The notes below the pieces were generated by a model. The model ran no database searches. It was not told where the DNA came from and saw nothing but the letters and a program-made list of their open reading frames with translations. This document shows, in pieces, positions 1 through 64,000 of a stretch of DNA of 64,000 bases. Source of the stretch: an uncultured Dokdonia sp. (lineage in GTDB: Bacteria > Bacteroidota > Bacteroidia > Flavobacteriales > Flavobacteriaceae); NCBI RefSeq assembly GCF_947496725.1, contig NZ_CANMDS010000005.1, positions 124,001-188,000 of the forward strand, given 5' to 3'. How positions within the stretch are numbered: position 1 is the stretch's first letter; every line of letters begins with the position of its first letter. The position numbers and the translations under genes were made by a program.

Positions 1-364
1 AAAACCTATTAAGCCTAAAGTACTACTTAGTAAAGTAAAAGCGTTACTACGTAGATTTAAAAATGAGGAAGCTCCTTCTCAAATAACTAAGGTGGGTAAA
101 CTCATTATAAACCGAGAAGAGTATAAAGTTTTTAAGGGTAAGGAAGAACTCTCATTACCCAGAAAAGAATTTGAACTACTATCACTACTTACTTCAAAAC
201 CTGGAAAAGTATTTACCAGAGAAGATATACTTGATAAGGTATGGGGACTTGAAGTTGTAGTAGGTGGACGTACGATAGATGTACATATACGTAAGCTTAG
301 GGAGAAAATAGGTGACGAATCATTTAAAACTGTAAAAGGTGTAGGTTATAAATTTGTGATCTAA
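1..364 (+). CDS. OmpR/PhoB-family response regulator, C-terminal part
   Basis: Partial gene open at the left edge; the reading frame starts at base 2. What remains is the end of the receiver domain, a linker, and a complete winged-helix DNA-binding domain. The winged helix carries the family signatures LPRKEFELLSLL, FTREDILDKVWG, RTIDVHIRKLREK and a closing VKGVGYKF. The stop codon TAA (362-364) shares its last base with the ATG of the histidine kinase that follows, so the two are translationally coupled as a two-component pair. Its phosphorylation site and target genes cannot be seen here. The family assignment is firm; the physiological signal is unknown. Confidence 0.93.
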   Translation, partial: KPIKPKVLLSKVKALLRRFKNEEAPSQITKVGKLIINREEYKVFKGKEELSLPRKEFELLSLLTSKPGKVFTREDILDKVWGLEVVVGGRTIDVHIRKLREKIGDESFKTVKGVGYKFVI

Positions 365-1419
365 TGGCCTCAGATGTAAAACAGCCGTACTCGTTTGCAC
401 TTATAACGGCGGCTTATATTACGGTGCTTTTTGCACTACTTATTTTAGCTCTTGAATTTATACAAGACAGCGAGCCTGTGTGGTGGCTGGTCTTTGTGGG
501 GATTCTAGTTTGCTATGTATTGTCATTTTTACTTATTCATTTTAGAACGCAACTGTTTATATTTAAAAAAGTAAGGGAGATTTATGATAATGTAAAGCTC
601 TTAGAAGATGTAAGCCTCACTGCAGATAATATTACTACAGATATGGCCTCACTTTCTGAAGAAGTAGAGCGTTATGCTAAGAGTAAAAAAATAGAAATAG
701 AATCTTTAAGAGTACAAGAAGAGTATCGTCGTAACTTTTTAGGCAATGTGGCTCACGAGCTAAAAACACCTTTGTTTACCGTACAAGGATATATACTTAC
801 GTTACTAGACGGCGCTATAAAAGATAAATCTGTTAGAAAAAAATACCTATCTCGTGCAGAAAAAGGTGTAGATCGCTTGATTTACTTAGTAAATGATCTT
901 GATATGATTACTAAGTTAGAAGTGGGAGATCTTAATATTAATTATGAATATTTCAATCTTGTAAAGTTAATTTACGCAACTTTTGAGATGCTAGAAATGG
1001 AAGCTGCAAAACGTAATATAACACTTGCCTTTGACGATTCTTATGCAAAGAAGGTAATGGTTAATGCAGATAGGGAACGTATACAGCAATTACTCACAAA
1101 CTTAATAGGAAACTCTATAAAATACGGTAAGGAAAACGGTACCACAGAAGTGAGTATACAAGATTTGATTCAAAACAAATTACTTATACGAGTGACAGAT
1201 AACGGGGAAGGAATTGAGCCAGATCATCTACCACGCTTATTTGAGCGATTTTATAGAGTAGATAAGTCTCGCAACCGTAAGGTAGGAGGATCAGGTCTGG
1301 GGCTCTCTATTGTTAAACATATCATTGAGGCGCACGAAGAGAAAGTTTATGTTGAAAGCGAGTTTGGCGTGGGGTCTGAATTCTCGTTTACGCTCGAAAA
1401 GGCCGAAATTATCGAGTAA
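364..1419 (+). CDS. Sensor histidine kinase
   Basis: A 351-residue membrane kinase, partner of the regulator just upstream (1-base overlap). Two hydrophobic segments at about residues 12-32 and 40-60 are separated by only a few residues, so there is almost no periplasmic sensor. Signal is probably sensed in the membrane or cytoplasm. The dimerisation/phosphoacceptor helix has NVAHELKTPL with His131. The ATPase domain shows NLIGNSIKYG (N box), DNGEGI (G1), LFERFYRVD (F box) and GGSGLGLSIV (G2). Its last 129 bases are also read on the other strand as the end of the glycosyltransferase gene, which is unusual. Known role of the family: autophosphorylate and pass phosphate to the regulator. Confidence 0.95.
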   Translation: MASDVKQPYSFALITAAYITVLFALLILALEFIQDSEPVWWLVFVGILVCYVLSFLLIHFRTQLFIFKKVREIYDNVKLLEDVSLTADNITTDMASLSEEVERYAKSKKIEIESLRVQEEYRRNFLGNVAHELKTPLFTVQGYILTLLDGAIKDKSVRKKYLSRAEKGVDRLIYLVNDLDMITKLEVGDLNINYEYFNLVKLIYATFEMLEMEAAKRNITLAFDDSYAKKVMVNADRERIQQLLTNLIGNSIKYGKENGTTEVSIQDLIQNKLLIRVTDNGEGIEPDHLPRLFERFYRVDKSRNRKVGGSGLGLSIVKHIIEAHEEKVYVESEFGVGSEFSFTLEKAEIIE

Positions 1420-2451
1420 ATCACTAGCCTCTATACCCTTTTCAAAACCTGGGTAAACAGACATTTTAGATAAATCCTTAGTTTTAAACTCATCTTGAAC
1501 TGCAAAAGGTGCAATTTTATTTTCTTTTAACAAAGCCGCAAGATACTCCTGCTCAGACTGTCCTGGTGTAGGGATAAAGAATGCCTTTTTCTTCATCACA
1601 GCTAGATCCATTATCGTCGTATAGCCAGATCTTGCTATGATATACCCACTTTGATTAATCACCTTTTCAAGCTCCTTAGTAGTAAGGAAATTAATTACTT
1701 TAATGTTAGGCTTAGTATGGGTGATGGTTTTTTCATCTTCAGGTTTACCTCGTACAATTAAAAACTGCCCATTGAGCTTTTTGAAGTTTTTTGTAATAAT
1801 CTCTTCTAGCATAGAGCGCTGTGGCTCTGGTCCAGAAAGCACAGCTGTTGCTGTGTACTTTAACTCTTCTGGCCTTGCCTTCATCCTGCTTAAGGGCCCT
1901 ATGTATCGCGTAGGTATTGATAAGCTTTTGTCTGGGTGGCCTAAAACTCCACTTAAATTAAAATCACCTTTAAGATCTGGAACCCAGCACTCATTAAAGC
2001 GCTCTAGATACTTCTTATGTATAGCTGTAGAGATTTTTGTAGTGCTACCACTTAGCACCTGTAACTGGTGACTTATGATCACACAAGGCACTTGATTTGT
2101 ATACAAACCTAGGCGGTTATCAGAGATAACTCCATCTATATTTAATGCCGGGATGAGTTTTTCTAGCTCTTTGTGTTCGCTACGTATACTTTTACGTATT
2201 GATGGTAAATTAGATATAAGCTTGCGTTTAAAGTTTTTACCCTTTTCTGCGTACTCAATCTTATAAGATGGCAGCGAGACAAAAGAAAGTTTTGGAAACT
2301 CCTTTTTAAGTAATTTAAGCGCATCACCATCACTGGCTATGGTAACCTTATGATTTTGAGATAAAAGCGCATTAATAATAGGGATACAACGCGTCGCGTG
2401 ACCCAATCCCCAGTTAAGAGGAGCAACTAGTATGTGCTTATTTCTTTTCAC
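1291..2451 (-). CDS. MurG-like family glycosyltransferase (predicted)
   Basis: A 386-residue protein of the UDP-GlcNAc-transferase-like fold (GT-B). The N-terminus LVAPLNWGLGHATRCIPI is the glycine-rich nucleotide-sugar loop seen in this family. A C-terminal IIARSGYTTIMDLAVMKKKAFFIPTPGQSEQEYLA segment is the donor-binding region (given here by positions about 275-308). The acceptor is unknown. The start is GTG at 2451, since an ATG overlapping it is followed at once by a stop. The last about 38 residues run antisense through the histidine kinase gene and look like an extension after loss of the ancestral stop near 1420. Function beyond glycosyl transfer is not claimed. Confidence 0.8.
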   Translation of the reverse strand: MKRNKHILVAPLNWGLGHATRCIPIINALLSQNHKVTIASDGDALKLLKKEFPKLSFVSLPSYKIEYAEKGKNFKRKLISNLPSIRKSIRSEHKELEKLIPALNIDGVISDNRLGLYTNQVPCVIISHQLQVLSGSTTKISTAIHKKYLERFNECWVPDLKGDFNLSGVLGHPDKSLSIPTRYIGPLSRMKARPEELKYTATAVLSGPEPQRSMLEEIITKNFKKLNGQFLIVRGKPEDEKTITHTKPNIKVINFLTTKELEKVINQSGYIIARSGYTTIMDLAVMKKKAFFIPTPGQSEQEYLAALLKENKIAPFAVQDEFKTKDLSKMSVYPGFEKGIEASDLLDNFGLFERKREFRPHAKLAFNINFLFVRLNDMFNNREPQT

Positions 2452-2454
2452 ATT

Positions 2455-2462
2455 GCAAATAT
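2455..2462 (-). promoter_or_regulatory. Possible -7 box directly at the glycosyltransferase start
   Basis: On the minus strand GATATTTG (one mismatch to TAnnTTTG) ends only three bases before the GTG start at 2451. Transcription from it would begin at or near the start codon, giving a leaderless message. No convincing -33 TTG was identified, so confidence is limited. Confidence 0.35.
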
Positions 2463-2519
2463 CTATCTCTTAGACGTAGTAAAAGTTTCCTTAATTTTAC
2501 CAAAACATTAAATATACCT

Positions 2520-3194
2520 GTGGGAAGTAAAAATAAGCTTAAGAGATTCCGTGAGAATGAGACATTCTCAAACGTAGTACAGCCGTCTAGAGAAGAACTG
2601 GTAGATGGAACTTTTCCTCTTAAGGGTAAGTGGAATTCAGATTTTTTCAAAAATGATAACCCTATTGTAGTAGAGCTGGGCTGTGGTAAAGGTGAGTATT
2701 CTGTAGGACTTGCAGAGAAGTATCCAGACAAGAATTTTATAGGTATAGACATCAAGGGTGCACGATTTTGGCGTGGAGCAAAAACCGCTCTAGAAGACAA
2801 TCTTGACAATGTAGGTTTTATGCGCACGCAAATAGAGCTTATTGAGTACGCTTTCGCGAAAGCGGAAATAGATGAGATATGGATCACCTTTCCAGACCCT
2901 CAAATCAAGTACAAGCGCACTAAGCACCGTATGACTAATACAGAGTTTCTCCAAAAATATAAGAATGTTTTGAAGGAGGATGGTTGTGTGAATCTCAAGA
3001 CAGACTCAGAGTTTATGCACGGTTACACACTGGGATTACTACACGGTGAGGGTCACGAGATTTTAGAAGCAAATCATAATGTGTATAAAAACGAATACTC
3101 GCCAGAAGAGGTTGTGGGGATTCAAACTTTTTATGAAAAACAATATCTAGAACAAGGAAAACCAATTACTTATATTAAATTTAGAGTCAAGTAA
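2520..3194 (+). CDS. trmB: tRNA (guanine-N7-)-methyltransferase
   Basis: A 224-residue SAM-dependent methyltransferase that methylates G46 of tRNAs. The start is GTG (2520), giving the characteristic N-terminus MGSKNKLKRF. Motif I for SAM is VVELGCGKGEYS, and the TrmB signature IWITFPDPQIKYKRTKHR follows at about residues 120-137. The dispersed palindrome at 2850-2863 lies inside the gene and encodes AFAKA around residues 111-115, just before the catalytic motif. It is divergent from the glycosyltransferase, with 68 bases between the starts, and is followed after 9 bases by the LysE-type gene. Confidence 0.96.
   Translation: MGSKNKLKRFRENETFSNVVQPSREELVDGTFPLKGKWNSDFFKNDNPIVVELGCGKGEYSVGLAEKYPDKNFIGIDIKGARFWRGAKTALEDNLDNVGFMRTQIELIEYAFAKAEIDEIWITFPDPQIKYKRTKHRMTNTEFLQKYKNVLKEDGCVNLKTDSEFMHGYTLGLLHGEGHEILEANHNVYKNEYSPEEVVGIQTFYEKQYLEQGKPITYIKFRVK
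2850..2863. repeat. Dispersed palindrome, copy 1 (in trmB)
   Basis: Perfect GCTTTCGCGAAAGC; read in frame as AFAKA in TrmB. Confidence 0.95.
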
Positions 3195-3203
3195 CGGGCA
3201 CCC

Positions 3204-3833
3204 TTGGAGACAACCAAACTTTTTTTAATAACCTATTTTGCAGCGCTAGCCGGAGTGATACCGCCTGGGCTAATAAATATGTCTGTTGCAAAAACGTGTG
3301 TTGAGCGTGGTCGCAATAATGGGCTGCTAGTTGCTCTTGGAGCTTCTTTTGTTGTGGTTTTTCAGGCACTTATAGCCGTATTACTTGCGCGCTATATTTT
3401 TGGAAATCCATATGTGCAGAGTATGCTATTGCGCACAGGTCTTGTGATTTTCTTAATAATGGCCATCTTTTTCTTTGTAAAAGCAAAGCAAAGCAAAGTC
3501 CCTAAGGTGAAAATATCAAAAAATAGAGGTTTAAAAAGTCTAGGTAAAGGGATGGCTATCTCTGCACTTAATGTATTGCCTATCCCTTACTTCTGTGCGC
3601 TGGGTGCTGCGCTTAATGTAAGCGGTAAGGTAGAGTATGATGTAGTGGCAATTGTACTGTTTGTAGTTGCTGCCGCTGTAGGCACTTTTAGTGCGTTATA
3701 TCTTTACGTTCTTTTCTTTGCTCGTATCCAAAATAGAGAGAGCTCCTTTGCTCGCTTTTCAAACTATTTTATGGCTGGACTTATGGTCATACTTATGTTA
3801 ATTACACTCGTACGCACCATCTACTTCGAATGA
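3204..3833 (+). CDS. LysE-family membrane exporter
   Basis: A 209-residue, highly hydrophobic protein with about six membrane helices. The first helix carries GVIPPGLINMSVAKTC, the conserved PxGP-like motif of the LysE/RhtB amino-acid exporter superfamily. Substrate is unknown; family members export amino acids or related metabolites. The only in-frame start that keeps the first helix intact is TTG at 3204, nine bases after trmB stops. The end overlaps the next start by 4 bases (ATGA), so trmB, this gene and the alkyltransferase-like gene look like one transcript. Confidence 0.85.
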   Translation: METTKLFLITYFAALAGVIPPGLINMSVAKTCVERGRNNGLLVALGASFVVVFQALIAVLLARYIFGNPYVQSMLLRTGLVIFLIMAIFFFVKAKQSKVPKVKISKNRGLKSLGKGMAISALNVLPIPYFCALGAALNVSGKVEYDVVAIVLFVVAAAVGTFSALYLYVLFFARIQNRESSFARFSNYFMAGLMVILMLITLVRTIYFE

Positions 3834-4168
3834 ATTACGCTCCAGAGACAGAAAACTTTTTTCAAAAGGTATATGCCGTAGCAGCGTTAATACCTTACGG
3901 TAGAGTAACGAGTTATGGTGCTATTGCAAAGTATCTAGGTGCTGCACGTAGTAGTCGTATGGTAGGTTGGGCAATGAATGGTGCTAGTAATCATCCAGAA
4001 GTGCCAGCACATAGAGTTGTAAATAGAGTAGGACTCCTTACTGGTAAACATCATTTTCCGCAAACTAACTTAATGCAGCAATTACTTGAAAATGAAGATA
4101 TAGAGATTAAGGATGATAAGGTGGTTCATTTTAAAAAGCACTTTTGGGATCCTATAATTGAGCTATAA
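3830..4168 (+). CDS. MGMT-fold alkyltransferase-like protein (ATL type)
   Basis: A 112-residue protein with the C-terminal DNA-binding fold of O6-alkylguanine-DNA alkyltransferase: IPYGRVTSYGAIAKYLG (helix-turn-helix), then ARSSRMVGWAMNGA (arginine finger region). The active-site motif that is PCHRV in true alkyltransferases reads PAHRV here, so the alkyl-accepting cysteine is replaced by alanine. By family knowledge such ATL proteins bind O6-alkylguanine lesions and hand them to nucleotide excision repair instead of repairing them directly. It overlaps the upstream exporter gene by 4 bases. Confidence 0.88.
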   Translation: MNYAPETENFFQKVYAVAALIPYGRVTSYGAIAKYLGAARSSRMVGWAMNGASNHPEVPAHRVVNRVGLLTGKHHFPQTNLMQQLLENEDIEIKDDKVVHFKKHFWDPIIEL

Positions 4169-4267
4169 ATTACAGATTGTTAGTACTAGTTTTTACAATA
4201 GACAATTTGAGTAGATTAGTGTGCCAGTTTCTATTTTAAATTATCAAATATTTTGAAAATCCAAGTA

Positions 4268-4299
4268 TTGGAAATTACCCCTATGCAGTTGTATCTTTG
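4268..4299 (+). promoter_or_regulatory. Flavobacterial promoter for the mrp operon
   Basis: TTG at 4268-4270 and TATCTTTG at 4292-4299, separated by 21 bases, match the Bacteroidota TTG / TAnnTTTG promoter. The ATG of mrp is 50 bases downstream. Confidence 0.75.
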
Positions 4300-4349
4300 C
4301 ATTTAGAATTAGTCTAATTAAAGGCTGGTTTTGAATTGCTTAATAAAAG

Positions 4350-5486
4350 ATGAAATTACAAAAGAAAGATATTCTCGAGGCTTTAAAAACTATTACTGCT
4401 CCAGGTGCTGGAGAAAATATGGTAGATAGTGGCGCAGTTACAAACGTTCTTACATTTGGAGATGAGGTAATTGTAGATATCACTATAAACAACCCTACAC
4501 TACAAGCTCGTAAAAAAGCAGAGGTTGATATTATGAAAACCATACACGATAAGGTTTTTGATAAAGCACAAGTAAAGGTAAATGTAAAAGTTACTGCTCC
4601 CGCAAAGGAAGATAAAGTAGAGATTAAAGGAAAAGCGATACCTGGTATAAAAAACATCGTAGCTGTAGCCTCTGGTAAAGGAGGTGTGGGTAAATCTACT
4701 GTAACGTCTAACATTGCAGTGACGCTTGCAAAAATGGGCTTTAAAGTAGGTATTCTTGATGCAGATATTTATGGGCCATCTGTGCCTATTATGTTTGACG
4801 TGGCAAATGAGAGGCCACTCTCTGTAAACGTAGACGGAAAGTCTAAAATGAAACCTATAGAAAGCTACGGGGTAAAAGTACTCTCGATAGGATTTTTTAC
4901 AAAACCAGATCAAGCAGTTATATGGAGAGGACCTATGGCAGCAAAGGCGCTTAACCAGATGATTTTTGACGCAGCCTGGGGAGAGCTAGATTTCTTACTT
5001 TTAGACTTACCTCCTGGTACGGGTGATATACACTTAAGCATTATGCAATCACTACCTATTACAGGAGCTGTAGTAGTAAGTACACCACAAAATGTGGCAC
5101 TTGCAGATGCAAAGAAGGGTGTGGCAATGTTTAAGCAAGAGAGTATAAATGTTCCTGTTTTAGGAATTGTAGAAAATATGGCTTACTTCACACCAGATGA
5201 GTTGCCAGATAATAAATATTACATCTTTGGTAAAGAAGGAGCAAAAAACCTCGCCGAAGATTTAGGTGTACGTTTACTAGGTGAGATTCCATTAGTACAA
5301 AGTATACGTGAGGCAGGAGATGTAGGACGTCCAGCAGCATTACAGGCTAACACGCCTACTATGGAAGCTTTTGATAACTTGACAAAAAATGTTGTTGAGG
5401 AGACTGTGCGTCGTAACACAGACCTACCAGCTACCGAAGCAATTAAGATTACCACAATGGCAGGATGTTCTGCCGTAAAGAATTAA
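4350..5486 (+). CDS. mrp: Mrp/ApbC family Fe-S cluster carrier ATPase
   Basis: A 378-residue P-loop ATPase that by family knowledge binds and transfers iron-sulfur clusters. Residues 1-80 form a MIP18/DUF59-type domain; the deviant Walker A GKGGVGKST is at about 109-117, followed by DADIYGPSVP and DLPPGTGDIHL. The CxxC found in many Mrp proteins after ENM is not present: the stretch reads ENMAYFTPDELPDNKYY, which I recall as the usual Bacteroidota form. It is first in a transcript with the NifU-like scaffold (2-base gap), ferredoxin reductase and ferredoxin, consistent with Fe-S and redox work. A strong promoter lies upstream. Confidence 0.95.
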   Translation: MKLQKKDILEALKTITAPGAGENMVDSGAVTNVLTFGDEVIVDITINNPTLQARKKAEVDIMKTIHDKVFDKAQVKVNVKVTAPAKEDKVEIKGKAIPGIKNIVAVASGKGGVGKSTVTSNIAVTLAKMGFKVGILDADIYGPSVPIMFDVANERPLSVNVDGKSKMKPIESYGVKVLSIGFFTKPDQAVIWRGPMAAKALNQMIFDAAWGELDFLLLDLPPGTGDIHLSIMQSLPITGAVVVSTPQNVALADAKKGVAMFKQESINVPVLGIVENMAYFTPDELPDNKYYIFGKEGAKNLAEDLGVRLLGEIPLVQSIREAGDVGRPAALQANTPTMEAFDNLTKNVVEETVRRNTDLPATEAIKITTMAGCSAVKN

Positions 5487-5488
5487 TT

Positions 5489-5731
5489 ATGAGCGCAGCA
5501 GAGTTAACACAAAAAGTAGAGGATGCCCTTGAGGAGATTCGTCCTTTTTTACAGAGTGATGGAGGCGATATAACACTTCTAGGCATAGATGATGATAAGA
5601 TAGTGCGAGTACAGTTGCAAGGCGCTTGCGTAGGTTGCTCTGTAAATCAAATGACCTTAAAGAGCGGTGTTGAGATGACCATAAAAAAACACGCTCCGCA
5701 AATTGAGCAAGTGATAAACGTTGTTGCGTAG
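5489..5731 (+). CDS. NifU C-terminal domain Fe-S scaffold protein
   Basis: An 80-residue protein that is essentially one NifU/Nfu domain, with the cluster-binding pair in GACVGCSVNQMTLKSG (Cys47 and Cys50). It is expected to bind a 4Fe-4S cluster shared by a dimer. I chose ATG 5489, which lies two bases after the mrp stop and gives MSAAELTQKVE; a start at 5465 inside mrp is possible but adds eight residues unlike the family. It probably works with Mrp as scaffold and carrier. Confidence 0.93.
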   Translation: MSAAELTQKVEDALEEIRPFLQSDGGDITLLGIDDDKIVRVQLQGACVGCSVNQMTLKSGVEMTIKKHAPQIEQVINVVA

Positions 5732-5734
5732 TAC

Positions 5735-5748
5735 GCTTTCGCGAAAGC
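5735..5748. repeat. Dispersed palindrome, copy 2
   Basis: Intergenic between the NifU-like gene and the ferredoxin reductase; extends to the perfect 20-base form TACGCTTTCGCGAAAGCGTA at 5732-5751. It starts right after the NifU stop codon. Confidence 0.95.
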
Positions 5749-5764
5749 GTAAATAGATAAGCAA

Positions 5765-6817
5765 ATGATTAAAACAGATATTCTTATAATAGGAGCAGGA
5801 CCTACAGGTCTTTTTACCGTTTTTGAAGCAGGATTATTAAAGCTAAAATGCCACCTCATAGATGCTTTACCGCAACCGGGAGGTCAGTGTGCAGAGATAT
5901 ATCCTAAAAAACCTATCTATGACATCCCTGCATTTCCAGAAGTACTTGCTGGTGATCTTGTAGACAACTTGATGAAGCAAATCGAGCCTTTTCAACCTGG
6001 ATTTACACTTGGAGAGCGTGCACAAACTATAGATAAACAAGAAGACGGTAGCTTTATAGTAACGACTAATAAAGGAACAAAACACCACGCACCTGTAGTT
6101 GCAATTGCAGGAGGTCTAGGGAGTTTTGAGCCTCGTAAACCACCAATTTCAAATATAGCTAGCTACGAGGACAAAGGAGTAGAGTACATCATACGTGATC
6201 CAGAGTTATACCGTGATAAGAATGTGGTTATTGCTGGCGGAGGTGATAGTGCTCTTGACTGGAGTATCTTCCTTGCAGATGTGGCGAGTGAAGTGACACT
6301 TGTACACCGTCGCAACGAGTTTAGAGGTGCGCTAGATAGCGTAGAAAAAGTACAAGACCTCAAAAACCAAGGTAAAATAAAACTTATCACACCGGCAGAG
6401 GTTGTTGAGGTGATAGGTGAGGGTGCAGTAAGTGGTGTCTCTATAAAACAAGGAGCAGAAGTTTTTACTAAGGATTGTGATCACTTTATACCATTATTTG
6501 GGCTGGCGCCTAAACTGGGACCTATTGCAGACTGGGGCCTTGAGATAGAAAAAAATGCAATCAAGGTAGATAATACGCTCGATTACCAAACTAACATACC
6601 AGGTATTTATGCCATAGGTGATGTAAACACATACCCAGGTAAGCTTAAACTTATACTTTGCGGTTTTCACGAAGCTACGCTTATGTGCCAGAGTGCATTC
6701 CAGCGCATATTTCCAGACAAGCGTTACGTAATGAAGTACACCACTGTAGGTGGCGTAACAGGTTTTGATGGAACTAAAAAAGAAGCGCCAAAAGCGGTTG
6801 TAAAAGCAATTGAGTAA
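5765..6817 (+). CDS. Ferredoxin/flavodoxin-NADP+ reductase, thioredoxin-reductase type
   Basis: A 350-residue flavoprotein. GAGPTGLFTVFEAG near the N-terminus binds FAD; GGQCAEIYPKKPIYDIP is typical of the TrxR-like ferredoxin reductases (YumC type), which lack the CxxC of thioredoxin reductase. IAGGGDSALDW at about 157-167 with HRRNEFRG binds NADPH, and AIGDVNTYPGKLKLI closes the FAD site. It should pass electrons between NADPH and ferredoxin; the adjacent 2Fe-2S ferredoxin gene 27 bases downstream is the natural partner. Confidence 0.93.
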   Translation: MIKTDILIIGAGPTGLFTVFEAGLLKLKCHLIDALPQPGGQCAEIYPKKPIYDIPAFPEVLAGDLVDNLMKQIEPFQPGFTLGERAQTIDKQEDGSFIVTTNKGTKHHAPVVAIAGGLGSFEPRKPPISNIASYEDKGVEYIIRDPELYRDKNVVIAGGGDSALDWSIFLADVASEVTLVHRRNEFRGALDSVEKVQDLKNQGKIKLITPAEVVEVIGEGAVSGVSIKQGAEVFTKDCDHFIPLFGLAPKLGPIADWGLEIEKNAIKVDNTLDYQTNIPGIYAIGDVNTYPGKLKLILCGFHEATLMCQSAFQRIFPDKRYVMKYTTVGGVTGFDGTKKEAPKAVVKAIE

Positions 6818-6844
6818 GCTCACAGTAAGAGGTAAATAAAAGCT

Positions 6845-7177
6845 ATGCCAGCAGATATTAAGATAACTATAATAGACCGTGACGGAGTATCTCACGCTAT
6901 AGATGCTCCTACAGATATGAATATGAACCTTATGGAGGTTGTGCGCTCTTACGAGCTAGCTCCAGAAGGTACTATAGGTGTTTGCGGTGGTATGGCTATG
7001 TGTGCTTCTTGCCAGTGTTATGTAGAGAGTGATCACGAGCTCCCAGAAATGAGTGATGATGAAGATGCAATGCTTGCCGAGGCTTTTTATGTAGAAGATA
7101 ATAGTAGATTGGGCTGCCAGCTTCATATCTCAGAAGAGATGGAAGGGTTAAAAGTGCGACTTGCGCCAGAGTCATAA
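6845..7177 (+). CDS. 2Fe-2S ferredoxin, adrenodoxin-like
   Basis: A 110-residue ferredoxin. The cluster cysteines are in CGGMAMCASC (Cys47, 53, 56) with the fourth in LGCQLH near residue 95; Cys58 is an additional cysteine just after. The spacing is that of the ISC/adrenodoxin-type vertebrate-like ferredoxins rather than plant type. It is last in the mrp-nfu-reductase operon and likely receives electrons from the reductase upstream. Convergent with the phosphoesterase gene, with a 29-base gap. Confidence 0.94.
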   Translation: MPADIKITIIDRDGVSHAIDAPTDMNMNLMEVVRSYELAPEGTIGVCGGMAMCASCQCYVESDHELPEMSDDEDAMLAEAFYVEDNSRLGCQLHISEEMEGLKVRLAPES

Positions 7178-7206
7178 ATCTAGAATAATTACATTTTCTT
7201 TACAAC

Positions 7207-8100
7207 CTATACTTGATAGGCTGTTAGTGCAGTGGGGCCTTCTAGTAACTCCCTCACTACTTGTAGTGTGCCACTCTCTGAGGTGGCAATATGCCATTTT
7301 ATAAGCGAGATAGCTCCACTGTCGACTTCTAAGCCGGTTATACTCCTTGGGTGGACACAACTCCCATCATTAAAGAAAGCAATGTCTCCAGGCTCAGGAA
7401 AACGCGGCCTGTGTGTATGTCCTACTATTGTAAGAAGATTGCTATTATCTGTAATCCATTTTTTAATACGACGCTCTACTTTTATAAGTTCCTTATAATT
7501 TTTTGCTGGACTAGTAGGGTCAGAGATACCAAAGATTTGTAGGGGTTTCCAGAGTACACGTACTAGAAATCTATTAAAGCGCCAGCCGTGATAGTTCATC
7601 CAGTCTGCTTGATGACCGTGACATAAAAACAATTCTTGATGGGTGTCTTGATGTTTTAATACAATGGCCTCGTGATACTCGAGATCTTTAAAGAGTACTT
7701 CTTCTCGGCCATCTTTGGGGTCAAAATACGTGCTTAGATGCTTTTTTACGTAATTTTTATCCCTGTATACCATATCGTGATTTCCCCATATTAAATGAAG
7801 CCTATTTTCAAAATGGAACTTTTGTAGAAGGCGATATACATTTTTATGAGCCCTTAAAATACTTTCAAAAGAGGTGTTTTCCCATAGCTCATCTCCATCA
7901 CCTAGCTCACAATAGGTAAATCCCTCATTGTAGTAATGTTTGAGCGCGTGGTAATAAATGTTTTCATTACGGGCAAAATCATCTGCAAAGCTTTTGTCAC
8001 CACGATGACAGTCAGAAAAGAATACAAGCTTATCTTCATTAGAGAATGAAATTCTTCTCGCTTGCTTGTAAGCTCTGTCTAGACGTTGTTTTGTTTTCAC
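7207..8100 (-). CDS. Calcineurin-like metallophosphoesterase
   Basis: A 297-residue cytoplasmic protein with the five-part dimetal phosphoesterase signature: FFSDCHRGD, LGDGDELWEN, WGNHDM, CHGHQADW and GHTHRPRF. Metal ligands are therefore all present. The closest general type is UDP-diacylglucosamine pyrophosphatase-like or broad phosphatase; I do not claim a substrate. The start is GTG (8100), since no in-frame ATG lies near. A palindrome copy (8149) lies 49 bases upstream. Confidence 0.85.
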   Translation of the reverse strand: MKTKQRLDRAYKQARRISFSNEDKLVFFSDCHRGDKSFADDFARNENIYYHALKHYYNEGFTYCELGDGDELWENTSFESILRAHKNVYRLLQKFHFENRLHLIWGNHDMVYRDKNYVKKHLSTYFDPKDGREEVLFKDLEYHEAIVLKHQDTHQELFLCHGHQADWMNYHGWRFNRFLVRVLWKPLQIFGISDPTSPAKNYKELIKVERRIKKWITDNSNLLTIVGHTHRPRFPEPGDIAFFNDGSCVHPRSITGLEVDSGAISLIKWHIATSESGTLQVVRELLEGPTALTAYQV

Positions 8101-8148
8101 AGTTTAAATATCATAAAAAAGACTGAGATAGTGGGGGTGAATGATACC

Positions 8149-8162
8149 GCTTTCGCGAAAGC
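8149..8162. repeat. Dispersed palindrome, copy 3
   Basis: Intergenic, upstream of the phosphoesterase and downstream of tRNA-Pro(GGG). Confidence 0.95.
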
Positions 8163-8254
8163 GTAAAAAACCACTTGAGCCTACACCACATTTTTGTTGT
8201 CTTTGGACAAGTGTCTGGAGATTAAAATATTCTTTAAAACACTAGAATAAATTG

Positions 8255-8329
8255 TCGGGTAGAGAGGATTCGAACCTCCGATCTCTGGTCCCCCAGACCA
8301 GCACTTTAACCGGACTAAGCTACTACCCG
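8255..8329 (-). tRNA. tRNA-Pro (anticodon GGG)
   Basis: Seventy-five bases on the minus strand. The acceptor stem CGGGTAG pairs with CTACCCG, the T arm has GGTTCGAATCC, and the anticodon stem CTGGT/ACCAG encloses a CTGGGGG loop with anticodon GGG. The discriminator is A and CCA is not encoded. It reads CCC and CCU codons. Confidence 0.97.
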
Positions 8330-8468
8330 TTTATGTTGAGATAAATATAATAAAGCTATTTATCTTTTTAAATGACTTCTACTTCAAAATTACTTGAAAG
8401 TAAAAGCTTAGAAAAAAACCGTATCTTAAAGTGATGTAAATCAATTGTATAACTTAAACCCCGTAATT

Positions 8469-8915
8469 ATGAAGACGTTTGTATTAGTTTGTTTGTATGT
8501 GATGGGTGCTACACTCTTAACGAGTGATGGATTGATAAATGATAAAGGTGACTTAACTCTGGAAGGAGTTTGGGAACTTGAGAACCAGCAGATGTATGAG
8601 AATGGTATGATCTCTGAGACACTACCTAACCAAAACGGGTACAGGCAGGTCAAGATGTATAGTAAAGGTCGTGTGATGTGGACCCGTAATGACCCTAGTG
8701 ATGCAAATGAATGGTTTGGGTATGGGACTTACGAGGTAAAAGATGGCATATTAGAAGAGCGGTTGGAGTATGCTTCTGGACCTATGATGAAAATCGTAGA
8801 TACAACTCAGGTATTTAGGTTTGAATTATTGCTAGGTGCAAATAGCTACCAGCAACGACAGATGGATGATGAGGGCAACCCTACAGAAGGTGAGAGTTAT
8901 AAAAGATTAGAATAA
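8469..8915 (+). CDS. Small secreted protein, lipocalin-like size, function unknown
   Basis: Predicted 148 residues from ATG 8469, which gives the clean signal peptide MKTFVLVCLYVMGATLL; an alternative TTG at 8445 would put eight polar residues before it. The mature part has alternating aromatic beta-type strands (VWELENQQMY, MYSKGRVMWTRN, WFGYGTYEVKDG), which suggest a small beta-barrel such as a lipocalin-like fold. That is an impression only. It sits alone between two proline tRNA genes, one on each strand, and shares its 3' gap with the promoter of tRNA-Pro(TGG). Confidence 0.75.
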   Translation: MKTFVLVCLYVMGATLLTSDGLINDKGDLTLEGVWELENQQMYENGMISETLPNQNGYRQVKMYSKGRVMWTRNDPSDANEWFGYGTYEVKDGILEERLEYASGPMMKIVDTTQVFRFELLLGANSYQQRQMDDEGNPTEGESYKRLE

Positions 8916-8937
8916 CTGTAATTATATGTGATAAAGT

Positions 8938-8969
8938 TTGTGGTTATCTATTAGAGTTTAGTATATTTG
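8938..8969 (+). promoter_or_regulatory. Promoter of tRNA-Pro(TGG)
   Basis: TTG at 8938-8940, 21 bases, TATATTTG at 8962-8969; the tRNA begins 17 bases later. Matches the Bacteroidota consensus exactly. Confidence 0.8.
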
Positions 8970-8985
8970 CACCCCGATAAACGCT

Positions 8986-9060
8986 CGGGGTATAGCGTAG
9001 CCCGGTTATCGCGCCTCGTTTGGGACGAGGAGGTCGCAAGTTCGAATCTTGCTACCCCGA
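8986..9060 (+). tRNA. tRNA-Pro (anticodon TGG)
   Basis: Seventy-five bases. Acceptor CGGGGTA pairs with TACCCCG; anticodon stem CCTCG/CGAGG encloses TTTGGGA with anticodon TGG; T arm AAGTTCGAATCTT. Discriminator A, CCA not encoded. Followed at once by a terminator. Confidence 0.97.
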
Positions 9061-9064
9061 CAAA

Positions 9065-9091
9065 AACCAGCCTTTTTAGGCTGGTTTTTTT
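9065..9091 (+). terminator. Intrinsic terminator after tRNA-Pro(TGG)
   Basis: Perfect 8-base stem AACCAGCC/GGCTGGTT, six-base loop, then seven or more T. Confidence 0.92.
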
Positions 9092-9132
9092 ATTTTAAGA
9101 TGTTAAGTAAATTCTACCTTGGAGTTAAGACA

Positions 9133-9160
9133 TAAAAAAAGCGAGTCCTAATGGACTCGC
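9133..9160 (-). terminator. Intrinsic terminator of the DUF3078 gene
   Basis: Stem GCGAGTCC/GGACTCGC with a TAAT loop and seven A on the plus strand (U tract on the minus transcript). It ends the minus-strand transcript 46 bases after the stop at 9207. Confidence 0.9.
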
Positions 9161-9206
9161 TTTTGAGTTATTATAGTTGTTGTTTAAAACAACATTTTCT
9201 GTATGC

Positions 9207-10133
9207 TTAGAAAGAGTAGCTAAGTCCTAAAACCCAGTAGCTCTGTACTTGATTGTCTATGTTATCAAACCCTAGAGTAGTGTCCTCCTGAGCTATTTGT
9301 GCAAAGTTTAAAGCTTCTTGCTTGTTACCTCTAAGACCAAAATCAAATCCTACACCTATCTTTTTCCATAGTGTGTAAGCAAATCCGTTTGTCCAAGTCC
9401 AGTTAGAAAGGTCTGAAGATTTGTAGCTTGCAAAGGCAGATAAGTTAGACTTAAAAGCAATTTGTCCAATCTGACGTGTGTAATCTGCAACGATTTTTGC
9501 ACCTAAAGAAGATTCAAATACTGCGTCATTATCAGAAAATACAAAGTTGTAGTTAAGTGGGTGTACCACAACTACAAGATTTTCTATAGGAGTCCAAGTA
9601 GCACCTATACCTAGGTCAAGGTATCCAGGATCATTAAAGTTGTTTAAAATAGTTGTTCTGTACTCTCCTAAAGCAGATGCAGCAAGTGTTTCAGTTAGTT
9701 TGTAACCGTAAAGTGATGATACGTTAAAAACATCTGTTGCTTCTCTAAAGCTATCATCATCTGTTGCGTCATCTTGGTCATCAAACTTTACCCATCCTAA
9801 GTTTACATTAAGGCTATTTCTCCAGAAGTATTTATCTTCTAGTTTATTTGCAAATGCGTTACCTGTAACAGTGATGTTACCTGAAGATACGTTAGGCGTT
9901 CCTTGAGAAAACCAATCGTTAAATTTAGAGATATTTCCTCCTATAGTTCCAAAAGCACCGTACTTCCATCCTGGAAGTGCATCTATTTTAGCTTGTAGAG
10001 CGTCAACTTCTCCTTGTAGTTTTGCAATTTCTGCTTTTTTAGGTGATTGTTGTGCTTTAAGCTCTTCTTCTGTTTGTGCTTGTAAGCTGATTGCGAGGAA
10101 CATAGCAGCTCCTAATACAATAAGTCTTTTCAT
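9207..10133 (-). CDS. DUF3078 outer-membrane barrel-like protein
   Basis: A 308-residue exported protein with signal peptide MKRLIVLGAAMFLAISLQAQ. A short Lys/Glu/Ala-rich, probably coiled segment (residues 21-53) precedes the DUF3078 part, which is rich in alternating beta strands and aromatic residues and closes in YWVLGLSYSF, a typical terminal strand for outer-membrane assembly. Function is not known. A second DUF3078 gene lies just upstream (10287-11243). A -7 box TATATTTG (10168-10161, minus) precedes it by 27 bases, and a terminator follows, so it may be its own transcript. Confidence 0.85.
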   Translation of the reverse strand: MKRLIVLGAAMFLAISLQAQTEEELKAQQSPKKAEIAKLQGEVDALQAKIDALPGWKYGAFGTIGGNISKFNDWFSQGTPNVSSGNITVTGNAFANKLEDKYFWRNSLNVNLGWVKFDDQDDATDDDSFREATDVFNVSSLYGYKLTETLAASALGEYRTTILNNFNDPGYLDLGIGATWTPIENLVVVVHPLNYNFVFSDNDAVFESSLGAKIVADYTRQIGQIAFKSNLSAFASYKSSDLSNWTWTNGFAYTLWKKIGVGFDFGLRGNKQEALNFAQIAQEDTTLGFDNIDNQVQSYWVLGLSYSF

Positions 10134-10286
10134 AATAATTAATAGTTAAGTTTTGTATTACAAATATATAACTATTAAAAAACCAGAGAGGTTTTTAGAA
10201 ATTTTTACAGATACTATTCCTTTAATCGATTAAATGTGAGTTTTATCGTGCTAGATAAAGGCTTTTGCCTAAATATTTGAATGTAT

Positions 10287-11243
10287 TTAAGATTTCCATT
10301 CAAGAAAGGCATATTTAAGACCTACGCCTAGTACCTCTCTTACTTGTAGACCGCTTATGGCATTCTCATCATATATGAGCTGTACGGCGAGGTTTGTAGT
10401 GATGTATTTATTAACCTGCATAGCGACATTGAGCGTGTAGTCAATATCTACATTTTTTGTATTCTCAAGGTAGTCTGCATACAGATTAAGCGTGTTTTCA
10501 AAAACTATATTTTCAAACAGTTCTTCCTTATGATAAGCACTTACAGAAGCTCCTAATTCAAAACGTACGTTTTCATTAGCCTGTACTCCAAAAAATGGCT
10601 CATAAGCTTCAATAGCGGCAGGGTCATTTTCATTTACGGTGGTAAATCTAGAGTTTACAAATATAAATCTTGCCGTAGCGGGAGCCACGTTTACCTTAAA
10701 ATCGTTACTTTCTTTCCATAACAACCCAGGACCTATCTGTAAATATGCAGGAGAAAAACTAGTTGTAATGAGTTTGCGATCTTGTACCGTTTCTATAACC
10801 TCACCAGCATCATTAAGGACTTGCCTGTCAAAAAACTCATAACCCGGAGCCATTTGAGTTCTAAAATTAAAGAGACCAGAATAATACCATTTTGAACTGT
10901 CTATACGACTACCTACTAGGCTATTAAGTTCAAGCCTATCTGTGGTTTTTCTAACAAACACTTGGTCTTTTGTAGCGGCAAGACCTAGTATTGCGGTAAG
11001 CTTTGTATCCCAGTTGAGTTTTTTACGCTTGTAATTTACATCCCAATTAAGGTTAAAGTTACCTGCTACGTTTGATGTTCCTCCACCTTGCCAGTTGTCA
11101 TTAAAGGCGCTCTGGCTAAATAACAACTCCATAAGACCTTTGCTTTTCCACCCATCTGGAAGGGAGTCTTTCTTTTTATCTGTTTTTTGAGCAAAGGTAA
11201 TTGTGGTACCTAGTAGTAACAGTGGTAAGAGTATATACTTCAT
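10287..11243 (-). CDS. DUF3078 outer-membrane barrel-like protein (second copy)
   Basis: A 318-residue secreted protein with signal MKYILLPLLLLGTTITFAQ. The DUF3078 region begins at GWKSKGLMELLFSQSAFNDNW and has the family pattern of strands with Asn/Trp-rich turns; the end VLGVGLKYAFLEWK looks like a barrel terminal strand. It is a diverged paralogue of the neighbour at 9207, and the two are in tandem on the same strand. I recall this family next to SUF genes in other flavobacteria, which would make the linkage conserved, but no direct role in cluster assembly is known to me. Confidence 0.85.
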   Translation of the reverse strand: MKYILLPLLLLGTTITFAQKTDKKKDSLPDGWKSKGLMELLFSQSAFNDNWQGGGTSNVAGNFNLNWDVNYKRKKLNWDTKLTAILGLAATKDQVFVRKTTDRLELNSLVGSRIDSSKWYYSGLFNFRTQMAPGYEFFDRQVLNDAGEVIETVQDRKLITTSFSPAYLQIGPGLLWKESNDFKVNVAPATARFIFVNSRFTTVNENDPAAIEAYEPFFGVQANENVRFELGASVSAYHKEELFENIVFENTLNLYADYLENTKNVDIDYTLNVAMQVNKYITTNLAVQLIYDENAISGLQVREVLGVGLKYAFLEWKS

Positions 11244-11306
11244 TATATAGCAGGGATGAATTAAGCAGTCTAATATACGGAGCCTTTACTTATTATTCAA
11301 GGAGCC

Positions 11307-11816
11307 TTACTTTGTCTTCTTGTAAAGAGGTACGGAAGAGCACGCCTCACCAAACATTAAACTACGCGCAACGGGCTGTAATTTTTCTATGAGCAGTAAA
11401 TAGGCATTTTCTGGAACGGGTTTGTTAGAACATCCTTTTACAATAACAGGTACATTCTCATAAGGAGTCACGTCTATGCCTTGTATAACTTCTGTGTATA
11501 ATATGGTCTCTAGTAGTGCTAGGTCACCTGTAATTACTTTTTTTGCGATACCCTGCATATGAGTGGCTACGAGCATATATGCCCAAGCTGGAACAATGGC
11601 GTCTGTGCTACAATGTAACGCTACAAATGCATTTGTATATTGACTCCAGTCGTGTTCCTTTACGCTTTTTCTAAAAGCTGTCTCGCGTAGTATAAAACCT
11701 TGATCTAGCCATTGAGAAATATCAACAAGTTGTCTATTACCCTGTAGATATAAATCTTCTAGATCAAAGGTTACTAGCTTGCTATTTGCAACTCTATTTA
11801 TAATTTCTTCGGCCAT
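11307..11816 (-). CDS. DUF2480 family protein
   Basis: A 169-residue cytoplasmic protein without signal peptide or membrane segment. Recognisable family stretches are VTFDLEDLY, ISQWLDQGFILRE, FVALHCSTDAIVPAWAYML and GCSNKPVPENAYLLL. Conserved cysteines at HCST, GCSN and EACS could bind metal or cluster, which is speculation. It lies 11 bases after sufT in the same direction, so it is probably cotranscribed with the SUF genes; its exact function is unknown. Confidence 0.85.
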   Translation of the reverse strand: MAEEIINRVANSKLVTFDLEDLYLQGNRQLVDISQWLDQGFILRETAFRKSVKEHDWSQYTNAFVALHCSTDAIVPAWAYMLVATHMQGIAKKVITGDLALLETILYTEVIQGIDVTPYENVPVIVKGCSNKPVPENAYLLLIEKLQPVARSLMFGEACSSVPLYKKTK

Positions 11817-11827
11817 TGCGAGAATAA

Positions 11828-12145
11828 TTACAGCATTCCTAGTTCTAGCTTTGCTTCTTCACTCATAAGGTCTTGTGTCCAAGGTGGGTCAAAAGTGATC
11901 TCAACCTCACAGTCTTTAACATCTTTAAGTGACTTCACTTTTTCTTCTACCTCTAGTGGTAACGTTTCTGCAACGGGGCAGTTAGGCGTGGTAAGAGTCA
12001 TAAGGATTTTTGTATCCATATCTTCATTTACAAATACGTCGTAAATCAATCCTAGTTCATAAATATCTACTGGGATTTCTGGGTCATATATTGTTTTAAG
12101 AACACGTACAATTTTGTCACCTAGCTCTTCTGTGTTGATTTCCAT
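11828..12145 (-). CDS. sufT: SufT-like MIP18 (DUF59) family protein
   Basis: A 105-residue stand-alone MIP18 domain: YDPEIPVDIYELGLIYDV is the hallmark, with TTPNCPVAE carrying the conserved cysteine (about residue 71) and a VEITFDPPW strand. Members assist Fe-S protein maturation. It is in the SUF region between sufE and the DUF2480 gene; a palindrome copy lies in the 77-base gap before it. The Mrp protein at 4350 carries the same domain at its N-terminus. Confidence 0.9.
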   Translation of the reverse strand: MEINTEELGDKIVRVLKTIYDPEIPVDIYELGLIYDVFVNEDMDTKILMTLTTPNCPVAETLPLEVEEKVKSLKDVKDCEVEITFDPPWTQDLMSEEAKLELGML

Positions 12146-12196
12146 ATGCTTTATATAATCTGCTTGTGCAGGGTTGTTTTTAATGTGTTTTGTTAC

Positions 12197-12210
12197 GCTT
12201 TCGCGAAAGC
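12197..12210. repeat. Dispersed palindrome, copy 4
   Basis: Intergenic between sufE and sufT; 19 of 20 bases of the long form. Confidence 0.95.
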
Positions 12211-12222
12211 GTGATACAGCTC

Positions 12223-12648
12223 TTAATTAAGTTGTGTCTGGTATGCTACGGCATACAGTTTTATTTGTTTGATCATACTCACGAGTCCATTTGCGCGCGT
12301 AGGTGAGAGGTGTTCCTTAAGACCTATCTCATCTATAAACGCAGTATCTGCATCTATAATTGCTTGTGGTGACTGGTTTGAAAAAGCTCGTATAAGGATG
12401 GCAATAATTCCCTTTGTGATTATTGCATCGCTATCTGCAGTAAATGCTACTTGTCCATTTTCCATAGTGGCGTGTACCCATACCTTGCTCTGGCATCCTT
12501 TTATAATGTAGTCATCTGTTTTAAATGCTTCATCTATAAGTGGTAGTGATTTGCCTAGATCAATCATATATTCATAACGCTGCATCCAGTCTTCAAACAT
12601 AGAAAACTCATCTACTATCTCGTCTTGTATTTCTTGTATGCTAGCCAT
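12223..12648 (-). CDS. sufE: Cysteine desulfuration protein SufE
   Basis: A 141-residue SufE domain. The sulfur-accepting cysteine is Cys52 in IIKGCQSKVWVHA; other family features are the DWMQRYEYMIDLGKSLP helix and ADSDAIITKGIIAIL. It takes persulfide sulfur from SufS and delivers it to the SufBCD scaffold. A minus-strand -7 box TATCTTTG (12697-12690) lies 41 bases upstream without a clear -33, so it may have some independent expression within the SUF region. Confidence 0.95.
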   Translation of the reverse strand: MASIQEIQDEIVDEFSMFEDWMQRYEYMIDLGKSLPLIDEAFKTDDYIIKGCQSKVWVHATMENGQVAFTADSDAIITKGIIAILIRAFSNQSPQAIIDADTAFIDEIGLKEHLSPTRANGLVSMIKQIKLYAVAYQTQLN

Positions 12649-12716
12649 AATTATGATATCTGTATGTGTTGTATTCTATTATTACTTTACAAAGATAATG
12701 CCCAGAAGATTAACTG

Positions 12717-13265
12717 TCATTTTGGCGAGTGGAGCATTTTGTGCATATACCACATTTTACGATGCTCATCTTTAAGTAAGTCAAAAGGCAATAGCTGAAA
12801 CTCGGTTTTTATATACCCTGCTTTCTTATAAAACAGTTGAGCCTGGGTATGTGTGTGCATCGCATCAAGCCATATTATTTTATAGTCTAACCTTCTAGCT
12901 AGCTGCTCTCCATATTGCATTATATCTCTTCCTACTCCTTTACCTTGTACAGAAGGGTGCAAATAGAGTCTATGTAACTTTAAGCCTGCTAGCGGTGGTA
13001 GTGGTGTGTATACTTGATTATACACATATTTAAAAATACCTACAGTTTCATTTTTATAAAGTATGAAATGGTAGTGACTTTGTGGTGTAGCAAGATCTTT
13101 TTTAAGGCTTTCTAAGCTGTAAATATGGTTTAAGTACCAAGAGCAGTCATCTTTCCAGAAATGCCCGTATGCAGCTGGATAAACTTCTTGCATTAACTCA
13201 AGTAACTTGGGTTGGTCCTCAATTTTTATAGGCTGTAAGCTTAGATGACTATTTATTGTTATCAA
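12717..13265 (-). CDS. GNAT-family N-acetyltransferase
   Basis: A 182-residue acetyltransferase: LHRLYLHPSVQGKGVGRDIMQYGEQLAR holds the acetyl-CoA loop (Q/RxxGxG/A) at about residues 98-125, and AQLFYKKAGY is the usual C-terminal motif. Substrate unknown. The start is TTG at 13265, inside the last 17 bases of the META-domain gene upstream, indicating translational coupling. It lies within the SUF region but there is no sequence sign of a role in cluster assembly. Confidence 0.88.
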   Translation of the reverse strand: MITINSHLSLQPIKIEDQPKLLELMQEVYPAAYGHFWKDDCSWYLNHIYSLESLKKDLATPQSHYHFILYKNETVGIFKYVYNQVYTPLPPLAGLKLHRLYLHPSVQGKGVGRDIMQYGEQLARRLDYKIIWLDAMHTHTQAQLFYKKAGYIKTEFQLLPFDLLKDEHRKMWYMHKMLHSPK

Positions 13266-13668
13266 TAAGTGCTTTTTTGGAAATACCTGTTATGATTGCA
13301 TCACTATCTCTATAAAGTGTAATCGTGTCACCCTTTTTTAGAAATGATGTAACTTCAGATAAGTTGTCATAATATAATTGTTCTATATCATCGTGAGGAC
13401 AAGCCCTTTTTGTATTAGCCACATATGAAAACTGAAGCGCAGTACCTCTGAGTGCATAATCTGTCATATAGTTATTACAGCCAGTTGTGCCACTTATAGA
13501 ACGCTTTTTATTATCAATAGTAAGAGATAATGCTGTCTCTGAGACGTCTTCTCCAGCCACAGATGTAATCATAAAATCACCTTTAAAGATCATTGGAGCT
13601 TGTGATAACTGGGCGTGACTTATCGTAAAGCCTGCTATAAAAAGTACTAGAGTATATACTGCTTTCAT
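13249..13668 (-). CDS. META-domain secreted protein (HslJ-like)
   Basis: A 139-residue protein with signal peptide MKAVYTLVLFIAGFTISHAQ. The META/HslJ domain is shown by ISGTTGCNNYMTDYAL and TKRACPHDDIEQLYYDNL, the two cysteines probably forming a disulfide, followed by DTITLYRDSDAIITGI. Periplasmic; the domain is linked to stress or heat-shock proteins elsewhere but its biochemical role is unclear. It follows sufS by 11 bases and overlaps the next gene. Confidence 0.85.
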   Translation of the reverse strand: MKAVYTLVLFIAGFTISHAQLSQAPMIFKGDFMITSVAGEDVSETALSLTIDNKKRSISGTTGCNNYMTDYALRGTALQFSYVANTKRACPHDDIEQLYYDNLSEVTSFLKKGDTITLYRDSDAIITGISKKALIDNNK

Positions 13669-13679
13669 AATTCTATTTT

Positions 13680-14894
13680 TTAAGATAACATCGCAACTGC
13701 GCGTTTTACTCCATCTATAAATTTATCAATCTCTTCTTTTGTGTTGTAGAAAGAAAATGAGGCACGTACTGTACCTGGTATTTTATAAAAGTCCATAATG
13801 GGTTGAGCACAATGGTGCCCTGTGCGCACTGCTATACCTAATTTATCAAGTATGGTGCCAATGTCATAAGGGTGAATCTCACCTACATTAAAAGAAACTA
13901 CCGCAGTTTTATGTGCAGATGTGCCATAAATTTTAAGCCCTTCAATCTCGAGGAGCTGCTTTGTGGCATACTGTAAAAGCTCATCTTCATAAGCTGCAAT
14001 ATTATCAAAACCTAGCCCATTCATATAATCTAAGCCCACACCTGTAGCAATGCCGCCACAAATATTAGGTGTTCCTGCTTCAAATTTATGTGGTAGACCC
14101 GCGTAGGTTGTTTTTTCAAAACTCACCTGGTCTATCATCTCGCCACCACCTTGATAAGGAGGGAGTTTAGTAAGCCATTCTTCTTTACCATATAACACGC
14201 CTACACCCGTCGGGCCACATATTTTGTGAGCAGAGCATACGTAAAAGTCGGCATCTAGGGCTTGTACATCTGGTTTTATGTGTGGTGTTGCTTGTGCGCC
14301 ATCTATTAGTACCGCTGCACCTACTTTGTGAGCTTCGGTAATGATTTCTTCTATAGGGTTTATGGTTCCTAATGCGTTTGATACGTGATTTACAAAGACC
14401 AGTTTGAGTTGTGGTGATAACGCTTTCGCGAAAGCGTCCATATCCAGTTCTCCACTTTCTGTTTGTGGTATAACTTTAAGTATAGCGCCCGTCTTCTCAC
14501 AAAGCATTTGCCACGGTACAATATTACTATGATGCTCTAGCGCCGAAACGAGTACCTCTTCGCCCTTTTTTAGAATACTTGCAAAGCCATTTGCCACTAG
14601 GTTTATGGCGTGCGTTGTGCCTGCGGTGAGTATAATCTCATACGGCTGTGCTGCGTTAAAATGCTTCTGGATTTTTATGCGTGCTTCCTCATAAGCATCT
14701 GTGGCCTCTTGTGAGAGTGAGTGTACGCCACGGTGTATGTTTGCATTATAGTTAGAGTAATAATCTAAAATGGCGTCTATAACAACTTGTGGTGTTTGTG
14801 ATGTTGCGGCATTGTCAAAATAAATAAGCGGTTTTCCGTTTACTTCTCTTTTGAGAATAGGGAAGTCTTCACGTATTTTTTTAATATCTAACAT
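13680..14894 (-). CDS. sufS: Cysteine desulfurase SufS
   Basis: A 404-residue PLP enzyme of class V (type II desulfurase) that takes sulfur from cysteine to give alanine and enzyme persulfide. The PLP lysine is in SAHKICGPTGVG (about residue 225) and the active cysteine is in RTGHHCAQPIM (about 362). DNAATSQTP and HRGVHSLSQ are typical N-terminal motifs. The palindrome at 14422 is read as DAFAKALSP in the large domain. A terminator and a possible -7 box separate this gene from sufD, so it appears to start a second SUF transcript (sufS, META, GNAT and beyond). Confidence 0.96.
   Translation of the reverse strand: MLDIKKIREDFPILKREVNGKPLIYFDNAATSQTPQVVIDAILDYYSNYNANIHRGVHSLSQEATDAYEEARIKIQKHFNAAQPYEIILTAGTTHAINLVANGFASILKKGEEVLVSALEHHSNIVPWQMLCEKTGAILKVIPQTESGELDMDAFAKALSPQLKLVFVNHVSNALGTINPIEEIITEAHKVGAAVLIDGAQATPHIKPDVQALDADFYVCSAHKICGPTGVGVLYGKEEWLTKLPPYQGGGEMIDQVSFEKTTYAGLPHKFEAGTPNICGGIATGVGLDYMNGLGFDNIAAYEDELLQYATKQLLEIEGLKIYGTSAHKTAVVSFNVGEIHPYDIGTILDKLGIAVRTGHHCAQPIMDFYKIPGTVRASFSFYNTKEEIDKFIDGVKRAVAMLS
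14422..14435. repeat. Dispersed palindrome, copy 5 (in sufS)
   Basis: Perfect 14-mer; read as AFAKA. Confidence 0.95.
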
Positions 14895-14912
14895 AGCATT
14901 TTTTCTTTAGTA

Positions 14913-14920
14913 CAAAGATA
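14913..14920 (-). promoter_or_regulatory. Possible -7 box of sufS
   Basis: TATCTTTG on the minus strand, 18 bases before the sufS ATG. No good -33 TTG at the expected distance. It lies downstream of the sufD terminator, which supports separate expression. Confidence 0.5.
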
Positions 14921-14970
14921 CAAACTGAAGGACTTTTAACCAGTTATAGGAGCCTGTCTATATGTATAAA

Positions 14971-14999
14971 AAAAGCCGCTACGATAGGTAGCGGCTTTT
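14971..14999 (-). terminator. Intrinsic terminator between sufD and sufS
   Basis: Perfect 12-base stem AAAAGCCGCTAC/GTAGCGGCTTTT with a five-base loop; a run of A on the plus strand gives a U tract in the minus transcript. It lies just after the sufD stop. Confidence 0.92.
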
Positions 15000-15019
15000 G
15001 TAATTATTTGAAGTCAATC

Positions 15020-16333
15020 TTATTGATCAAAACCGATGTTTACACCTATTTTCTTTGCAATAAGTTTTGTGATTCTTGCTTTAAGCTGTGGAATCTTAAC
15101 ACTAGAAAGTACAGTGTTTGCAAAGGCATACATAAGTAATGCGCGTCCTTCTTTTTCACCTATACCACGTGATTGTAAATAAAATAATGCACTTTCATCT
15201 AGTTGTCCGATAGTACAACCGTGAGAACAACGTACATCATCTGCAAAGATCTCAAGCTGAGGCTTTGAGTTTATGGTCGCTGTGTCATCTAGTAAGATGT
15301 TGTTATTAGACTGATACGCATTAGTCTTTTGGGCTTCTTTCTCCACAACAACTTTTCCGTTAAAGACACCAGTAGATTTTTCGGCAAAGATACCTTTGTA
15401 ATCTTGGTGACTCTCACAGTTAGGTGTGATGTGGTGCACAAGCGTGTTGTGATCTACGTGTTGTTTTCCTTCTATAATCGTAACACCTTTAAGGATAGAA
15501 TCCATATACTCACCCTTCTGGTAAAAGTTAAGGTTGTTACGAGTGATGTTACCACCTAGAGAGAATGTATGTACAGATACAATACTTTCTTTATGTTGTT
15601 CAATTTCTGTGGTGTCTATAAGAGAAGCTTCAAGCTTATCATTTTGAATCTTATAGTAATCTACAAGGGCTCTTTTATCTGCAAAAATCTCTGTAACGAC
15701 GTTTGTTAAGACCTTTTTGTCAGAGAGACTCTGGTGACGCTCTATGATTTGTACTTCAGAGTTTTCTTCGGCTACAATGAGGTTACGTGGTTGTAACATC
15801 ATAGCATCATTTGCTCCAGTAGAGAAGTGTACTATCTGTATAGGCTTTTGAGCTACTTTTCCTTTTGGTATGTAGATATATGCACCATCTTTTGCATAAG
15901 CAGTGTTCAATGCATCCATTGACTCGCCTTTTGCAATTTTATTAAAGTACACATCTATTACTTGCTTGTACTTAGGTTTTGTAAGTGCAGCACCCATTGT
16001 ACACACATCTATACCATCGTGTGTAGTTTCAGAGAGGTATGAACTGTAAACACCATCTACAAAAACAATTTTATAGGTGTCTACATCATTTAAGAAATAC
16101 TGTTTTACATCCTTAAAATCAAGAGCAGCTTCTTTGCTAGGGAAGATGTTGTAGTCTTCTTTAAGAATGCTGTTAAGTGAGGTGTATTTCCAGTTTTCTA
16201 ACTTCTTGGTAGGAAACCCTTCTGCCTCAAAAGTTTTGATAGCTTCATTGCGTATCCCGTAGATAGGCGAATCTGCATCTATACTTTCTTGTAAGACGAT
16301 GTGGTTACTTACTAATTTATCTTTTAAACTCAT
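15020..16333 (-). CDS. sufD: Fe-S cluster assembly protein SufD
   Basis: A 437-residue SufD, part of the SufBC2D scaffold. The N-terminal helical region has FPTKKLENWKYTSL, typical of SufD, and the C-terminal beta-helix has HNTLVHHITPNCESHQDYKG, CSHGCTIGQLDESALFYLQSRGI (positions about 370-395) and the conserved His/Cys pattern. It lies 58 bases after sufC in the same direction and is followed by a strong terminator. Confidence 0.96.
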   Translation of the reverse strand: MSLKDKLVSNHIVLQESIDADSPIYGIRNEAIKTFEAEGFPTKKLENWKYTSLNSILKEDYNIFPSKEAALDFKDVKQYFLNDVDTYKIVFVDGVYSSYLSETTHDGIDVCTMGAALTKPKYKQVIDVYFNKIAKGESMDALNTAYAKDGAYIYIPKGKVAQKPIQIVHFSTGANDAMMLQPRNLIVAEENSEVQIIERHQSLSDKKVLTNVVTEIFADKRALVDYYKIQNDKLEASLIDTTEIEQHKESIVSVHTFSLGGNITRNNLNFYQKGEYMDSILKGVTIIEGKQHVDHNTLVHHITPNCESHQDYKGIFAEKSTGVFNGKVVVEKEAQKTNAYQSNNNILLDDTATINSKPQLEIFADDVRCSHGCTIGQLDESALFYLQSRGIGEKEGRALLMYAFANTVLSSVKIPQLKARITKLIAKKIGVNIGFDQ

Positions 16334-16391
16334 ATTGTTCTGTTGTAAGATCTGTTTGTGTGATGTTAAATCACTACTGCAACAGGTCTAG

Positions 16392-17144
16392 TTATGCACC
16401 TACTTCTTCTTTGAGCCAGTCGTACCCTTTTTCTTCTAGTTCTAGAGCAAGTTCTTTTCCTCCAGAACGTACAATCTTACCGTTCATAAGTACGTGTACA
16501 AAATCTGGCACGATGTAGTCAAGAAGTCTCTGGTAGTGAGTGATTACAAGTACTGCATTATCTTCACTCTTAAGCTTGTTAACGCCATTTGCAACAATGC
16601 GCAGTGCGTCAATGTCAAGTCCAGAATCTGTTTCGTCTAGAATAGCAAGCTTAGGCTCTAGCATTGCCATCTGGAAAATCTCGTTACGTTTCTTTTCTCC
16701 TCCAGAGAAACCTACGTTAAGAGATCTAGATAAGAACTTACGGTCCATCTCAAGGAGTTCTGCTTTTTCTTTAATCTTCTTAAGCATCTCACTAGCTGGC
16801 ATATCTTCTAGTCCTTTTGCTTTTCGAGTCTCGTTTATAGCAGTCTTGATGAAGTTTGTTACAGATACACCAGGTATCTCAACAGGATATTGAAAAGATA
16901 AGAAAACACCCTCGTGAGCTCTTTCTTCTGGATCCATTTCTAATAGAGATTCACCATTAAGGTCTATGTCTCCATTACTTACTTCATACTCTTCTTTTCC
17001 TGCAATAACAGAAGCGAGTGTACTTTTACCAGAACCATTAGGTCCCATAATTGCGTGCACTTCTCCGGCCTTCATCTCAAGGTTGATTCCCTTAAGAATA
17101 TCTTTCTCTTCAATGCCTGCGTGCAGATTTTTTACTGATAACAT
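16392..17144 (-). CDS. sufC: Fe-S cluster assembly ATPase SufC
   Basis: A 250-residue ABC-type ATPase. Walker [10 protein letters not shown] is at about residues 35-43, the signature [14 protein letters not shown] near 150, Walker [16 protein letters not shown], and the switch histidine in [11 protein letters not shown]. It is the soluble motor of the SufBC2D complex. It follows the small lipoprotein gene by 23 bases. Confidence 0.97.
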
Positions 17145-17167
17145 AGTTCTACGTTCTAATTGTGCGA

Positions 17168-17587
17168 TTATTTACCGCTTTCTACTTTTAAAGATCCGCC
17201 CTCTGTTTTGAGTTTGTCTCCTGCTTCTAATTTTAATGGAGTCTCACCTGTTGGTGCCTTGACTTCAAGTATTTCTTTTATCGTTACAATCTCATCCCAA
17301 CCTTCCTCTCCAGCTGCTTTTGAGTGCAATTCTCCTTTTATAATTACTGGCACCATATCAAACTCATCACGTTGTAATGGTTTTATAATAGTTGCCAGCT
17401 CGTGCATTTTTTCATCTAGTGTTACGCCATAAATAAAAGTATCTCCTTTAAGTACAGCAGCATCTGCTAGATAAATAAATTCTCCCTCTAGTGTTTCAAA
17501 TTCGGCAGCAACTTGATTACTTGCTGGGGTTTCCTTGCAAGAAATAAATGCTGTTATCGCTATCGCTAAGAGGAGAAATTTTTTCAT
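17168..17587 (-). CDS. Lipoprotein of unknown function within the suf operon
   Basis: A 139-residue lipoprotein: signal [17 protein letters not shown] with the lipobox cysteine at residue 17. The mature part has [28 protein letters not shown] and ends in a low-complexity Lys/Glu/Gly tail ([14 protein letters not shown]). It looks like a small one-domain beta protein, and I do not recognise the family with confidence. It begins two bases after the MBL lipoprotein gene and precedes sufC, so both exported proteins are inserted between sufB and sufC. Confidence 0.78.
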
Positions 17588-17589
17588 TC

Positions 17590-18474
17590 TTAATTAAGTA
17601 TTGCTGGTGTTTTTGCAAAGTCTTCGGCGTCGTGCTGTATGATTACCGTTGCGTTTTGCGCTTTCGCGAAAGCTTCAAATTCCTTTATACTCTTCTCTGT
17701 TGTTGGAATGTCGTAGTTAAACTGAGGTACAACAGCGTTTTGTCTATTTTTCTCAAAGTGATATATATCACCAGATAATAGGGTGGGACCATTGTTTTTA
17801 AGTTGTAAAAACAATACTTGGTGTCCTGCAGTATGACCAGGCATAGATTTTATGATAACTGTACCGTCGCCAAAGACATCTTTGTCTCCATCTAGTTTTT
17901 CTACATTAGTAAGCTGGTTAAAACTAGCTGGTGCATAAAAACTATTTCCTTGAATCTCCTCACTGTTTGCAAAGTCATATTCTGTAGATTGTACAAACCA
18001 CTTGGCCTTAGGAAAATGATTTGCAGCTCCCGTGTGATCAAAATGTATGTGAGAAAAAGCAATCATATCTACATCCTCTGTTGTCATCCCAACACTCGCA
18101 AGTTGCGTCTTTATAGAATCTTTACGAGAGATAGTAAAAGCACCTCCTTCTGGTGTGTATGGCTCTTGACCTACTAGCATCTCAGGTAAACCTGTATCCC
18201 AAAGTAACACCCCATCTGGATGCTTTATTACATAAAAGGCATCTGCAAGTTCTTTTGACTCTCCTTTATACGTGTCTCCTTGAGCAAACAGATTGAGGTT
18301 ATTTGCTTGAACAGTACCTCCAGAAAACTTATAAAGAGTTACTTCTGGTGTTTCATTAGTAACAGTTTCCGCTTTTTCTTGAGCGTCTCTTTTACCATCT
18401 TCAAACCCCTTTTTAAACTCCTCACACGAAGTAAAAAGGCCGGCAATGATTGCTATGATAACTAGTTTTTTCAT
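17590..18474 (-). CDS. MBL-fold metallohydrolase, lipoprotein
   Basis: A 294-residue metallo-beta-lactamase fold enzyme with a lipoprotein signal (LVIIAIIAGLFTSC). The zinc motif is FSHIHFDHTGAANHF, later GHTAGHQVLF and SGDIYHF; the layout resembles lactonase-type (AHL-lactonase-like) members, which also have the HxHxDH and late Asp/His ligands. The substrate is unknown; an acyl-lactone is only one option. The palindrome at 17660 is read as EAFAKAQNA near the C-terminus. It is cotranscribed between sufB and sufC, an odd place for an exported hydrolase. Confidence 0.85.
   Translation of the reverse strand: MKKLVIIAIIAGLFTSCEEFKKGFEDGKRDAQEKAETVTNETPEVTLYKFSGGTVQANNLNLFAQGDTYKGESKELADAFYVIKHPDGVLLWDTGLPEMLVGQEPYTPEGGAFTISRKDSIKTQLASVGMTTEDVDMIAFSHIHFDHTGAANHFPKAKWFVQSTEYDFANSEEIQGNSFYAPASFNQLTNVEKLDGDKDVFGDGTVIIKSMPGHTAGHQVLFLQLKNNGPTLLSGDIYHFEKNRQNAVVPQFNYDIPTTEKSIKEFEAFAKAQNATVIIQHDAEDFAKTPAILN
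17660..17673. repeat. Dispersed palindrome, copy 6 (in MBL gene)
   Basis: Perfect 14-mer; read as AFAKA near the C-terminus of the MBL protein. Confidence 0.95.
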
Positions 18475-18503
18475 CTCTTAGTTTGATTGAGTGTTATGAC
18501 AAT

Positions 18504-19949
18504 CTATCCTACAGATCCTTCTAGACTGATCTCAAGTAACTTCTGAGCTTCTACAGCAAACTCCATAGGGAGTTTGTTAAGTACCTCTTTTGAGAAGCCG
18601 TTTACGATAAGGGCAATTGCCTTCTCGGTATCAATACCACGCTGGTTACAATAAAAAATCTGGTCTTCACCTATCTTACTAGTTGTTGCCTCGTGTTCTA
18701 CTTGAGCAGTCTTATTTTTTGTCTCAATATATGGGAAGGTGTGGGCTCCACACTCGTTACCCATAAGTAGTGAGTCACATTGCGAGAAGTTACGAGCATT
18801 TGTAGCTCCAGAGTTAATCTTTACAAGACCTCTATATGAGTTTTGAGATTTACCGGCAGAGATACCTTTTGAGATAATCGTACTTTTAGTATTCTTACCT
18901 AAGTGTATCATTTTTGTACCCGTATCTGCTTGCTGGTGATTATTAGTCACAGCGATAGAGTAAAATTCTCCTATTGAGTTGTCACCTTTTAAGATACAAG
19001 AAGGATACTTCCACGTTACTGCAGATCCTGTCTCTACTTGTGTCCAAGAGATTTTTGCATTTTTCTCACAAAGACCACGCTTTGTTACAAAGTTGTAAAC
19101 TCCTCCTTTACCCTCTGCGTTACCAGGGTACCAGTTTTGCACGGTGCTGTACTTAATCTCTGCATCATCTAGAGCGATAAGCTCTACCACTGCGGCGTGT
19201 AGTTGGTTTTCATCACGACTAGGCGCTGTACAACCTTCTAGGTAACTTACATAACTACCCTCATCTGCCACGAGTAATGTTCTTTCAAACTGTCCAGTAC
19301 CTCCTTGATTTATACGGAAGTAAGTAGAAAGCTCCATAGGGCAACGCACCCCTTTAGGAATGTAACAGAAAGATCCGTCAGAAAACACAGCACTGTTAAG
19401 AGCTGCATAGTAGTTGTCTTTTACAGGGACAATGGTACCTAGGTGCTTACGCACTAGTTCTGGATGTTCCTTTATTGCCTCAGAGATACTCATAAAGATG
19501 ATCCCTTTTTCGGCTAGTGTTTTCTTAAATGTAGTTGCTACAGATACAGAGTCTACTACAATATCCATCGCGACATTGTTCATTCTCTTTTGCTCATCTA
19601 TAGAGATACCTAGTTTTTTGTACATCGCCAGTAAATCTGGATCTACATCATCTAGAGTTTTATTTGGATCTACAGATTTTGGTGCAGAGTAATATGCGAT
19701 AGATTGAAAATCTGGCTTTTCATAATTTACGTTTGCCCAGTCTGGTTCTTCCATAGACTGCCACACTTTGTAAGCTTCAAGCCTCCAGTCTGTCATCCAT
19801 TGTGGTTCTTCCTTTTTCTTAGAAATTGCACGAATGATGTCTTCATTTAATCCTACAGGAAATGTCTCAGTCTCGATGTCTGTAAAAAAACCATACTCAT
19901 ATTCTTTGGTTTTTAACTCTTCCCTTAAATCGTCTTCAGTATATGCCAT
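18504..19949 (-). CDS. sufB: Fe-S cluster assembly protein SufB
   Basis: A 481-residue SufB, the scaffold subunit that forms the nascent cluster with SufD and SufC. Typical stretches are [18 protein letters not shown] at the N-terminus, [67 protein letters not shown] and the ending [19 protein letters not shown]. Length and order match the family. It follows iscA after 55 bases that hold a palindrome copy. Confidence 0.97.
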
Positions 19950-19973
19950 TGTATCTTTTTCTAGCTAGGGTAC

Positions 19974-19987
19974 GCTTTCGCGAAAGC
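19974..19987. repeat. Dispersed palindrome, copy 7
   Basis: Intergenic between iscA and sufB; perfect 20-base form at 19971-19990. Confidence 0.95.
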
Positions 19988-20004
19988 GTACTAACATTTT
20001 TTAT

Positions 20005-20334
20005 TTATAGTGAGAAACTTTCTCCGCAACCACAAGTGCGTTGTGCGTTGGGATTGTTAAACACAAAACCTTTACCATTAAGTCCTCCGCTATACTCTAG
20101 CGTAGTACCTATGAGGTAGAGAAAACTTTTTTTGTCTACGATTAGTTTTACATCGTTGTCTTCAAAAACTTTATCATCTTCTTTATGAGCTTTGTCAAAA
20201 TGAAGGTCATATGACAAGCCACTGCAACCACCACTTTTTACACCTACGCGCACATAGTCTGTGGTTACATCAAAACCGTCCTCCTGCATAAGGCTGGCGA
20301 TCTTAATTTTTGCTGCTGGATCTACTTTAATCAT
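20005..20334 (-). CDS. IscA/SufA-type Fe-S carrier (HesB family)
   Basis: A 109-residue A-type carrier. The three cluster cysteines are in KSGGCSGLSYDL and the closing RTCGCGESF. It begins the SUF operon, with a well-formed promoter 19 bases upstream, and hands clusters from SufBCD to target enzymes. Confidence 0.95.
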   Translation of the reverse strand: MIKVDPAAKIKIASLMQEDGFDVTTDYVRVGVKSGGCSGLSYDLHFDKAHKEDDKVFEDNDVKLIVDKKSFLYLIGTTLEYSGGLNGKGFVFNNPNAQRTCGCGESFSL

Positions 20335-20353
20335 AATCGGTCTAAATAGTTTG

Positions 20354-20383
20354 CAAATATACGGCTTAGGTCGCGTTTTTCAA
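20354..20383 (-). promoter_or_regulatory. Promoter of the iscA-suf operon
   Basis: Minus strand: TTG (20383-20381), 19 bases, TATATTTG (20361-20354), then 19 bases to the ATG of iscA. Confidence 0.7.
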
Positions 20384-20473
20384 CGCATCCTAACATATAA
20401 CTAACAGATGGTGAGATAGGTGTTTTCTATAGTGAAGTATAGTTTATAGTTTTTGCTTTGTTATGTGTGTGAT

Positions 20474-22825
20474 TTATAGGGTTTTCATAAACCCTAAATT
20501 GTCTATAATGATTACTCCTTCTGGGGTTTTGTCAAACCGAAATACTAGATGATTTATAGAGGAGATGTCAAAGTCTGGGTTCCTTTCTTGAATCTCTGCA
20601 AATGGAAACATAAAGGTTTGAAAAATGTTTTCTGAGGCGCTATCATCTGTGATAAACTGTGACTTCCATATGCGTACTTCTATTTCGCGTTGCAATGCAG
20701 AAAAATCACTAAGACAGAAGGTGACTTTTTGACCATCGCTGTTTGAAATGATGATACTAAAATCTATAGGTGCATCTGGGATGTTGTCCTCAAGCTTTTC
20801 ATCATCTGTTTCATTTTCCTTTTCAATTTCTTTTTCGAGCTCGTTTTCTGTAGTATCTTCATTATCTTTCCATTTTCCGCTAGACTTAGGGTTTGTACTT
20901 TCTGTAGACTCTGCGAGGGTAAAAGTGAGTGCCATTGTGCTATCTAACGGCTCTGGCTTAAAAGTATACTTATAGGTTGCCACTAGTGAGTCTGGTATAG
21001 GATCACCTTCTTCTATATCTTTATAGTGCCAGCCCACAAAAGCCGCTCGAGAACCTTTTTCTCCCCATTTAAGACTAATTTCTTGTTCTCGCCAGACAGT
21101 TACATTTGTACTCTTAATTGTAGTGCTGTCTTTTGTACCTGTGATTACATTAAAATCTTCGTCATATGTTGCTAGCGGAGTAAAAGAGCTATCTTCATAT
21201 TGACTTAAATAGATTGTTTCTGGAAGCCAGTCTGCGGCTGTTCGAGCATCTACAAATAGTGGTTTATAACTCATCTTATCTGTAAGTGTTGTTTCTAAAA
21301 AAGCACTTATGTAAACGCGGGCAATCTCGCGTTGCTCCTCTCCAGATAGAAGCTGCTTATTATTAAGAAAATAGGTGCTGGCATCTGAGGTGTCATTTTC
21401 TCCCCAGCTGGTGTTAAACTGGCCGTGATTTGCTCCTTGTACATACACGGCAGATTTAAAATGAGATGTGCTGTCTGAGAAGGTGATTCGTTCATATTGT
21501 TTTGACCCAGCAAAGGAAGTCACATCACCATCTTGAGAACCGTGTATAGTAAGGTAGCTCACATCTTTTAACTCGTTAGGCGCATTGCCAGGTTGATACT
21601 GCCCATCTACAGGTGCAATAGCTACTATAGATTTGATATTAAAATTATAGTCTAAGGGTATGGACGCATCATCAGAGTAGTAGGGTAGGGTATTCATAAA
21701 AGCGGCGTGACCCACAGCTTCTCCACCCCTAGAGTGTCCCATTAGAGCAATACTAGTCGTGTCTATTTTTTGATAAAAAGGATGATTCTCAGTTTTGTTC
21801 CACTCGTGCCATACACGTAGGTGTTCTAATAGCATCCAGCCTCTGGCATCGTTTTCCTCATCAAGTCCGCCCGTAATATCTGCCCAAGAGCCATTAAGAA
21901 AGTTTTGATCTACAGATACAGTAATAATACCTCTAGAAGCGAGTAGCTCCCCAAGATACTCATAACCTACATCTGAGAAGTCTGACATTAAGTGATTACC
22001 GTGTACAATGAGCGCGAGTGGGAATGACCCTTCTCCTTCTGGATACCATATATATCCATTAAGCGGTAACTCTTTATCATCAAAACCCCAAAAGTGTTCC
22101 CTATACCAGCCACTGAGACCCTCCCAATTATCTAAAAAAGGAACACCATTTACGGCTTTTGTAGTAAGGGTGACATCTTTGCCAAATTCTGGTCTATGTT
22201 TGTCCTTACCACTACCATATGTTATCTTTTTTACAGTATAATCTCCTCGTGCTGCAGGTGACGGAGCTTCTATTTTTTGCACAGCACTTTTATGCAATGC
22301 AGCAGCATTAAGTACTGGTTTTATGTCAAAACCGCGTGGGAGTAATCCATTAATAACACTTACCAAACCTATGATGCCAACTAGCAGGCACAGAAGTGCA
22401 ATTCCTTTTTTAACCTTAGATAAGGATGAAAATACATTTGTGGTAAATAATGCAATAACTCCACCTATTAAGGAGATAATACAAAAAGCAAAAAATACAT
22501 AGATACCCTCAAAGGCGAGTGCTACAAATAATAGAGGGATTGCAATGAGCAGCGCTAGCTTCAATATTTTAGGCATACGGTTGTATTTCCTTAAAATCCA
22601 TAAAAAGAAATATGCGCTAAGCACTATGATTATCACAAAGACCGCAAAGAAGAGTAAAAACCAAGGGTCTTTTGATTTTGTGACAGAAGCGATAGCTGCT
22701 ATAGTATATAAAATGGCACTTACTATGAGCAAGGCAATCGCTGCTCCTCGCGTGCTCGTTTTGCCTGGAGTTACTTTTGCGAGAATCTTATAAAACCATT
22801 TTTTTAACTGCTTGAGTTTTTTCAT
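20474..22825 (-). CDS. Membrane-anchored alpha/beta-hydrolase
   Basis: About 783 residues from the ATG at 22825, which gives MKKLKQLKKWFYK; upstream in-frame starts (to 22942) would run into the promoter side of the divergent TonB receptor gene. Four to five membrane helices fill roughly residues 30-175, and the rest is a large hydrolase domain. The nucleophile elbow is MGHSRGGEAVGHAAF, the oxyanion region ALIVHGNHL, and a candidate acid/base pair is HGSQDGDV and GANHGQFN. A Glu/Asp-rich linker (about 690-720) precedes a final beta domain. It may be a cell-envelope lipase or acyl hydrolase; the substrate is unknown. Confidence 0.8.
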   Translation of the reverse strand: MKKLKQLKKWFYKILAKVTPGKTSTRGAAIALLIVSAILYTIAAIASVTKSKDPWFLLFFAVFVIIIVLSAYFFLWILRKYNRMPKILKLALLIAIPLLFVALAFEGIYVFFAFCIISLIGGVIALFTTNVFSSLSKVKKGIALLCLLVGIIGLVSVINGLLPRGFDIKPVLNAAALHKSAVQKIEAPSPAARGDYTVKKITYGSGKDKHRPEFGKDVTLTTKAVNGVPFLDNWEGLSGWYREHFWGFDDKELPLNGYIWYPEGEGSFPLALIVHGNHLMSDFSDVGYEYLGELLASRGIITVSVDQNFLNGSWADITGGLDEENDARGWMLLEHLRVWHEWNKTENHPFYQKIDTTSIALMGHSRGGEAVGHAAFMNTLPYYSDDASIPLDYNFNIKSIVAIAPVDGQYQPGNAPNELKDVSYLTIHGSQDGDVTSFAGSKQYERITFSDSTSHFKSAVYVQGANHGQFNTSWGENDTSDASTYFLNNKQLLSGEEQREIARVYISAFLETTLTDKMSYKPLFVDARTAADWLPETIYLSQYEDSSFTPLATYDEDFNVITGTKDSTTIKSTNVTVWREQEISLKWGEKGSRAAFVGWHYKDIEEGDPIPDSLVATYKYTFKPEPLDSTMALTFTLAESTESTNPKSSGKWKDNEDTTENELEKEIEKENETDDEKLEDNIPDAPIDFSIIISNSDGQKVTFCLSDFSALQREIEVRIWKSQFITDDSASENIFQTFMFPFAEIQERNPDFDISSINHLVFRFDKTPEGVIIIDNLGFMKTL

Positions 22826-22910
22826 CTTAATTGTATGATTGGTATAAGTAAAGGTAGCTTTATTTTGATGTTCTTCTGGTAGGCAGTACTTTTCGGTAAA
22901 AATTAAGCCA

Positions 22911-24950
22911 TTGAAAAAGACACGCATCGTAACACTTATCAATTTGTTAGCTTTTGCATCAATTTGTTACAGTCAGACGGGGTCAATACCTGAGCAAACT
23001 ATAGATACTGTAATCATACAATCTACTAGAATACAAAGTACTCTAGACAGAATTCCTGCCGCTGTTTCTGTAATTAAAACAGTACCACAAGATGCAACAC
23101 GACAGCAATTATCACTACAAGAATATGTACAAGGAGTTCCTGGAGTTTTTACTCAGAATGTGACGAACTTTGCTCAAGATTTAAGAGTCTCTATACGCGG
23201 TTTTGGGGCCCGGTCTAGTTTTGGGATACGAGGGATAAAGCTTATTGTAGACGGCATACCAGAAACTACGCCAGATGGTCAAGGGCAATTAGATAACCTC
23301 ACTTTAGGAATTATAGATCTTATAGAGGTTATAAAAGGGCCTAGCTCGAGTCTTTACGGAAATGCCTCTGGAGGAGTTATTGATATAAAAACAAGGTCTT
23401 ATGATTCAGAAAATCTAGGTACTGATATAAAGGTGGGCGCTGGTGCTTTCGGTTTTCAAAATTATCAAGCCACAGCAGCTATAGGAGACTCACTAGCGAG
23501 TTATATCTTTCACGCAAATTATATGCAGTCTGATGGATACAGAGATCAAAGTGGTTTTGAGCAAATTAATACTAATTTTAAAGGAAAATTTGCACTTGCA
23601 GACAGCCTTTACCTAACCACCATACTTAATTACACAGATGCCCCGCAGGCAGATGACCCAGGAGGGTTGACATTAGAAGAGGTAAATGCAAACAGAAGAC
23701 AAGCCCGCGATCGCAACCAGCTTTTTAAAACTGGAGAAGCTATCTCACAGCTTAAAGTAGGAGCGAGTTTAGAGTGGTTAATAAATAAAAAGAGCAGCTT
23801 CACCACCTATGGGTTTTATAGCAATAGGCTTTTTGATGGACTACTTCCTTTTGAAAATGGTGGCATAGTAGACCTCAATCGTAATTATATGGGTCAGGGA
23901 GCAGCCTATAGATATACTAAGGGTCATAACACCTTACAAGTAGGGTATGATTTTGCTTTTCAAAATGACAGTCGCCGCAGGTTTCAAAACCTTGAAGGCG
24001 AGCAAGGAGATCTTTCCCTTAGTCAAAAGGAGAAGTTTACAAACCTTGGAGTTTACCTTACAGATCACTTCAATATTAATAAATGGCTTTTTACCGCCGG
24101 GGCTAGATTTGATTACAATAAACTTTCGGCAGATGATGATTTTCTTAGCGACGGGGATGATTCTGGGAGTGTGACTTTAAATTCTTTTAATCCAAGTGTG
24201 GGTGTGAGTTACGCTTTCGCGAAAGCGTTTATACCCTTTATAAATGTGTCAACCAGTTTTGAAACTCCATCATTATCTGAGGTGTCTACGAGTCCAGATG
24301 GTCTTTCAGGCTTTAACGAAAATTTAGCTCCTCAAAAAGCGACAAGCGTTGAGGTGGGTGTAAAGGGAGCCTTAAGTAACAAGCTGCGTTATCAAGTAAC
24401 CACTTTTAGTATAAATACACGTGACGACCTTGTCCCTTTTGAACTAGAAGCTTTTCCAGATCGCGAGTTTTATAGAAATGCAGGTAAAACTAACAGGCTA
24501 GGTGTTGAGGTAGAGGGGCAGTATGCCTTCTCAAAAAACCTGCAAGCCACAGCATCTTATACCTACTCAGATTTTACTTATGATGAGTTTACCGTGGGAG
24601 ATACAGATTATGCGGGTAATGCCTTGCCTGGTATTGCAAAGCATATGTCTACTTTGGGATTATTATATGATACAGATGCAGGTTTTAGTGCACGGGTGAG
24701 TGCAAACTTTATAGGGTCACAGTTTGCACAAGATAGTAATGACACAGAGATAGACGGCTACGAGCTGGTAAACGTACAGCTTAGTTACCAGACTCTGTTT
24801 AGAGAAATACAAATCAAGCCGTATCTTGGGATCAATAATGCACTCGATCAAGAATACACAGATAATGTGCGTATCAATGCTTTTGGCAACAGGTTTTATG
24901 AGCCAGCACCTGGGTTTACAATGTATGGAGGGGTTATCTTAAATTTTTAA
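22911..24950 (+). CDS. TonB-dependent receptor, FecA-like
   Basis: A 679-residue outer-membrane receptor. TTG start (22911) gives signal peptide MKKTRIVTLINLLAFASICYS. There is no N-terminal CarboxypepD-like domain; the plug runs from about residue 35 (VPGVFTQNVTNFAQDLRVSIRG, with RGFGARSSFGIRG and VDGIPETTPDGQG) and the 22-strand barrel ends in GGVILNF. FecA-type siderophore or metal complexes are common substrates. It is cotranscribed with a TauE-family exporter 3 bases downstream. The palindrome at 24213 is read as SYAFAKAFIP in the barrel. Confidence 0.9.
   Translation: MKKTRIVTLINLLAFASICYSQTGSIPEQTIDTVIIQSTRIQSTLDRIPAAVSVIKTVPQDATRQQLSLQEYVQGVPGVFTQNVTNFAQDLRVSIRGFGARSSFGIRGIKLIVDGIPETTPDGQGQLDNLTLGIIDLIEVIKGPSSSLYGNASGGVIDIKTRSYDSENLGTDIKVGAGAFGFQNYQATAAIGDSLASYIFHANYMQSDGYRDQSGFEQINTNFKGKFALADSLYLTTILNYTDAPQADDPGGLTLEEVNANRRQARDRNQLFKTGEAISQLKVGASLEWLINKKSSFTTYGFYSNRLFDGLLPFENGGIVDLNRNYMGQGAAYRYTKGHNTLQVGYDFAFQNDSRRRFQNLEGEQGDLSLSQKEKFTNLGVYLTDHFNINKWLFTAGARFDYNKLSADDDFLSDGDDSGSVTLNSFNPSVGVSYAFAKAFIPFINVSTSFETPSLSEVSTSPDGLSGFNENLAPQKATSVEVGVKGALSNKLRYQVTTFSINTRDDLVPFELEAFPDREFYRNAGKTNRLGVEVEGQYAFSKNLQATASYTYSDFTYDEFTVGDTDYAGNALPGIAKHMSTLGLLYDTDAGFSARVSANFIGSQFAQDSNDTEIDGYELVNVQLSYQTLFREIQIKPYLGINNALDQEYTDNVRINAFGNRFYEPAPGFTMYGGVILNF
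24213..24226. repeat. Dispersed palindrome, copy 8 (in TonB receptor)
   Basis: Perfect 14-mer; read as AFAKA in the barrel domain. Confidence 0.95.
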
Positions 24951-24953
24951 AAA

Positions 24954-25712
24954 GTGACAGAATTACAAACATATGCTATCGCCATCATAGGAGCCTTAAT
25001 AGCTGGAGGGATTAACACCCTTGCAGGTAACGGTAGCGCCATAACACTCACCATACTAACCGAGGTGCTAGGCTTACCTCCTAATGTAGCAAACGGCACA
25101 AACAGAATAGGCATTTTTACACAGTGTGCAGCAACCTCGTGGGTGTTTCATAAAAACGGGAGGCTTAATATCGCTCGTCATAAAAAGTACATTATTCCCA
25201 TTTTTATAGGCGCGGTTGCGGGAGGCCTGCTTGCGATAAATGTAAGTAATGAGCAGTTTAGAGCTGTGTTTAAATTTATGATGCTCTTTATGCTTGTTGC
25301 TGTACTCGTAAGACCTAAACGCTGGTTGCGAGAGACAGATCTTGAGTTTAGACCTAAGTGGTATATCTACATTCCTCTATTATTTGCACTAGGCTTTTAT
25401 GGAGGGTTTATACAGATGGGGATGGGAGTCTTCTTTCTTATTATTATGGTGCTGGGTATGCGTATGAATATCATAGAAAGTAATGCGCTTAAAGGATTTG
25501 TCATAGGTCTCTATACGTTACTAGTGATAGGTCTATTCCATTACCAAGGTCTTATTGACTGGAAACTAGGGTTTATTATGGCTGTGGGACAAACTATAGG
25601 AGGTTTTCTCACCGCTCGCTTTGCCACAAAGTATAAGGGAGCAGATAAGGTGGCTTACTATGTTTTAATAGTAGTGCTCATAGCAGCCATTGCAAAATTA
25701 TTTTTATTTTAA
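24954..25712 (+). CDS. TauE/SafE-family membrane transporter
   Basis: A 252-residue protein with about eight membrane helices and the family's N-terminal motif AGGINTLAGNGSAITLTIL, repeated in weaker form at GGFIQMGMGVFFLI, as expected for the two-fold repeat of TauE/SafE. Members are predicted exporters or importers of sulfite or organosulfonates and some other anions; the substrate here is unknown. GTG start at 24954, three bases after the receptor stop, so they form one transcript. Confidence 0.88.
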   Translation: MTELQTYAIAIIGALIAGGINTLAGNGSAITLTILTEVLGLPPNVANGTNRIGIFTQCAATSWVFHKNGRLNIARHKKYIIPIFIGAVAGGLLAINVSNEQFRAVFKFMMLFMLVAVLVRPKRWLRETDLEFRPKWYIYIPLLFALGFYGGFIQMGMGVFFLIIMVLGMRMNIIESNALKGFVIGLYTLLVIGLFHYQGLIDWKLGFIMAVGQTIGGFLTARFATKYKGADKVAYYVLIVVLIAAIAKLFLF

Positions 25713-25718
25713 GTGTCC

Positions 25719-25732
25719 GTTTTCGCGAAAGC
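25719..25732. repeat. Dispersed palindrome, degenerate form
   Basis: GTTTTCGCGAAAGC, one base off the perfect 14-mer, between the TauE and ThuA genes. Confidence 0.75.
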
Positions 25733-25769
25733 GTGATACCCACTCACATTATCAAAAAAAACTATTTAT

Positions 25770-26837
25770 ATGAAAAATCTCTATCTAGCAGCACTCACTT
25801 TTATGTCCATTATAGTAATAGGATGTGGAGAGCAAGGTCAAACAGAAAAGCAAGAAGAGATGCAACCCAAAAAGTTGCGTGCACTCGTAATAGATGGTCA
25901 GAATAATCACGGAGTATGGCCTAAAACTTCGGTGATGATGAAATCTTACCTTGAAGAAACAGGCCTATTTATAGTAGACCTTCATCGTGCAAAATACCTG
26001 TATCAAGGACCACACCACGGCACTGTAAATGGTATTAATCACGATAGTATAACAAAGCTGGTAGATCTATATAGATGGGAAGATTATAGAGTACATACCT
26101 CTACAGACACCATTACGCCAGACCCAAGTTTTAATCCACAATTTAATAAGTATGATGTGGTTATTTCAAATTTTGGGATGGACTCAAGCGAGTGGACAGA
26201 TGAGGTAAAATCTAATTTTGAGCAGTATATGGCAAGCGGTGGAGGACTGGTAGTTGTACACGCGGCAAATAATTCCTTTGGAGACTGGGAGGCATATAAC
26301 AAGATGATAGGTGTAGGTGGCTGGGGTCATCGTGACCTTACCAAAGGAAATCAGATTTATTATAATGAAAATGATGAGCAAGTTATCGCTCCTGTAAACG
26401 GTGAGGAATCTTCTCACGGCCCAGAGGTTGAGTTTTTAATTACGACCAGAGCGCCAGAGCATCCTATTATGAAAGATCTACCTGCAGAGTGGTTACATAC
26501 TAAAGACGAATTATATGACCGCCTGCGTGGTCCTGCAGAAAATGTTACGGTGCTAGCCACTGCATACTCAGATGTAGAAGGTAATGCACAACCTTGGGCA
26601 CCAGAAAATAAGGGGTCTGGGCGTACAGAGCCATTACTTATGGCTATTAACTACGAGGAGGGTCGCGTGTTTCATACAGCGCTAGGACATATGGATTACT
26701 CTATGGAGGGTGTTGGGTTTATTACAACACTACAAAGAGGGGCAGAGTGGGCAGCTACAGGAAAGGTGACCCAAGAGGCACCAAAAGATTTTCCAACAAA
26801 AAAGAGCGCAAAAATGCGCTCTTATAATCCTTTATAA
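25770..26837 (+). CDS. ThuA-domain lipoprotein
   Basis: A 355-residue protein with lipoprotein signal MKNLYLAALTFMSIIVIGC. The ThuA fold (class I glutamine-amidotransferase-like) is seen in LRALVIDGQNNHGVWP, VISNFGMDSSEW, GGGLVVVHAANNSFGDWEAYNKMIG and GRVFHTALGHMDYSM. ThuA was first linked to trehalose use, and later proteins of this family to sugar-derivative metabolism; the substrate here is unknown. It is the third gene after the receptor and TauE genes with a 57-base gap holding a palindrome variant. Its last codons contain the terminator of the opposing gene. Confidence 0.87.
   Translation: MKNLYLAALTFMSIIVIGCGEQGQTEKQEEMQPKKLRALVIDGQNNHGVWPKTSVMMKSYLEETGLFIVDLHRAKYLYQGPHHGTVNGINHDSITKLVDLYRWEDYRVHTSTDTITPDPSFNPQFNKYDVVISNFGMDSSEWTDEVKSNFEQYMASGGGLVVVHAANNSFGDWEAYNKMIGVGGWGHRDLTKGNQIYYNENDEQVIAPVNGEESSHGPEVEFLITTRAPEHPIMKDLPAEWLHTKDELYDRLRGPAENVTVLATAYSDVEGNAQPWAPENKGSGRTEPLLMAINYEEGRVFHTALGHMDYSMEGVGFITTLQRGAEWAATGKVTQEAPKDFPTKKSAKMRSYNPL
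26796..26823 (-). terminator. Terminator for the 73-aa gene, inside the thuA coding end
   Basis: Perfect 9-base stem AAGAGCGCA/TGCGCTCTT (26802-26810 and 26815-26823) with an AAAA loop, and a plus-strand A run before it. Read on the minus strand it is a classic stem plus U tract placed 23 bases after the stop of the 26846 gene. It also codes for KKSAKMRSY in ThuA. Confidence 0.8.
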
Positions 26838-26845
26838 AAATGTAA

Positions 26846-27067
26846 TTAAGCGGCAAGTCTCCCCTTAATACGTTTCTCTATTTTTTTCTTTTTTACAGTA
26901 AGACGTTTCATAACCTCCATAAGGTGGCTATCTTTTGTTTTTTTGTAAATCTCGTTTATGGCAAGAATGAGTTTCTTTCCTTCTCTAGAAGCGGCAACTC
27001 TGTCGCTTGTAGACATATGACTCATTGTTCTATTTTCATAAACTTCAGCTTGTTGTAAGAGGTCCAT
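26846..27067 (-). CDS. Small basic protein, function unknown
   Basis: A 73-residue cytoplasmic protein: predicted all-helical, with a strongly basic C-terminal half (RLTVKKKKIEKRIKGRL) and no motif I know. Its stop is 8 bases from the opposite thuA stop. The base content of the coding region and a good terminator argue that it is a real gene. A nucleic-acid or ribosome-associated role would fit the charge but is speculation. Confidence 0.65.
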   Translation of the reverse strand: MDLLQQAEVYENRTMSHMSTSDRVAASREGKKLILAINEIYKKTKDSHLMEVMKRLTVKKKKIEKRIKGRLAA

Positions 27068-27189
27068 AACTAATTTGTTTAATTTTAGGTTAAATTAATT
27101 AAACATTTTCTATTTGGCTAGAAATCTGAATCATTTATGATTATTTTATGATTTAAAAGCCTTATATGCAAGCCAAACCAAAAGCATTG

Positions 27190-28257
27190 TTAAAATTCTT
27201 TGAACCTGTTGTCTAGCAAGAAGTCGTTATCTGTAAGTGTTTTAAGAAAAGTAATGATTTTTTCTTTTTCATCTTGTGTGATGTCTAAGCCTAGCGTGCC
27301 ATCTGGGCGTACAAGAAGTGGATCTAGATTATCACTTGCTGTAATACCGTTCGTATAAAAATCTAATACATCTTGTAGTGACTGCAATCTACCATCGTGC
27401 ATATATGGAAAGGTGATCTCAATATTACGTAAACTGGGTACTTTAAACTTTCTATTATCTTCTGGTAAACCCGTGACACGTTCCCTACCTATATCATTAA
27501 ATGCTGGGTCTATCGCCAGACCATTATTGCGATATGTCTGGTCTGTTTGCAATGTGCCTGCGTGACAGCTAGCACACTTAGCATCAAAGAGAATGCGACC
27601 CGCATCTTCATCTGGGGTGAGTGTGACGGCCTCACCGCGTTCCCACTTATCATATTTTGAGTTTCCACTTATCATCATCACTATAAATTGTGATAATGCC
27701 TTAAATGTGCGCTCTGTAGTAATCTCTTGGTCACCAAAAGCATTTGCATATAACTGCGGATAGTTGTCATCATCGCGCAGTTTATTAAGCACATTAGAGA
27801 TGGTTTCATTCATTTCCTTTTCTGCAGTTATGGGTATGATGTATTGTGAGTCTAAAAACGTTGCGGCACCATCCCAAGTGAAGTCTGCCATAAATGCTAA
27901 GTTATGTAACGGCTGTGCATTGCGACTACCTATTTGCCCATCTACACCGTGACTGGTGATATGTGTATGATGGGTAAATGCAAACTCTTGTATGTGACAA
28001 AAACCACAAGAAACAACTCCATCTGAAGCGAGCCTGCCGTCAAAAAATAGTCTCTTACCCAGCTCAAATCCTTGCTCTGTAGGTGGGTTTTGGGTAACGT
28101 CATACGTACTCTCCGGAAAATTTGAAGGGATCTCAAAATTAAGCGCAGGATTTGGTAACGGCGTGTAGCCATCATCTGTCATTACGCTAGTGTCATCTGT
28201 GCTTTCTGTAGAGCAGGAGATTGAGATGAAAAGCAGTATGTATAATAGTTGTTTCAT
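27190..28257 (-). CDS. MauG/MbnH-like di-heme cytochrome c peroxidase
   Basis: A 355-residue exported lipoprotein (signal MKQLLYILLFISISC). Two c-type haem sites are CGFCH (Cys84-His88) and CASCH (near 228-232), plus the peroxidase-type stretches GKRLFFDGRLASDG, KVPSLRNIEITFPYMHDGRL and QDVLDFYTNG. The MauG/CcpA superfamily includes MbnH, which oxidises a tryptophan in its partner MbnP to kynurenine. The partner gene ends directly next to this start with no gap, and this is last in a five-gene operon. Confidence 0.9.
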   Translation of the reverse strand: MKQLLYILLFISISCSTESTDDTSVMTDDGYTPLPNPALNFEIPSNFPESTYDVTQNPPTEQGFELGKRLFFDGRLASDGVVSCGFCHIQEFAFTHHTHITSHGVDGQIGSRNAQPLHNLAFMADFTWDGAATFLDSQYIIPITAEKEMNETISNVLNKLRDDDNYPQLYANAFGDQEITTERTFKALSQFIVMMISGNSKYDKWERGEAVTLTPDEDAGRILFDAKCASCHAGTLQTDQTYRNNGLAIDPAFNDIGRERVTGLPEDNRKFKVPSLRNIEITFPYMHDGRLQSLQDVLDFYTNGITASDNLDPLLVRPDGTLGLDITQDEKEKIITFLKTLTDNDFLLDNRFKEF

Positions 28258-29007
28258 TTATTCTATACTAAATGCTGTGCGTACATTTTCGGCAATTTTT
28301 GGAGCATTTTCTGGGTCTACTTGTATATCATCTTTGGCTACAAGTGACATTGTGTTTGTGCTGTCAAAAATCTTAGCCACATCAAAATTAATAGTTTGAG
28401 TTGTGGTGGTTGATGCGGTTACCGCTTTCGCGAAAGCGAGATTAATTTCCTTATAATTATCCAGATTTGCACCGTGACTCCCTACGTGATAAGTAAACGG
28501 GTTTGCATCATCTGTATCTACTGTGGTTGAATAATTACCTTCAAATTTTAAAAACTTATATCCTGCAGACCAAGTCCATAACATACCAGCCTCCTCTGCA
28601 GTAGGAATAAAGTTTACAGATCCAGACTCAATAGGGTAGCGTGTAGGGTCTACACCAAAACCAAAGTTTATACTCGTATAGTCACCTACTGGGATGCTAT
28701 CTAGTAGCGCCGTTTTTGTACCTGCCTCGTTTATTACAAAATAACTTCTATCTACCGGTATCGTATGGACGGTGTTATCTGACCTTGTAAGTTGTATGTT
28801 TGAAATAATATATTTTAGTTCTGAAACGCTGTACTCTTCACCACTTAGGTTTGCATAGGTTTGCGTGTTGAGTGTGAGTGGAGATGATGCAACGGTGTTC
28901 TCAAAGACTAGGTTTAAAGATCCATAAGCTGTATCCATTTCATCATTATCTTCATTGCACGATAGCAAGAGGAGTGCGATTGTACATAAAGCGATTATCT
29001 GTTTCAT
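28258..29007 (-). CDS. MbnP-like copper-binding family lipoprotein
   Basis: A 249-residue lipoprotein (lipobox LLLLSC) of the MbnP family: YSVSELKYIISNIQL, a GVDPTRYPIESG stretch and the signature GMLWTWSAGYKFLKFEG (about 141-157, with Trp144 and Trp146), then TYHVGSHGAN. MbnP proteins bind copper after kynurenine formation by MbnH. The pair is known beside methanobactin genes in methanotrophs, but no methanobactin precursor is seen here. Stop and the MbnH start abut. The palindrome at 28424 reads as LAFAKAVTAS. Confidence 0.85.
   Translation of the reverse strand: MKQIIALCTIALLLLSCNEDNDEMDTAYGSLNLVFENTVASSPLTLNTQTYANLSGEEYSVSELKYIISNIQLTRSDNTVHTIPVDRSYFVINEAGTKTALLDSIPVGDYTSINFGFGVDPTRYPIESGSVNFIPTAEEAGMLWTWSAGYKFLKFEGNYSTTVDTDDANPFTYHVGSHGANLDNYKEINLAFAKAVTASTTTTQTINFDVAKIFDSTNTMSLVAKDDIQVDPENAPKIAENVRTAFSIE
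28424..28437. repeat. Dispersed palindrome, copy 9 (in MbnP gene)
   Basis: Perfect 14-mer; read as AFAKA in the MbnP-like protein. Confidence 0.95.
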
Positions 29008-29015
29008 AATATTAA

Positions 29016-30464
29016 TTAGTTAAGTTTTATAATTACGGCATCTGTTGCTCCTTTTGAGGCAACTAGGGGGCCACTTGTGCTATCTGTGTCTCCAGAGATA
29101 ATTAAAGCTCCATCTGTAGTGGCGGTGATGCCATAGCCAAAATCTTGACCATTCCCGCCAAAGGATTGTTGCTTGAGCAACTCGCCGTCTTGATCTATAG
29201 AGACTACCCAGATATCGTTTTGGCCATTGTTAGTCGTTACCTGTCCATCTAGGCTACGCGAGGCACCCGTTATAGCATACCCATCTGGCGTTTGTATGAT
29301 GCTACGAGTGGTTTCAAAATTGGATCCGCCTAGTGTTTTCTGCCAGAGTAGTTCTCCCTGGTCGCTTAGTTTTACGAGCCATACATCTGCGCTTCCGCGA
29401 AAGTTTGTTACATCTCCATCACTACTTCTCGTATCGCCGGCTAGTAGGTAGGCTCCATCTGGTGTGGTGGTAGCTGTATATGCAATTTCTATCTGGCTAC
29501 CTCCTAGCGATCGCTCCCAGAGTAAATCTCCGCTAGCGCTAAGTCTTACTGCCCAGAAGTCATAACTTCCTTGCGAGTCTGATATGTCAAAGTCGTTACT
29601 TTCTGAGTTACCTACCATAAGTATCCCACCATCTGGTGCTTGTAGAGCCACATATGACCTATCGTTATTTGTACCTCCATAATACCTTCTCCACTCCAGG
29701 TTGCCGCTTGCGTCCAGTTTATGACCCCAAAACTCTCCTACGCCGTGTAGTGTAGCACGCGTATTATCGTTTGTGTTATTAGGGTCTTGTAAACCGTCAT
29801 TGCCTTCTCCTTGAGATGCTGTTACGTCTAGAAATCCTGAGGTAAAGAAGCCACCATCTGTAGTCTGTATGAGTCCATATGCCTGATCTGAACCCGAAAA
29901 GCCATAGCTCTTCTGCCAGAGTATATTGCCTTGTGTATCAAGTTTTGCAATCCAGTGATCATAAAAACCGGCATTTTCTGTCATATCACCATCGCTGCTC
30001 TCGCTGTAGCCTAGTATGGCATATCCTCCATCTGTAGTTGTAATTACTTTTGTGCCTCGGCTATCCTCACTTCCGCCATAAGTTTTAGACCATTGTATAG
30101 CACCATCTTGATCTGCTTTAACAAGCCACAGTTTATTAATCTGGCTGTCATTATCTGTCACGTCACCATCTACACTTTGTGTGTGGCCTAGAGCAGCAAA
30201 TCCTCCATCTGGAGTAGCTGTAATGGCTTGAAAGGTATCTACCTGGCTTCCGCCATAAATGCTTGTGTATTGTACTGTAAAACCTTCTTCTGGAGCTACG
30301 GTGTCGTCTGTGTTTACTACATCATCTGTTATAGTAATATCGTCTGTAAGAAGCTCTTCATCATCTTTACAAGCAATGGCAATGATGAGAAGTATATAAA
30401 GGGAATAAGTACGCTTTCGCGAAAGCGTAAACCACATCATATTTATAAAGTTATTTTTTTTCAT
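29016..30464 (-). CDS. Lipoprotein with about seven DGG-type propeller repeats
   Basis: A 482-residue lipoprotein (lipobox IIAIAC). The mature part repeats a roughly 50-residue unit: TPDGGFAALGHTQSVDGDV, TTDGGYAILGYSESSDGDM, TTDGGFFTSGF, APDGGILMVGNSESND, TPDGAYLLAGDTRSSDGDV, a TPDGYAITGASRSLDGQV unit and TTDGALIISGDTDSTSG. This is a beta-propeller, probably seven-bladed. The start may be ATG 30464 or an ATG nine to ten codons later (MMWFTLSRKR). The palindrome at 30413-30426 is read as TLSRKRTY in the signal region. It is placed two bases after the previous gene. Role unknown. Confidence 0.8.
   Translation of the reverse strand: MKKNNFINMMWFTLSRKRTYSLYILLIIAIACKDDEELLTDDITITDDVVNTDDTVAPEEGFTVQYTSIYGGSQVDTFQAITATPDGGFAALGHTQSVDGDVTDNDSQINKLWLVKADQDGAIQWSKTYGGSEDSRGTKVITTTDGGYAILGYSESSDGDMTENAGFYDHWIAKLDTQGNILWQKSYGFSGSDQAYGLIQTTDGGFFTSGFLDVTASQGEGNDGLQDPNNTNDNTRATLHGVGEFWGHKLDASGNLEWRRYYGGTNNDRSYVALQAPDGGILMVGNSESNDFDISDSQGSYDFWAVRLSASGDLLWERSLGGSQIEIAYTATTTPDGAYLLAGDTRSSDGDVTNFRGSADVWLVKLSDQGELLWQKTLGGSNFETTRSIIQTPDGYAITGASRSLDGQVTTNNGQNDIWVVSIDQDGELLKQQSFGGNGQDFGYGITATTDGALIISGDTDSTSGPLVASKGATDAVIIKLN
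30413..30426. repeat. Dispersed palindrome, copy 10 (in propeller gene)
   Basis: Perfect 20-base form at 30410-30429; read as LSRKR in the leader peptide of the propeller protein. Confidence 0.95.
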
Positions 30465-30466
30465 AC

Positions 30467-31708
30467 TTAAGTTCCAGATTTACGAATTATAAAGAGGCCC
30501 CGTGTGATATCTGAAATGATAATGTTACCACTATCAAAATAAGGGTATACACTCCAAGCTCCACTAAACTCTGTAGCATCATTTTCTGGGTGTGTGTCAA
30601 AAGAACCAATGTCTGTTATGCTGTCAAGGCTATTGCCGCTTATATCTGCAATGCGTAACCCTGCGGTGTAATTTGTTAGGTATAAATCAAAATCTTTTAC
30701 ATAGAGATTGTGGTCTATAGCTTGTGTAGGTCCAAAATAAGGACCGGTGTAAACGGGGTTGTCTAGGTCTGTAAGATCAAAGACGAGTGTTCTTGAGTTG
30801 AATCCAAATTCGGTTTCATCAAACTCATCATTTGCATAGTAAATCGTATGACTTTCATCAAACCAGCCTTGATGTATGTATCCTACGTTATCTTGACTCA
30901 CCGTAGAGATGAGTTGTGGATTTTCTTTATCTGTTACATCTGCTATAACCACGACATCTTCATTGCTGGCTAGCAAAATTTCTCGGCCTACATAATCCAT
31001 ATCTGGACCGTTATAAGTTACCACTTGTGCATCGTGCGTATAGCCAGACCCTTCATAACCGCCTGCTGCAATAGGAGCAGATGGGGTGCTTATATCTATA
31101 AAATGTGGACCGCCTAAAAATGTTTCTGTACCTACAACATAAGCAAATCCAGAATCTTCATTTATTACAATATTATGCGCATTGCCTATGTCTGTATATA
31201 GCGCATCTGCATCAAAGGTTACGGGTGTGTTTTGTACATCACGTAATCTTGTAAGGTCAAAAACTTGCATCCCGTGGTTTGCGGCTTCACTCACAATAAA
31301 TGCGTGGTCATTAAATACCTTTATGTCTCTCCATCTTGAGTTTATAGATGCTGTAGGTAGTTTACCTATGATGGTTGGACTTTCAGCATTTGTAATATCT
31401 ATAAAAACAGTACTTGCCTGACCACCTAGTAAAGCATACTCACGAGATGTTGTAGCATCTGTCCAGCCCCAAATATCATTAAAGCCTGGTTCCCCTATAG
31501 TCTCTTGTGATAGATGCGACATAAGATCATAGTTAGAGCAAGGGTATATGTTTGCCATTCCACCATCACAGGCTGTGCGTACAAGTATGTCTGTAACTAC
31601 CTGTTCTGGTGTGGTAGGCGCTTCGGGTTCTGGTAACCCTGTGGCATCATCATCTTTACAAGAGAGAATGAGAAGTGCTAGAATGAGTATGTAAGAGGTT
31701 ATCTTCAT
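30467..31708 (-). CDS. Choice-of-anchor B family lipoprotein (LVIVD propeller)
   Basis: A 413-residue lipoprotein (signal LILALLILSC, then an Asp-rich tether). Repeats of the LVIVD type are seen in VFIDITNAESPTIIGKLPT, HGMQVFDLTRLRDV, VIADVTDKENPQLIST and FDLTDLDNPVYTGP, giving a propeller. It lacks the sorting domain found in its longer paralogue just upstream, so the two differ in how they are held at the surface. It overlaps that gene by 4 bases. The family's function is not known to me. Confidence 0.85.
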   Translation of the reverse strand: MKITSYILILALLILSCKDDDATGLPEPEAPTTPEQVVTDILVRTACDGGMANIYPCSNYDLMSHLSQETIGEPGFNDIWGWTDATTSREYALLGGQASTVFIDITNAESPTIIGKLPTASINSRWRDIKVFNDHAFIVSEAANHGMQVFDLTRLRDVQNTPVTFDADALYTDIGNAHNIVINEDSGFAYVVGTETFLGGPHFIDISTPSAPIAAGGYEGSGYTHDAQVVTYNGPDMDYVGREILLASNEDVVVIADVTDKENPQLISTVSQDNVGYIHQGWFDESHTIYYANDEFDETEFGFNSRTLVFDLTDLDNPVYTGPYFGPTQAIDHNLYVKDFDLYLTNYTAGLRIADISGNSLDSITDIGSFDTHPENDATEFSGAWSVYPYFDSGNIIISDITRGLFIIRKSGT

Positions 31709-33132
31709 TGTATAATTAGTCGTGTAGTACTGTGGTCTGTTTTTACAAAGTAAACACCTTTATTTAATTCTCTAATAGATATAGTACCATTCTCAAGGAG
31801 TGTCTTTTCAATAACTTTTTGTCCCAGAACATTGTAAATCTTTACATCGCCTATAGGTTCTTTACTAGAAAGATGTACTTCATCTATCGCAGGATTTGGG
31901 TATATAGCTACCGAAATATTTTGGTTATCTATATCATTAACGCCTAGAGAGCTGTTTTGTTTTACAAGAAAAAAACCACCGCCTCCACTTAGTACGATGT
32001 TGCCACTTTCAAAATATGGATAGACATTCCAAAGTCCGCCACCAAATCCCGCCGAATCATTTGCAGGATAGGTGTCAAAGAAGCCCATCTCTTCTATACT
32101 ACCATTTTCTATACCTGAAATATTGATGAGCCGCATCCCTGCGCGGTAGTTTGATAAATAAAATAGATCACCCAGTACGTAGCCATTATGGTCTATCGCT
32201 TCTGTAGGCCCTTCATACTCAAAAGACAATATCGGGTTGTCAAGATCATTAAAGTCAAAAACGATAGTTCTCGTATTAAAACCAAAGTCTATCTCATCTG
32301 TTTCATCACCTAGTAAGAAATAGCGCTGGTCTTCTGTAAACCAGCCTTGGTGTGTATAGCCTATGGTAGGATAGGTAATTGTAGAAATCTCAACGGGATT
32401 TGCTTTGTCTGTTATGTCTACAAGCGCAACAATATTTGCATTACTTCCTATTAGTATTTCTCTACCTGTATAATCTGTATCTGGACCGCTATAGGTTACT
32501 ACCTGTGCATCGTGACTGTAATTATTGAGCCCATAACCTCCAGCTGCTGTAGGGTTTGTGGGGTCTGAAATATCTATAAAATGAGGTCCTCCGTTAAAGG
32601 TTTGTGTACCCACTGCATATGCATATCCGCTCTCAGGATTGATTACAATATTATGTGCATTACCAAAGCCATCGTAGTGTGCATCTTCTGTAAATGTTAC
32701 AGGAGTAGCCGTTATATCTGTAAGTCTTGTGAGGTCAAAAACTTGCATACCGTGTCCATTTGCCTCGCTTACTATGAAAGCGTGATTTTCATAAACCTTA
32801 ATATCTCTCCATACACTTTCTGTAGTGTGCGTAGGCAAAGTACCTATAAGAACAATTTCATTTGGGTTTGATATATCTACAAAAGCAGTACCGTTGCCTA
32901 AACCTATGATGGCGTACTCTGTACCATCATCAGGATTAGTCCATCCCCAGCTGTCATTTACAAATGTAGTGTTGAGGTCTGCCTCAGTAAGTCTGTCTTG
33001 AAGGTCAAAACCTAAACAAGGAAACTCACCCGCCATTCCATTCTCACAAGGTGTTTGACTAGATAATAAAGTTACCTGGAAAACGGTAAAAAGAATTCCA
33101 AGTAGTATGTTCTTAGTAATATATATTCTCAT
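31705..33132 (-). CDS. Choice-of-anchor B protein with T9SS sorting domain
   Basis: I use ATG 33132, which gives 475 residues and signal MRIYITKNILLGILFTVFQV; upstream in-frame codons to 33216 have no signal-like start. LVIVD-type propeller repeats (VFVDISNPNEIVLIGTLPT, HGMQVFDLTRLTDI, VALVDITDKANPVEIST) are nearly parallel to the next gene, so the two are recent paralogues. The last about 70 residues are a Por secretion system sorting domain (AIYPNPAIDEVHLSS ... GKGVYFVKTD type). It is first in the MbnP-containing operon and should reach the cell surface via type IX secretion. Confidence 0.87.
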   Translation of the reverse strand: MRIYITKNILLGILFTVFQVTLLSSQTPCENGMAGEFPCLGFDLQDRLTEADLNTTFVNDSWGWTNPDDGTEYAIIGLGNGTAFVDISNPNEIVLIGTLPTHTTESVWRDIKVYENHAFIVSEANGHGMQVFDLTRLTDITATPVTFTEDAHYDGFGNAHNIVINPESGYAYAVGTQTFNGGPHFIDISDPTNPTAAGGYGLNNYSHDAQVVTYSGPDTDYTGREILIGSNANIVALVDITDKANPVEISTITYPTIGYTHQGWFTEDQRYFLLGDETDEIDFGFNTRTIVFDFNDLDNPILSFEYEGPTEAIDHNGYVLGDLFYLSNYRAGMRLINISGIENGSIEEMGFFDTYPANDSAGFGGGLWNVYPYFESGNIVLSGGGGFFLVKQNSSLGVNDIDNQNISVAIYPNPAIDEVHLSSKEPIGDVKIYNVLGQKVIEKTLLENGTISIRELNKGVYFVKTDHSTTRLIIQ

Positions 33133-33242
33133 AGACGTGAGGATTAGTTTAGATAAATATACTAATGCAACAAGTGAGACGGGTAATTCCCTACAAAGGA
33201 TTACTCTATTTAACACTTACCTAGCTGTCATATTAGTTTTTA

Positions 33243-33274
33243 TTGATCTTTAGAAATAGGTTTGATTATCTTTG
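33243..33274 (+). promoter_or_regulatory. Promoter of thiL
   Basis: TTG at 33243-33245, 21 bases, TATCTTTG at 33267-33274. The box ends five bases before ATG 33280, so the message is probably leaderless, and the TTG at 33262 cannot be the start because it lies before the box ends. Confidence 0.8.
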
Positions 33275-33279
33275 CGCCT

Positions 33280-34332
33280 ATGTTAGAAGATAAAAATCAA
33301 GAGCGCACATCATTATCAGAATTAGGTGAGTTTGGACTTATAGACCACCTTACAAAACACTTTAAAATACACCATACATCTACAGTAAAGGGTGTGGGTG
33401 ATGATGCTGCAGTTCTCAATTTTCCAGATGAGCAGATTGTCGTTACTACAGACCTGCTTGTAGAAGGGGTGCATTTTGATTTAAGCTATGTACCTTTAAA
33501 ACACCTTGGGTACAAAGCGGTAATGGTAAATCTATCTGATGTATATGCGATGAATGCAGAAGCTACACAGATAACCGTATCAATAGCAGTTTCTAATAGG
33601 TTTCCCCTAGAGGCAATAGAGGAGTTATATGCAGGTATACAAACTGCGTGTAATAATTATAAGGTAGACTTAGTGGGAGGAGATACAACCTCGTCTAACG
33701 TAGGTCTCGTTATAAGTGTTACTGCAATAGGTAAAGCAGCTCCAGAAGAATTAGCTAAAAGATCTACAGCAAAGGCTGGTGATTTACTTGTAGTGTCTGG
33801 AGATGTAGGAGCAGCATATATGGGATTACAAATCTTAGAAAGAGAGAAAGCTGTTTTTAAAGTAAATCCAAGTAGTCAGCCAGACCTTGAGCAATATAGT
33901 TATCTTATTGAAAGACAGCTCAAGCCAGAGGCACGTAAGGATGTAAAGTCTATCTTACAATCCCTAGAAGTACAGCCTACATCAATGATAGATGTGAGTG
34001 ATGGCTTGTCATCAGAGATATTACACATTTGTAAAAATTCAAGTGTTGGATGTAATCTGTATGAGGATAAAATTCCGCTAGATCCACAAGTGATAAGTAG
34101 CTGTGAAGAGTTTGAACTTGATAGCACAACCATCGCATTAAGTGGTGGAGAAGATTATGAGCTGCTGTTTACTATTAAACAGGAAGACTTTCCAAAAATT
34201 AAGGCAAACCCTAATTTTTCAATCATAGGCCATATGACCGAAGAAAAAGAAGGAGCTCACCTTATTACAAGAGCAAATACTAAGATACCTCTTATAGCTC
34301 GTGGTTGGAATGCACTTTCTAATGAAGACTAG
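33280..34332 (+). CDS. thiL: Thiamine-monophosphate kinase
   Basis: A 350-residue ThiL, phosphorylating thiamine phosphate to the diphosphate. Motifs: GVGDDAAVLNF, VVTTDLLVEGVHFDLSY, MVNLSDVYAMNA, VDLVGGDTT, MIDVSDGLSSE and SGGEDYELL. The start is taken as ATG 33280, because a promoter box covers the alternative TTG 33262. It ends overlapping the zinc-ribbon gene on the other strand by 4 bases. Isolated from other thiamine genes in this window. Confidence 0.94.
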   Translation: MLEDKNQERTSLSELGEFGLIDHLTKHFKIHHTSTVKGVGDDAAVLNFPDEQIVVTTDLLVEGVHFDLSYVPLKHLGYKAVMVNLSDVYAMNAEATQITVSIAVSNRFPLEAIEELYAGIQTACNNYKVDLVGGDTTSSNVGLVISVTAIGKAAPEELAKRSTAKAGDLLVVSGDVGAAYMGLQILEREKAVFKVNPSSQPDLEQYSYLIERQLKPEARKDVKSILQSLEVQPTSMIDVSDGLSSEILHICKNSSVGCNLYEDKIPLDPQVISSCEEFELDSTTIALSGGEDYELLFTIKQEDFPKIKANPNFSIIGHMTEEKEGAHLITRANTKIPLIARGWNALSNED

Positions 34333-34583
34333 GAAGTACGTGACATTTTAGTGATGTAAAAATTTTCGTACACCTCATTAATGCGACGCATTTTTGGAGT
34401 AAGTGGGGTGTAGTGACCATAACCATCTAGCGTATATTGTTTTTTACAGTGCGTGCATTCAAATTCTTTTAAATGTGACTGGTAACGCTTTGTAAGACGA
34501 TACTTGTGTCCAAAAATTTTACAAGCAACAGCGGCTAGTTGATTTCTTTTAGGTTGTAGGGGGGTAATTTCTATGGATTTCAT
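34329..34583 (-). CDS. Small zinc-ribbon-like protein
   Basis: An 84-residue protein with an N-terminal CKIFGHKY pair and CTHCKKQYTLDGYGHYT, a likely Cys3-4 zinc-binding site (Cys at about 22, 43, 46 and His26). The rest is polar and basic. Convergent with thiL, overlapping stops by four bases. Function unknown; similar small zinc ribbons occur in phage genomes, but no phage neighbour is present. A -7 box TATATTTG (34638-34631, minus) sits 48 bases upstream of the start. Confidence 0.68.
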   Translation of the reverse strand: MKSIEITPLQPKRNQLAAVACKIFGHKYRLTKRYQSHLKEFECTHCKKQYTLDGYGHYTPLTPKMRRINEVYENFYITKMSRTS

Positions 34584-34738
34584 TTCTTATGATTTGGGAT
34601 ATCAAAGTAAATAAATATCTACCAAATACACAAATATATCGACCAAAAGCATAAAAATTAATTTATACGTTAAAGTGGCTTAACGATTTACAAGTAGGGA
34701 AAGTGTAAAATTCCCTATTAGTTTTACCTACTTTAGGT

Positions 34739-35530
34739 CTAATCCAGACCTGAAGATGTTGTTACAAATTCTTCCAGAAGCTTCGCCACTAGCTCTGTGT
34801 GTGAGATATGAGACATATGGCCACTATCTATGATTTTAAAAAATGCTATGTCTTTTTCAAAGTGGTCTTTATGAGTTTCTGCATTTATAATCCAGTCTGT
34901 AGCTCCTAGTATCATTCCTTGTGCAAAGGGAGCTTTTTTCCAGAAAGTGCTTAGGTCCTCACGTACTTGCATTCCACTATTTGCTGCAATATATCCTTGT
35001 ACAGGAGTTTTTAATGCGTGATATAAGGCTTCACTTATTTGATCGTGGTGGTTTGCTTTTGTCTTGGGGTCAAAAAGATTTGTAAAAGACATACGTACTA
35101 GCTGCTCGTACTGTGTTTTTGCCATTTTATTTGCCCTTGTGCGCAATGCTACGCGCTCATCGTCATCTGGTAGTGGTGTTGAGTTAAGTAAACAAAGTGA
35201 TGTGATACGTTCTGGTTGCGCTTTCGCGAAAGCGAGACCCACATAACCACCCATAGAGTGGCCTACTAGATGCATTTTTGTGATTGCTAGAATGTTAACC
35301 ACTGTTTGTACAGCGGCCGCCATATCTTCCATAGTGTGCACATATCCAGTATGACCAGAAGCACCGTGTCCCAAAAGGTCAATACAAATGACTCTATGTC
35401 GAGATGCAAGTTTACTTTGTATAGCGTCCCACATAGTATGGTTTTCAAGAAAACCGTGAAGCAAAATAATAGGTGTACCAGATCCTGTATCTGTATAAAA
35501 AATGGAAGCACCTTTGTGGTTAATGGTCAT
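34739..35530 (-). CDS. Alpha/beta-hydrolase
   Basis: About 263 residues from ATG 35530 (MTINHKGASIFYTDTG); a TTG at 35551 is a weaker choice. The oxyanion strand is ILLHGFLENHTMW, the nucleophile elbow LVGHSMGGYVG with Ser about 92, and the histidine in SGHMSHISH near the C-terminus. Soluble; generally like BioH or haloperoxidase-type hydrolases, substrate not deduced. The palindrome at 35220 is read as GLAFAKAQPE directly after the nucleophile helix. The start is only 35 bases from brnQ on the other strand, so a compact divergent promoter is expected. Confidence 0.88.
   Translation of the reverse strand: MTINHKGASIFYTDTGSGTPIILLHGFLENHTMWDAIQSKLASRHRVICIDLLGHGASGHTGYVHTMEDMAAAVQTVVNILAITKMHLVGHSMGGYVGLAFAKAQPERITSLCLLNSTPLPDDDERVALRTRANKMAKTQYEQLVRMSFTNLFDPKTKANHHDQISEALYHALKTPVQGYIAANSGMQVREDLSTFWKKAPFAQGMILGATDWIINAETHKDHFEKDIAFFKIIDSGHMSHISHTELVAKLLEEFVTTSSGLD
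35220..35233. repeat. Dispersed palindrome, copy 11 (in hydrolase)
   Basis: Perfect 14-mer; read as AFAKA after the nucleophile helix. Confidence 0.95.
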
Positions 35531-35565
35531 TAGTTCTATATTGGAGGGCAAATATCAAGCAACCT

Positions 35566-36840
35566 ATGAGAATGACCAAACAAACCTTCATTACAGCCTT
35601 TGCGCTGTTCTCTCTTTTTTTTGGCGCAGGTAACTTAATTTTACCTCCATTCTTAGGTTATAATGCCGGGAGCTCTTGGTGGTTAGTACTTTTAGGTTTT
35701 ATTGTGTCTGCAGTTGTGATACCTATACTCGCCATCTATGGGCACGCTAGATTGCAAGGTACAATGCTAGACTTTGCAAAAAAGGTATCGCCACTATTTG
35801 CTTTATTATATGGTATAATTGTTTATGCTATCTCTATTGCTTTACCAGCGCCTCGCACTGCCTCTGTAACCTATGAGATGGCTATACAGCCATATTTTGA
35901 TATCTCAAGTTTAACCTTAAGTAGCCTCTATTTTATTCTTGTCTTAGTTTTTGTGCTCAATAGGTCAAAAATGATGGACATTGTAGGTAAGTACCTCACT
36001 CCAGCTATATTAATTATTCTAGCTATTGTAATAGGTGTAGGTCTTTTTGGAGAATATGAGCCTATGCGCGCTTCTATTTTTGACAATACAATTACGAGCG
36101 GTATACTTGAAGGTTATCAAACTTTTGATGCCATAGGCGGTGTTGTAGTAGGAGGTGTAATTGTCATATCATTAGGATTTAAAAATAGCACCCCTACCGA
36201 AAATAAGAGAATCATCACACAAGGAGGAATCATTGCTGGCTTAGGATTGTTATTTATTTATGGCGGCCTTATCTATCTAGGTGCTTTGCGTAGCGGAGGT
36301 GCAGAAGTAACAGATCGCACGGCTTTATTATCTATGCTTAGTGTAGACACACTAGGAGCTGTGGGTAGTAGAGTACTTGCGGTATTAGTTAGTCTTGCCT
36401 GTTTTACAACGGCAGTAGGTATTGTGACAGGTACATCAGACTTTGTAAAAGGGATTTTTAATAATTCGCAACTTGCATATAACATAACTGCGGTACTAGG
36501 TTGTGTGCTGGGTGTGGTAATGGGACAGCTAGATGTAATGTCTATTATTGCCGTAGCCGTACCTGCACTTATGTTTATTTACCCTATAACCATTGTGTTG
36601 ATTATACTCAATGCCTTACCAGATAAATGGACAACGGTACTTGTGTTTAGGTCTGTAGTGATTGCGACTATTTTATTTAGCGCGCCAGATTTCTGGGCAT
36701 CATTAGGCTTTAGTGAGCAAATGAAGGGTATACAAGAATTTATACCCCTAGGCACGGTAAGCTTAGGCTGGTTATTGCCTGCTGTGATAACACTTATTGC
36801 GGTAAATGTTTTTACGCTTTCGCGAAAGCGCACTACTTAA
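35566..36840 (+). CDS. brnQ: Branched-chain amino-acid transporter BrnQ
   Basis: A 424-residue LIVCS-family symporter with about 12 membrane helices. The N-terminus carries FFGAGNLILPPFLGYNAG, the signature of BrnQ (sodium- or proton-linked uptake of Leu, Ile, Val). Start at 35566 (ATGAGAATG) or two codons later. The C-terminus is formed by the palindrome (36816-36829), read as TLSRKRTT before the stop, so the last residues seem shaped by the repeat. Convergent overlap of four bases with the ACT gene. Confidence 0.93.
   Translation: MRMTKQTFITAFALFSLFFGAGNLILPPFLGYNAGSSWWLVLLGFIVSAVVIPILAIYGHARLQGTMLDFAKKVSPLFALLYGIIVYAISIALPAPRTASVTYEMAIQPYFDISSLTLSSLYFILVLVFVLNRSKMMDIVGKYLTPAILIILAIVIGVGLFGEYEPMRASIFDNTITSGILEGYQTFDAIGGVVVGGVIVISLGFKNSTPTENKRIITQGGIIAGLGLLFIYGGLIYLGALRSGGAEVTDRTALLSMLSVDTLGAVGSRVLAVLVSLACFTTAVGIVTGTSDFVKGIFNNSQLAYNITAVLGCVLGVVMGQLDVMSIIAVAVPALMFIYPITIVLIILNALPDKWTTVLVFRSVVIATILFSAPDFWASLGFSEQMKGIQEFIPLGTVSLGWLLPAVITLIAVNVFTLSRKRTT
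36816..36829. repeat. Dispersed palindrome, copy 12 (in brnQ end)
   Basis: Perfect 14-mer; read as LSRKR in the last residues of BrnQ. Confidence 0.95.
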
Positions 36841-37493
36841 GATTGTAATTTTTTAATGGCAGAAAATGCTCTGTCTACAAGCTCATCTTCTACCAGAATT
36901 ATAAATTCATTTGTAGTTGAAATCACCTCTTGAAGCGATATACCTTCCCAAGCAAGGCGTTTAAAAATCTGATAATATAAGCCAGCAACAGCTGTATTAC
37001 CTTGTGGCAATCGTATACTTATAGCCGAAAGGTTGCCTTGAAAATTGAGTATGTTTTCTGTTTTAAAGTGATCTCTTATGTGCGCCTCCTCACTAGCAGA
37101 GCTTATGAGTGTGCTCTCGTGTATACCGCGTGTAAACGTGTAAAACACCTGCTGGTTTGTAGCGATGGTACTAAGTATCTGAGCGTGATTTTGGATAAGA
37201 GTTCCAGAGTTTTGAAATGTAAAAACGATTAGTTTTGATCGTACCGTGATATCACCTAGACCATTAAGGACCTCCTTGAGTCGTAATGATTTTTGAGTAT
37301 CTGTAGGAGATGCATATCGTCTCAACGCCATAAGTATAGCGCCGTCTTTTACAGGCTTTTTAAGCATCTTAGACACTAGCGGATTTAAGTTTTCGGCTAG
37401 TGCGGCATAGTTTATTATCTTTTGAGATAATGCTTCTTCTAGGTAGGGCTGCTTTGCAATAATGGCCGCTACGCAATCTGATATTGTATTCAA
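36837..37493 (-). CDS. Stand-alone ACT-domain protein, aspartate-kinase-like
   Basis: A 218-residue protein with no kinase domain. The C-terminal part (AVAGLYYQIFKRLAWEGISLQEVISTTNEFIILVEDE) is an ACT module of the type at the end of aspartate kinases, and the middle (VRSKLIVFTFQN, FYTFTRGIHESTLISS) may be a second one. An N-terminal helical region (residues 1-60) is unknown. TTG start (37493). It is divergently placed next to lysC (99 bases between starts), so it might be a regulator of that kinase; that is inference only. Confidence 0.75.
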   Translation of the reverse strand: MNTISDCVAAIIAKQPYLEEALSQKIINYAALAENLNPLVSKMLKKPVKDGAILMALRRYASPTDTQKSLRLKEVLNGLGDITVRSKLIVFTFQNSGTLIQNHAQILSTIATNQQVFYTFTRGIHESTLISSASEEAHIRDHFKTENILNFQGNLSAISIRLPQGNTAVAGLYYQIFKRLAWEGISLQEVISTTNEFIILVEDELVDRAFSAIKKLQS

Positions 37494-37592
37494 ATCGTTA
37501 TATAATTAACATTTTGTTCAAAATTAGTCTATTTTCTTCATTTATGCGGTTAGAATGAGTCACAGAAATACATTTGTATAAAAATGTAACCT

Positions 37593-38918
37593 ATGCAAGT
37601 ATTAAAATTTGGAGGAACCTCAGTAGGATCTATAGAAAATATGGTTTCTGTGCGTCATATCATAGACTCACCACAACCTAAGATTGTTGTACTATCTGCA
37701 ATGTCTGGTACTACAAATGCTCTTGTTGCTATTGCAACTGCAGCACGAGAAGGTGACGTAGCTACAGCACATAAAACAAGAGGAGATTTACAATCTAGAT
37801 ATGATGATGTTATTGAGCAATTGTTTACAGATAAACATATTAAATCTCTGGTTATTGGATATGTAGATGAGGTGTTTGCAGAGGTAGAGAGAATCACGGT
37901 AGAGAAGGAAATCACCTTGCAAATGGAAGAAGCTATTGTCGCTCAAGGTGAGTTGCTGTCTACATTTATATTTTGTCATTTTTTACAACAAGAAGGACTT
38001 AGTGCGGCTTTATTACCAGCATTAGAGTTTATGAGAATAGATAAGGATAATGAGCCAGACCAGTTTTATATACGTCAAAATCTTGAGCGCGTGATAGAAA
38101 ATGCGGGTCAGCATACCATTTACATCACACAAGGCTTTATATGTCGCAACTATAGTGGTGAGATATCAAACCTACAACGAGGAGGAAGCGATTATACAGC
38201 AACCATAGTAGGTGCTGCAATTGAGTCTAGCGAGGTGCAAATCTGGACAGATATAGACGGTTTTCATAACAACGACCCGCGGTTTGTAGAGGAAACAAAA
38301 GCAATAGGTGCCCTCTGTTATGATGAGGCAGCAGAGCTCGCTTACTTTGGCGCAAAAATATTACACCCTCAGACTGTACAGCCCTTGCGAGAAGCGCGCA
38401 TCCCATTACGTTTAAAAAATACAATGGAGCCAGATGCATCTGGTACTGTAATAACACACAAGTCGCAAGGTGAAGGAATTAAAGCAATAGCTGCCAAAGA
38501 TGGTATAACCGCACTTAAAATAAAGTCGAGCAAAATGTTACTCGCCCACGGTTTTTTAAGCAAAGTGTTTGACGTATTTGCACGCTATGAGACATCAATA
38601 GATATGATTACCACATCAGAAATCGCAGTGTCACTTACCATAGATGACACGAGTAATCTTGATGCTATTTTAACTGAGCTTGTTCAATTCTCACAAGTTG
38701 TGGTAGATGATAAGCAAAGTATAATATGCTTAGTGGGTAATGCGGTAAACCGTCATCCAGATACACATAAACTTTTTCAAGTACTGCAAGATGTTCAAGT
38801 GCGTATGATTTCCTTTGGAGGGAGTGACCATAACATATCTATACTAGTTGCTACAGAAGATAAAAAACGAGCACTTTCTTTATTACAAGAATATATGTTT
38901 GCAACCCCAGTTGCTTAA
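37593..38918 (+). CDS. lysC: Aspartate kinase
   Basis: A 441-residue monofunctional aspartokinase, first step of the Lys/Met/Thr pathway. The kinase domain shows VLKFGGTSVGSIENM, ITQGFICRNYSGEISNLQRGGSDYTATIVGAAI and EVQIWTDIDGF; the ACT region has HGFLSKVFDVFARYETSIDMITTSEIAVSLTIDD and a second ACT. No homoserine dehydrogenase is fused. A -7 box TACATTTG (37569-37576) lies 16 bases before the ATG. It is followed by a bidirectional terminator shared with pepP. Confidence 0.95.
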   Translation: MQVLKFGGTSVGSIENMVSVRHIIDSPQPKIVVLSAMSGTTNALVAIATAAREGDVATAHKTRGDLQSRYDDVIEQLFTDKHIKSLVIGYVDEVFAEVERITVEKEITLQMEEAIVAQGELLSTFIFCHFLQQEGLSAALLPALEFMRIDKDNEPDQFYIRQNLERVIENAGQHTIYITQGFICRNYSGEISNLQRGGSDYTATIVGAAIESSEVQIWTDIDGFHNNDPRFVEETKAIGALCYDEAAELAYFGAKILHPQTVQPLREARIPLRLKNTMEPDASGTVITHKSQGEGIKAIAAKDGITALKIKSSKMLLAHGFLSKVFDVFARYETSIDMITTSEIAVSLTIDDTSNLDAILTELVQFSQVVVDDKQSIICLVGNAVNRHPDTHKLFQVLQDVQVRMISFGGSDHNISILVATEDKKRALSLLQEYMFATPVA

Positions 38919-38940
38919 TTAGAGAGTCTAATAAAAACAA

Positions 38941-38973
38941 AAGCCCATCATTTTTATAAATGATGGGCTTTTT
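38941..38973. terminator. Bidirectional terminator between lysC and pepP
   Basis: Stem AAGCCCATCATTT/AAATGATGGGCTT with a TTAT loop, flanked by A and T runs. Serves both convergent genes. Confidence 0.93.
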
Positions 38974-38993
38974 ATATGATGTAACTAGCGCGT

Positions 38994-40286
38994 CTAGCTA
39001 TTCATTAAATCTTCTATTTCTTGTACCGTGATAGGGATATCACGCATAAGGTTAAAAGGCTCGCCAGACTCTTGGATAACTACATCATCCTCTAGTCTAA
39101 TCCCAAAACCTTCATCTGGAATGTAAATTCCTGGCTCTACGGTAAAGACTTGATTTGCCTGCATAGGTTCGTGTAGTAAACCATAGTCGTGCGTGTCAAG
39201 GCCTATGTGGTGAGAAGTACCGTGCATAAAGTACTTCTTGTATGCTGGCCAGTCTGGGTTTTCATTTTGTACATCTGCCTTGTCTAGTAGTCCTAAGCTT
39301 AGTAGCTCAGAAGTCATAATCTTACCTACCTCTACGTGGTATTGCTCCCATAAAGTTCCTGGTACTAGGAGTTTTGTTGCCTCGTCTTTTACTTTTAAAA
39401 CAGCATTGTAAACAGCTTTTTGTCTATCTGTAAAACGACCACTCACAGGTATGGTGCGCGTCATATCACTAGAGTAATTTGCATACTCTGCACCTACATC
39501 CATAAGGATAAGGTCTCCAGCCTTACATTGCTGGTTGTTTTCTATATAGTGGAGTACGTTCGCATTATTACCAGATGCAATAATAGGTGTGTAGGCAAAC
39601 TTTTTAGAACGGTTTCTTAAAAACTCGTGTATATATTCTGCTTCAATCTCATATTCCCATACCCCAGGTTTTACAAATCCAAGCACACGACGGAAGCCTT
39701 TATTAGTAATATCACAAGCCTTTTGCATAAGGTCTAGCTCTATTTGATCTTTTACAGAGCGCAGGCGTTGTAAGATAGGGTTGCTCTTTGCTACACTGTG
39801 AGCAGGGTACTTTGCTTTCCACCATTTTGTAAAGCGATCTTCACGAGTCTCTGTCTCAACACTTGCTCTGTAGTGCTCATTAGTATTTACATATACCGTC
39901 TCTGCATAGGTCATAAGTTCTGCAAATACTTTTTCTAGGTCTTGCAGCCAGAGTACCGTTTTAACTCCAGAAGTAGCTGTGGCTTTTTCTTTGGTAAGTT
40001 TTTCACCTTCCCAGACAGCTATATGATCATTTGTTTCTCTTACAAAAAGAATCTCGCGATACTTCTCTTTTGGACAGTCCGGAAACATAACAAGTACAGA
40101 CTCTTCTTGGTCTACACCACTTAAGTAAAAAATATCACGGTGTTGCTCAAAAGGGAGTGTACTATCTGCACTCACGGGGTAAATGTCATTACTATTAAAA
40201 ACGGCTAGACTATTTGGCTTCATTTGTGCCATAAAGTTTTTGCGGTTTTTTGTAAAAAGTGCGTTGTCTATAAGGTCGTATTTCAT
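38994..40286 (-). CDS. pepP: Xaa-Pro aminopeptidase (aminopeptidase P)
   Basis: A 430-residue metallopeptidase of family M24B, cutting N-terminal residues before proline. Metal ligands lie in LMDVGAEYANYSSDMTRTIP (two Asp), HGTSHHIGLDTHD (His), VEPGIYIPDE (Glu) and GIRLEDDVV (Glu). The N-terminal domain has DIFYLSGVDQEESVLVMFPD. Cytoplasmic. Divergent from the BNR-repeat gene with a palindrome copy between them. Confidence 0.94.
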   Translation of the reverse strand: MKYDLIDNALFTKNRKNFMAQMKPNSLAVFNSNDIYPVSADSTLPFEQHRDIFYLSGVDQEESVLVMFPDCPKEKYREILFVRETNDHIAVWEGEKLTKEKATATSGVKTVLWLQDLEKVFAELMTYAETVYVNTNEHYRASVETETREDRFTKWWKAKYPAHSVAKSNPILQRLRSVKDQIELDLMQKACDITNKGFRRVLGFVKPGVWEYEIEAEYIHEFLRNRSKKFAYTPIIASGNNANVLHYIENNQQCKAGDLILMDVGAEYANYSSDMTRTIPVSGRFTDRQKAVYNAVLKVKDEATKLLVPGTLWEQYHVEVGKIMTSELLSLGLLDKADVQNENPDWPAYKKYFMHGTSHHIGLDTHDYGLLHEPMQANQVFTVEPGIYIPDEGFGIRLEDDVVIQESGEPFNLMRDIPITVQEIEDLMNS

Positions 40287-40327
40287 TGTAACTCTTGATT
40301 AGAATGTAAAAATACAAATTTGGGTAC

Positions 40328-40341
40328 GCTTTCGCGAAAGC
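40328..40341. repeat. Dispersed palindrome, copy 13
   Basis: Intergenic between divergent pepP and BNR genes; perfect 20-base form at 40325-40344. Confidence 0.95.
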
Positions 40342-40451
40342 GTAACAACTCATAACCCCAAAAAAGGACTTCTACTTGTTAAACTAAATCCAAAAGTTTT
40401 CTTAAAATAAGTCCTTTGCGTATTTTCATTGCCTTATAAAATCCAAACCAA

Positions 40452-43325
40452 ATGAACATACGTTACTTTCTAGCATCTGGAGCGCTGCTTTTTGCGCTTG
40501 CAAATGGAAACTCACAGCAAGCTGCATCTACAACGCAACAACAAGAGCAGGCTGTTAAAGAAAAAATGCTAGCAGCTCAAAATAGTCTTGTAAAAAATAT
40601 TCCTTTTGAAAACATAGGTCCTTCTATTATGAGTGGCCGTGTGGTAGATCTAGCTATTAATCCAGATATGCCATCAGAGTTTTATGTAGGTTATGCTTCT
40701 GGAGGGTTGTGGTATACTAATAATAATGGGACCACATTTACCCCAGTGATGGATAATGCTCCTACACAAAACGTAGGAGAAGTAACAGTGCACTGGCCTA
40801 GTAATACTATCTGGGTGGGTACGGGAGAAAACAATGCATCGCGCTCTAGTTATGCTGGGATAGGCCTTCTCAAATCTACAGATGGTGGCAAGACTTGGAA
40901 AAATATGGGTCTTACAGACTCGCACCATATAGGGCGCATCCTTATTAATCCAGAAAATCCAGATGAGGTTGTGGTAGGCGCAGTGGGGCACTTATACTCA
41001 AAAAATGAAGAACGTGGAGTTTATAAAACTACAGATGGTGGCCTCACCTGGAAAAAGACGCTGTATGTAGATGATGCCTCTGGTATCATTGATATAGATA
41101 ATGATCCAAATGATTTTAACCTGATGTATGCCTCTTCTTGGGAGAAGGATAGAAAGGCGTGGAATTTTGAAGGCTCTGGTAGTGGCTCTGGTATTTACAA
41201 GAGTACAGATGCTGGTGACACTTGGACAAAGTTATATAGCTTTCCTGCTGGTAAGGGAGTAGGTCGTATAGGTCTTGCAGTGTATGATAAAAATACGGTG
41301 TATGCTGTGCACGATAGCCAGTTTAGAAGAGAAGAGGGTAAGAAAAGACCACAAAAATCTGATGCTTTATACAAAGATGATTTTAAAACAATGAGTGTTG
41401 CTCAGTTTTTAAGTTTAGATAACAAGCGACTCGATAACTTTTTAAAGTCTAACGGCTTTCAAGAAAAGTACAGAGCTGCAAACGTAAAGTCTATCGTGAG
41501 ACAAGGTGATGCTGTACCTGCAGATATTGCAACCTATTTACAAACGGCAAACACACAGCTTTTTGACACACCTGTAGTAGGAGCAGAGGTATATAGATCT
41601 AATGATGGAGGGAAGACCTGGAAAAAAACACATAAAGGATACATAGACGCGCTTTACTATAGTTACGGCTATTACTTTGGAGAGATTAATGTAAATCCAT
41701 CAGATAAGGAAGATATCTACATTTACGGAGTACCTATTGTAAAGTCTAAAGATGGAGGTAAAACCTTTACAAGCATAAGTGCAGAAAATGTACACTCAGA
41801 TCATCACGCATTATGGATTAATCCAAAAAATGAAAATCACCTCATAAATGGTAATGACGGTGGTGTAAACATAAGTTATGATGATGGTGCAAACTGGATA
41901 AAAGCAAACGACCCATCTGTAGGGCAATTTTACTACATACAGGTAGATAATCAAGAGCCTTACAACGTGTATGGCGGTCTTCAAGATAATGGTGTATGGG
42001 TTGCACCTAGCAATGCATCACAAGATAAATCTTGGTTGCAAAGAGGGCAGTACCCTTGGGAGATGATTATGGGAGGAGATGGTATGCAAGTGCAGGTAGA
42101 TAATAGAGATGCAAATATTGTGTACACTGGATTTCAATTTGGGAGTTATTATCGTATTAACCGTGAGACGGGTGAAAACAAGAGATTTGATATCAAGCAC
42201 GAGTTAGGAGAAACGCCTTATCGTTTTAACTGGCAGACGCCTATCTTACTAAGTAGTCATAACCAAGACATCTTATATCTAGGTGGTAATAAGTTAATGC
42301 GATCTATGAATCAAGGTGATGACTGGGTAGCTATAAGTCCAGATCTTACTAACGGCGGTAAGCCGGGTAACGTCGCTTACGGTACACTCGCTACAGTTTC
42401 AGAATCTCCGTTTGAGTTTGGACTTATTTATACAGGTAGTGATGATGGTAAGGTAAGTGTAACGACTAATGGTGGTGGCGACTGGAAAGATATTACAGGT
42501 ACATTGCCAAAAGACTTATGGGTATCTCGCATTGTGGCAAGTGAGCATAAAAAAGAGCGTGTATATGTAACCCTTAACGGTTATAGATGGGATGATTTTA
42601 AAACCTACGTTTATGTTTCTGATAATTATGGGGAGACTTGGAAAGACATTTCGGCAAACATCCCTATGTCTCCGGTAAATGTTATTGTAGAAGACCCAGT
42701 AAAGGATAATATCCTTTATGTAGGTACAGATAATGGTGCTTATGTGAGTCTAGATGGTGGTACTTCTTATCACGCTTTCGCGAAAGCTGAATCTGGAGAC
42801 AGCACAGCACCACTTCCAGCTGTAGCCGTACACGATATGAAAATTCAAAAGAAAGCAAACCATCTCTTGCTAGGAACCCACGGAAGAAGCATCTACAGAA
42901 CAGATCTTAGTGCTATTCAAAACGTGTCTCTTGATAAAACGGCAGAGATTTTTGATATCGCCGAAGTTGAGCATAGCCGAAGATGGGGAACAAGCTGGAG
43001 TAACTGGTCTGATCCTTTTGAGCCATCTACGCCTATAAGTTACTACACGAGCAACGCAGGTAAATACGAGTTAGTCGTAAAAAGTACAGAAGGAAAGGAG
43101 TTAAACCGTATGGCGTTAAATCCAGCAGCGGGAATTAACCAAGTCTCGTATGACTTAACGATTACTGAAAAAGGAAAAAAATATCTTGAAAAAGCAGATA
43201 GTTCTCTCAATATTAAGAAAACAAAAAACGGAAAATATTATCTACCTAAAGGAACATATACTGTCGTTTTAGACGGTGGAGGTGGTAATACAGAAGTTGC
43301 AACTACCACGCTGTTAGTTGATTAG
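40452..43325 (+). CDS. Secreted BNR-repeat (sortilin/Vps10-like) protein
   Basis: A 957-residue exported protein (signal MNIRYFLASGALLFALANG). It contains at least eight Asp-box-type units: STDGGKTWKNMG, TTDGGLTWKKT, STDAGDTWTKL, SNDGGKTWKKT, SKDGGKTFTSI, TTNGGGDWKDI, SDNYGETWKDI and SLDGGTSYH. This predicts one or two beta-propellers as in Vps10/xyloglucanase-type proteins. Such flavobacterial proteins are often called glycosyl hydrolases, but catalytic residues cannot be assigned. No T9SS tail is seen. The palindrome at 42774 is read as YHAFAKAESG within the last repeat region. Confidence 0.85.
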   Translation: MNIRYFLASGALLFALANGNSQQAASTTQQQEQAVKEKMLAAQNSLVKNIPFENIGPSIMSGRVVDLAINPDMPSEFYVGYASGGLWYTNNNGTTFTPVMDNAPTQNVGEVTVHWPSNTIWVGTGENNASRSSYAGIGLLKSTDGGKTWKNMGLTDSHHIGRILINPENPDEVVVGAVGHLYSKNEERGVYKTTDGGLTWKKTLYVDDASGIIDIDNDPNDFNLMYASSWEKDRKAWNFEGSGSGSGIYKSTDAGDTWTKLYSFPAGKGVGRIGLAVYDKNTVYAVHDSQFRREEGKKRPQKSDALYKDDFKTMSVAQFLSLDNKRLDNFLKSNGFQEKYRAANVKSIVRQGDAVPADIATYLQTANTQLFDTPVVGAEVYRSNDGGKTWKKTHKGYIDALYYSYGYYFGEINVNPSDKEDIYIYGVPIVKSKDGGKTFTSISAENVHSDHHALWINPKNENHLINGNDGGVNISYDDGANWIKANDPSVGQFYYIQVDNQEPYNVYGGLQDNGVWVAPSNASQDKSWLQRGQYPWEMIMGGDGMQVQVDNRDANIVYTGFQFGSYYRINRETGENKRFDIKHELGETPYRFNWQTPILLSSHNQDILYLGGNKLMRSMNQGDDWVAISPDLTNGGKPGNVAYGTLATVSESPFEFGLIYTGSDDGKVSVTTNGGGDWKDITGTLPKDLWVSRIVASEHKKERVYVTLNGYRWDDFKTYVYVSDNYGETWKDISANIPMSPVNVIVEDPVKDNILYVGTDNGAYVSLDGGTSYHAFAKAESGDSTAPLPAVAVHDMKIQKKANHLLLGTHGRSIYRTDLSAIQNVSLDKTAEIFDIAEVEHSRRWGTSWSNWSDPFEPSTPISYYTSNAGKYELVVKSTEGKELNRMALNPAAGINQVSYDLTITEKGKKYLEKADSSLNIKKTKNGKYYLPKGTYTVVLDGGGGNTEVATTTLLVD
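42774..42787. repeat. Dispersed palindrome, copy 14 (in BNR gene)
   Basis: Perfect 14-mer; read as AFAKA in the last BNR repeat. Confidence 0.95.
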
Positions 43326-43349
43326 TAGCGCTTTTGAAATCTTTTTTAG

Positions 43350-43383
43350 AACCCATTGCCTCGTAAGATGTAATGGGTTTTTT
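43350..43383 (+). terminator. Terminator after the BNR gene
   Basis: Stem AACCCATT/AATGGGTT with a 14-base loop, then a T run. The rest of the gap to sdhC (to 43525) shows no clear feature. Confidence 0.75.
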
Positions 43384-43525
43384 AATGTCTAGTAAGTCCT
43401 TTTCAAAAATTTTGAAAGTGTTTAATCATATATAGGTTTAGGTAGGAGGTGATTGTTAAATCTTGAACAGCTGCGTTAAGGTTTTTATAATGATTCTAAA
43501 TAGTAAGAATACAAACGCTCTAAGG

Positions 43526-43556
43526 TTGCTAAAACAACGTTTGCGCCGTATTTTTG
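43526..43556 (+). promoter_or_regulatory. Promoter of sdhCAB
   Basis: TTG at 43526-43528, 20 bases, TATTTTTG at 43549-43556; ATG of sdhC 26 bases on. Confidence 0.72.
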
Positions 43557-43582
43557 TTGGGATTATTCCAAACTAAAACTAA

Positions 43583-44251
43583 ATGAGCGGATTATTAAAA
43601 TCTTCAATAGGGCGTAAAGTAGCAATGGCACTTTCCGGACTCTTTCTTGTGATCTTTTTGACACAACACTTCGTGATCAACAGTACAGCTGTAATTGATC
43701 CAGATACGTTTAATGCTTGGTCCCACTTTATGGGTACAAACCCATTAGTACAGTTTGCGTTGCAACCTGTGTTAATCTTTGGAGTGGTTTTTCACTTTGT
43801 GATGGGCTTTGTGTTAGAATTACAAAACAGAAAAGCGCGTCCTGTTAAGTATGCAAACTACAAAGGAGGAGAAGCAGCGCCTTGGACTTCTCGTAATATG
43901 ATTTTATCAGGACTTGTGATTCTTGCGTTTTTAGGTCTTCACTTTTATGATTTCTGGATTCCAGAGATGATTCATAAATATGTTGAGTTTGCACCAGAAG
44001 ATCCTACAAGATATTATGCAGAGACTGTGCATAAATTTGAAAGCCCAGTGCGAGTGGCACTTTATGTAATATCATTTGTATTACTTGCTTTACACTTATG
44101 GCACGGGTTTGCTTCTACTTTTCAGTCTGTTGGTTTTAATAATGCATACTCAAAAGCACTTTCAAAATTTGCAAAGGTTTGGGCAGTTGCAATACCAGTA
44201 GGTTTTATACTTATTGCTGTGTACTTACACCTTAACCAAATCCCTCACTAA
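43583..44251 (+). CDS. sdhC: Succinate dehydrogenase cytochrome b subunit
   Basis: A 222-residue membrane anchor with five helices, of the di-haem type that goes with the SdhCAB (B-type) arrangement of Bacteroidota. Histidines in QHFVI, FHFVMGF, LHFYDFW, and LHLWHGF sit in helices and can be axial haem ligands. It starts a three-gene operon (11 bases to sdhA) with a good promoter. No separate sdhD gene is needed in this type. Confidence 0.95.
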
Positions 44252-44262
44252 AAAATATAGCT

Positions 44263-46275
44263 ATGGCATTAGATTCTAAAATACCTCAAGGACCACTAGC
44301 TGATAAGTGGACAAAACATAAAAATGACATTAATCTTGTAAACCCTGCAAACAAGCGTCTTATAGATGTAATCGTTGTAGGTACGGGTCTTGCCGGAGGA
44401 TCTGCAGCAGCAACGCTTGCAGAGCTTGGGTATAACGTAAAAGCTTTTTGTTTTCAAGATTCACCTCGTCGTGCACACTCTATTGCTGCACAAGGAGGTA
44501 TAAACGCCGCAAAAAACTATCAAGGAGATGGAGACTCAACATACCGTTTATTTTATGATACGGTAAAGGGTGGTGATTACCGCTCTAGAGAGTCTAATGT
44601 ATACCGTCTTGCTGAGGTTTCGGCAAATATTATTGACCAGTGTGTCGCACAAGGAGTTCCTTTTGCACGTGATTATGGTGGGCTATTAGACAACCGTTCT
44701 TTTGGAGGGGTGCTTGTGAGTCGTACCTTCTACGCAAAAGGTCAAACAGGACAACAATTATTACTAGGTGCTTACTCTGCGATGAACCGCCAGATAGGTC
44801 GTGGTAAGATTAAAATGTATAACCGTCACGAGATGCTAGACATCGTAAAAGTAGACGGTAAAGCGCGTGGTATTATAACACGTAACTTAATAACAGGTGA
44901 GATAGAGCGTCACAGTGCGCACGCCGTTGTGTTAGGAACTGGAGGATATGGTAACGTGTTCTACCTTTCTACTAACGCGATGGGGTCTAACGTAACTGCT
45001 GCTTGGAAAGCTCACAAACGTGGTGCTTACTTTGCAAACCCTTGTTATACTCAAATACATCCTACGTGTATCCCAGTATCTGGTGATCACCAGTCTAAGC
45101 TTACCCTTATGTCTGAGTCATTACGTAATGATGGTCGTATATGGGTGCCTGCAAAGAAAGAAGACGCAATTGCAATACGCGAGGGGCGTCTTAAGCCTAC
45201 AGATCTTAAAGAAGAAGATAGAGATTACTACCTAGAGCGTCGTTACCCAGCATTTGGTAACCTTGTACCTCGTGATGTTGCCTCAAGAGCGGCAAAAGAG
45301 CGTTGTGATGCAGGCTTTGGTGTAAATAAAACAGGAGAGGCCGTTTACCTTGACTTTGCTTCGGCAATAGAGCGTTATGGTAAAGAGCAAGCATATGTAC
45401 AACACCTTGATGCAAATGATAAGGCACTTGTAAAGAAGCTAGGTCAAGAAGTTGTAAAAACAAAGTATGGTAACTTATTCCAGATGTACAACAAGATTGT
45501 AGATCAAGATCCATACAACACGCCTATGATGATTTACCCAGCGGTACATTACACAATGGGAGGTCTATGGGTAGATTATAACTTACAGACTACTGTAGAA
45601 GGATTATATGCGATAGGAGAAGCAAACTTCTCAGATCACGGTGCAAACCGCCTAGGAGCTTCTGCTCTTATGCAAGGTCTTGCAGATGGATACTTTGTAC
45701 TGCCATACACAATAGGTGATTACTTATCACACGATATACGTACGGGACCTATCTCAACAGATACTCCAGAGTTTGAAGAAGCAGAGCAAAATGTACGTAA
45801 GCAAGTAGATGCCCTTGTAAATAACGAAGGAACTAAAGCTGTAGATTATTTCCATAAAAAGCTCGGAAAGATTATGTGGAACAAATGTGGGATGTCTCGT
45901 AACGCGACAGATCTACAGAGCGCCATAGATGAAATCTCTGCACTACGTGATGAGTTCTATAAAGAAGTAAGAGTGCCAGGTACTCAAAATGAGTTTAACG
46001 AAGAGCTTGCAAAAGCGTTACGTGTGGCAGACTTCTTAGAGTTAGGTGAGCTATTTGCAAAAGATGCACTTACTCGTAACGAGTCTTGTGGAGGTCACTT
46101 TAGAGAAGAATCTGTAGAGCTAGACGGACCGCAAAAAGGAGAAGCATTACGTGATGACGAAAACTTTACATTCGTATCTGCGTGGGAGTATAAAGGAGCG
46201 CCAAAAGATGCAGTATTGCATAAAGAAGAGCTCAACTATGAGAACATTGAAGTAAAACAAAGAAGTTATAAATAA
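44263..46275 (+). CDS. sdhA: Succinate dehydrogenase flavoprotein subunit
   Basis: A 670-residue FAD protein. [19 protein letters not shown] binds [23 protein letters not shown] has the histidine that holds FAD covalently, and [21 protein letters not shown] and [12 protein letters not shown] are further family motifs. Catalyses succinate-fumarate conversion in the TCA cycle and feeds electrons to menaquinone through SdhB and SdhC. Confidence 0.97.
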
Positions 46276-46284
46276 GAAAGATAT

Positions 46285-47031
46285 ATGAAACTAACGTTAA
46301 AAATTTGGCGTCAAAAAAACGCACAAGCTAAAGGACAAATGGTGACATACCCTATCGATGGTATCGATGGAGATATGTCTTTCTTAGAGATGATGGATGT
46401 GCTTAACAATAAGCTCATTAATGAAGGAGAAGAGCCAGTGGTGTTTGATCACGATTGTCGTGAAGGTATCTGTGGGTCTTGTTCTATGTTTATTAATGGA
46501 GAAGCACACGGGCCAGATCGTCTTGTAACAACTTGTCAGCTACATATGCGCAAGTTTAAAGATGGTGAGACTATTACAATAGAGCCTTTTAGAGCAGATG
46601 GATTCCCAGTGATAAAAGATCTTATGGTAGATCGTTCTGCTTTTGATCGTATACAGCACGCTGGAGGATTTATTTCTGTAAATACTTCTGGTAATACACA
46701 AGATGCAAACTCAATTCCAATAGAAAAGGCAGATGCAGACGACGCTTTTGCTGCAGCAACTTGTATAGGTTGTGGTGCTTGTGTTGCAAGCTGTAAAAAT
46801 GCAAGTGCAATGTTATTTGTATCTGCAAAGGTGAGCCAGTTTGCTTTATTACCGCAAGGTCAAGTAGAGGCTACAGATCGTGTTCTTAATATGGTAAAAC
46901 AGATGGACGAAGAAGGATTTGGAAACTGTACAAACACAGGGGCTTGTGAGGTTGAGTGTCCTAAAGGGATTTCTCTTGAAAACATCGCCCGTATGAACCG
47001 TGAGTACCTTTCTGCTAGTCTTAAAGGATAA
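46285..47031 (+). CDS. sdhB: Succinate dehydrogenase iron-sulfur subunit
   Basis: A 248-residue protein with the three clusters: 2Fe-2S in [15 protein letters not shown] plus a later Cys, 4Fe-4S in [14 protein letters not shown], and the 3Fe-4S type motif [26 protein letters not shown]. It is last in the operon, followed by a terminator 46 bases after the stop. Confidence 0.97.
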
Positions 47032-47076
47032 CAAGAATGTAAGCGTTGCAACATAGCAACACAAATAGATTATATA

Positions 47077-47112
47077 AAAGTCTCAAGCCACTAAGGTTTG
47101 AGACTTTTTTTT
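47077..47112 (+). terminator. Terminator of sdhCAB
   Basis: Stem AAAGTCTCAA/TTGAGACTTT (47077-47086 and 47098-47107), 11-base loop, T run to 47112. Confidence 0.93.
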
Positions 47113-47114
47113 AT

Positions 47115-47128
47115 GCTTTCGCGAAAGC
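47115..47128. repeat. Dispersed palindrome, copy 15
   Basis: Directly after the sdhB terminator. Confidence 0.95.
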
Positions 47129-47267
47129 GTTATAACCCATCATATAGTTATCGGGAGGTGTTGGTTTTTTTATTTCAAATGACAAAAAGGGTCTTTTGAC
47201 CCTAACATAAGCTATGAATTAAGGTGATATTTACAGCATAAGTAACCCCATTAACATATAAGACATT

Positions 47268-47327
47268 ATGAAAATTACCATTGTTGTTATTGTAATTATC
47301 CTTCTAGCGCTTGCCTTTTTGTCTTAA
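47268..47327 (+). CDS. Possible 19-aa membrane microprotein
   Basis: ATG with 18 further codons: MKIT, then a stretch of Val, Ile, Leu and Ala ending LAFLS. It would be a single membrane helix. No other ORF occupies the 750-base gap between sdhB and nrdB. A good terminator (47413-47443) lies about 85 bases downstream on the same strand, which supports a separate transcript; the transcript could instead be a noncoding RNA. No clear ribosome-binding site was seen. Confidence 0.35.
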   Translation: MKITIVVIVIILLALAFLS

Positions 47328-47412
47328 GTCTACCTAAGCAAATTTGTGCGCATTAAAATGATTTCAAGATTTAGATATCAAAATCAGTAGTAAATAATCT
47401 TTTAAATATTTT

Positions 47413-47443
47413 AAAAAAATCCGTCTTAAAAACGGATTTTTTT
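47413..47443 (+). terminator. Terminator in the sdhB-nrdB gap
   Basis: Perfect stem AAAAAAATCCGT with ACGGATTTTTTT, 7-base loop (47425-47431), long T run. Its gene is not known; the microprotein upstream is the best candidate. Confidence 0.85.
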
Positions 47444-47781
47444 TTGTCATGATTCTTTTTATTCAGACCCACAAATGGGTTCTCTATATTCTTATTAAAA
47501 CGTTATTAAAAACCGTCCTAAGCAAGCCTAAAAGCCCTTGCTAGGCTAGTTTTAAACCATTAAAATTCCAATTGTTAATAAGATTGAAAACGAGTTGTAA
47601 ATAATTGAAAATCAAGTAAATGAGCATATAATTTTAGAAATTTTTATGAAAAGTAAGAAATAACCTGTGTTGAAAACTTTGTGAATAACGACAGTGTTAA
47701 TTCTGAAGCCTCCGGCTCTTTTTTCTTGATATTTGTTAGTCCCAAGTAGAATGAAAAAGATTAATAATTAAAAGAAAAAGT
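47444..47781. other. AT-rich leader region before nrdB
   Basis: No supported gene. It contains a perfect 6-base inverted repeat AGCAAG/CTTGCT (47521-47526 and 47537-47542), a short AGCC-TCC-GGCT stem followed by CTTTTTT near 47708-47724 that resembles a weak attenuator, and a -7-like GATATTTG shortly after it. These may control nrdBA, but none is firm. Confidence 0.35.
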
Positions 47782-48768
47782 ATGAGCTTCGTAGAACCAA
47801 TCCTAGCAGAAAATAAAGATAGATTTGTGATATTCCCTATACAGCACGATGATATATGGGAGTGGTATAAGAAGTCTGAAGCTAGTTTTTGGACTGCAGA
47901 AGAGATAGACCTTCACCAAGATCTTGTAGATTGGAAAGGAAAACTTACAGAAGATGAGCGCTACTTTATAAAACACATACTTGCTTTCTTTGCAGCATCA
48001 GACGGTATTGTAAATGAAAATCTAGCAGAAAACTTTGTAAATGAAGTACAATACTCAGAAGCAAAATTCTTCTACGGTTTCCAGATTATGATGGAAAACA
48101 TACACTCTGAAACCTACTCATTACTTATTGACACCTATGTAAAAGACGAGGTAGAGAAGGACAAGCTTTTTAATGCACTTGAAAACTTTCCTGCAATTAA
48201 GAAAAAAGCAGACTGGGCTCTTAAATGGATAGACTCACCAAGCTTTGCAGAGCGTCTTATCGCATTTGCAGCAGTAGAGGGAATCTTTTTCTCAGGAGCA
48301 TTTTGTTCTATATACTGGTTAAAGAAGAGAGGGCTTATGCCAGGACTTACATTCTCAAACGAGCTTATCTCTCGTGATGAGGGCGTACACTGTGATTTTG
48401 CCGTACACCTGCACAATCACCACCTTGTAAATAAAGTGCCAAAAGAGCGTATTACAGAGATTATCGTAAACGCACTAGATATAGAGCGTGAGTTTATCAC
48501 GGAGTCACTTCCGGTAAGTCTTATTGGGATGAATTCAAACTTAATGACACAGTACTTAGAGTATGTGACAGACCGTTTACTTACAGAGCTAGATTGTGAG
48601 AAAGTATACAATACGGCAAATCCATTTGACTTTATGGATATGATTTCACTTCAAGGTAAAACTAACTTCTTTGAGAAGCGAGTAGGAGAGTATCAAAAAG
48701 CAGGAGTTGTAAAAGATAAAGATGACGACGGTAGTGGTCAGTCTATAAGCTTTGATGCATCTTTCTAA
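47782..48768 (+). CDS. nrdB: Ribonucleotide reductase class I beta subunit
   Basis: A 328-residue R2 subunit holding the dimetal site that makes the radical. Ligand regions include [54 protein letters not shown] and [16 protein letters not shown]. Gene order is nrdB before nrdA, usual for Bacteroidota. The 184-base gap to nrdA contains a palindrome copy and a separate hairpin. Confidence 0.96.
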
Positions 48769-48813
48769 AGCATTATAATAAATAATAAATAGGTGGAAGA
48801 GGTTTACTTTTCC

Positions 48814-48827
48814 GCTTTCGCGAAAGC
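48814..48827. repeat. Dispersed palindrome, copy 16
   Basis: Between nrdB and nrdA. Confidence 0.95.
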
Positions 48828-48903
48828 GTAACAACACGCAATCGCCATAACATTAACCAATGGATACATTCTCCAAAAGAGACTGTCATCCCTAATTCTA
48901 ACC

Positions 48904-48936
48904 GAATTCTCAAAAGGGGGAAACTTATGAGAATTC
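48904..48936 (+). other. Hairpin in the nrdB-nrdA leader
   Basis: Perfect 9-base inverted repeat GAATTCTCA/TGAGAATTC with a 15-base loop AAAGGGGGAAACTTA. It ends 16 bases before the nrdA ATG. There is no U tract, so it is not a terminator; it could be a regulatory RNA element or operator. Confidence 0.6.
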
Positions 48937-48952
48937 ACAATATTTTAAGTGT

Positions 48953-51577
48953 ATGTATGTAGTAAAAAGAGATGGCCGTCAGGAACCGGTTATGTTTGAC
49001 AAAATCACCGCAAGGGTAAAGAAGTTATGTTACGAGCTAAGTGATTTTGTAGATCCGGTAAAGATCTCAATGCGTGTTATAGAAGGGTTGTACGACGGTG
49101 TTACTACAAGTGAGCTAGATAACCTTGCAGCAGAAACTGCAGCATCTATGACTACCAGTCACCCAGATTATGCAAAGCTTGCAGCACGTATCTCTGTATC
49201 AAACCTACATAAGAACACAAAGAAGTCATTTTCTGAAGTGATGACAGACCTTTATCAATACGTAAACCCACGTACTGGTAAAAAGGCACCTATGGTAGCA
49301 GACGAGGTGTATAAAGTCATTATGGATAACAAAGATGAGCTAGACTCAACAATTATCTACAACCGTGATTTTGGATATGATTACTTTGGTTTTAAAACAC
49401 TTGAGCGTTCATACCTACTTAAGATTAACGGTCAGATAGCAGAGCGTCCTCAGCATATGTTAATGCGTGTATCTATAGGGATTCACCTTAACGATCTAGA
49501 GGCAGCAAAGGAGACATATATGTTAATGTCTAAAAAATACTTTACACACGCTACACCTACATTATTTAACTCAGGTACACCTAAGCCTCAAATGTCATCT
49601 TGTTTCCTACTTACAATGAAGGATGACAGTATAGAAGGTATATATGATACACTTAAACAAACAGCAAAGATTTCTCAAAGCGCAGGAGGTATAGGGTTAT
49701 CTATACACAACATACGTGCAAAGGGGGCATATATAGGAGGTACTAATGGTACGTCTAACGGTATTGTGCCTATGCTTAAAGTGTTTAATGACACGGCACG
49801 TTATGTAGATCAAGGAGGAGGAAAACGTAAAGGTTCTTTTGCAATCTATATGGAGCCTTGGCACGCAGATATTTTTGACTTCTTAGATCTTAAGAAAAAC
49901 CACGGAGCAGAAGAGATGAGAGCCCGTGATCTTTTTTATGCAATGTGGATCTCAGACTTGTTTATGAAACGAGTACAAGAGGATGGAAAGTGGACACTTA
50001 TGTGTCCTAATGAATGTCCGGACCTTTTTAACGTACACGGTGAAGAGTTTGAAGCGCTTTATACAAAGTACGAACAAGAAGAAAGAGGTCGCAGGACTAT
50101 AAAAGCACGTGAACTGTGGGAGAAAATTATGGAGTCTCAAATTGAGACAGGTACACCATATATGCTCTACAAGGATGCTGCAAACCGTAAGTCTAACCAA
50201 AAAAACCTTGGTACCATACGTTCTTCAAACTTATGTACAGAGATTCTTGAGTATACCTCAGAAGACGAGGTGGCAGTATGCAACCTTGCATCTATAGCAT
50301 TACCTATGTTTGTAAAGAACGGTGCTTTTGATCACGAAGAGCTTTATAAAATCACGGTACGTGCAACAAAGAATCTTAACAAGGTAATAGATCGTAACTA
50401 CTACCCAGTAATTGAGGCAGAAAACTCTAATATGCGTCACCGTCCTATCGGACTTGGTGTGCAGGGTCTTGCAGATACATTTATAAAACTGCGTTTACCT
50501 TTTACAAGCGACGAGGCTAAAAAGCTTAACCAAGAGATTTTTGAGACACTATATTTTGCAGCGGTAACAGCTTCAAAAGATATGGCTAAGGTAGAAGGAC
50601 CTTACCAAAGTTTTGAAGGATCACCTATCTCACAAGGAGAGTTCCAGTATAACCTATGGAATATAAAGGATGAGGAATTAAGTGGTCGTTGGGACTGGGC
50701 ATCACTTCGTAAAGAAGTAATGGAGCACGGTGTGCGTAACTCACTACTTGTAGCACCTATGCCTACAGCATCTACTTCTCAAATACTTGGTAATAACGAG
50801 GCTTTTGAACCATATACTTCTAATATTTATACACGTCGTGTGCTGTCTGGAGAGTTTATTGTGGTAAACAAGCACCTACTAGAAGACCTCGTGGCGCTTA
50901 ACCTTTGGAATGATGATCTTAAAGCAGCTATTATGCGTGCAAATGGATCTATACAAGGGATAGATGTGATACCTGCAGACTTAAAAGAACTGTATAAAAC
51001 TGTATGGGAAATGTCTATGAAAGATATTATAGATATGTCTCGCCAGAGAGGGTACTTTATTGACCAGTCACAATCTCTTAACTTATTTATGGAAGGGGCA
51101 AACTTTGCAAAGCTTACCTCTATGCATTTCTACGCGTGGCAAAGCGGATTAAAAACAGGTATGTATTACCTCCGTACAAAATCTGCGGTAGATGCTAAGA
51201 AGTTTACACTTTCTGCAAAGAAAAAAGAGGCTCCGGTTACTGCACCTACAGCGCCAAAACAGCAAGTAGCGGCAAGAGCTGCACAAACGCTTACAGCAAC
51301 TCAAGCCCCAGCACCAGCACCTATACCTGCTCCACAAGCAGAGATATCTAAAGTAGATGCTATTGCTCAACACGCGCAAAACGTTGCAGATATGCAAGTG
51401 CAAATGAGCTTAGAAGAGCCAGCTCCTGCTTATGAAGCACAGCAAGCACAACTTAAAGAGCAAACTACTGCACAGCAGCCTAACACAGCCCCTATGACGC
51501 CAGAAGAAATGAAAGCAATCATAGCACAAGCAAAAGCTGCCGAAGGTGATGACGATTGTTTAATGTGCGGTTCATAA
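48953..51577 (+). CDS. nrdA: Ribonucleotide reductase class I alpha subunit
   Basis: An 874-residue R1. An N-terminal ATP-cone ([23 protein letters not shown]) suggests dATP allosteric control. Catalytic parts include [64 protein letters not shown] and [24 protein letters not shown]. After about residue 745 there is an unusually long linker, rich in Ala, Pro and Gln, before the closing DDDCLMCGS, whose CxxC would reduce the active-site disulfide. Terminator follows. Confidence 0.96.
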
Positions 51578-51600
51578 ACCGTCAAACATAACTAACCAAA

Positions 51601-51635
51601 AACGGCTCTCTATTTTATAGAGAGCCGTTTTTTAT
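51601..51635 (+). terminator. Terminator of nrdA
   Basis: Perfect 13-base stem AACGGCTCTCTAT/ATAGAGAGCCGTT with a TTT loop, T run after and A run before; it can serve both strands. Confidence 0.95.
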
Positions 51636-51651
51636 TTAAACAGTTTTAATC

Positions 51652-51804
51652 TTAGAATCCTAATACAAAATAGGTCGCTGCTACGGCAATTATGAGAATC
51701 ACTAATGTGATGATTATAAACGTAGCTCCAAAACGAGTTTTCTTATTATCTTGAAGTAAATACTCTTCCGTTGGGTCTTCTTTATCTTTTATTATATCTG
51801 ACAT
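51652..51804 (-). CDS. Small single-span membrane protein (50 aa)
   Basis: An ORF too short for routine prediction: ATG at 51804, stop TAA at 51652-51654, 50 residues. The N-terminus is polar (MSDIIKDKEDPTEEYLLQDNK) in parts, then KKTRFG and one hydrophobic helix (about residues 27-48, with FIIITLVILIIAVAATYF). The positive-inside pattern puts the N-terminus in the cytoplasm. It shares the nrdA terminator at its 3' end and a palindrome copy lies 117 bases upstream. Function unknown. Confidence 0.7.
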   Translation of the reverse strand: MSDIIKDKEDPTEEYLLQDNKKTRFGATFIIITLVILIIAVAATYFVLGF

Positions 51805-51920
51805 ATCTATTTATATTTTGGTTAGATAAGTAAGTTACAATGAGGTGTCCGGCATATGATGTGTGTTAAGTATTATTAACAAGAGTTTTGACGTATCATT
51901 AACGTTTTTAGGGCTGTTAC

Positions 51921-51934
51921 GCTTTCGCGAAAGC
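51921..51934. repeat. Dispersed palindrome, copy 17
   Basis: Intergenic between the 50-aa gene and the phosphate transporter; perfect 20-base form at 51918-51937. Confidence 0.95.
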
Positions 51935-51956
51935 GTAATGTCACCACTTATTATAT

Positions 51957-51987
51957 AAAAAGCCCTACACTTGACGTATAGGGCTTT
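51957..51987 (-). terminator. Terminator of the phosphate transporter gene
   Basis: Stem AAAGCCCTA/TAGGGCTTT with an 11-base loop and an A run on the plus strand, 22 bases after the minus-strand stop. Confidence 0.85.
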
Positions 51988-52009
51988 ATTAATGTAATAA
52001 AGATGCTTG

Positions 52010-54247
52010 TTATGATCTCTTGTGTTCTGTGTTGTATAAATCTAGTAGATTCATAATCTCTTCTATAAGATCTTTTGTCTCTAAAAGGAGACCAAAGTAT
52101 AAAGTCGTATTCTTAGGAGAAGACTCCTCAGAACGGGTACGTTCTACTTGTTTTTGGATCTTGTCTGTAACCTGGCCATAAAGCTCATCCTTCTTACCTA
52201 GAAGCGCCTCGATGCGCATATAGTTACGATCATTAAAGGCAGTGGCTGTTTCTTGTAAGAACTCACTTAGCTTGTTGTCTATCTCTTGTAGGTCTTTAAT
52301 TTGAGTAAAACGTAGTGGTTTGTGATTGTTGTTTACGTGCTTATAACTAGCTTTTGCAATATACTCTAGCGATTGTGTGATATCTTCTAGGTAACCTAAT
52401 ATCTCAATGTAGAAATTAGAGCCACGTACAGAGGTTTCTTCAAGATTCTTTATAAAGTAAAAGATGTTGTTGCGTAGTTCATCTATCTCATCATTGAGCT
52501 TCTCTACGGTACCTCTACTTTTCTTAAGGCTGCCCACTTTATTTTTTGCAAGACCTTTAAGAGTACCAGTGTAGATCTTATTGGTACGTAAGATTGTTTT
52601 TGCAATATTGTCTGCACTTTCTTCTATAATTCCAGAGATAGTCTGGCTTTCTGCTTTACGTAAGTCTTCTTCTATTTGTGCTTTTTTATTACTCTTTTTT
52701 GTAGCTATATAGTTACGTACGAGCATAGCTATGGCGAGTATAAAAAGACCTATTATTGCTAGGTTGCCACCTAAGTACATTAAGTATGCAAAGATACCTG
52801 CCGCTGTAAATGCGCTAAATGCTGTTAAGAACCATCCTCCTATTACATTAAGTACTCCCGCAACACGATATACGGCGCTCTCTGCTCCCCACGCACGATC
52901 TGCAAGAGAAGTTCCCATTGCAACCATAAACGTAACGTAGGTGGTAGATAATGGTAATTTAAGACCCGTTGCTATTGAGATAAGTACACTCGCAACAACC
53001 AGGTTTACTGCTGCACGCACCATATCAAAAGCTGGAGCGTCTATTGCTTTTGTGCTTGTCATTAAAACAGGGGTAAAGCTTTTGTTTATTCTATTTCTAA
53101 TAGGAGCAGGTAATATTTTATTAACCCCAGTATTTGCTATAATAACTAGGCGTACTAGATTTTGAGAAACCCAGTTAGGTTTAAAACGTTCTTTTACTTC
53201 ATCTTGGCGTGATAAATCTACAGAAGTTTTTACTACGCGTCTAGCCTTTTTACTAAACCAGAGTGTTAACACCATTATAAGTCCTGCAACGAGGAGGAGT
53301 ATAGGTTGTGTAGGTACTTTTTCGGCCAGTTGCTCCATACTAAATGCATCTGGTAAAATACCAGAGCCAGACCACGCTCCAAAAGAGTTATAAGCTGCCA
53401 TAGGGACACCTATGAAGTTTACTAGGTCATTACCAGCAAATGCCATTGCAAGTGCAAAAGTTCCTAGTATGATAACAAGTCTATAAATGTTTTGTTTTAA
53501 GACTGCGTGTGATACCCAAGATAGTATGGTCCACACAATAAAGTTAGCTCCTAAAAACTGTAAAAGATTTTCATTTGCCCAGCTACTAAAAGCAGGAGGA
53601 AGTATATCTGCACCTTTAAGCCCTTTTATGATGATAAAATAAGAAATTGCAGACACGGCAATACCACCAAAAACAGCTGCAACCCAAGATGCCTTTTTCT
53701 GAAAATCAAAAGTAAGGAGTACTCTTGTAATGAGCTGTATAATAGCTCCTACAGAAAATGCAATAAAGACGGAGAGTAAAATACCTAAAATGATCTCTGT
53801 AGCCTTATCAGTATTAATATACTCGCCCAGTTGTAAGAGTGAGTCACTATTGTTAGAAATCTTTATAATAGACATCACCACGGCTGCGCCTAAAAGCTCA
53901 AATACAATAGATACGGTAGTAGAGGTGGGCATACCTAGACTATTAAAAATATCTAGCAGTATGATATCTGTAATCATTACTGCCATAAATATGATCATTA
54001 TCTCATTGAAGTAAAACTGACTAGGGTCAAAAATACCCTTACGAGCAACCTCCATCATACCACTTGAAGATAAAGCCCCAAAGGCAATACCTACACTAGC
54101 AACAATCATCACTGTTCTAAACGTGACAGCTTTTGATCCTATAGCCGAGTTTAAAAAGTTTACCGCATCATTACTCACTCCTACTACAAGGTCTGCAATC
54201 GCAAGAATTGCAAGAGCGGCAATCATAAATATGTAAATGTTATCCAT
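52010..54247 (-). CDS. Low-affinity inorganic phosphate (PiT) transporter with PhoU-like tail
   Basis: A 745-residue membrane protein. The PiT repeats are GVSNDAVNFLNSAIGSKAV near the N-terminus and the inverted copy AGNDLVNFIGVPMAAYNSF, with SLGMPTSTTVSIV and KLPLSTTYVTFMVAMG. Residues about 535-745 are a cytoplasmic helical domain like PhoU, seen in many Bacteroidota PiT proteins. Cation-coupled phosphate uptake is the family role. It is near a TonB receptor and lipoprotein that may serve phosphate uptake, and the upstream region has phased repeats that resemble Pho boxes. Confidence 0.92.
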   Translation of the reverse strand: MDNIYIFMIAALAILAIADLVVGVSNDAVNFLNSAIGSKAVTFRTVMIVASVGIAFGALSSSGMMEVARKGIFDPSQFYFNEIMIIFMAVMITDIILLDIFNSLGMPTSTTVSIVFELLGAAVVMSIIKISNNSDSLLQLGEYINTDKATEIILGILLSVFIAFSVGAIIQLITRVLLTFDFQKKASWVAAVFGGIAVSAISYFIIIKGLKGADILPPAFSSWANENLLQFLGANFIVWTILSWVSHAVLKQNIYRLVIILGTFALAMAFAGNDLVNFIGVPMAAYNSFGAWSGSGILPDAFSMEQLAEKVPTQPILLLVAGLIMVLTLWFSKKARRVVKTSVDLSRQDEVKERFKPNWVSQNLVRLVIIANTGVNKILPAPIRNRINKSFTPVLMTSTKAIDAPAFDMVRAAVNLVVASVLISIATGLKLPLSTTYVTFMVAMGTSLADRAWGAESAVYRVAGVLNVIGGWFLTAFSAFTAAGIFAYLMYLGGNLAIIGLFILAIAMLVRNYIATKKSNKKAQIEEDLRKAESQTISGIIEESADNIAKTILRTNKIYTGTLKGLAKNKVGSLKKSRGTVEKLNDEIDELRNNIFYFIKNLEETSVRGSNFYIEILGYLEDITQSLEYIAKASYKHVNNNHKPLRFTQIKDLQEIDNKLSEFLQETATAFNDRNYMRIEALLGKKDELYGQVTDKIQKQVERTRSEESSPKNTTLYFGLLLETKDLIEEIMNLLDLYNTEHKRS

Positions 54248-54577
54248 AAAAACGTACTGAAAAGACTAAAAGTGCAAAAATCTTAAATCTAAAAACCCTA
54301 GGTATTATCTAAAGGTTAAGTCGTGCGAAAGATAAGAAGTTTTAGGGCGTCAAGAACAATATTACTATTACTAATGTGATGGTAAAATGGACTTTTTTAA
54401 TGCTAACTATCTGTCTGTATGTAAATTATAATTGTTAAAAAAAATTATATAAATCATTGAAAATGAGACAAATATAGATTTAATGTAAACTTTATGTAAA
54501 TAAAAAGTTACCTTATTGTTGATTAATGGTAAAGTTTAAGTTATCTTTACAGGGTAAATAATTAAAAAGCGAAGAAT
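54248..54577. promoter_or_regulatory. Divergent control region with phased TTTACA-type repeats
   Basis: Two copies of ATGTAAA at 54483-54489 and 54494-54500 start exactly 11 bases apart; on the minus strand this reads TTTACA-N5-TTTACA. Another ATGTAAA lies at 54419-54425. An 11-base direct-repeat period is typical of PhoB/PhoP-type operators. A possible minus-strand -7 box TATATTTG (54476-54469) would give the transporter a long leader. No gene is supported here. Confidence 0.5.
54519..54549 (+). promoter_or_regulatory. Promoter of the 54578 gene
   Basis: TTG at 54519-54521, 20 bases, TATCTTTA at 54542-54549 (last base off consensus), 28 bases before the ATG. The phased repeats lie just upstream. 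Confidence 0.62.
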
Positions 54578-54943
54578 ATGAAAAAGATAATGATGATAGC
54601 GGCAGCACTTTTAATGGTAGTTTCTGTACAGGCACAAGAGGATGTTGTAAAAAACATATACGTAGAAAATGGAGACGTCATTGAGGCGACAATTCATTTT
54701 GATACAGGAGAGGTAAGTCAGACGGGTTACTTTACAAAGGATGGTAAAATTACAGGAGAATGGACAAGTTTTGATCGTAATGGAAACAAAACAGCAACAG
54801 CTCAATACGATAAGGGACAAAAAGTAGGTACTTGGTTTTTCTGGTCATCAGAGAAGCTTACAGAGGTTAACTATAGAGATTCTAGAGTTGCAGAGGTAAA
54901 CACTTGGAAAAACGAAGGGACACGAGTAGTAAGCAATAGATAA
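54578..54943 (+). CDS. Small secreted MORN/YwqK-like protein
   Basis: A 121-residue exported protein with signal MKKIMMIAAALLMVVSVQAQ. The mature part has repeated short units typical of MORN-variant proteins: GYFTKDGKITGEWTSFDRNGNKTATAQYDKGQKVGTWFFW. The function of such proteins is unknown. It lies across the phased-repeat control region from the phosphate transporter, and may share its control. A palindrome and a terminator follow. Confidence 0.82.
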   Translation: MKKIMMIAAALLMVVSVQAQEDVVKNIYVENGDVIEATIHFDTGEVSQTGYFTKDGKITGEWTSFDRNGNKTATAQYDKGQKVGTWFFWSSEKLTEVNYRDSRVAEVNTWKNEGTRVVSNR

Positions 54944-54950
54944 TATTTAC

Positions 54951-54964
54951 GCTTTCGCGAAAGC
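54951..54964. repeat. Dispersed palindrome, copy 18
   Basis: Directly after the 54578 gene, before its terminator. Confidence 0.95.
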
Positions 54965-54988
54965 GAACATATTTCCCCCATATATTAT

Positions 54989-55021
54989 AAAAAAAGGTCT
55001 CCGCTATGGAGACCTTTTTTT
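54989..55021. terminator. Bidirectional terminator
   Basis: Stem AGGTCTCC/GGAGACCT with a GCTAT loop, A run before and T run after; serves the small protein and the TonB receptor on the other strand. Confidence 0.93.
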
Positions 55022-55045
55022 GTGGCTAATTCAAATAATTGTTGA

Positions 55046-57865
55046 TTAAAACTTAAAGCTGTAGCTTAAGCTAAAATCTTGTCCAGGGCTCCACTTAGAG
55101 AATAACTGGTCTTCTGCTCCAAACGATTGGAAAACACTCTCACGGTCATCATTAAGTAAGTTACCAGCTTTAAAGGTGATAGTTTGATTTTGATCTTCTC
55201 CAAAGGACTTTGAAAGGTTAAACTTAAGATCGTTAAATGGAAGTGTATATACATCTGGTACTTCTTCAGATGCAACAATTTGTAGTGTTTTACCTTGTAC
55301 GTTGTAAAAAAGGCCTGATTTCCATCCTGTTTCTTTAGATTCAAAAGCAATACCTGCATTTAGTAAATAAGGTGATTGTCCTTGTAGTACACGGCCATCT
55401 CCTAGACTTTCACCTTCTCTTAAAAGGTTTTCTCTAAAAATTAGTTCATCAGCATTGTAAGTTTCATTAGACTCAATGATAGATGTGTTTACGTTAAGAG
55501 AGAAATTGTCAAGTCCTATAATATCAAGACTTTTACGTACCTCAAGCTCTATACCATAGACCTCTGCGTCACCAAGGTTTCTGGGTGTTATTTGCCCAGT
55601 CGCTTCTTTAATGAATGTTAGTTCTATAGGATCTTTGAATTCCTTATAAAACCCAGAAAGTGCTACGAAGTCACCTAGTCCAAACTTCTTTTCTTCTTCT
55701 CCGTAAATCTCATAACGAAGGTCGAAGTTGTTTATATATGAAGGCTGTAGATTTATGTTACCTATAAACAAGAGACTATTTATCGGGTCAAAGATTTGTG
55801 CATTAGACGCTTCTTTAAATGATGGTCTCGCCGTTGTTCTTGCAAAAGAAGCTCTCAGTTTTTGAGCACCTTCTTCATTCATATCAAAGATTAAGTTTGC
55901 AGACGGATAAAAATCAAATTTGTCTAAAATTTTCTCACCATCAAAGATTTGTCCATTCTGGTTTTGTCCTGAATAAATAAGATCAAACTTCTCTGCACGT
56001 AAACCTACAATTGCTGTAAACCAGCTAGAAGGTCTAAACTCTTCTGACGCATAAAGCGCAGCAATATTCATATTAGAATCAAAAGAATCATTTTCGTTTG
56101 AATCTTTTCTTACAAAAAATCCAGAATCATCTGTAGCGCTGTAAGCATATTGCCCTAAAATAGCATTTGGATCTCCGTTTAATAACGTAGAGTCGAAGTT
56201 TCTAAATGGTGTAGAAAAACGTATTGTGGCAAAATCACGTTGTTTGTATGTAAATGCTCCTCCAAATTTAAGCTTAGCATCTTTTTCAAAAAGTTGGTGC
56301 TTGCGTGTTAAGTCTAATTTACTTGCTACATTTATTTCATCTAGTTCTCTAAAAAAACGTGAAGCATCACCAGACTCAGATGGACTTATAATAAAATCTC
56401 CAGAATCTTCATTAATTAAGAAAGGAGTTGATCTGAAATCTTTATCATCTACATTTGAAAACGTAGGAGATAATTTCCACTCTGTTGTCCAGCTCGCATC
56501 TTCATTAGTATGTTTACCACTAAAAAAGAGGTTAGTAAGAGCACGCTCTGTGTAAATAAGAACGTCTTTTTTAACCGTGTTACTGTTATCTATACGGTTA
56601 GTTTGTGTCAAGAGAGATGCTCCAGACTCACCATTTTGTATGTGTAGTACATTAAAGCGATACTTAGAGCGGTCTGTCTTGTACGATAGGCCTCCTAGTG
56701 CACTTATTAGTACATTGTTTTCTCCTCTTTCACCTTGTTGCGTTCTATCAGTATTTAACTCAAAAATACTAGGATCTGTATCTTTTCTAAAACGTTGTCC
56801 ATCTACATAATCATCATAATAAGTAGTTTCGTTTTTGTAAGAAACAGAAGCAAGGAAACCGAGTTTGTTGTCACCTACATCATAAGAGTTACCTGTGGTA
56901 AATGACAGGCTCATATCTGCACCACTATTTTCACGTGCTGCTGCTAGGGTAGGGTTAAGTCTTCCAGCAAGAAATTCTGCCGTATTTGGCGTAGTGGTAG
57001 GGAAGTTGAATTCTTGGTTCTCATTAAAAGGGTTACTACGTAAACCGTCATCAAAACCTAAAAAGTCAGTACCACTAGACTCGTTAGTGATGTAATTACT
57101 GTTAAAGTGAAAGTCTGGATTGTAACCTAACCCAATAGATGCGCTAGACTGCTTTCCGTTAGGGATGTCTTTTGTTACAATATCTACAACTCCACCTGTA
57201 AAATCTGCAGGTTGATCTGCAGTAGATGATTTTACTACGATAATGTTTTCAAGTAGTGATGATGGAAAGATGTCTAGTTGTAGTGTATTACGGTCTGGAT
57301 CTAGACCTGGTACATCTACACCATTAAGTATTGTTTTTGTGTAGCGATCTCCAAGGCCACGTACATAAACATATTTACCTCCTTGTACAGATACCCCTGG
57401 TACATTACGTACAGCAGAAGCTACGTTACTTGCTCCACTCTTTTTGATGCTTTCTAATGAAAGACCATCTAGTAACTGCACAGATTTTCTCTGTAGATTC
57501 AAAACAGATTGTTCTGTGTTTTTACGTGCAGTAGTTGTGATGACAACCTCGTCTAGAGACGCTCCAGAAAGTGTTACGTCTAGTACTGTTGTGCTTCCTT
57601 CTTTTACCACAACTTCAGAAATTTGTTGTGTAGTGTATCCCACAAACGAGAATTCGATTACATACGTCCCTGGCTCGACATCCAGCGTGTATTTACCGTC
57701 AAAGTCTGAGGTGGTTCCTTTAGTAGTTCCTTGAACGAGGATGTTTGCAAAAGGTAAAATGTCATTAAGTTGACCGTCATTTACAGTACCTGCAATGGTA
57801 CCAGTTTGAGCTTGTAAGCTTATGGCAGTTACTAAAAGAAAGAATGAATAAATTAAAGTTTTCAT
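55046..57865 (-). CDS. TonB-dependent receptor with CarboxypepD-like N-domain
   Basis: A 939-residue outer-membrane receptor: signal MKTLIYSFFLLVTAISLQA, a carboxypeptidase-D-like domain (TGTIAGTVNDGQLNDILPF ... FDGKYTLDVEPGTYVIEFSFVGY, about 22-100), a plug with NVPGVSVQGGKYVYVRGLGDRYTKTILNG, and a barrel ending in FSLSYSFKF. It follows the lipoprotein gene at 57951 on the same strand with a hairpin in the gap. The substrate is unknown; a phosphate-related role is suggested only by the neighbours. Confidence 0.9.
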   Translation of the reverse strand: MKTLIYSFFLLVTAISLQAQTGTIAGTVNDGQLNDILPFANILVQGTTKGTTSDFDGKYTLDVEPGTYVIEFSFVGYTTQQISEVVVKEGSTTVLDVTLSGASLDEVVITTTARKNTEQSVLNLQRKSVQLLDGLSLESIKKSGASNVASAVRNVPGVSVQGGKYVYVRGLGDRYTKTILNGVDVPGLDPDRNTLQLDIFPSSLLENIIVVKSSTADQPADFTGGVVDIVTKDIPNGKQSSASIGLGYNPDFHFNSNYITNESSGTDFLGFDDGLRSNPFNENQEFNFPTTTPNTAEFLAGRLNPTLAAARENSGADMSLSFTTGNSYDVGDNKLGFLASVSYKNETTYYDDYVDGQRFRKDTDPSIFELNTDRTQQGERGENNVLISALGGLSYKTDRSKYRFNVLHIQNGESGASLLTQTNRIDNSNTVKKDVLIYTERALTNLFFSGKHTNEDASWTTEWKLSPTFSNVDDKDFRSTPFLINEDSGDFIISPSESGDASRFFRELDEINVASKLDLTRKHQLFEKDAKLKFGGAFTYKQRDFATIRFSTPFRNFDSTLLNGDPNAILGQYAYSATDDSGFFVRKDSNENDSFDSNMNIAALYASEEFRPSSWFTAIVGLRAEKFDLIYSGQNQNGQIFDGEKILDKFDFYPSANLIFDMNEEGAQKLRASFARTTARPSFKEASNAQIFDPINSLLFIGNINLQPSYINNFDLRYEIYGEEEKKFGLGDFVALSGFYKEFKDPIELTFIKEATGQITPRNLGDAEVYGIELEVRKSLDIIGLDNFSLNVNTSIIESNETYNADELIFRENLLREGESLGDGRVLQGQSPYLLNAGIAFESKETGWKSGLFYNVQGKTLQIVASEEVPDVYTLPFNDLKFNLSKSFGEDQNQTITFKAGNLLNDDRESVFQSFGAEDQLFSKWSPGQDFSLSYSFKF

Positions 57866-57885
57866 AGGTGTTATAATTCATAAGA

Positions 57886-57909
57886 TTGCCCGCTATAGCT
57901 AGCGGGCAA
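57886..57909 (-). other. Intercistronic hairpin between lipoprotein and receptor
   Basis: Perfect 10-base inverted repeat TTGCCCGCTA/TAGCGGGCAA with a 4-base loop (57896-57899). No U tract follows on the minus strand, so it is likely an RNA stability or processing element rather than a terminator. Confidence 0.7.
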
Positions 57910-57950
57910 ATCTCAATTGATAATTTTGGTGTATTGTGATATTATATTAA

Positions 57951-59201
57951 TTAGTCAATCACACCAGATGTACTTGCTGCTGCAAATGTCCATCCAAATA
58001 CTGTAAGGTCTGCACCGCCAGATGTTCCTGTTGTTGCCCAGTCTGCAGCTTGATCTGTAAATGAAGGAGTGATTATTGTAGACTCACCGTCTCCAGTTTT
58101 TTCTACAAAGATGCTGTTTGCCTCTGTTGGTCCGTTTACTACCCAGTTTGAGAAGCTTACTAAACCGTCTATGTAGTTTTGAGCAACTCCATTGTTGTCA
58201 AGCTCTACATCTTTACCATCTTGGAATCCTGTAGCATATACGTTGTTTGTTGCTCCCTGAGCACCATCACGGTAATCTGCATACTCACCATTTGGAGCAT
58301 CAGCGCTACCTATGATAGTAAGACCATCTATTACAAAAGCACCGTTTAAAGATCCTTCTGGTCCGTCTATTTCAAGTGCGTGGTCAGAAATGTTTCCAGC
58401 TACTACTACAGAGTTTGTGATAGTTCCAGAGTAAGCTTGGTCGATATCAAGACCGTCATCTCCTTGTGCCCATACTAAAAGGTTAGAAGCGTTTACTGTT
58501 CCTCCAAAGAATTCTACTCCGTCATCTACGTTTCCTACAACCTCTACGTGATCTACAGTTGTACCTGTACCTACACCACCTAGTGTAAGACCGTTAATTT
58601 CGTTTCCTTCTCCTATTAATGTTCCTCCGTGACGGATAGAAACATAAGATATTGTTCCAGAATCATCTGCAGCATCTGTACCTCCGTAAAGTCCGTTTGT
58701 ATCATCTGCAGGGATACCTTCAATTTGTGTTGCTTCTATATCACCATCTTCAGAGATAGGTGCTCTTCCTAGTACGATAAGCCCTCCCCATAAACCACGG
58801 GTGTTTTCATCAAGAGTTCCTACTGTCTGTCCTACTGCAATTCCATCTGCAGCAGATGTCATAATGATAGGTGCAGTTGCTGTACCGTTTGCTTCTATTT
58901 TTGCTCCTCTTGCAATTACAAGTACAGATGCGTTTGCCTCTTGACCTGCAAAGGCCTTTATGATTGTTCCCGGCTCTATAGTAAGTGTATTGCCAGCAGT
59001 TACTGTAACACGTCCATCTAGTTCCCAGATTGTATCTGCTGTAAGTGTAAGATCCTCATTGATTTCACCTGTAAGAGTTCCGTTAACTGTCTCTCCTGGT
59101 GTTTCAGTAGGCTGTTCTGTAATAACTATTGGTTGGTCATCATCTCCACAACTTACTAGTAGTGCACTTGCGAATGCTACGCTTAAAAAGAATTTTTTCA
59201 T
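57951..59201 (-). CDS. Beta-helix-like lipoprotein beside a TonB receptor
   Basis: About 416 residues from ATG 59201, giving lipoprotein signal MKKFFLSVAFASALLVSC; upstream codons to 59243 do not look like a start. The body is rich in beta strands with ladder-like Gly/Asp/Asn patterns: TLTIEPGTIIKAFAG, GLWGGLIVLGRAPIS, YVSIRHGGTLIGEGNEINGLTLGGVG and DHVEVVGNVDDGVEFFGGTV, fitting a right-handed beta-helix. I recall such proteins next to TonB receptors in Bacteroidota. A -7-like box (59248-59241, minus) and TTAACA-type repeats lie upstream. Confidence 0.8.
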   Translation of the reverse strand: MKKFFLSVAFASALLVSCGDDDQPIVITEQPTETPGETVNGTLTGEINEDLTLTADTIWELDGRVTVTAGNTLTIEPGTIIKAFAGQEANASVLVIARGAKIEANGTATAPIIMTSAADGIAVGQTVGTLDENTRGLWGGLIVLGRAPISEDGDIEATQIEGIPADDTNGLYGGTDAADDSGTISYVSIRHGGTLIGEGNEINGLTLGGVGTGTTVDHVEVVGNVDDGVEFFGGTVNASNLLVWAQGDDGLDIDQAYSGTITNSVVVAGNISDHALEIDGPEGSLNGAFVIDGLTIIGSADAPNGEYADYRDGAQGATNNVYATGFQDGKDVELDNNGVAQNYIDGLVSFSNWVVNGPTEANSIFVEKTGDGESTIITPSFTDQAADWATTGTSGGADLTVFGWTFAAASTSGVID

Positions 59202-59295
59202 TGTTAATCGAGTTAGTTTTGAATCTTGTTTTGTTCGCTGCAAATATCATCACATTTTCTAGCGGGTGGATTATGGGAGTGTTACGCTTCCTTTA

Positions 59296-59353
59296 TTAAC
59301 AGGTAATATTTATGTTAGTTAAATGTTAAGAGGGTTTGGTTTACTTAACATTT
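59296..59353. promoter_or_regulatory. TTAACA-type repeats upstream of the lipoprotein gene
   Basis: A perfect 10-base inverted repeat AAATGTTAAG/CTTAACATTT (59321-59330 and 59344-59353) and an ATGTTA direct repeat 11 bases apart (59312 and 59323). Read on the minus strand this gives TTAACA-N5-CTAACA. A further TTAACA is at 59296-59301. Confidence 0.5.
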
Positions 59354-59372
59354 GTGAGGAGATGTAGATTAC

Positions 59373-59386
59373 GCTTTCGCGAAAGC
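59373..59386. repeat. Dispersed palindrome, copy 19
   Basis: Intergenic between divergent lipoprotein and dgt genes; perfect 20-base form at 59370-59389. Confidence 0.95.
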
Positions 59387-59428
59387 GTAAAACCCACTAT
59401 CTTGTCTACCTTTAAGAAATAGATAACT

Positions 59429-60763
59429 ATGATGCAATGGGAACGCCTGCTTTCACTCAAAAGACAGGGAGATACAAATAAAAGATTACGAGCAGAGCAA
59501 GATGAAACGAGGTTAGGTTTTGAGGTAGACTATGATCGTATTATATTTTCATCGGCTTTTAGGAGTCTACAAGATAAGACACAAGTAATCCCTTTGTCTA
59601 AAACAGATTTTGTTCATACACGACTCACACACAGTCTTGAAGTAGCTGTTGTAGGGAGGTCTTTAGGAAGACAAGTAGGTAAGCGTATTTTAGAAAAATA
59701 CCCACATCTGGCAGAAGTACACGGTTATAAGATGAATGATTTTGGAGCTATAGTCGCTGCGGCTGCGCTGGCTCACGATATAGGTAATCCCCCCTTTGGT
59801 CATTCTGGAGAGAAATCTATAGGTGATTTTTTTAAAAATGGAGAGGGTAAACGATTTAAGTCTGAGCTTACAGAAAAGGAGTATGAAGACCTTTGTAGCT
59901 TTGAAGGAAATGCAAACGGATTTAAAATTCTTACCGAGTCAAGACCTGGTGCAGATGGTGGCTTGAGACTCTCTTATGCGACTCTGGGTACTTTTATGAA
60001 ATATCCAAAAGAGTCACTACCTCATAAACCTACGAAGCATATAGCCGATAAGAAATACGGTTTCTTTCAAGAAGATAAGGAAGCTTTTAAAGAAGTTGCA
60101 GAGGAGCTGGGACTTATCCAGACTCGTACAGGAGAAGATGTAAGTTATGCAAGGCACCCACTTACATTTCTAGTAGAGGCGGCAGATGATATCTGTTATA
60201 CAATTATAGATTTTGAGGATGGTATAAACCTTGGACTTATACCAGAAGAGTATGCATTAGAGTATCTTATTAAGTTAGTTCCTCATATTAATAGGTCTAA
60301 GTATGCGGCTCTTACTGAAAAGTCTGCACGAGTAGGTTACTTACGTGCGCTTGCTATAGGAACTTTAATAGATGAAGCCGTTTCTATATTTATGGATAAT
60401 GAAGAGGCTATACTCAATGGTATTTTTGCAAAAGGTTTATTGGATAAATCTAGTTATGAAGCACAAATTAACGACGTACTTAAAATAAGTGTCTCAAATA
60501 TTTACCAGAGTGATGAGGTGATCTCAAAAGAGATTGCTGGATATGAAATTTTAAATACATTATTAACAGCGCGTTGTAAGGCTATTACAGAAAAGCCGAC
60601 ACACTACGATAAGCTGGTGATACAATTATTTAAAACACGTACTGGAGAAGATAATTCCCTTTATCAAGAATTGTTGGAAATATGCAATCAGGTATCTGTT
60701 ATGACAGATAGCAAGTCGTTGAAAATTTTTGAACAGCTTAAGGGAATGAATATTTCTAGTTAA
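59429..60763 (+). CDS. dgt: Deoxyguanosinetriphosphate triphosphohydrolase
   Basis: A 444-residue HD-domain dGTPase that turns dGTP into deoxyguanosine and triphosphate. HTRLTHSLEVAVVGRSLG and ALAHDIGNPPFGHSGEK hold the metal-binding His and His-Asp pair; YARHPLTFLVEAADDICYTIID completes the site. ATG at 59429 or one codon later (MM). It may help keep dNTP levels balanced with the nearby nrdBA. A -7-like TACCTTTA (59407-59414) is 14 bases upstream. Confidence 0.95.
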   Translation: MMQWERLLSLKRQGDTNKRLRAEQDETRLGFEVDYDRIIFSSAFRSLQDKTQVIPLSKTDFVHTRLTHSLEVAVVGRSLGRQVGKRILEKYPHLAEVHGYKMNDFGAIVAAAALAHDIGNPPFGHSGEKSIGDFFKNGEGKRFKSELTEKEYEDLCSFEGNANGFKILTESRPGADGGLRLSYATLGTFMKYPKESLPHKPTKHIADKKYGFFQEDKEAFKEVAEELGLIQTRTGEDVSYARHPLTFLVEAADDICYTIIDFEDGINLGLIPEEYALEYLIKLVPHINRSKYAALTEKSARVGYLRALAIGTLIDEAVSIFMDNEEAILNGIFAKGLLDKSSYEAQINDVLKISVSNIYQSDEVISKEIAGYEILNTLLTARCKAITEKPTHYDKLVIQLFKTRTGEDNSLYQELLEICNQVSVMTDSKSLKIFEQLKGMNISS

Positions 60764-60790
60764 ACAAGACTGTTAATCATTATTTTGCAT

Positions 60791-60821
60791 TTGTATTAAC
60801 ACATTTGTTAGCATAACTTTA
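60791..60821 (+). promoter_or_regulatory. Promoter of the M36 peptidase gene
   Basis: TTG at 60791-60793, 20 bases, TAACTTTA at 60814-60821, 25 bases before the ATG. Confidence 0.6.
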
Positions 60822-60846
60822 CCCAGCTTACTAAAATCCTAAATAT

Positions 60847-63549
60847 ATGCTTAAACATTACTCAAAATTTCTTGCTATTCTTTTCTTGTTTGGCGCTGCT
60901 GGTTTGCAGGCCCAAGATTATGTATCCCTATTGCAAGAACAATTAATCAATCAAAGATCTGAGTCTGGAATTACAACCTCAGATGTAGACGACTTGTATG
61001 TGTACAGTCAGTCTAGAACGCAAAAAACAGGCATCACACACGTGTATGCCGGACAGAAATACAATGATATTTCTATTTTTAATGCTGCTGTAAACGGTGC
61101 TTTTAATGGTCAAGAGCTCGTTTATATGACAAATACACTAGAGGCAAACGTAGCTTCACGTGTTAATGCAACGGTTCCACAACTTAATCCTTTGCAAGCG
61201 GCAGCATCTGCAGCAACGAGATTAGGATTAGGTACAGGTTCTTTCTCATTAATTGAAACCGTTACTACCAAGGAGTTCTTACTTAATACGGGTAATGTTT
61301 CTCTAGAAGATGTACCTGTAGAGCTTGTTTACGTGCCGGTAGGTGATGCACTTGTGCTAGCTTGGGACCTTAACATCCATACCCTAGACGGTAAACACTG
61401 GTGGAGTGTGCGCATAGATGCAAGCAGTGGAGAGATTCTTGACCAGAATGACTGGGTGGTTTCTTGTTCTTTTGGAACACATAATCACAAAGCTGTTACA
61501 AGCCGAAAAGTAAAAGAAGAAAACAACTTTACACTTTTTAAGGCAAATCAAGCAAATGCAGCCTTAGCTGGAGAACAGTATTTTGTTTATCCACTTCCTT
61601 TTGAAAGTCCTAATCACGGAGATGCTGCTTTAGTAGTAGAACCACAAGATGCACTTGCATCACCTTTTGGGTGGCACGATACAGATGGAGTAGAGGGAGC
61701 AGAGTTTACAATTACAAGAGGTAATAATGTATATGCACTTGATGACACTGCCGGTGATAATGAAACGACCATTGGCTCATCACCAGATGGTGGAGAAGCT
61801 TTAAGTTTTGACTTCCCCTATAATTTTGATACAAATCCTGTAAATATGTTAGATGCAGCGACAACTAACCTATTCTATTGGAATAATATAATGCACGACG
61901 TTTTATACCAATATGGTTTTGATGAAGAAAATGGGAATTTTCAACAAACCAATTATACAGGTATGGCAGATGGTGATGATTTTGTAGTGGCAGATGCTCA
62001 AGATGGATCTGGACTTAATAATGCAAACTTTGCAACACCACCAGATGGATTTAATCCAAGAATGCAAATGTTCTTGTTTTCTGCATCAGGTCCTCCTGGT
62101 GATCTGGTAACGATTGCTGAGGGTCCTTTAGCAGGTGGTTATGTTGGAGTTCCTTCGCAGTTTGGAGCACCTATCCCAGAAGATGAGGCTATTGTAGGAG
62201 ATCTTGTACTTACTATAGATGATAACTCTGGTGCAGACTCTACAGATGAGTATGATGCTTGTGATGTTATTACAAATGGCGAGGACCTTGTGGGTAAAAT
62301 TGCTGTCCTAAGAAGAGGAGCTTGTGAGTTTGGAGTTAAAGTACTTGCTGCCGAAAATGCTGGTGCCGTAGCTGTTATCGTAGTAAATAACGTGGCAGAT
62401 GCGCCTATCGCAATGGCTCCTGGAGCTGTAGGAGATCAGGTAACAATACCTAACCTAATGGTCTCATTAGAAGATGGTGAGGCTATCATAGCTGCATTAC
62501 TAGCTGGCGAAACAGTAAACGCATCTATTTTATTTACAGGGCCATACCAAGTAGATGGTGATCTTGATAATGGAATTATAGCTCACGAGTATGGTCACGG
62601 TGTTTCAAATAGACTTACAGGTGGTAGAAATAATGCTAACTGTATGCGTACTTGTGTTGAATTTGATAATGATGGTTGTGTTGCTGGTAAGGCTACAGAG
62701 GTGATGAGCGAAGGATGGTCAGATTATTTTGGACTAATGGTAACTATGCAAGAAGGAGATACTGGAGCAGATATACGTGGCGTAGGAACTTTTGCGGTAG
62801 GTGAAGATACAGATGGTGGAGGAATAAGACCTACTCCTTATAGCACAGATCTTGCTATAAACAACTCAACTTATGATAGTGTAGCAACTTTTGAAAATAC
62901 AACGGCTCCACACCCAGTAGGTTATGTTTGGACGACTATGATCTGGGATATGACTTGGAATCTTATAGAAGAATATGGTTTTGATGCAGATATTTACAAC
63001 GGTACAGGAGGTAATAACATCGCATTACAATTAGTGATAGATGGTCTTAAGTTACAACCTTGTAACCCAGGATTTGTAGATGGTCGTGATGCCATACTAG
63101 CAGCTGTAGAGATGAGTCCTTACCTAGCAGATGAAGATGAAAAGGCAGCCGTGGGTTGTATCATATGGAATTCTTTTGCAAATAGAGGTTTAGGATGGTC
63201 TGCAGATCAAGGTGACTGGAGAGAAAGAGAAGATGGTACATCTGCTACAGATTTACCACCAGATAACTTAAACCCTTGTAATGGTCCACTTTCTGTTGCA
63301 GAGGTAGGAGACGGTGTATTTAGTATCTTCCCTAACCCTTCTAATGGAGAGATAAACATTGCAGTAGCAACTCCTCAAGGAGCTGGTACGGTGAAGATTG
63401 TTGATATTAATGGTCGTACAGTATTCTCAAAAGATGTTGTTCTTCAAGATACAGTAAGATTACAGGCAGAAGGTCTGGCAACAGGTATATATTTACTACA
63501 AGTACAGACAGACTTAGGGACTGAGACTACAAAACTCATTATTGAGTAG
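60847..63549 (+). CDS. M36-family (fungalysin) metallopeptidase with T9SS tail
   Basis: A 900-residue secreted protease: signal MLKHYSKFLAILFLFGAAGLQAQ, an FTP-type propeptide, the M36 zinc motif HEYGH at residues 580-584 with third ligand in MSEGWSDYFG, and a PA domain inserted before it (about residues 460-560, VAVIVVNNVADAPIAM). The last about 80 residues are a type IX sorting domain (IFPNPSNGEINIAV ... GIYLLQVQTD). It should be exported to the surface or medium to digest protein. Terminator follows. Confidence 0.94.
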   Translation: MLKHYSKFLAILFLFGAAGLQAQDYVSLLQEQLINQRSESGITTSDVDDLYVYSQSRTQKTGITHVYAGQKYNDISIFNAAVNGAFNGQELVYMTNTLEANVASRVNATVPQLNPLQAAASAATRLGLGTGSFSLIETVTTKEFLLNTGNVSLEDVPVELVYVPVGDALVLAWDLNIHTLDGKHWWSVRIDASSGEILDQNDWVVSCSFGTHNHKAVTSRKVKEENNFTLFKANQANAALAGEQYFVYPLPFESPNHGDAALVVEPQDALASPFGWHDTDGVEGAEFTITRGNNVYALDDTAGDNETTIGSSPDGGEALSFDFPYNFDTNPVNMLDAATTNLFYWNNIMHDVLYQYGFDEENGNFQQTNYTGMADGDDFVVADAQDGSGLNNANFATPPDGFNPRMQMFLFSASGPPGDLVTIAEGPLAGGYVGVPSQFGAPIPEDEAIVGDLVLTIDDNSGADSTDEYDACDVITNGEDLVGKIAVLRRGACEFGVKVLAAENAGAVAVIVVNNVADAPIAMAPGAVGDQVTIPNLMVSLEDGEAIIAALLAGETVNASILFTGPYQVDGDLDNGIIAHEYGHGVSNRLTGGRNNANCMRTCVEFDNDGCVAGKATEVMSEGWSDYFGLMVTMQEGDTGADIRGVGTFAVGEDTDGGGIRPTPYSTDLAINNSTYDSVATFENTTAPHPVGYVWTTMIWDMTWNLIEEYGFDADIYNGTGGNNIALQLVIDGLKLQPCNPGFVDGRDAILAAVEMSPYLADEDEKAAVGCIIWNSFANRGLGWSADQGDWREREDGTSATDLPPDNLNPCNGPLSVAEVGDGVFSIFPNPSNGEINIAVATPQGAGTVKIVDINGRTVFSKDVVLQDTVRLQAEGLATGIYLLQVQTDLGTETTKLIIE

Positions 63550-63573
63550 TAGCTTTAAGTCTAAATTATTTAA

Positions 63574-63606
63574 AATCGGTAGGTCACAAGCCTGCCGATT
63601 TTTTTT
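63574..63606. terminator. Bidirectional terminator
   Basis: Stem AATCGGTAGG/CCTGCCGATT (one T-G wobble), seven-base loop, T run to 63606; lies between M36 and dxs ends. Confidence 0.88.
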
Positions 63607-64000
63607 ATGCGAAGTTTTTAAGAAGTAAAGAAAGTGAAGCTACAGAAATACCAGCTTCTTCATATTGCTGCTCTACCGTAGCGTGTTCTATAAAAGTATC
63701 GGGTATGCCTAAGATGGTAAGGGATCCTTTGTACGCTTTCGCGAAAGCGTAATCACCCACGCTACTACCTAGACCGCCTATTTTTGAACCATCTTCTACA
63801 GTAATGATATGCTCATAAGTGGTAAAAATAGTGTCTAGTAGCGCCTTGTCTAGCGGTTTTAAAAATCCCATATCATACACACTGCAACTTGCATTTACCT
63901 CGTTTACTGCGGCCAGTACATTTTTGAGAATGCTACCTAAAGTTATAACAGCAGTCTTCTTTCCTTTGATAACGTTGTAACCTTTACCTATAGATATTTC
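63605..64000 (-). CDS. dxs: 1-deoxy-D-xylulose-5-phosphate synthase, C-terminal part
   Basis: Partial, open at the right edge; the visible 131 residues are the transketolase C-terminal domain of DXS (first step of the MEP isoprenoid pathway). Key parts are SIGKGYNVIKGKK, TAVITLGSILKNV, YDMGFLKPLDKALLD and HIITVEDGSKIGGLGSSV, then GIPDTFIEH. The palindrome at 63735 is read as DYAFAKAYKG in a family-variable loop between the GGLGS motif and GIPD. The stop overlaps the edge of the terminator. Confidence 0.9.
   Translation of the reverse strand, partial: EISIGKGYNVIKGKKTAVITLGSILKNVLAAVNEVNASCSVYDMGFLKPLDKALLDTIFTTYEHIITVEDGSKIGGLGSSVGDYAFAKAYKGSLTILGIPDTFIEHATVEQQYEEAGISVASLSLLLKNFA
63735..63748. 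repeat. Dispersed palindrome, copy 20 (in dxs)
   Basis: Perfect 20-base form at 63732-63751; read as AFAKA in DXS. Confidence 0.95.

Follow-up and report, generated by a model that had tools for sequence, protein, structure and literature searches.

The window analysed here, a stretch of 64,000 nucleotides (64 kb) from an uncultured Dokdonia sp., harbours 20 perfect copies of the 14-bp palindrome GCTTTCGCGAAAGC, each of which we located at the coordinate given in an earlier note on this DNA. Among the copies residing in genes, those at 14422..14435 (aminotransferase class-V gene), 24213..24226 (TonB-dependent receptor gene) and 42774..42787 (sortilin/BNR-repeat gene) are kept in G301 and G302, as is the copy at 36816..36829, which is situated just within the 3' end of the ORF 35566-36840 and is changed by one base in G306. 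A further copy (17660..17673) lies within a gene of the metallo-beta-lactamase superfamily. The intergenic copy at 19974..19987 is likewise kept in G301 and G302, and the places orthologous to 8149..8162 and 35220..35233 carry a site in both of these genomes too. At the place corresponding to 12197..12210 G301 and G302 merely contain a point-mutated remnant, and at that corresponding to 40328..40341 an unrelated sequence. Two blocks are missing from the compared stretches of G301, G302 and G304, the first one including the copies at 28424..28437 and 30413..30426, the second one those at 47115..47128 and 48814..48827. The other copies occupy positions 2850..2863, 5735..5748, 51921..51934, 54951..54964, 59373..59386 and 63735..63748. 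As the earlier note had recognised, seven of the 20 copies extend to the 20-bp form TACGCTTTCGCGAAAGCGTA; these start at 5735, 19974, 30413, 40328, 51921, 59373 and 63735. We found the 16-mer CGCTTTCGCGAAAGCG at 17 of the 20. In addition, the gap between the copies starting at 24213 and 28424 contains a one-mismatch site (25719..25732) which is exact in G299 and G306, and a two-mismatch site at 29391..29404 possibly originated by chance.

In 100 dinucleotide shuffles of the window no copy is expected compared to the 20 actually present, and the view of the earlier note that chance does not account for the palindrome is hence borne out. The copies are neither limited to the window nor at the level of a control: counting throughout the whole genome, as proposed in that note, yields 905 copies of GCTTTCGCGAAAGC, compared to none of the reversed sequence. 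Such genome-wide over-representation of one near-perfect sequence is of the kind displayed by the uptake sequences DUS and USS, and the motif also qualifies as a highly iterated palindrome of the HIP1 type. Within a 464-kb sample we counted 138 exact sites, where a third-order Markov model built after masking the motif predicts 0.0002, and only eight sites with one mismatch. A literature search retrieved no paper containing this 14-mer.

Spacing, arms and gene context

The sites follow each other at about 3.3 kb and considerably more evenly than random ones. Over 464 kb the coefficient of variation (CV) of their spacing amounts to 0.506 compared to 1.044 under the null model, with none of 2000 simulations being equally even, and gaps below 500 bp are absent where 24 would be expected. 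Within the window the CV is 0.31. We sampled one complete chromosome by 27 windows of 20 kb, seven of them adjacent, each of which contains three to nine copies (dispersion 0.33). Clustering near ori or ter, as known for parS or matS, is not observed in these 27 windows, in which no gradient is visible by eye, so that a segregation function of the ori/ter type, one of the roles considered in the earlier note, is not supported.

The favoured flank of the core is TTAC/GTAA and, over 464 kb, the arms on both sides are poor in C and rich in G and T, the scarcity of C being seen at genic sites as well. In 12 of 18 two-mismatch sites the outermost GC is missing on one side only. Sites lacking the outer GC on one side (n=16) occupy large gaps, with a median of 1,707 bp, whereas randomly chosen places give 924 bp (p = 0.0004), as is expected if weak sites matter where strong ones are far away. 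Even spacing and C-poor arms are two features which the earlier note does not mention.

The statement that half of the copies are intergenic and half genic holds roughly: according to a simple, purpose-made gene caller applied to the 464 kb, 80 of 138 copies (58%) are genic and 58 intergenic. Since intergenic DNA makes up only 8.5% of this space, there is an excess outside genes, which, together with the more-than-random evenness, is likewise found for DUS/USS. Being spread over the whole genome, inside genes as well as between them, the copies are, in agreement with the earlier note, not the signal of a single operon.

Conservation and turnover between species

In a comparison with a sister species 131 of 134 aligned sites are identical, compared to 54% of all 14-mers at an overall identity of 94%. 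Substitutions within the core number 0 of 546, while they amount to 4-9% in neighbouring DNA. Each of the roughly 900 sites seems to be held by a very strong constraint of its own. Comparison of G000, the present genome, with the closely related G299 and G306 shows five differing sites, every one of them changed by a single base and none by an insertion, which confirms the earlier assertion that the palindrome is not a mobile element. Gain and loss in place by point mutation, as is characteristic of DUS/USS, is therefore observed, and unit insertion or excision of the REP/BIME or any other mobile-repeat type is not seen in the species comparisons. Of three more distant losses, one shows point changes, one has left a remnant whose alignment contains a 3-base gap and one consists of unrelated sequence.

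Third-codon-position divergence does not differ between places near to and far from sites (98 gaps, 441 kb, p = 0.48) and hence gives no direct indication that recombination is centred on the sites; a hint of a recombination gradient round the sites, present in 143 kb, vanished in 441 kb. Three internal blocks of G000 without a counterpart in G299 (7.7 kb) contain no site where 2.3 would be expected, the direction of which fits a drive in favour of sites without being significant. Between Dokdonia and Nonlabens only one of 17 site places is in common, with 1.2 expected by chance.

Distribution across genomes

Counting the 14-mer in related Flavobacteriaceae, as suggested in the earlier note, which had named the family correctly, we surveyed 299 genomes of the family and 395 of the order. 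Richness in the palindrome is confined, among these sampled genomes, to Dokdonia (18 of 18 genomes, 369-905 copies), Nonlabens (578 and 664 copies) and one further genus (408 copies). Low counts (1-19) in other genera resemble clustering of the ori/ter type, but 12 of 20 stretches examined, originating from eight of 13 low-count genomes, hold related islands, one of which (in G078) appears by eye to confer heavy-metal resistance. Some Mu-like phage contigs bear sites as well, and two sequenced Nonlabens phages are devoid of them in 71 kb. The palindrome may tag DNA that is exported to other genera. In genomes of high GC content (two of Rhodoblastus, one of Nitrotoga and one proteobacterial MAG) we encountered four isolated matches, one per 8 kb, which are probably fortuitous.

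Separate acquisition of the palindrome by Dokdonia and by Nonlabens is suggested by the sequences. The best tree from GyrA and AddB needs two changes, and a single change is sufficient in 0% of 200 bootstrap trees. However, when the carriers are held in one clade, a single origin is not rejected (p-AU 0.615 for GyrA, 0.371 for AddB and 0.269 for both), and in the case of GyrA the constrained tree even outscored the free one, which undercuts the SufB ranking and the GyrA tree as proof of two origins. The placement of G190 is conflicting, far from Dokdonia according to the SufB ranking and sister to it in the GyrA tree. Searching sampled stretches of Dokdonia, Nonlabens and G190 for a shared unusual gene, we found by eye only ordinary ones among the best 70 of 110 matches, the samples being too small to exclude one.

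Possible functions of the palindrome

With some 900 nearly invariant 14-mers, evenly placed and often within genes, the genome points to a strong genome-wide process in marine bacteria which has apparently been overlooked. The 14-letter palindrome, common to two marine bacterial groups, looks like a "self" label for a putative protein reader. Among the explanations considered we rank first, albeit tentatively and at somewhat below even chances, that it is a self-recognition sequence maintained in the way DNA uptake sequences are. A sequence-specific, probably dimeric protein would read TTAC-GCTTTCGCGAAAGC-GTAA along with the C-poor arms, and site-bearing DNA would preferentially enter the chromosome or stay there, with natural transformation as the most likely occasion. 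This preference would constitute a molecular drive by which an allele with a site displaces an allele without, while a second site on an already tagged fragment would bring little gain. A drive with such diminishing second-site gain is expected to lead to dense, near-perfect and evenly spaced sites arising and decaying by point mutation. Density, evenness, symmetric arms, a strongly conserved core and turnover by single bases are all observed here, along with sites in some mobile DNA and their lack in the two Nonlabens phages, while the dimeric reader, the connection with transformation and the drive itself are inferred.

The likeness to uptake sequences, noticed already in the earlier note together with that to HIP1, proved sound. 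DUS of Neisseriaceae and USS of Pasteurellaceae share with the present sites the many near-perfect copies, the even spacing, the excess outside genes with many copies nevertheless within them, the evolution by point mutation and the logic of a self-label (PMC1939737, PMC7811141). The same papers report a non-coding excess without orientation bias, with 65% of the copies within ORFs in H. influenzae and 35% in N. gonorrhoeae (PMC1939737), and evolution via point mutation specifically for the uptake sequences of H. influenzae (PMC7811141). In contrast to these known uptake sequences, described there as non-palindromic (PMC1939737), the present motif is a perfect 14-bp palindrome with symmetric arms, and its spacing of about 3.3 kb exceeds that of USS, given as about 1 kb (PMC7811141). 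Since as a palindrome it is unlike the known members, we do not file it as a DUS but only as DUS-like in its working.

R. columbina, assigned by its authors to the Flavobacteriaceae, is reported to be naturally transformable and to prefer its own DNA (PMC7965970), and the transformation machinery of R. anatipestifer to include a DUF5689 member (PMC8459023). Of 43 genomes tested, 42 encode a protein of this family, including all 15 palindrome-rich ones, and it is equally common in palindrome-poor genomes. As a specificity factor or reader the DUF5689 competence protein was discarded because its tree splits Dokdonia and places Nonlabens and G190 elsewhere; no reader gene emerged among the candidates examined (DUF5689, AddB and the genes of the sampled stretches). 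Titles and abstract openings yielded no report of natural transformation in Dokdonia or Nonlabens, and the literature search made on uptake sequences no demonstrated one in Bacteroidota. If the palindrome is an uptake label, the phenomenon would reach beyond the two well-described families into a phylum in which little is known of the machinery for transformation. More speculatively, and in our estimation rather unlikely as a whole, it would be a genomic self-label of a new class, namely a palindrome with G/T-rich arms whose putative dimeric reader was acquired separately by Dokdonia (with a neighbour genus) and by Nonlabens, each chromosome being re-written by the seeding of hundreds of sites spaced about 3-5 kb apart. 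Bacteroidota would thereby have their first sequence for uptake or self-recognition.

The main rival to self-recognition, possible yet less probable to us, is a role in chromosome architecture, in which a dimeric nucleoid-associated protein would bind the palindrome every ~3 kb and bridge, wrap or insulate the DNA, selection for regular anchors keeping spacing and sequence. The perfect palindrome, its symmetric arms, C-poor at genic sites too, the even spacing lacking a visible gradient and the filling of gaps by one-sided variants all agree with such a role. Yet, constraint of the strength apparent at each site is hard to reconcile with it if a single loss matters little; sites on some phage contigs of the Mu-like type and in the related islands of other genera indicate that non-essential DNA acquires them too; and Dokdonia and Nonlabens carry their sites at different places, although turnover alone could suffice for this. 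By analogy, parS, Noc, matS and SlmA sites probably resemble the present one in being dimer-bound palindromes, but they number in the tens and keep to particular parts of the chromosome, while here ~900 are evenly spread wherever sampled. If architectural, the present site would be unusually dense and regular.

The Chi sites described so far are short sequences that act in one direction and, like the present sites, occur roughly once per few kb. We consider it improbable that the palindrome is a Chi-like site at which an AddAB nuclease would halt degradation from either side and leave G/T-rich 3' tails for RecA, which favours G/T-rich DNA. ORFs of ~900 aa matching PDDEXK_1 (PF12705), which we take to be AddB, are indeed encoded in all 27 genomes tested, and the DNA 5' of the site on either strand, the would-be 3' tail, is G/T-rich and C-poor. 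The motif is, however, a perfect and hence non-directional palindrome, and a RecBCD-Chi system is not supported, RecC being absent from all 31 genomes inspected, which at the same time leaves AddAB as the candidate enzyme. AddB as a changed reader was rejected, too: its tree leaves Nonlabens apart from Dokdonia and G190, and its divergence, measured against GyrA, overlaps with the values of genomes poor in the palindrome. The latter own the same genes.

Still less credible is a HIP1-type sequence owing its origin and persistence to a solitary methyltransferase with TCGCGA or CGCG as its target and to a repair process coupled to it. The palindrome offers a possible central methylation site, and its one-sided loss of the outermost GC parallels the end deviations which, besides palindrome-preserving extensions, are reported for HIP1 (GCGATCGC) and the alternate, likewise genome-wide cyanobacterial HIPs (PMC4390886). 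But its 14-bp core plus arms far exceeds a methylase site as well as the 8-10 bp of HIPs, and C5 methyltransferases (PF00145) are absent from nine of 15 palindrome-rich genomes, including G000, while present in 10 of 15 others. The methylation reading raised in the earlier note is weakened as regards a shared cognate enzyme of the C5 type, the type covered by this comparison.

We give hardly any credence to a transcription signal, either a bidirectional terminator or an RNA hairpin. One site with its flanks, folded as single-stranded DNA, does beat shuffles (z -2.8), and 11 of the 58 intergenic copies are flanked by convergent genes, which is a mild enrichment (p = 0.049), but most copies are genic, 18 lie between divergent genes and the even spacing is left without explanation. 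REP/BIME elements comprise hundreds of short palindromic copies, as does the present motif, which differs from them by its fixed and evenly spaced places, its frequent location in genes and its gain and loss by single-base changes.

Abundance and distribution of the palindrome

All 20 perfect copies which the earlier note had listed for the window are present at exactly the positions it gave, while none is expected from 100 shuffles. Counted genome-wide, as that note had proposed, the palindrome occurs 905 times in the 3.29-Mb source genome (G000) and its reversed control not at all, so it is not limited to the window, which spans G000:C5:124001-188000. Within the genus Dokdonia it is present in 18 of 18 genomes (369 to 905 copies, the two lowest counts stemming from genomes which are 78% and 85% complete). 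A survey of 299 genomes of the family found 61 with any copy, high counts being confined to G000 (905), Dokdonia sinensis G206 (857), the probable Nonlabens genomes G242 (664) and G010 (578) and G190 (408), whose genus is sister to Dokdonia by GyrA; the next-highest counts are 19, 17, 16 and 9. Of 395 genomes surveyed across the order, a set overlapping that of the family, 32 contain any copy, with at most two in other families. Scanning named genomes for the 14-mer plus six further bases yielded 55 stretches, namely 27 from Dokdonia, 19 from Nonlabens, three from 'Flavobacteria bacterium BBFL7', which we take to group with Nonlabens, and six others. A proteobacterial MAG (L075) and Nitrotoga (L081) each bear one copy within the motif VDVNVHP, presumably a MutL motif; these single copies are probably due to chance.

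The best tree of GyrA and AddB places Nonlabens apart from Dokdonia plus the G190 genus, and trees requiring a single change appear in 0% of 200 bootstraps, but a single origin is not rejected when the one-clade topology is tested (p-AU 0.27 for GyrA+AddB, 0.62 for GyrA, 0.37 for AddB). Neither the 14-mer nor the 12-mer is matched in the full text of 5.39 million open-access papers, a description in the subscription literature being possible. The inner 10-mer does occur there but, judged by title, never as such a bacterial repeat, and 'highly iterated palindrome' leads, as far as titles and the beginnings of abstracts tell, almost exclusively to cyanobacteria. No title found in the open literature on Dokdonia and palindromes, on an over-represented palindrome of Flavobacteriaceae or on competence in Dokdonia or Nonlabens concerns this 14-mer, and the methylome papers among the matches listed name neither genus.

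Anatomy, conservation and spacing of the sites

In 464 kb of G000 there are 138 exact copies as well as 8, 18 and 18 sites with one, two and three mismatches, the same four classes numbering 0, 0, 3 and 28 for the reversed control; in 12 of the 18 two-mismatch sites the outer GC bases are gone from one side only. Outside the core, C prevails at -1 (91%), followed by A, T and T (63%, 73% and 65%). From -4 to -25 the arms contain only 1-14% C (mean 7.7% versus 19%), at genic sites as well, and are G- and T-rich reading toward the core on either strand, the G+T contents of a site's two arms being weakly anticorrelated (-0.19). Nonlabens sites share both the core and the arms, though their T/C flank is looser; in G190 the arms are weaker (15 seed sites). 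A related but distinct near-palindrome, GCTTACGCGAAAGG, was seen three times (G000:C1:90742, C1:163906 and locus L028:14106).

Between G000 and the Dokdonia chromosome G299 (94% identity) the palindrome is exact at 131 of 134 aligned sites, compared to 53.8% of sampled 14-mers, and the remaining three differ by one base each, as do two further sites compared with G299 or the Dokdonia genome G306. Across a first set of 39 sites the core shows 0 substitutions in 546 positions versus 4-9% in adjoining sequence. In G301 and G302, which are 76-77% identical to G000, 18 of 25 and 19 of 26 sites retain orthologous placement (random 7-8%), and in G304 8 of 15 do so (random 6%); within Dokdonia, 56 of 81 site comparisons from orthologous stretches share the place. 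D. sinensis has 2 of 7 sites in common (a small sample). Between Dokdonia and Nonlabens the figures are 1 of 13 and, in another comparison, 1 of 17 (chance 1.2). Three lost sites were inspected: one carries point changes, another persists as a remnant whose alignment has a 3-base gap, and in place of the third there is unrelated sequence.

The mean gap in the 464 kb is 3,336 bp with a CV of 0.51, whereas a null with matched genic/intergenic preference gives 1.04 and none of 2000 simulations is as even; gaps below 500 bp number 0 versus 24 expected. One-sided variants lie at greater distances from exact sites than do randomly chosen positions (16 sites, p = 0.0004), and including them leaves the CV at 0.49 with two gaps below 500 bp. 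On the complete chromosome G299, 20-kb windows hold 3-9 copies each (dispersion 0.33; 27 windows, 540 kb, 7 adjacent), and no gradient is visible across these 27. Gap CVs are 0.40-0.44 in Nonlabens (small samples) and 0.64 in G190. The statement that half of the copies are intergenic holds roughly: the 138 divide into 80 genic and 58 intergenic, intergenic DNA making up 8.5% of the space. In 47 of the 80 genic copies (G000 C1 and C5) the reading frame is AFAKA, extended in 13 to AFAKAQ, which resembles, by sequence, the end of a signal peptide; genic sites seem to be placed where the protein sequence is tolerant.

Possible uptake-like drive or chromosome architecture

A drive as known from DNA uptake sequences would favour DNA bearing at least one site per fragment. 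Such a drive fits, tentatively, because the constraint per site is strong, spacing is even, weaker sites lie in gaps, gain and loss proceed by single bases, and the Nonlabens phages P12024S and P12024L lack the palindrome throughout 71 kb. Uptake sequences are likewise described as evenly spaced, in excess in non-coding DNA although 65% or 35% genic, unbiased in orientation (PMC1939737) and evolving by point mutation (PMC7811141). Riemerella, placed in the Flavobacteriaceae by its authors, is reported to be naturally transformable, R. columbina favouring its own DNA (PMC7965970), and transformation of R. anatipestifer to require ComEC, DprA, ComF and RecA as well as four functionally uncharacterized proteins (PMC8459023). 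Against the drive stand the palindromicity, the lack of proven competence, the tree of the competence-protein family DUF5689, which does not follow the motif, and the absence of a divergence gradient around sites between G000 and G299. An architectural chromosome site, a somewhat less probable reading, explains both palindromicity and even spacing but accounts less well for selection acting so strongly on every one of some 900 sites.

DUF5689 proteins, present in 42 of 43 genomes and in 21 of 22 of a second, partly overlapping set, were thus rejected as motif-specific factor; those of G206 and G000 share 44% identity and fall into different clades (L311, L320), which suggests exchange of the gene within Dokdonia. 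RecC was found in none of 31 genomes. AddB-like ORFs (PF12705) occur in 27 of 27, and AddB was dismissed as altered reader since that of palindrome-rich genomes is not set apart. Methylation, considered in the earlier note, is disfavoured as far as the C5 type is concerned, the C5 methyltransferase being encoded in only 6 of 15 palindrome-rich genomes versus 10 of 15 others.

Viruses, islands and acquired DNA

At least 80 loci of viral contigs contain the palindrome, and among the matches listed 34 of 85 sites lie in loci below 46% G+C, several of which have one repeated site context in common, unlike that of the host. Resident temperate phages may acquire sites, since the low-GC contigs L165 and L196 encode transposases (that of L165 matching Mu A-like ones) and L156 a tape-measure-like protein; L173, likewise low in GC, holds three copies spaced 3.1-3.6 kb.

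Related islands with palindromes (loci L047-L050, L052-L055, L057-L059 and L064) occur in eight genomes (G078, G087, G215, G201, G111, G101, G012 and G175) with just 1-6 copies each in total. When orthologous island sites are compared pairwise, their flanks being 65-100% identical, 89 of 139 comparisons (not independent of one another) show an exact palindrome, from which we infer long residence in palindrome-rich hosts; alternatively, the sites may serve a function within the islands themselves. The G078 island encodes, by eye, ATPases resembling CopA, a pump resembling CusA and a multicopper oxidase. The palindrome may mark DNA that donors akin to Dokdonia or Nonlabens have exported.

In three internal blocks of G000 that lack a counterpart in G299 (7.7 kb) there are 0 sites versus 2.3 expected. 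The window blocks 27109-33259 and 47031-51647, absent from the G301, G302 and G304 stretches compared, contain 4 sites in 10.8 kb, a normal density. In the latter block the ORFs 47782-48768 and 48953-51577 look, by eye, like a ribonucleotide-reductase pair.
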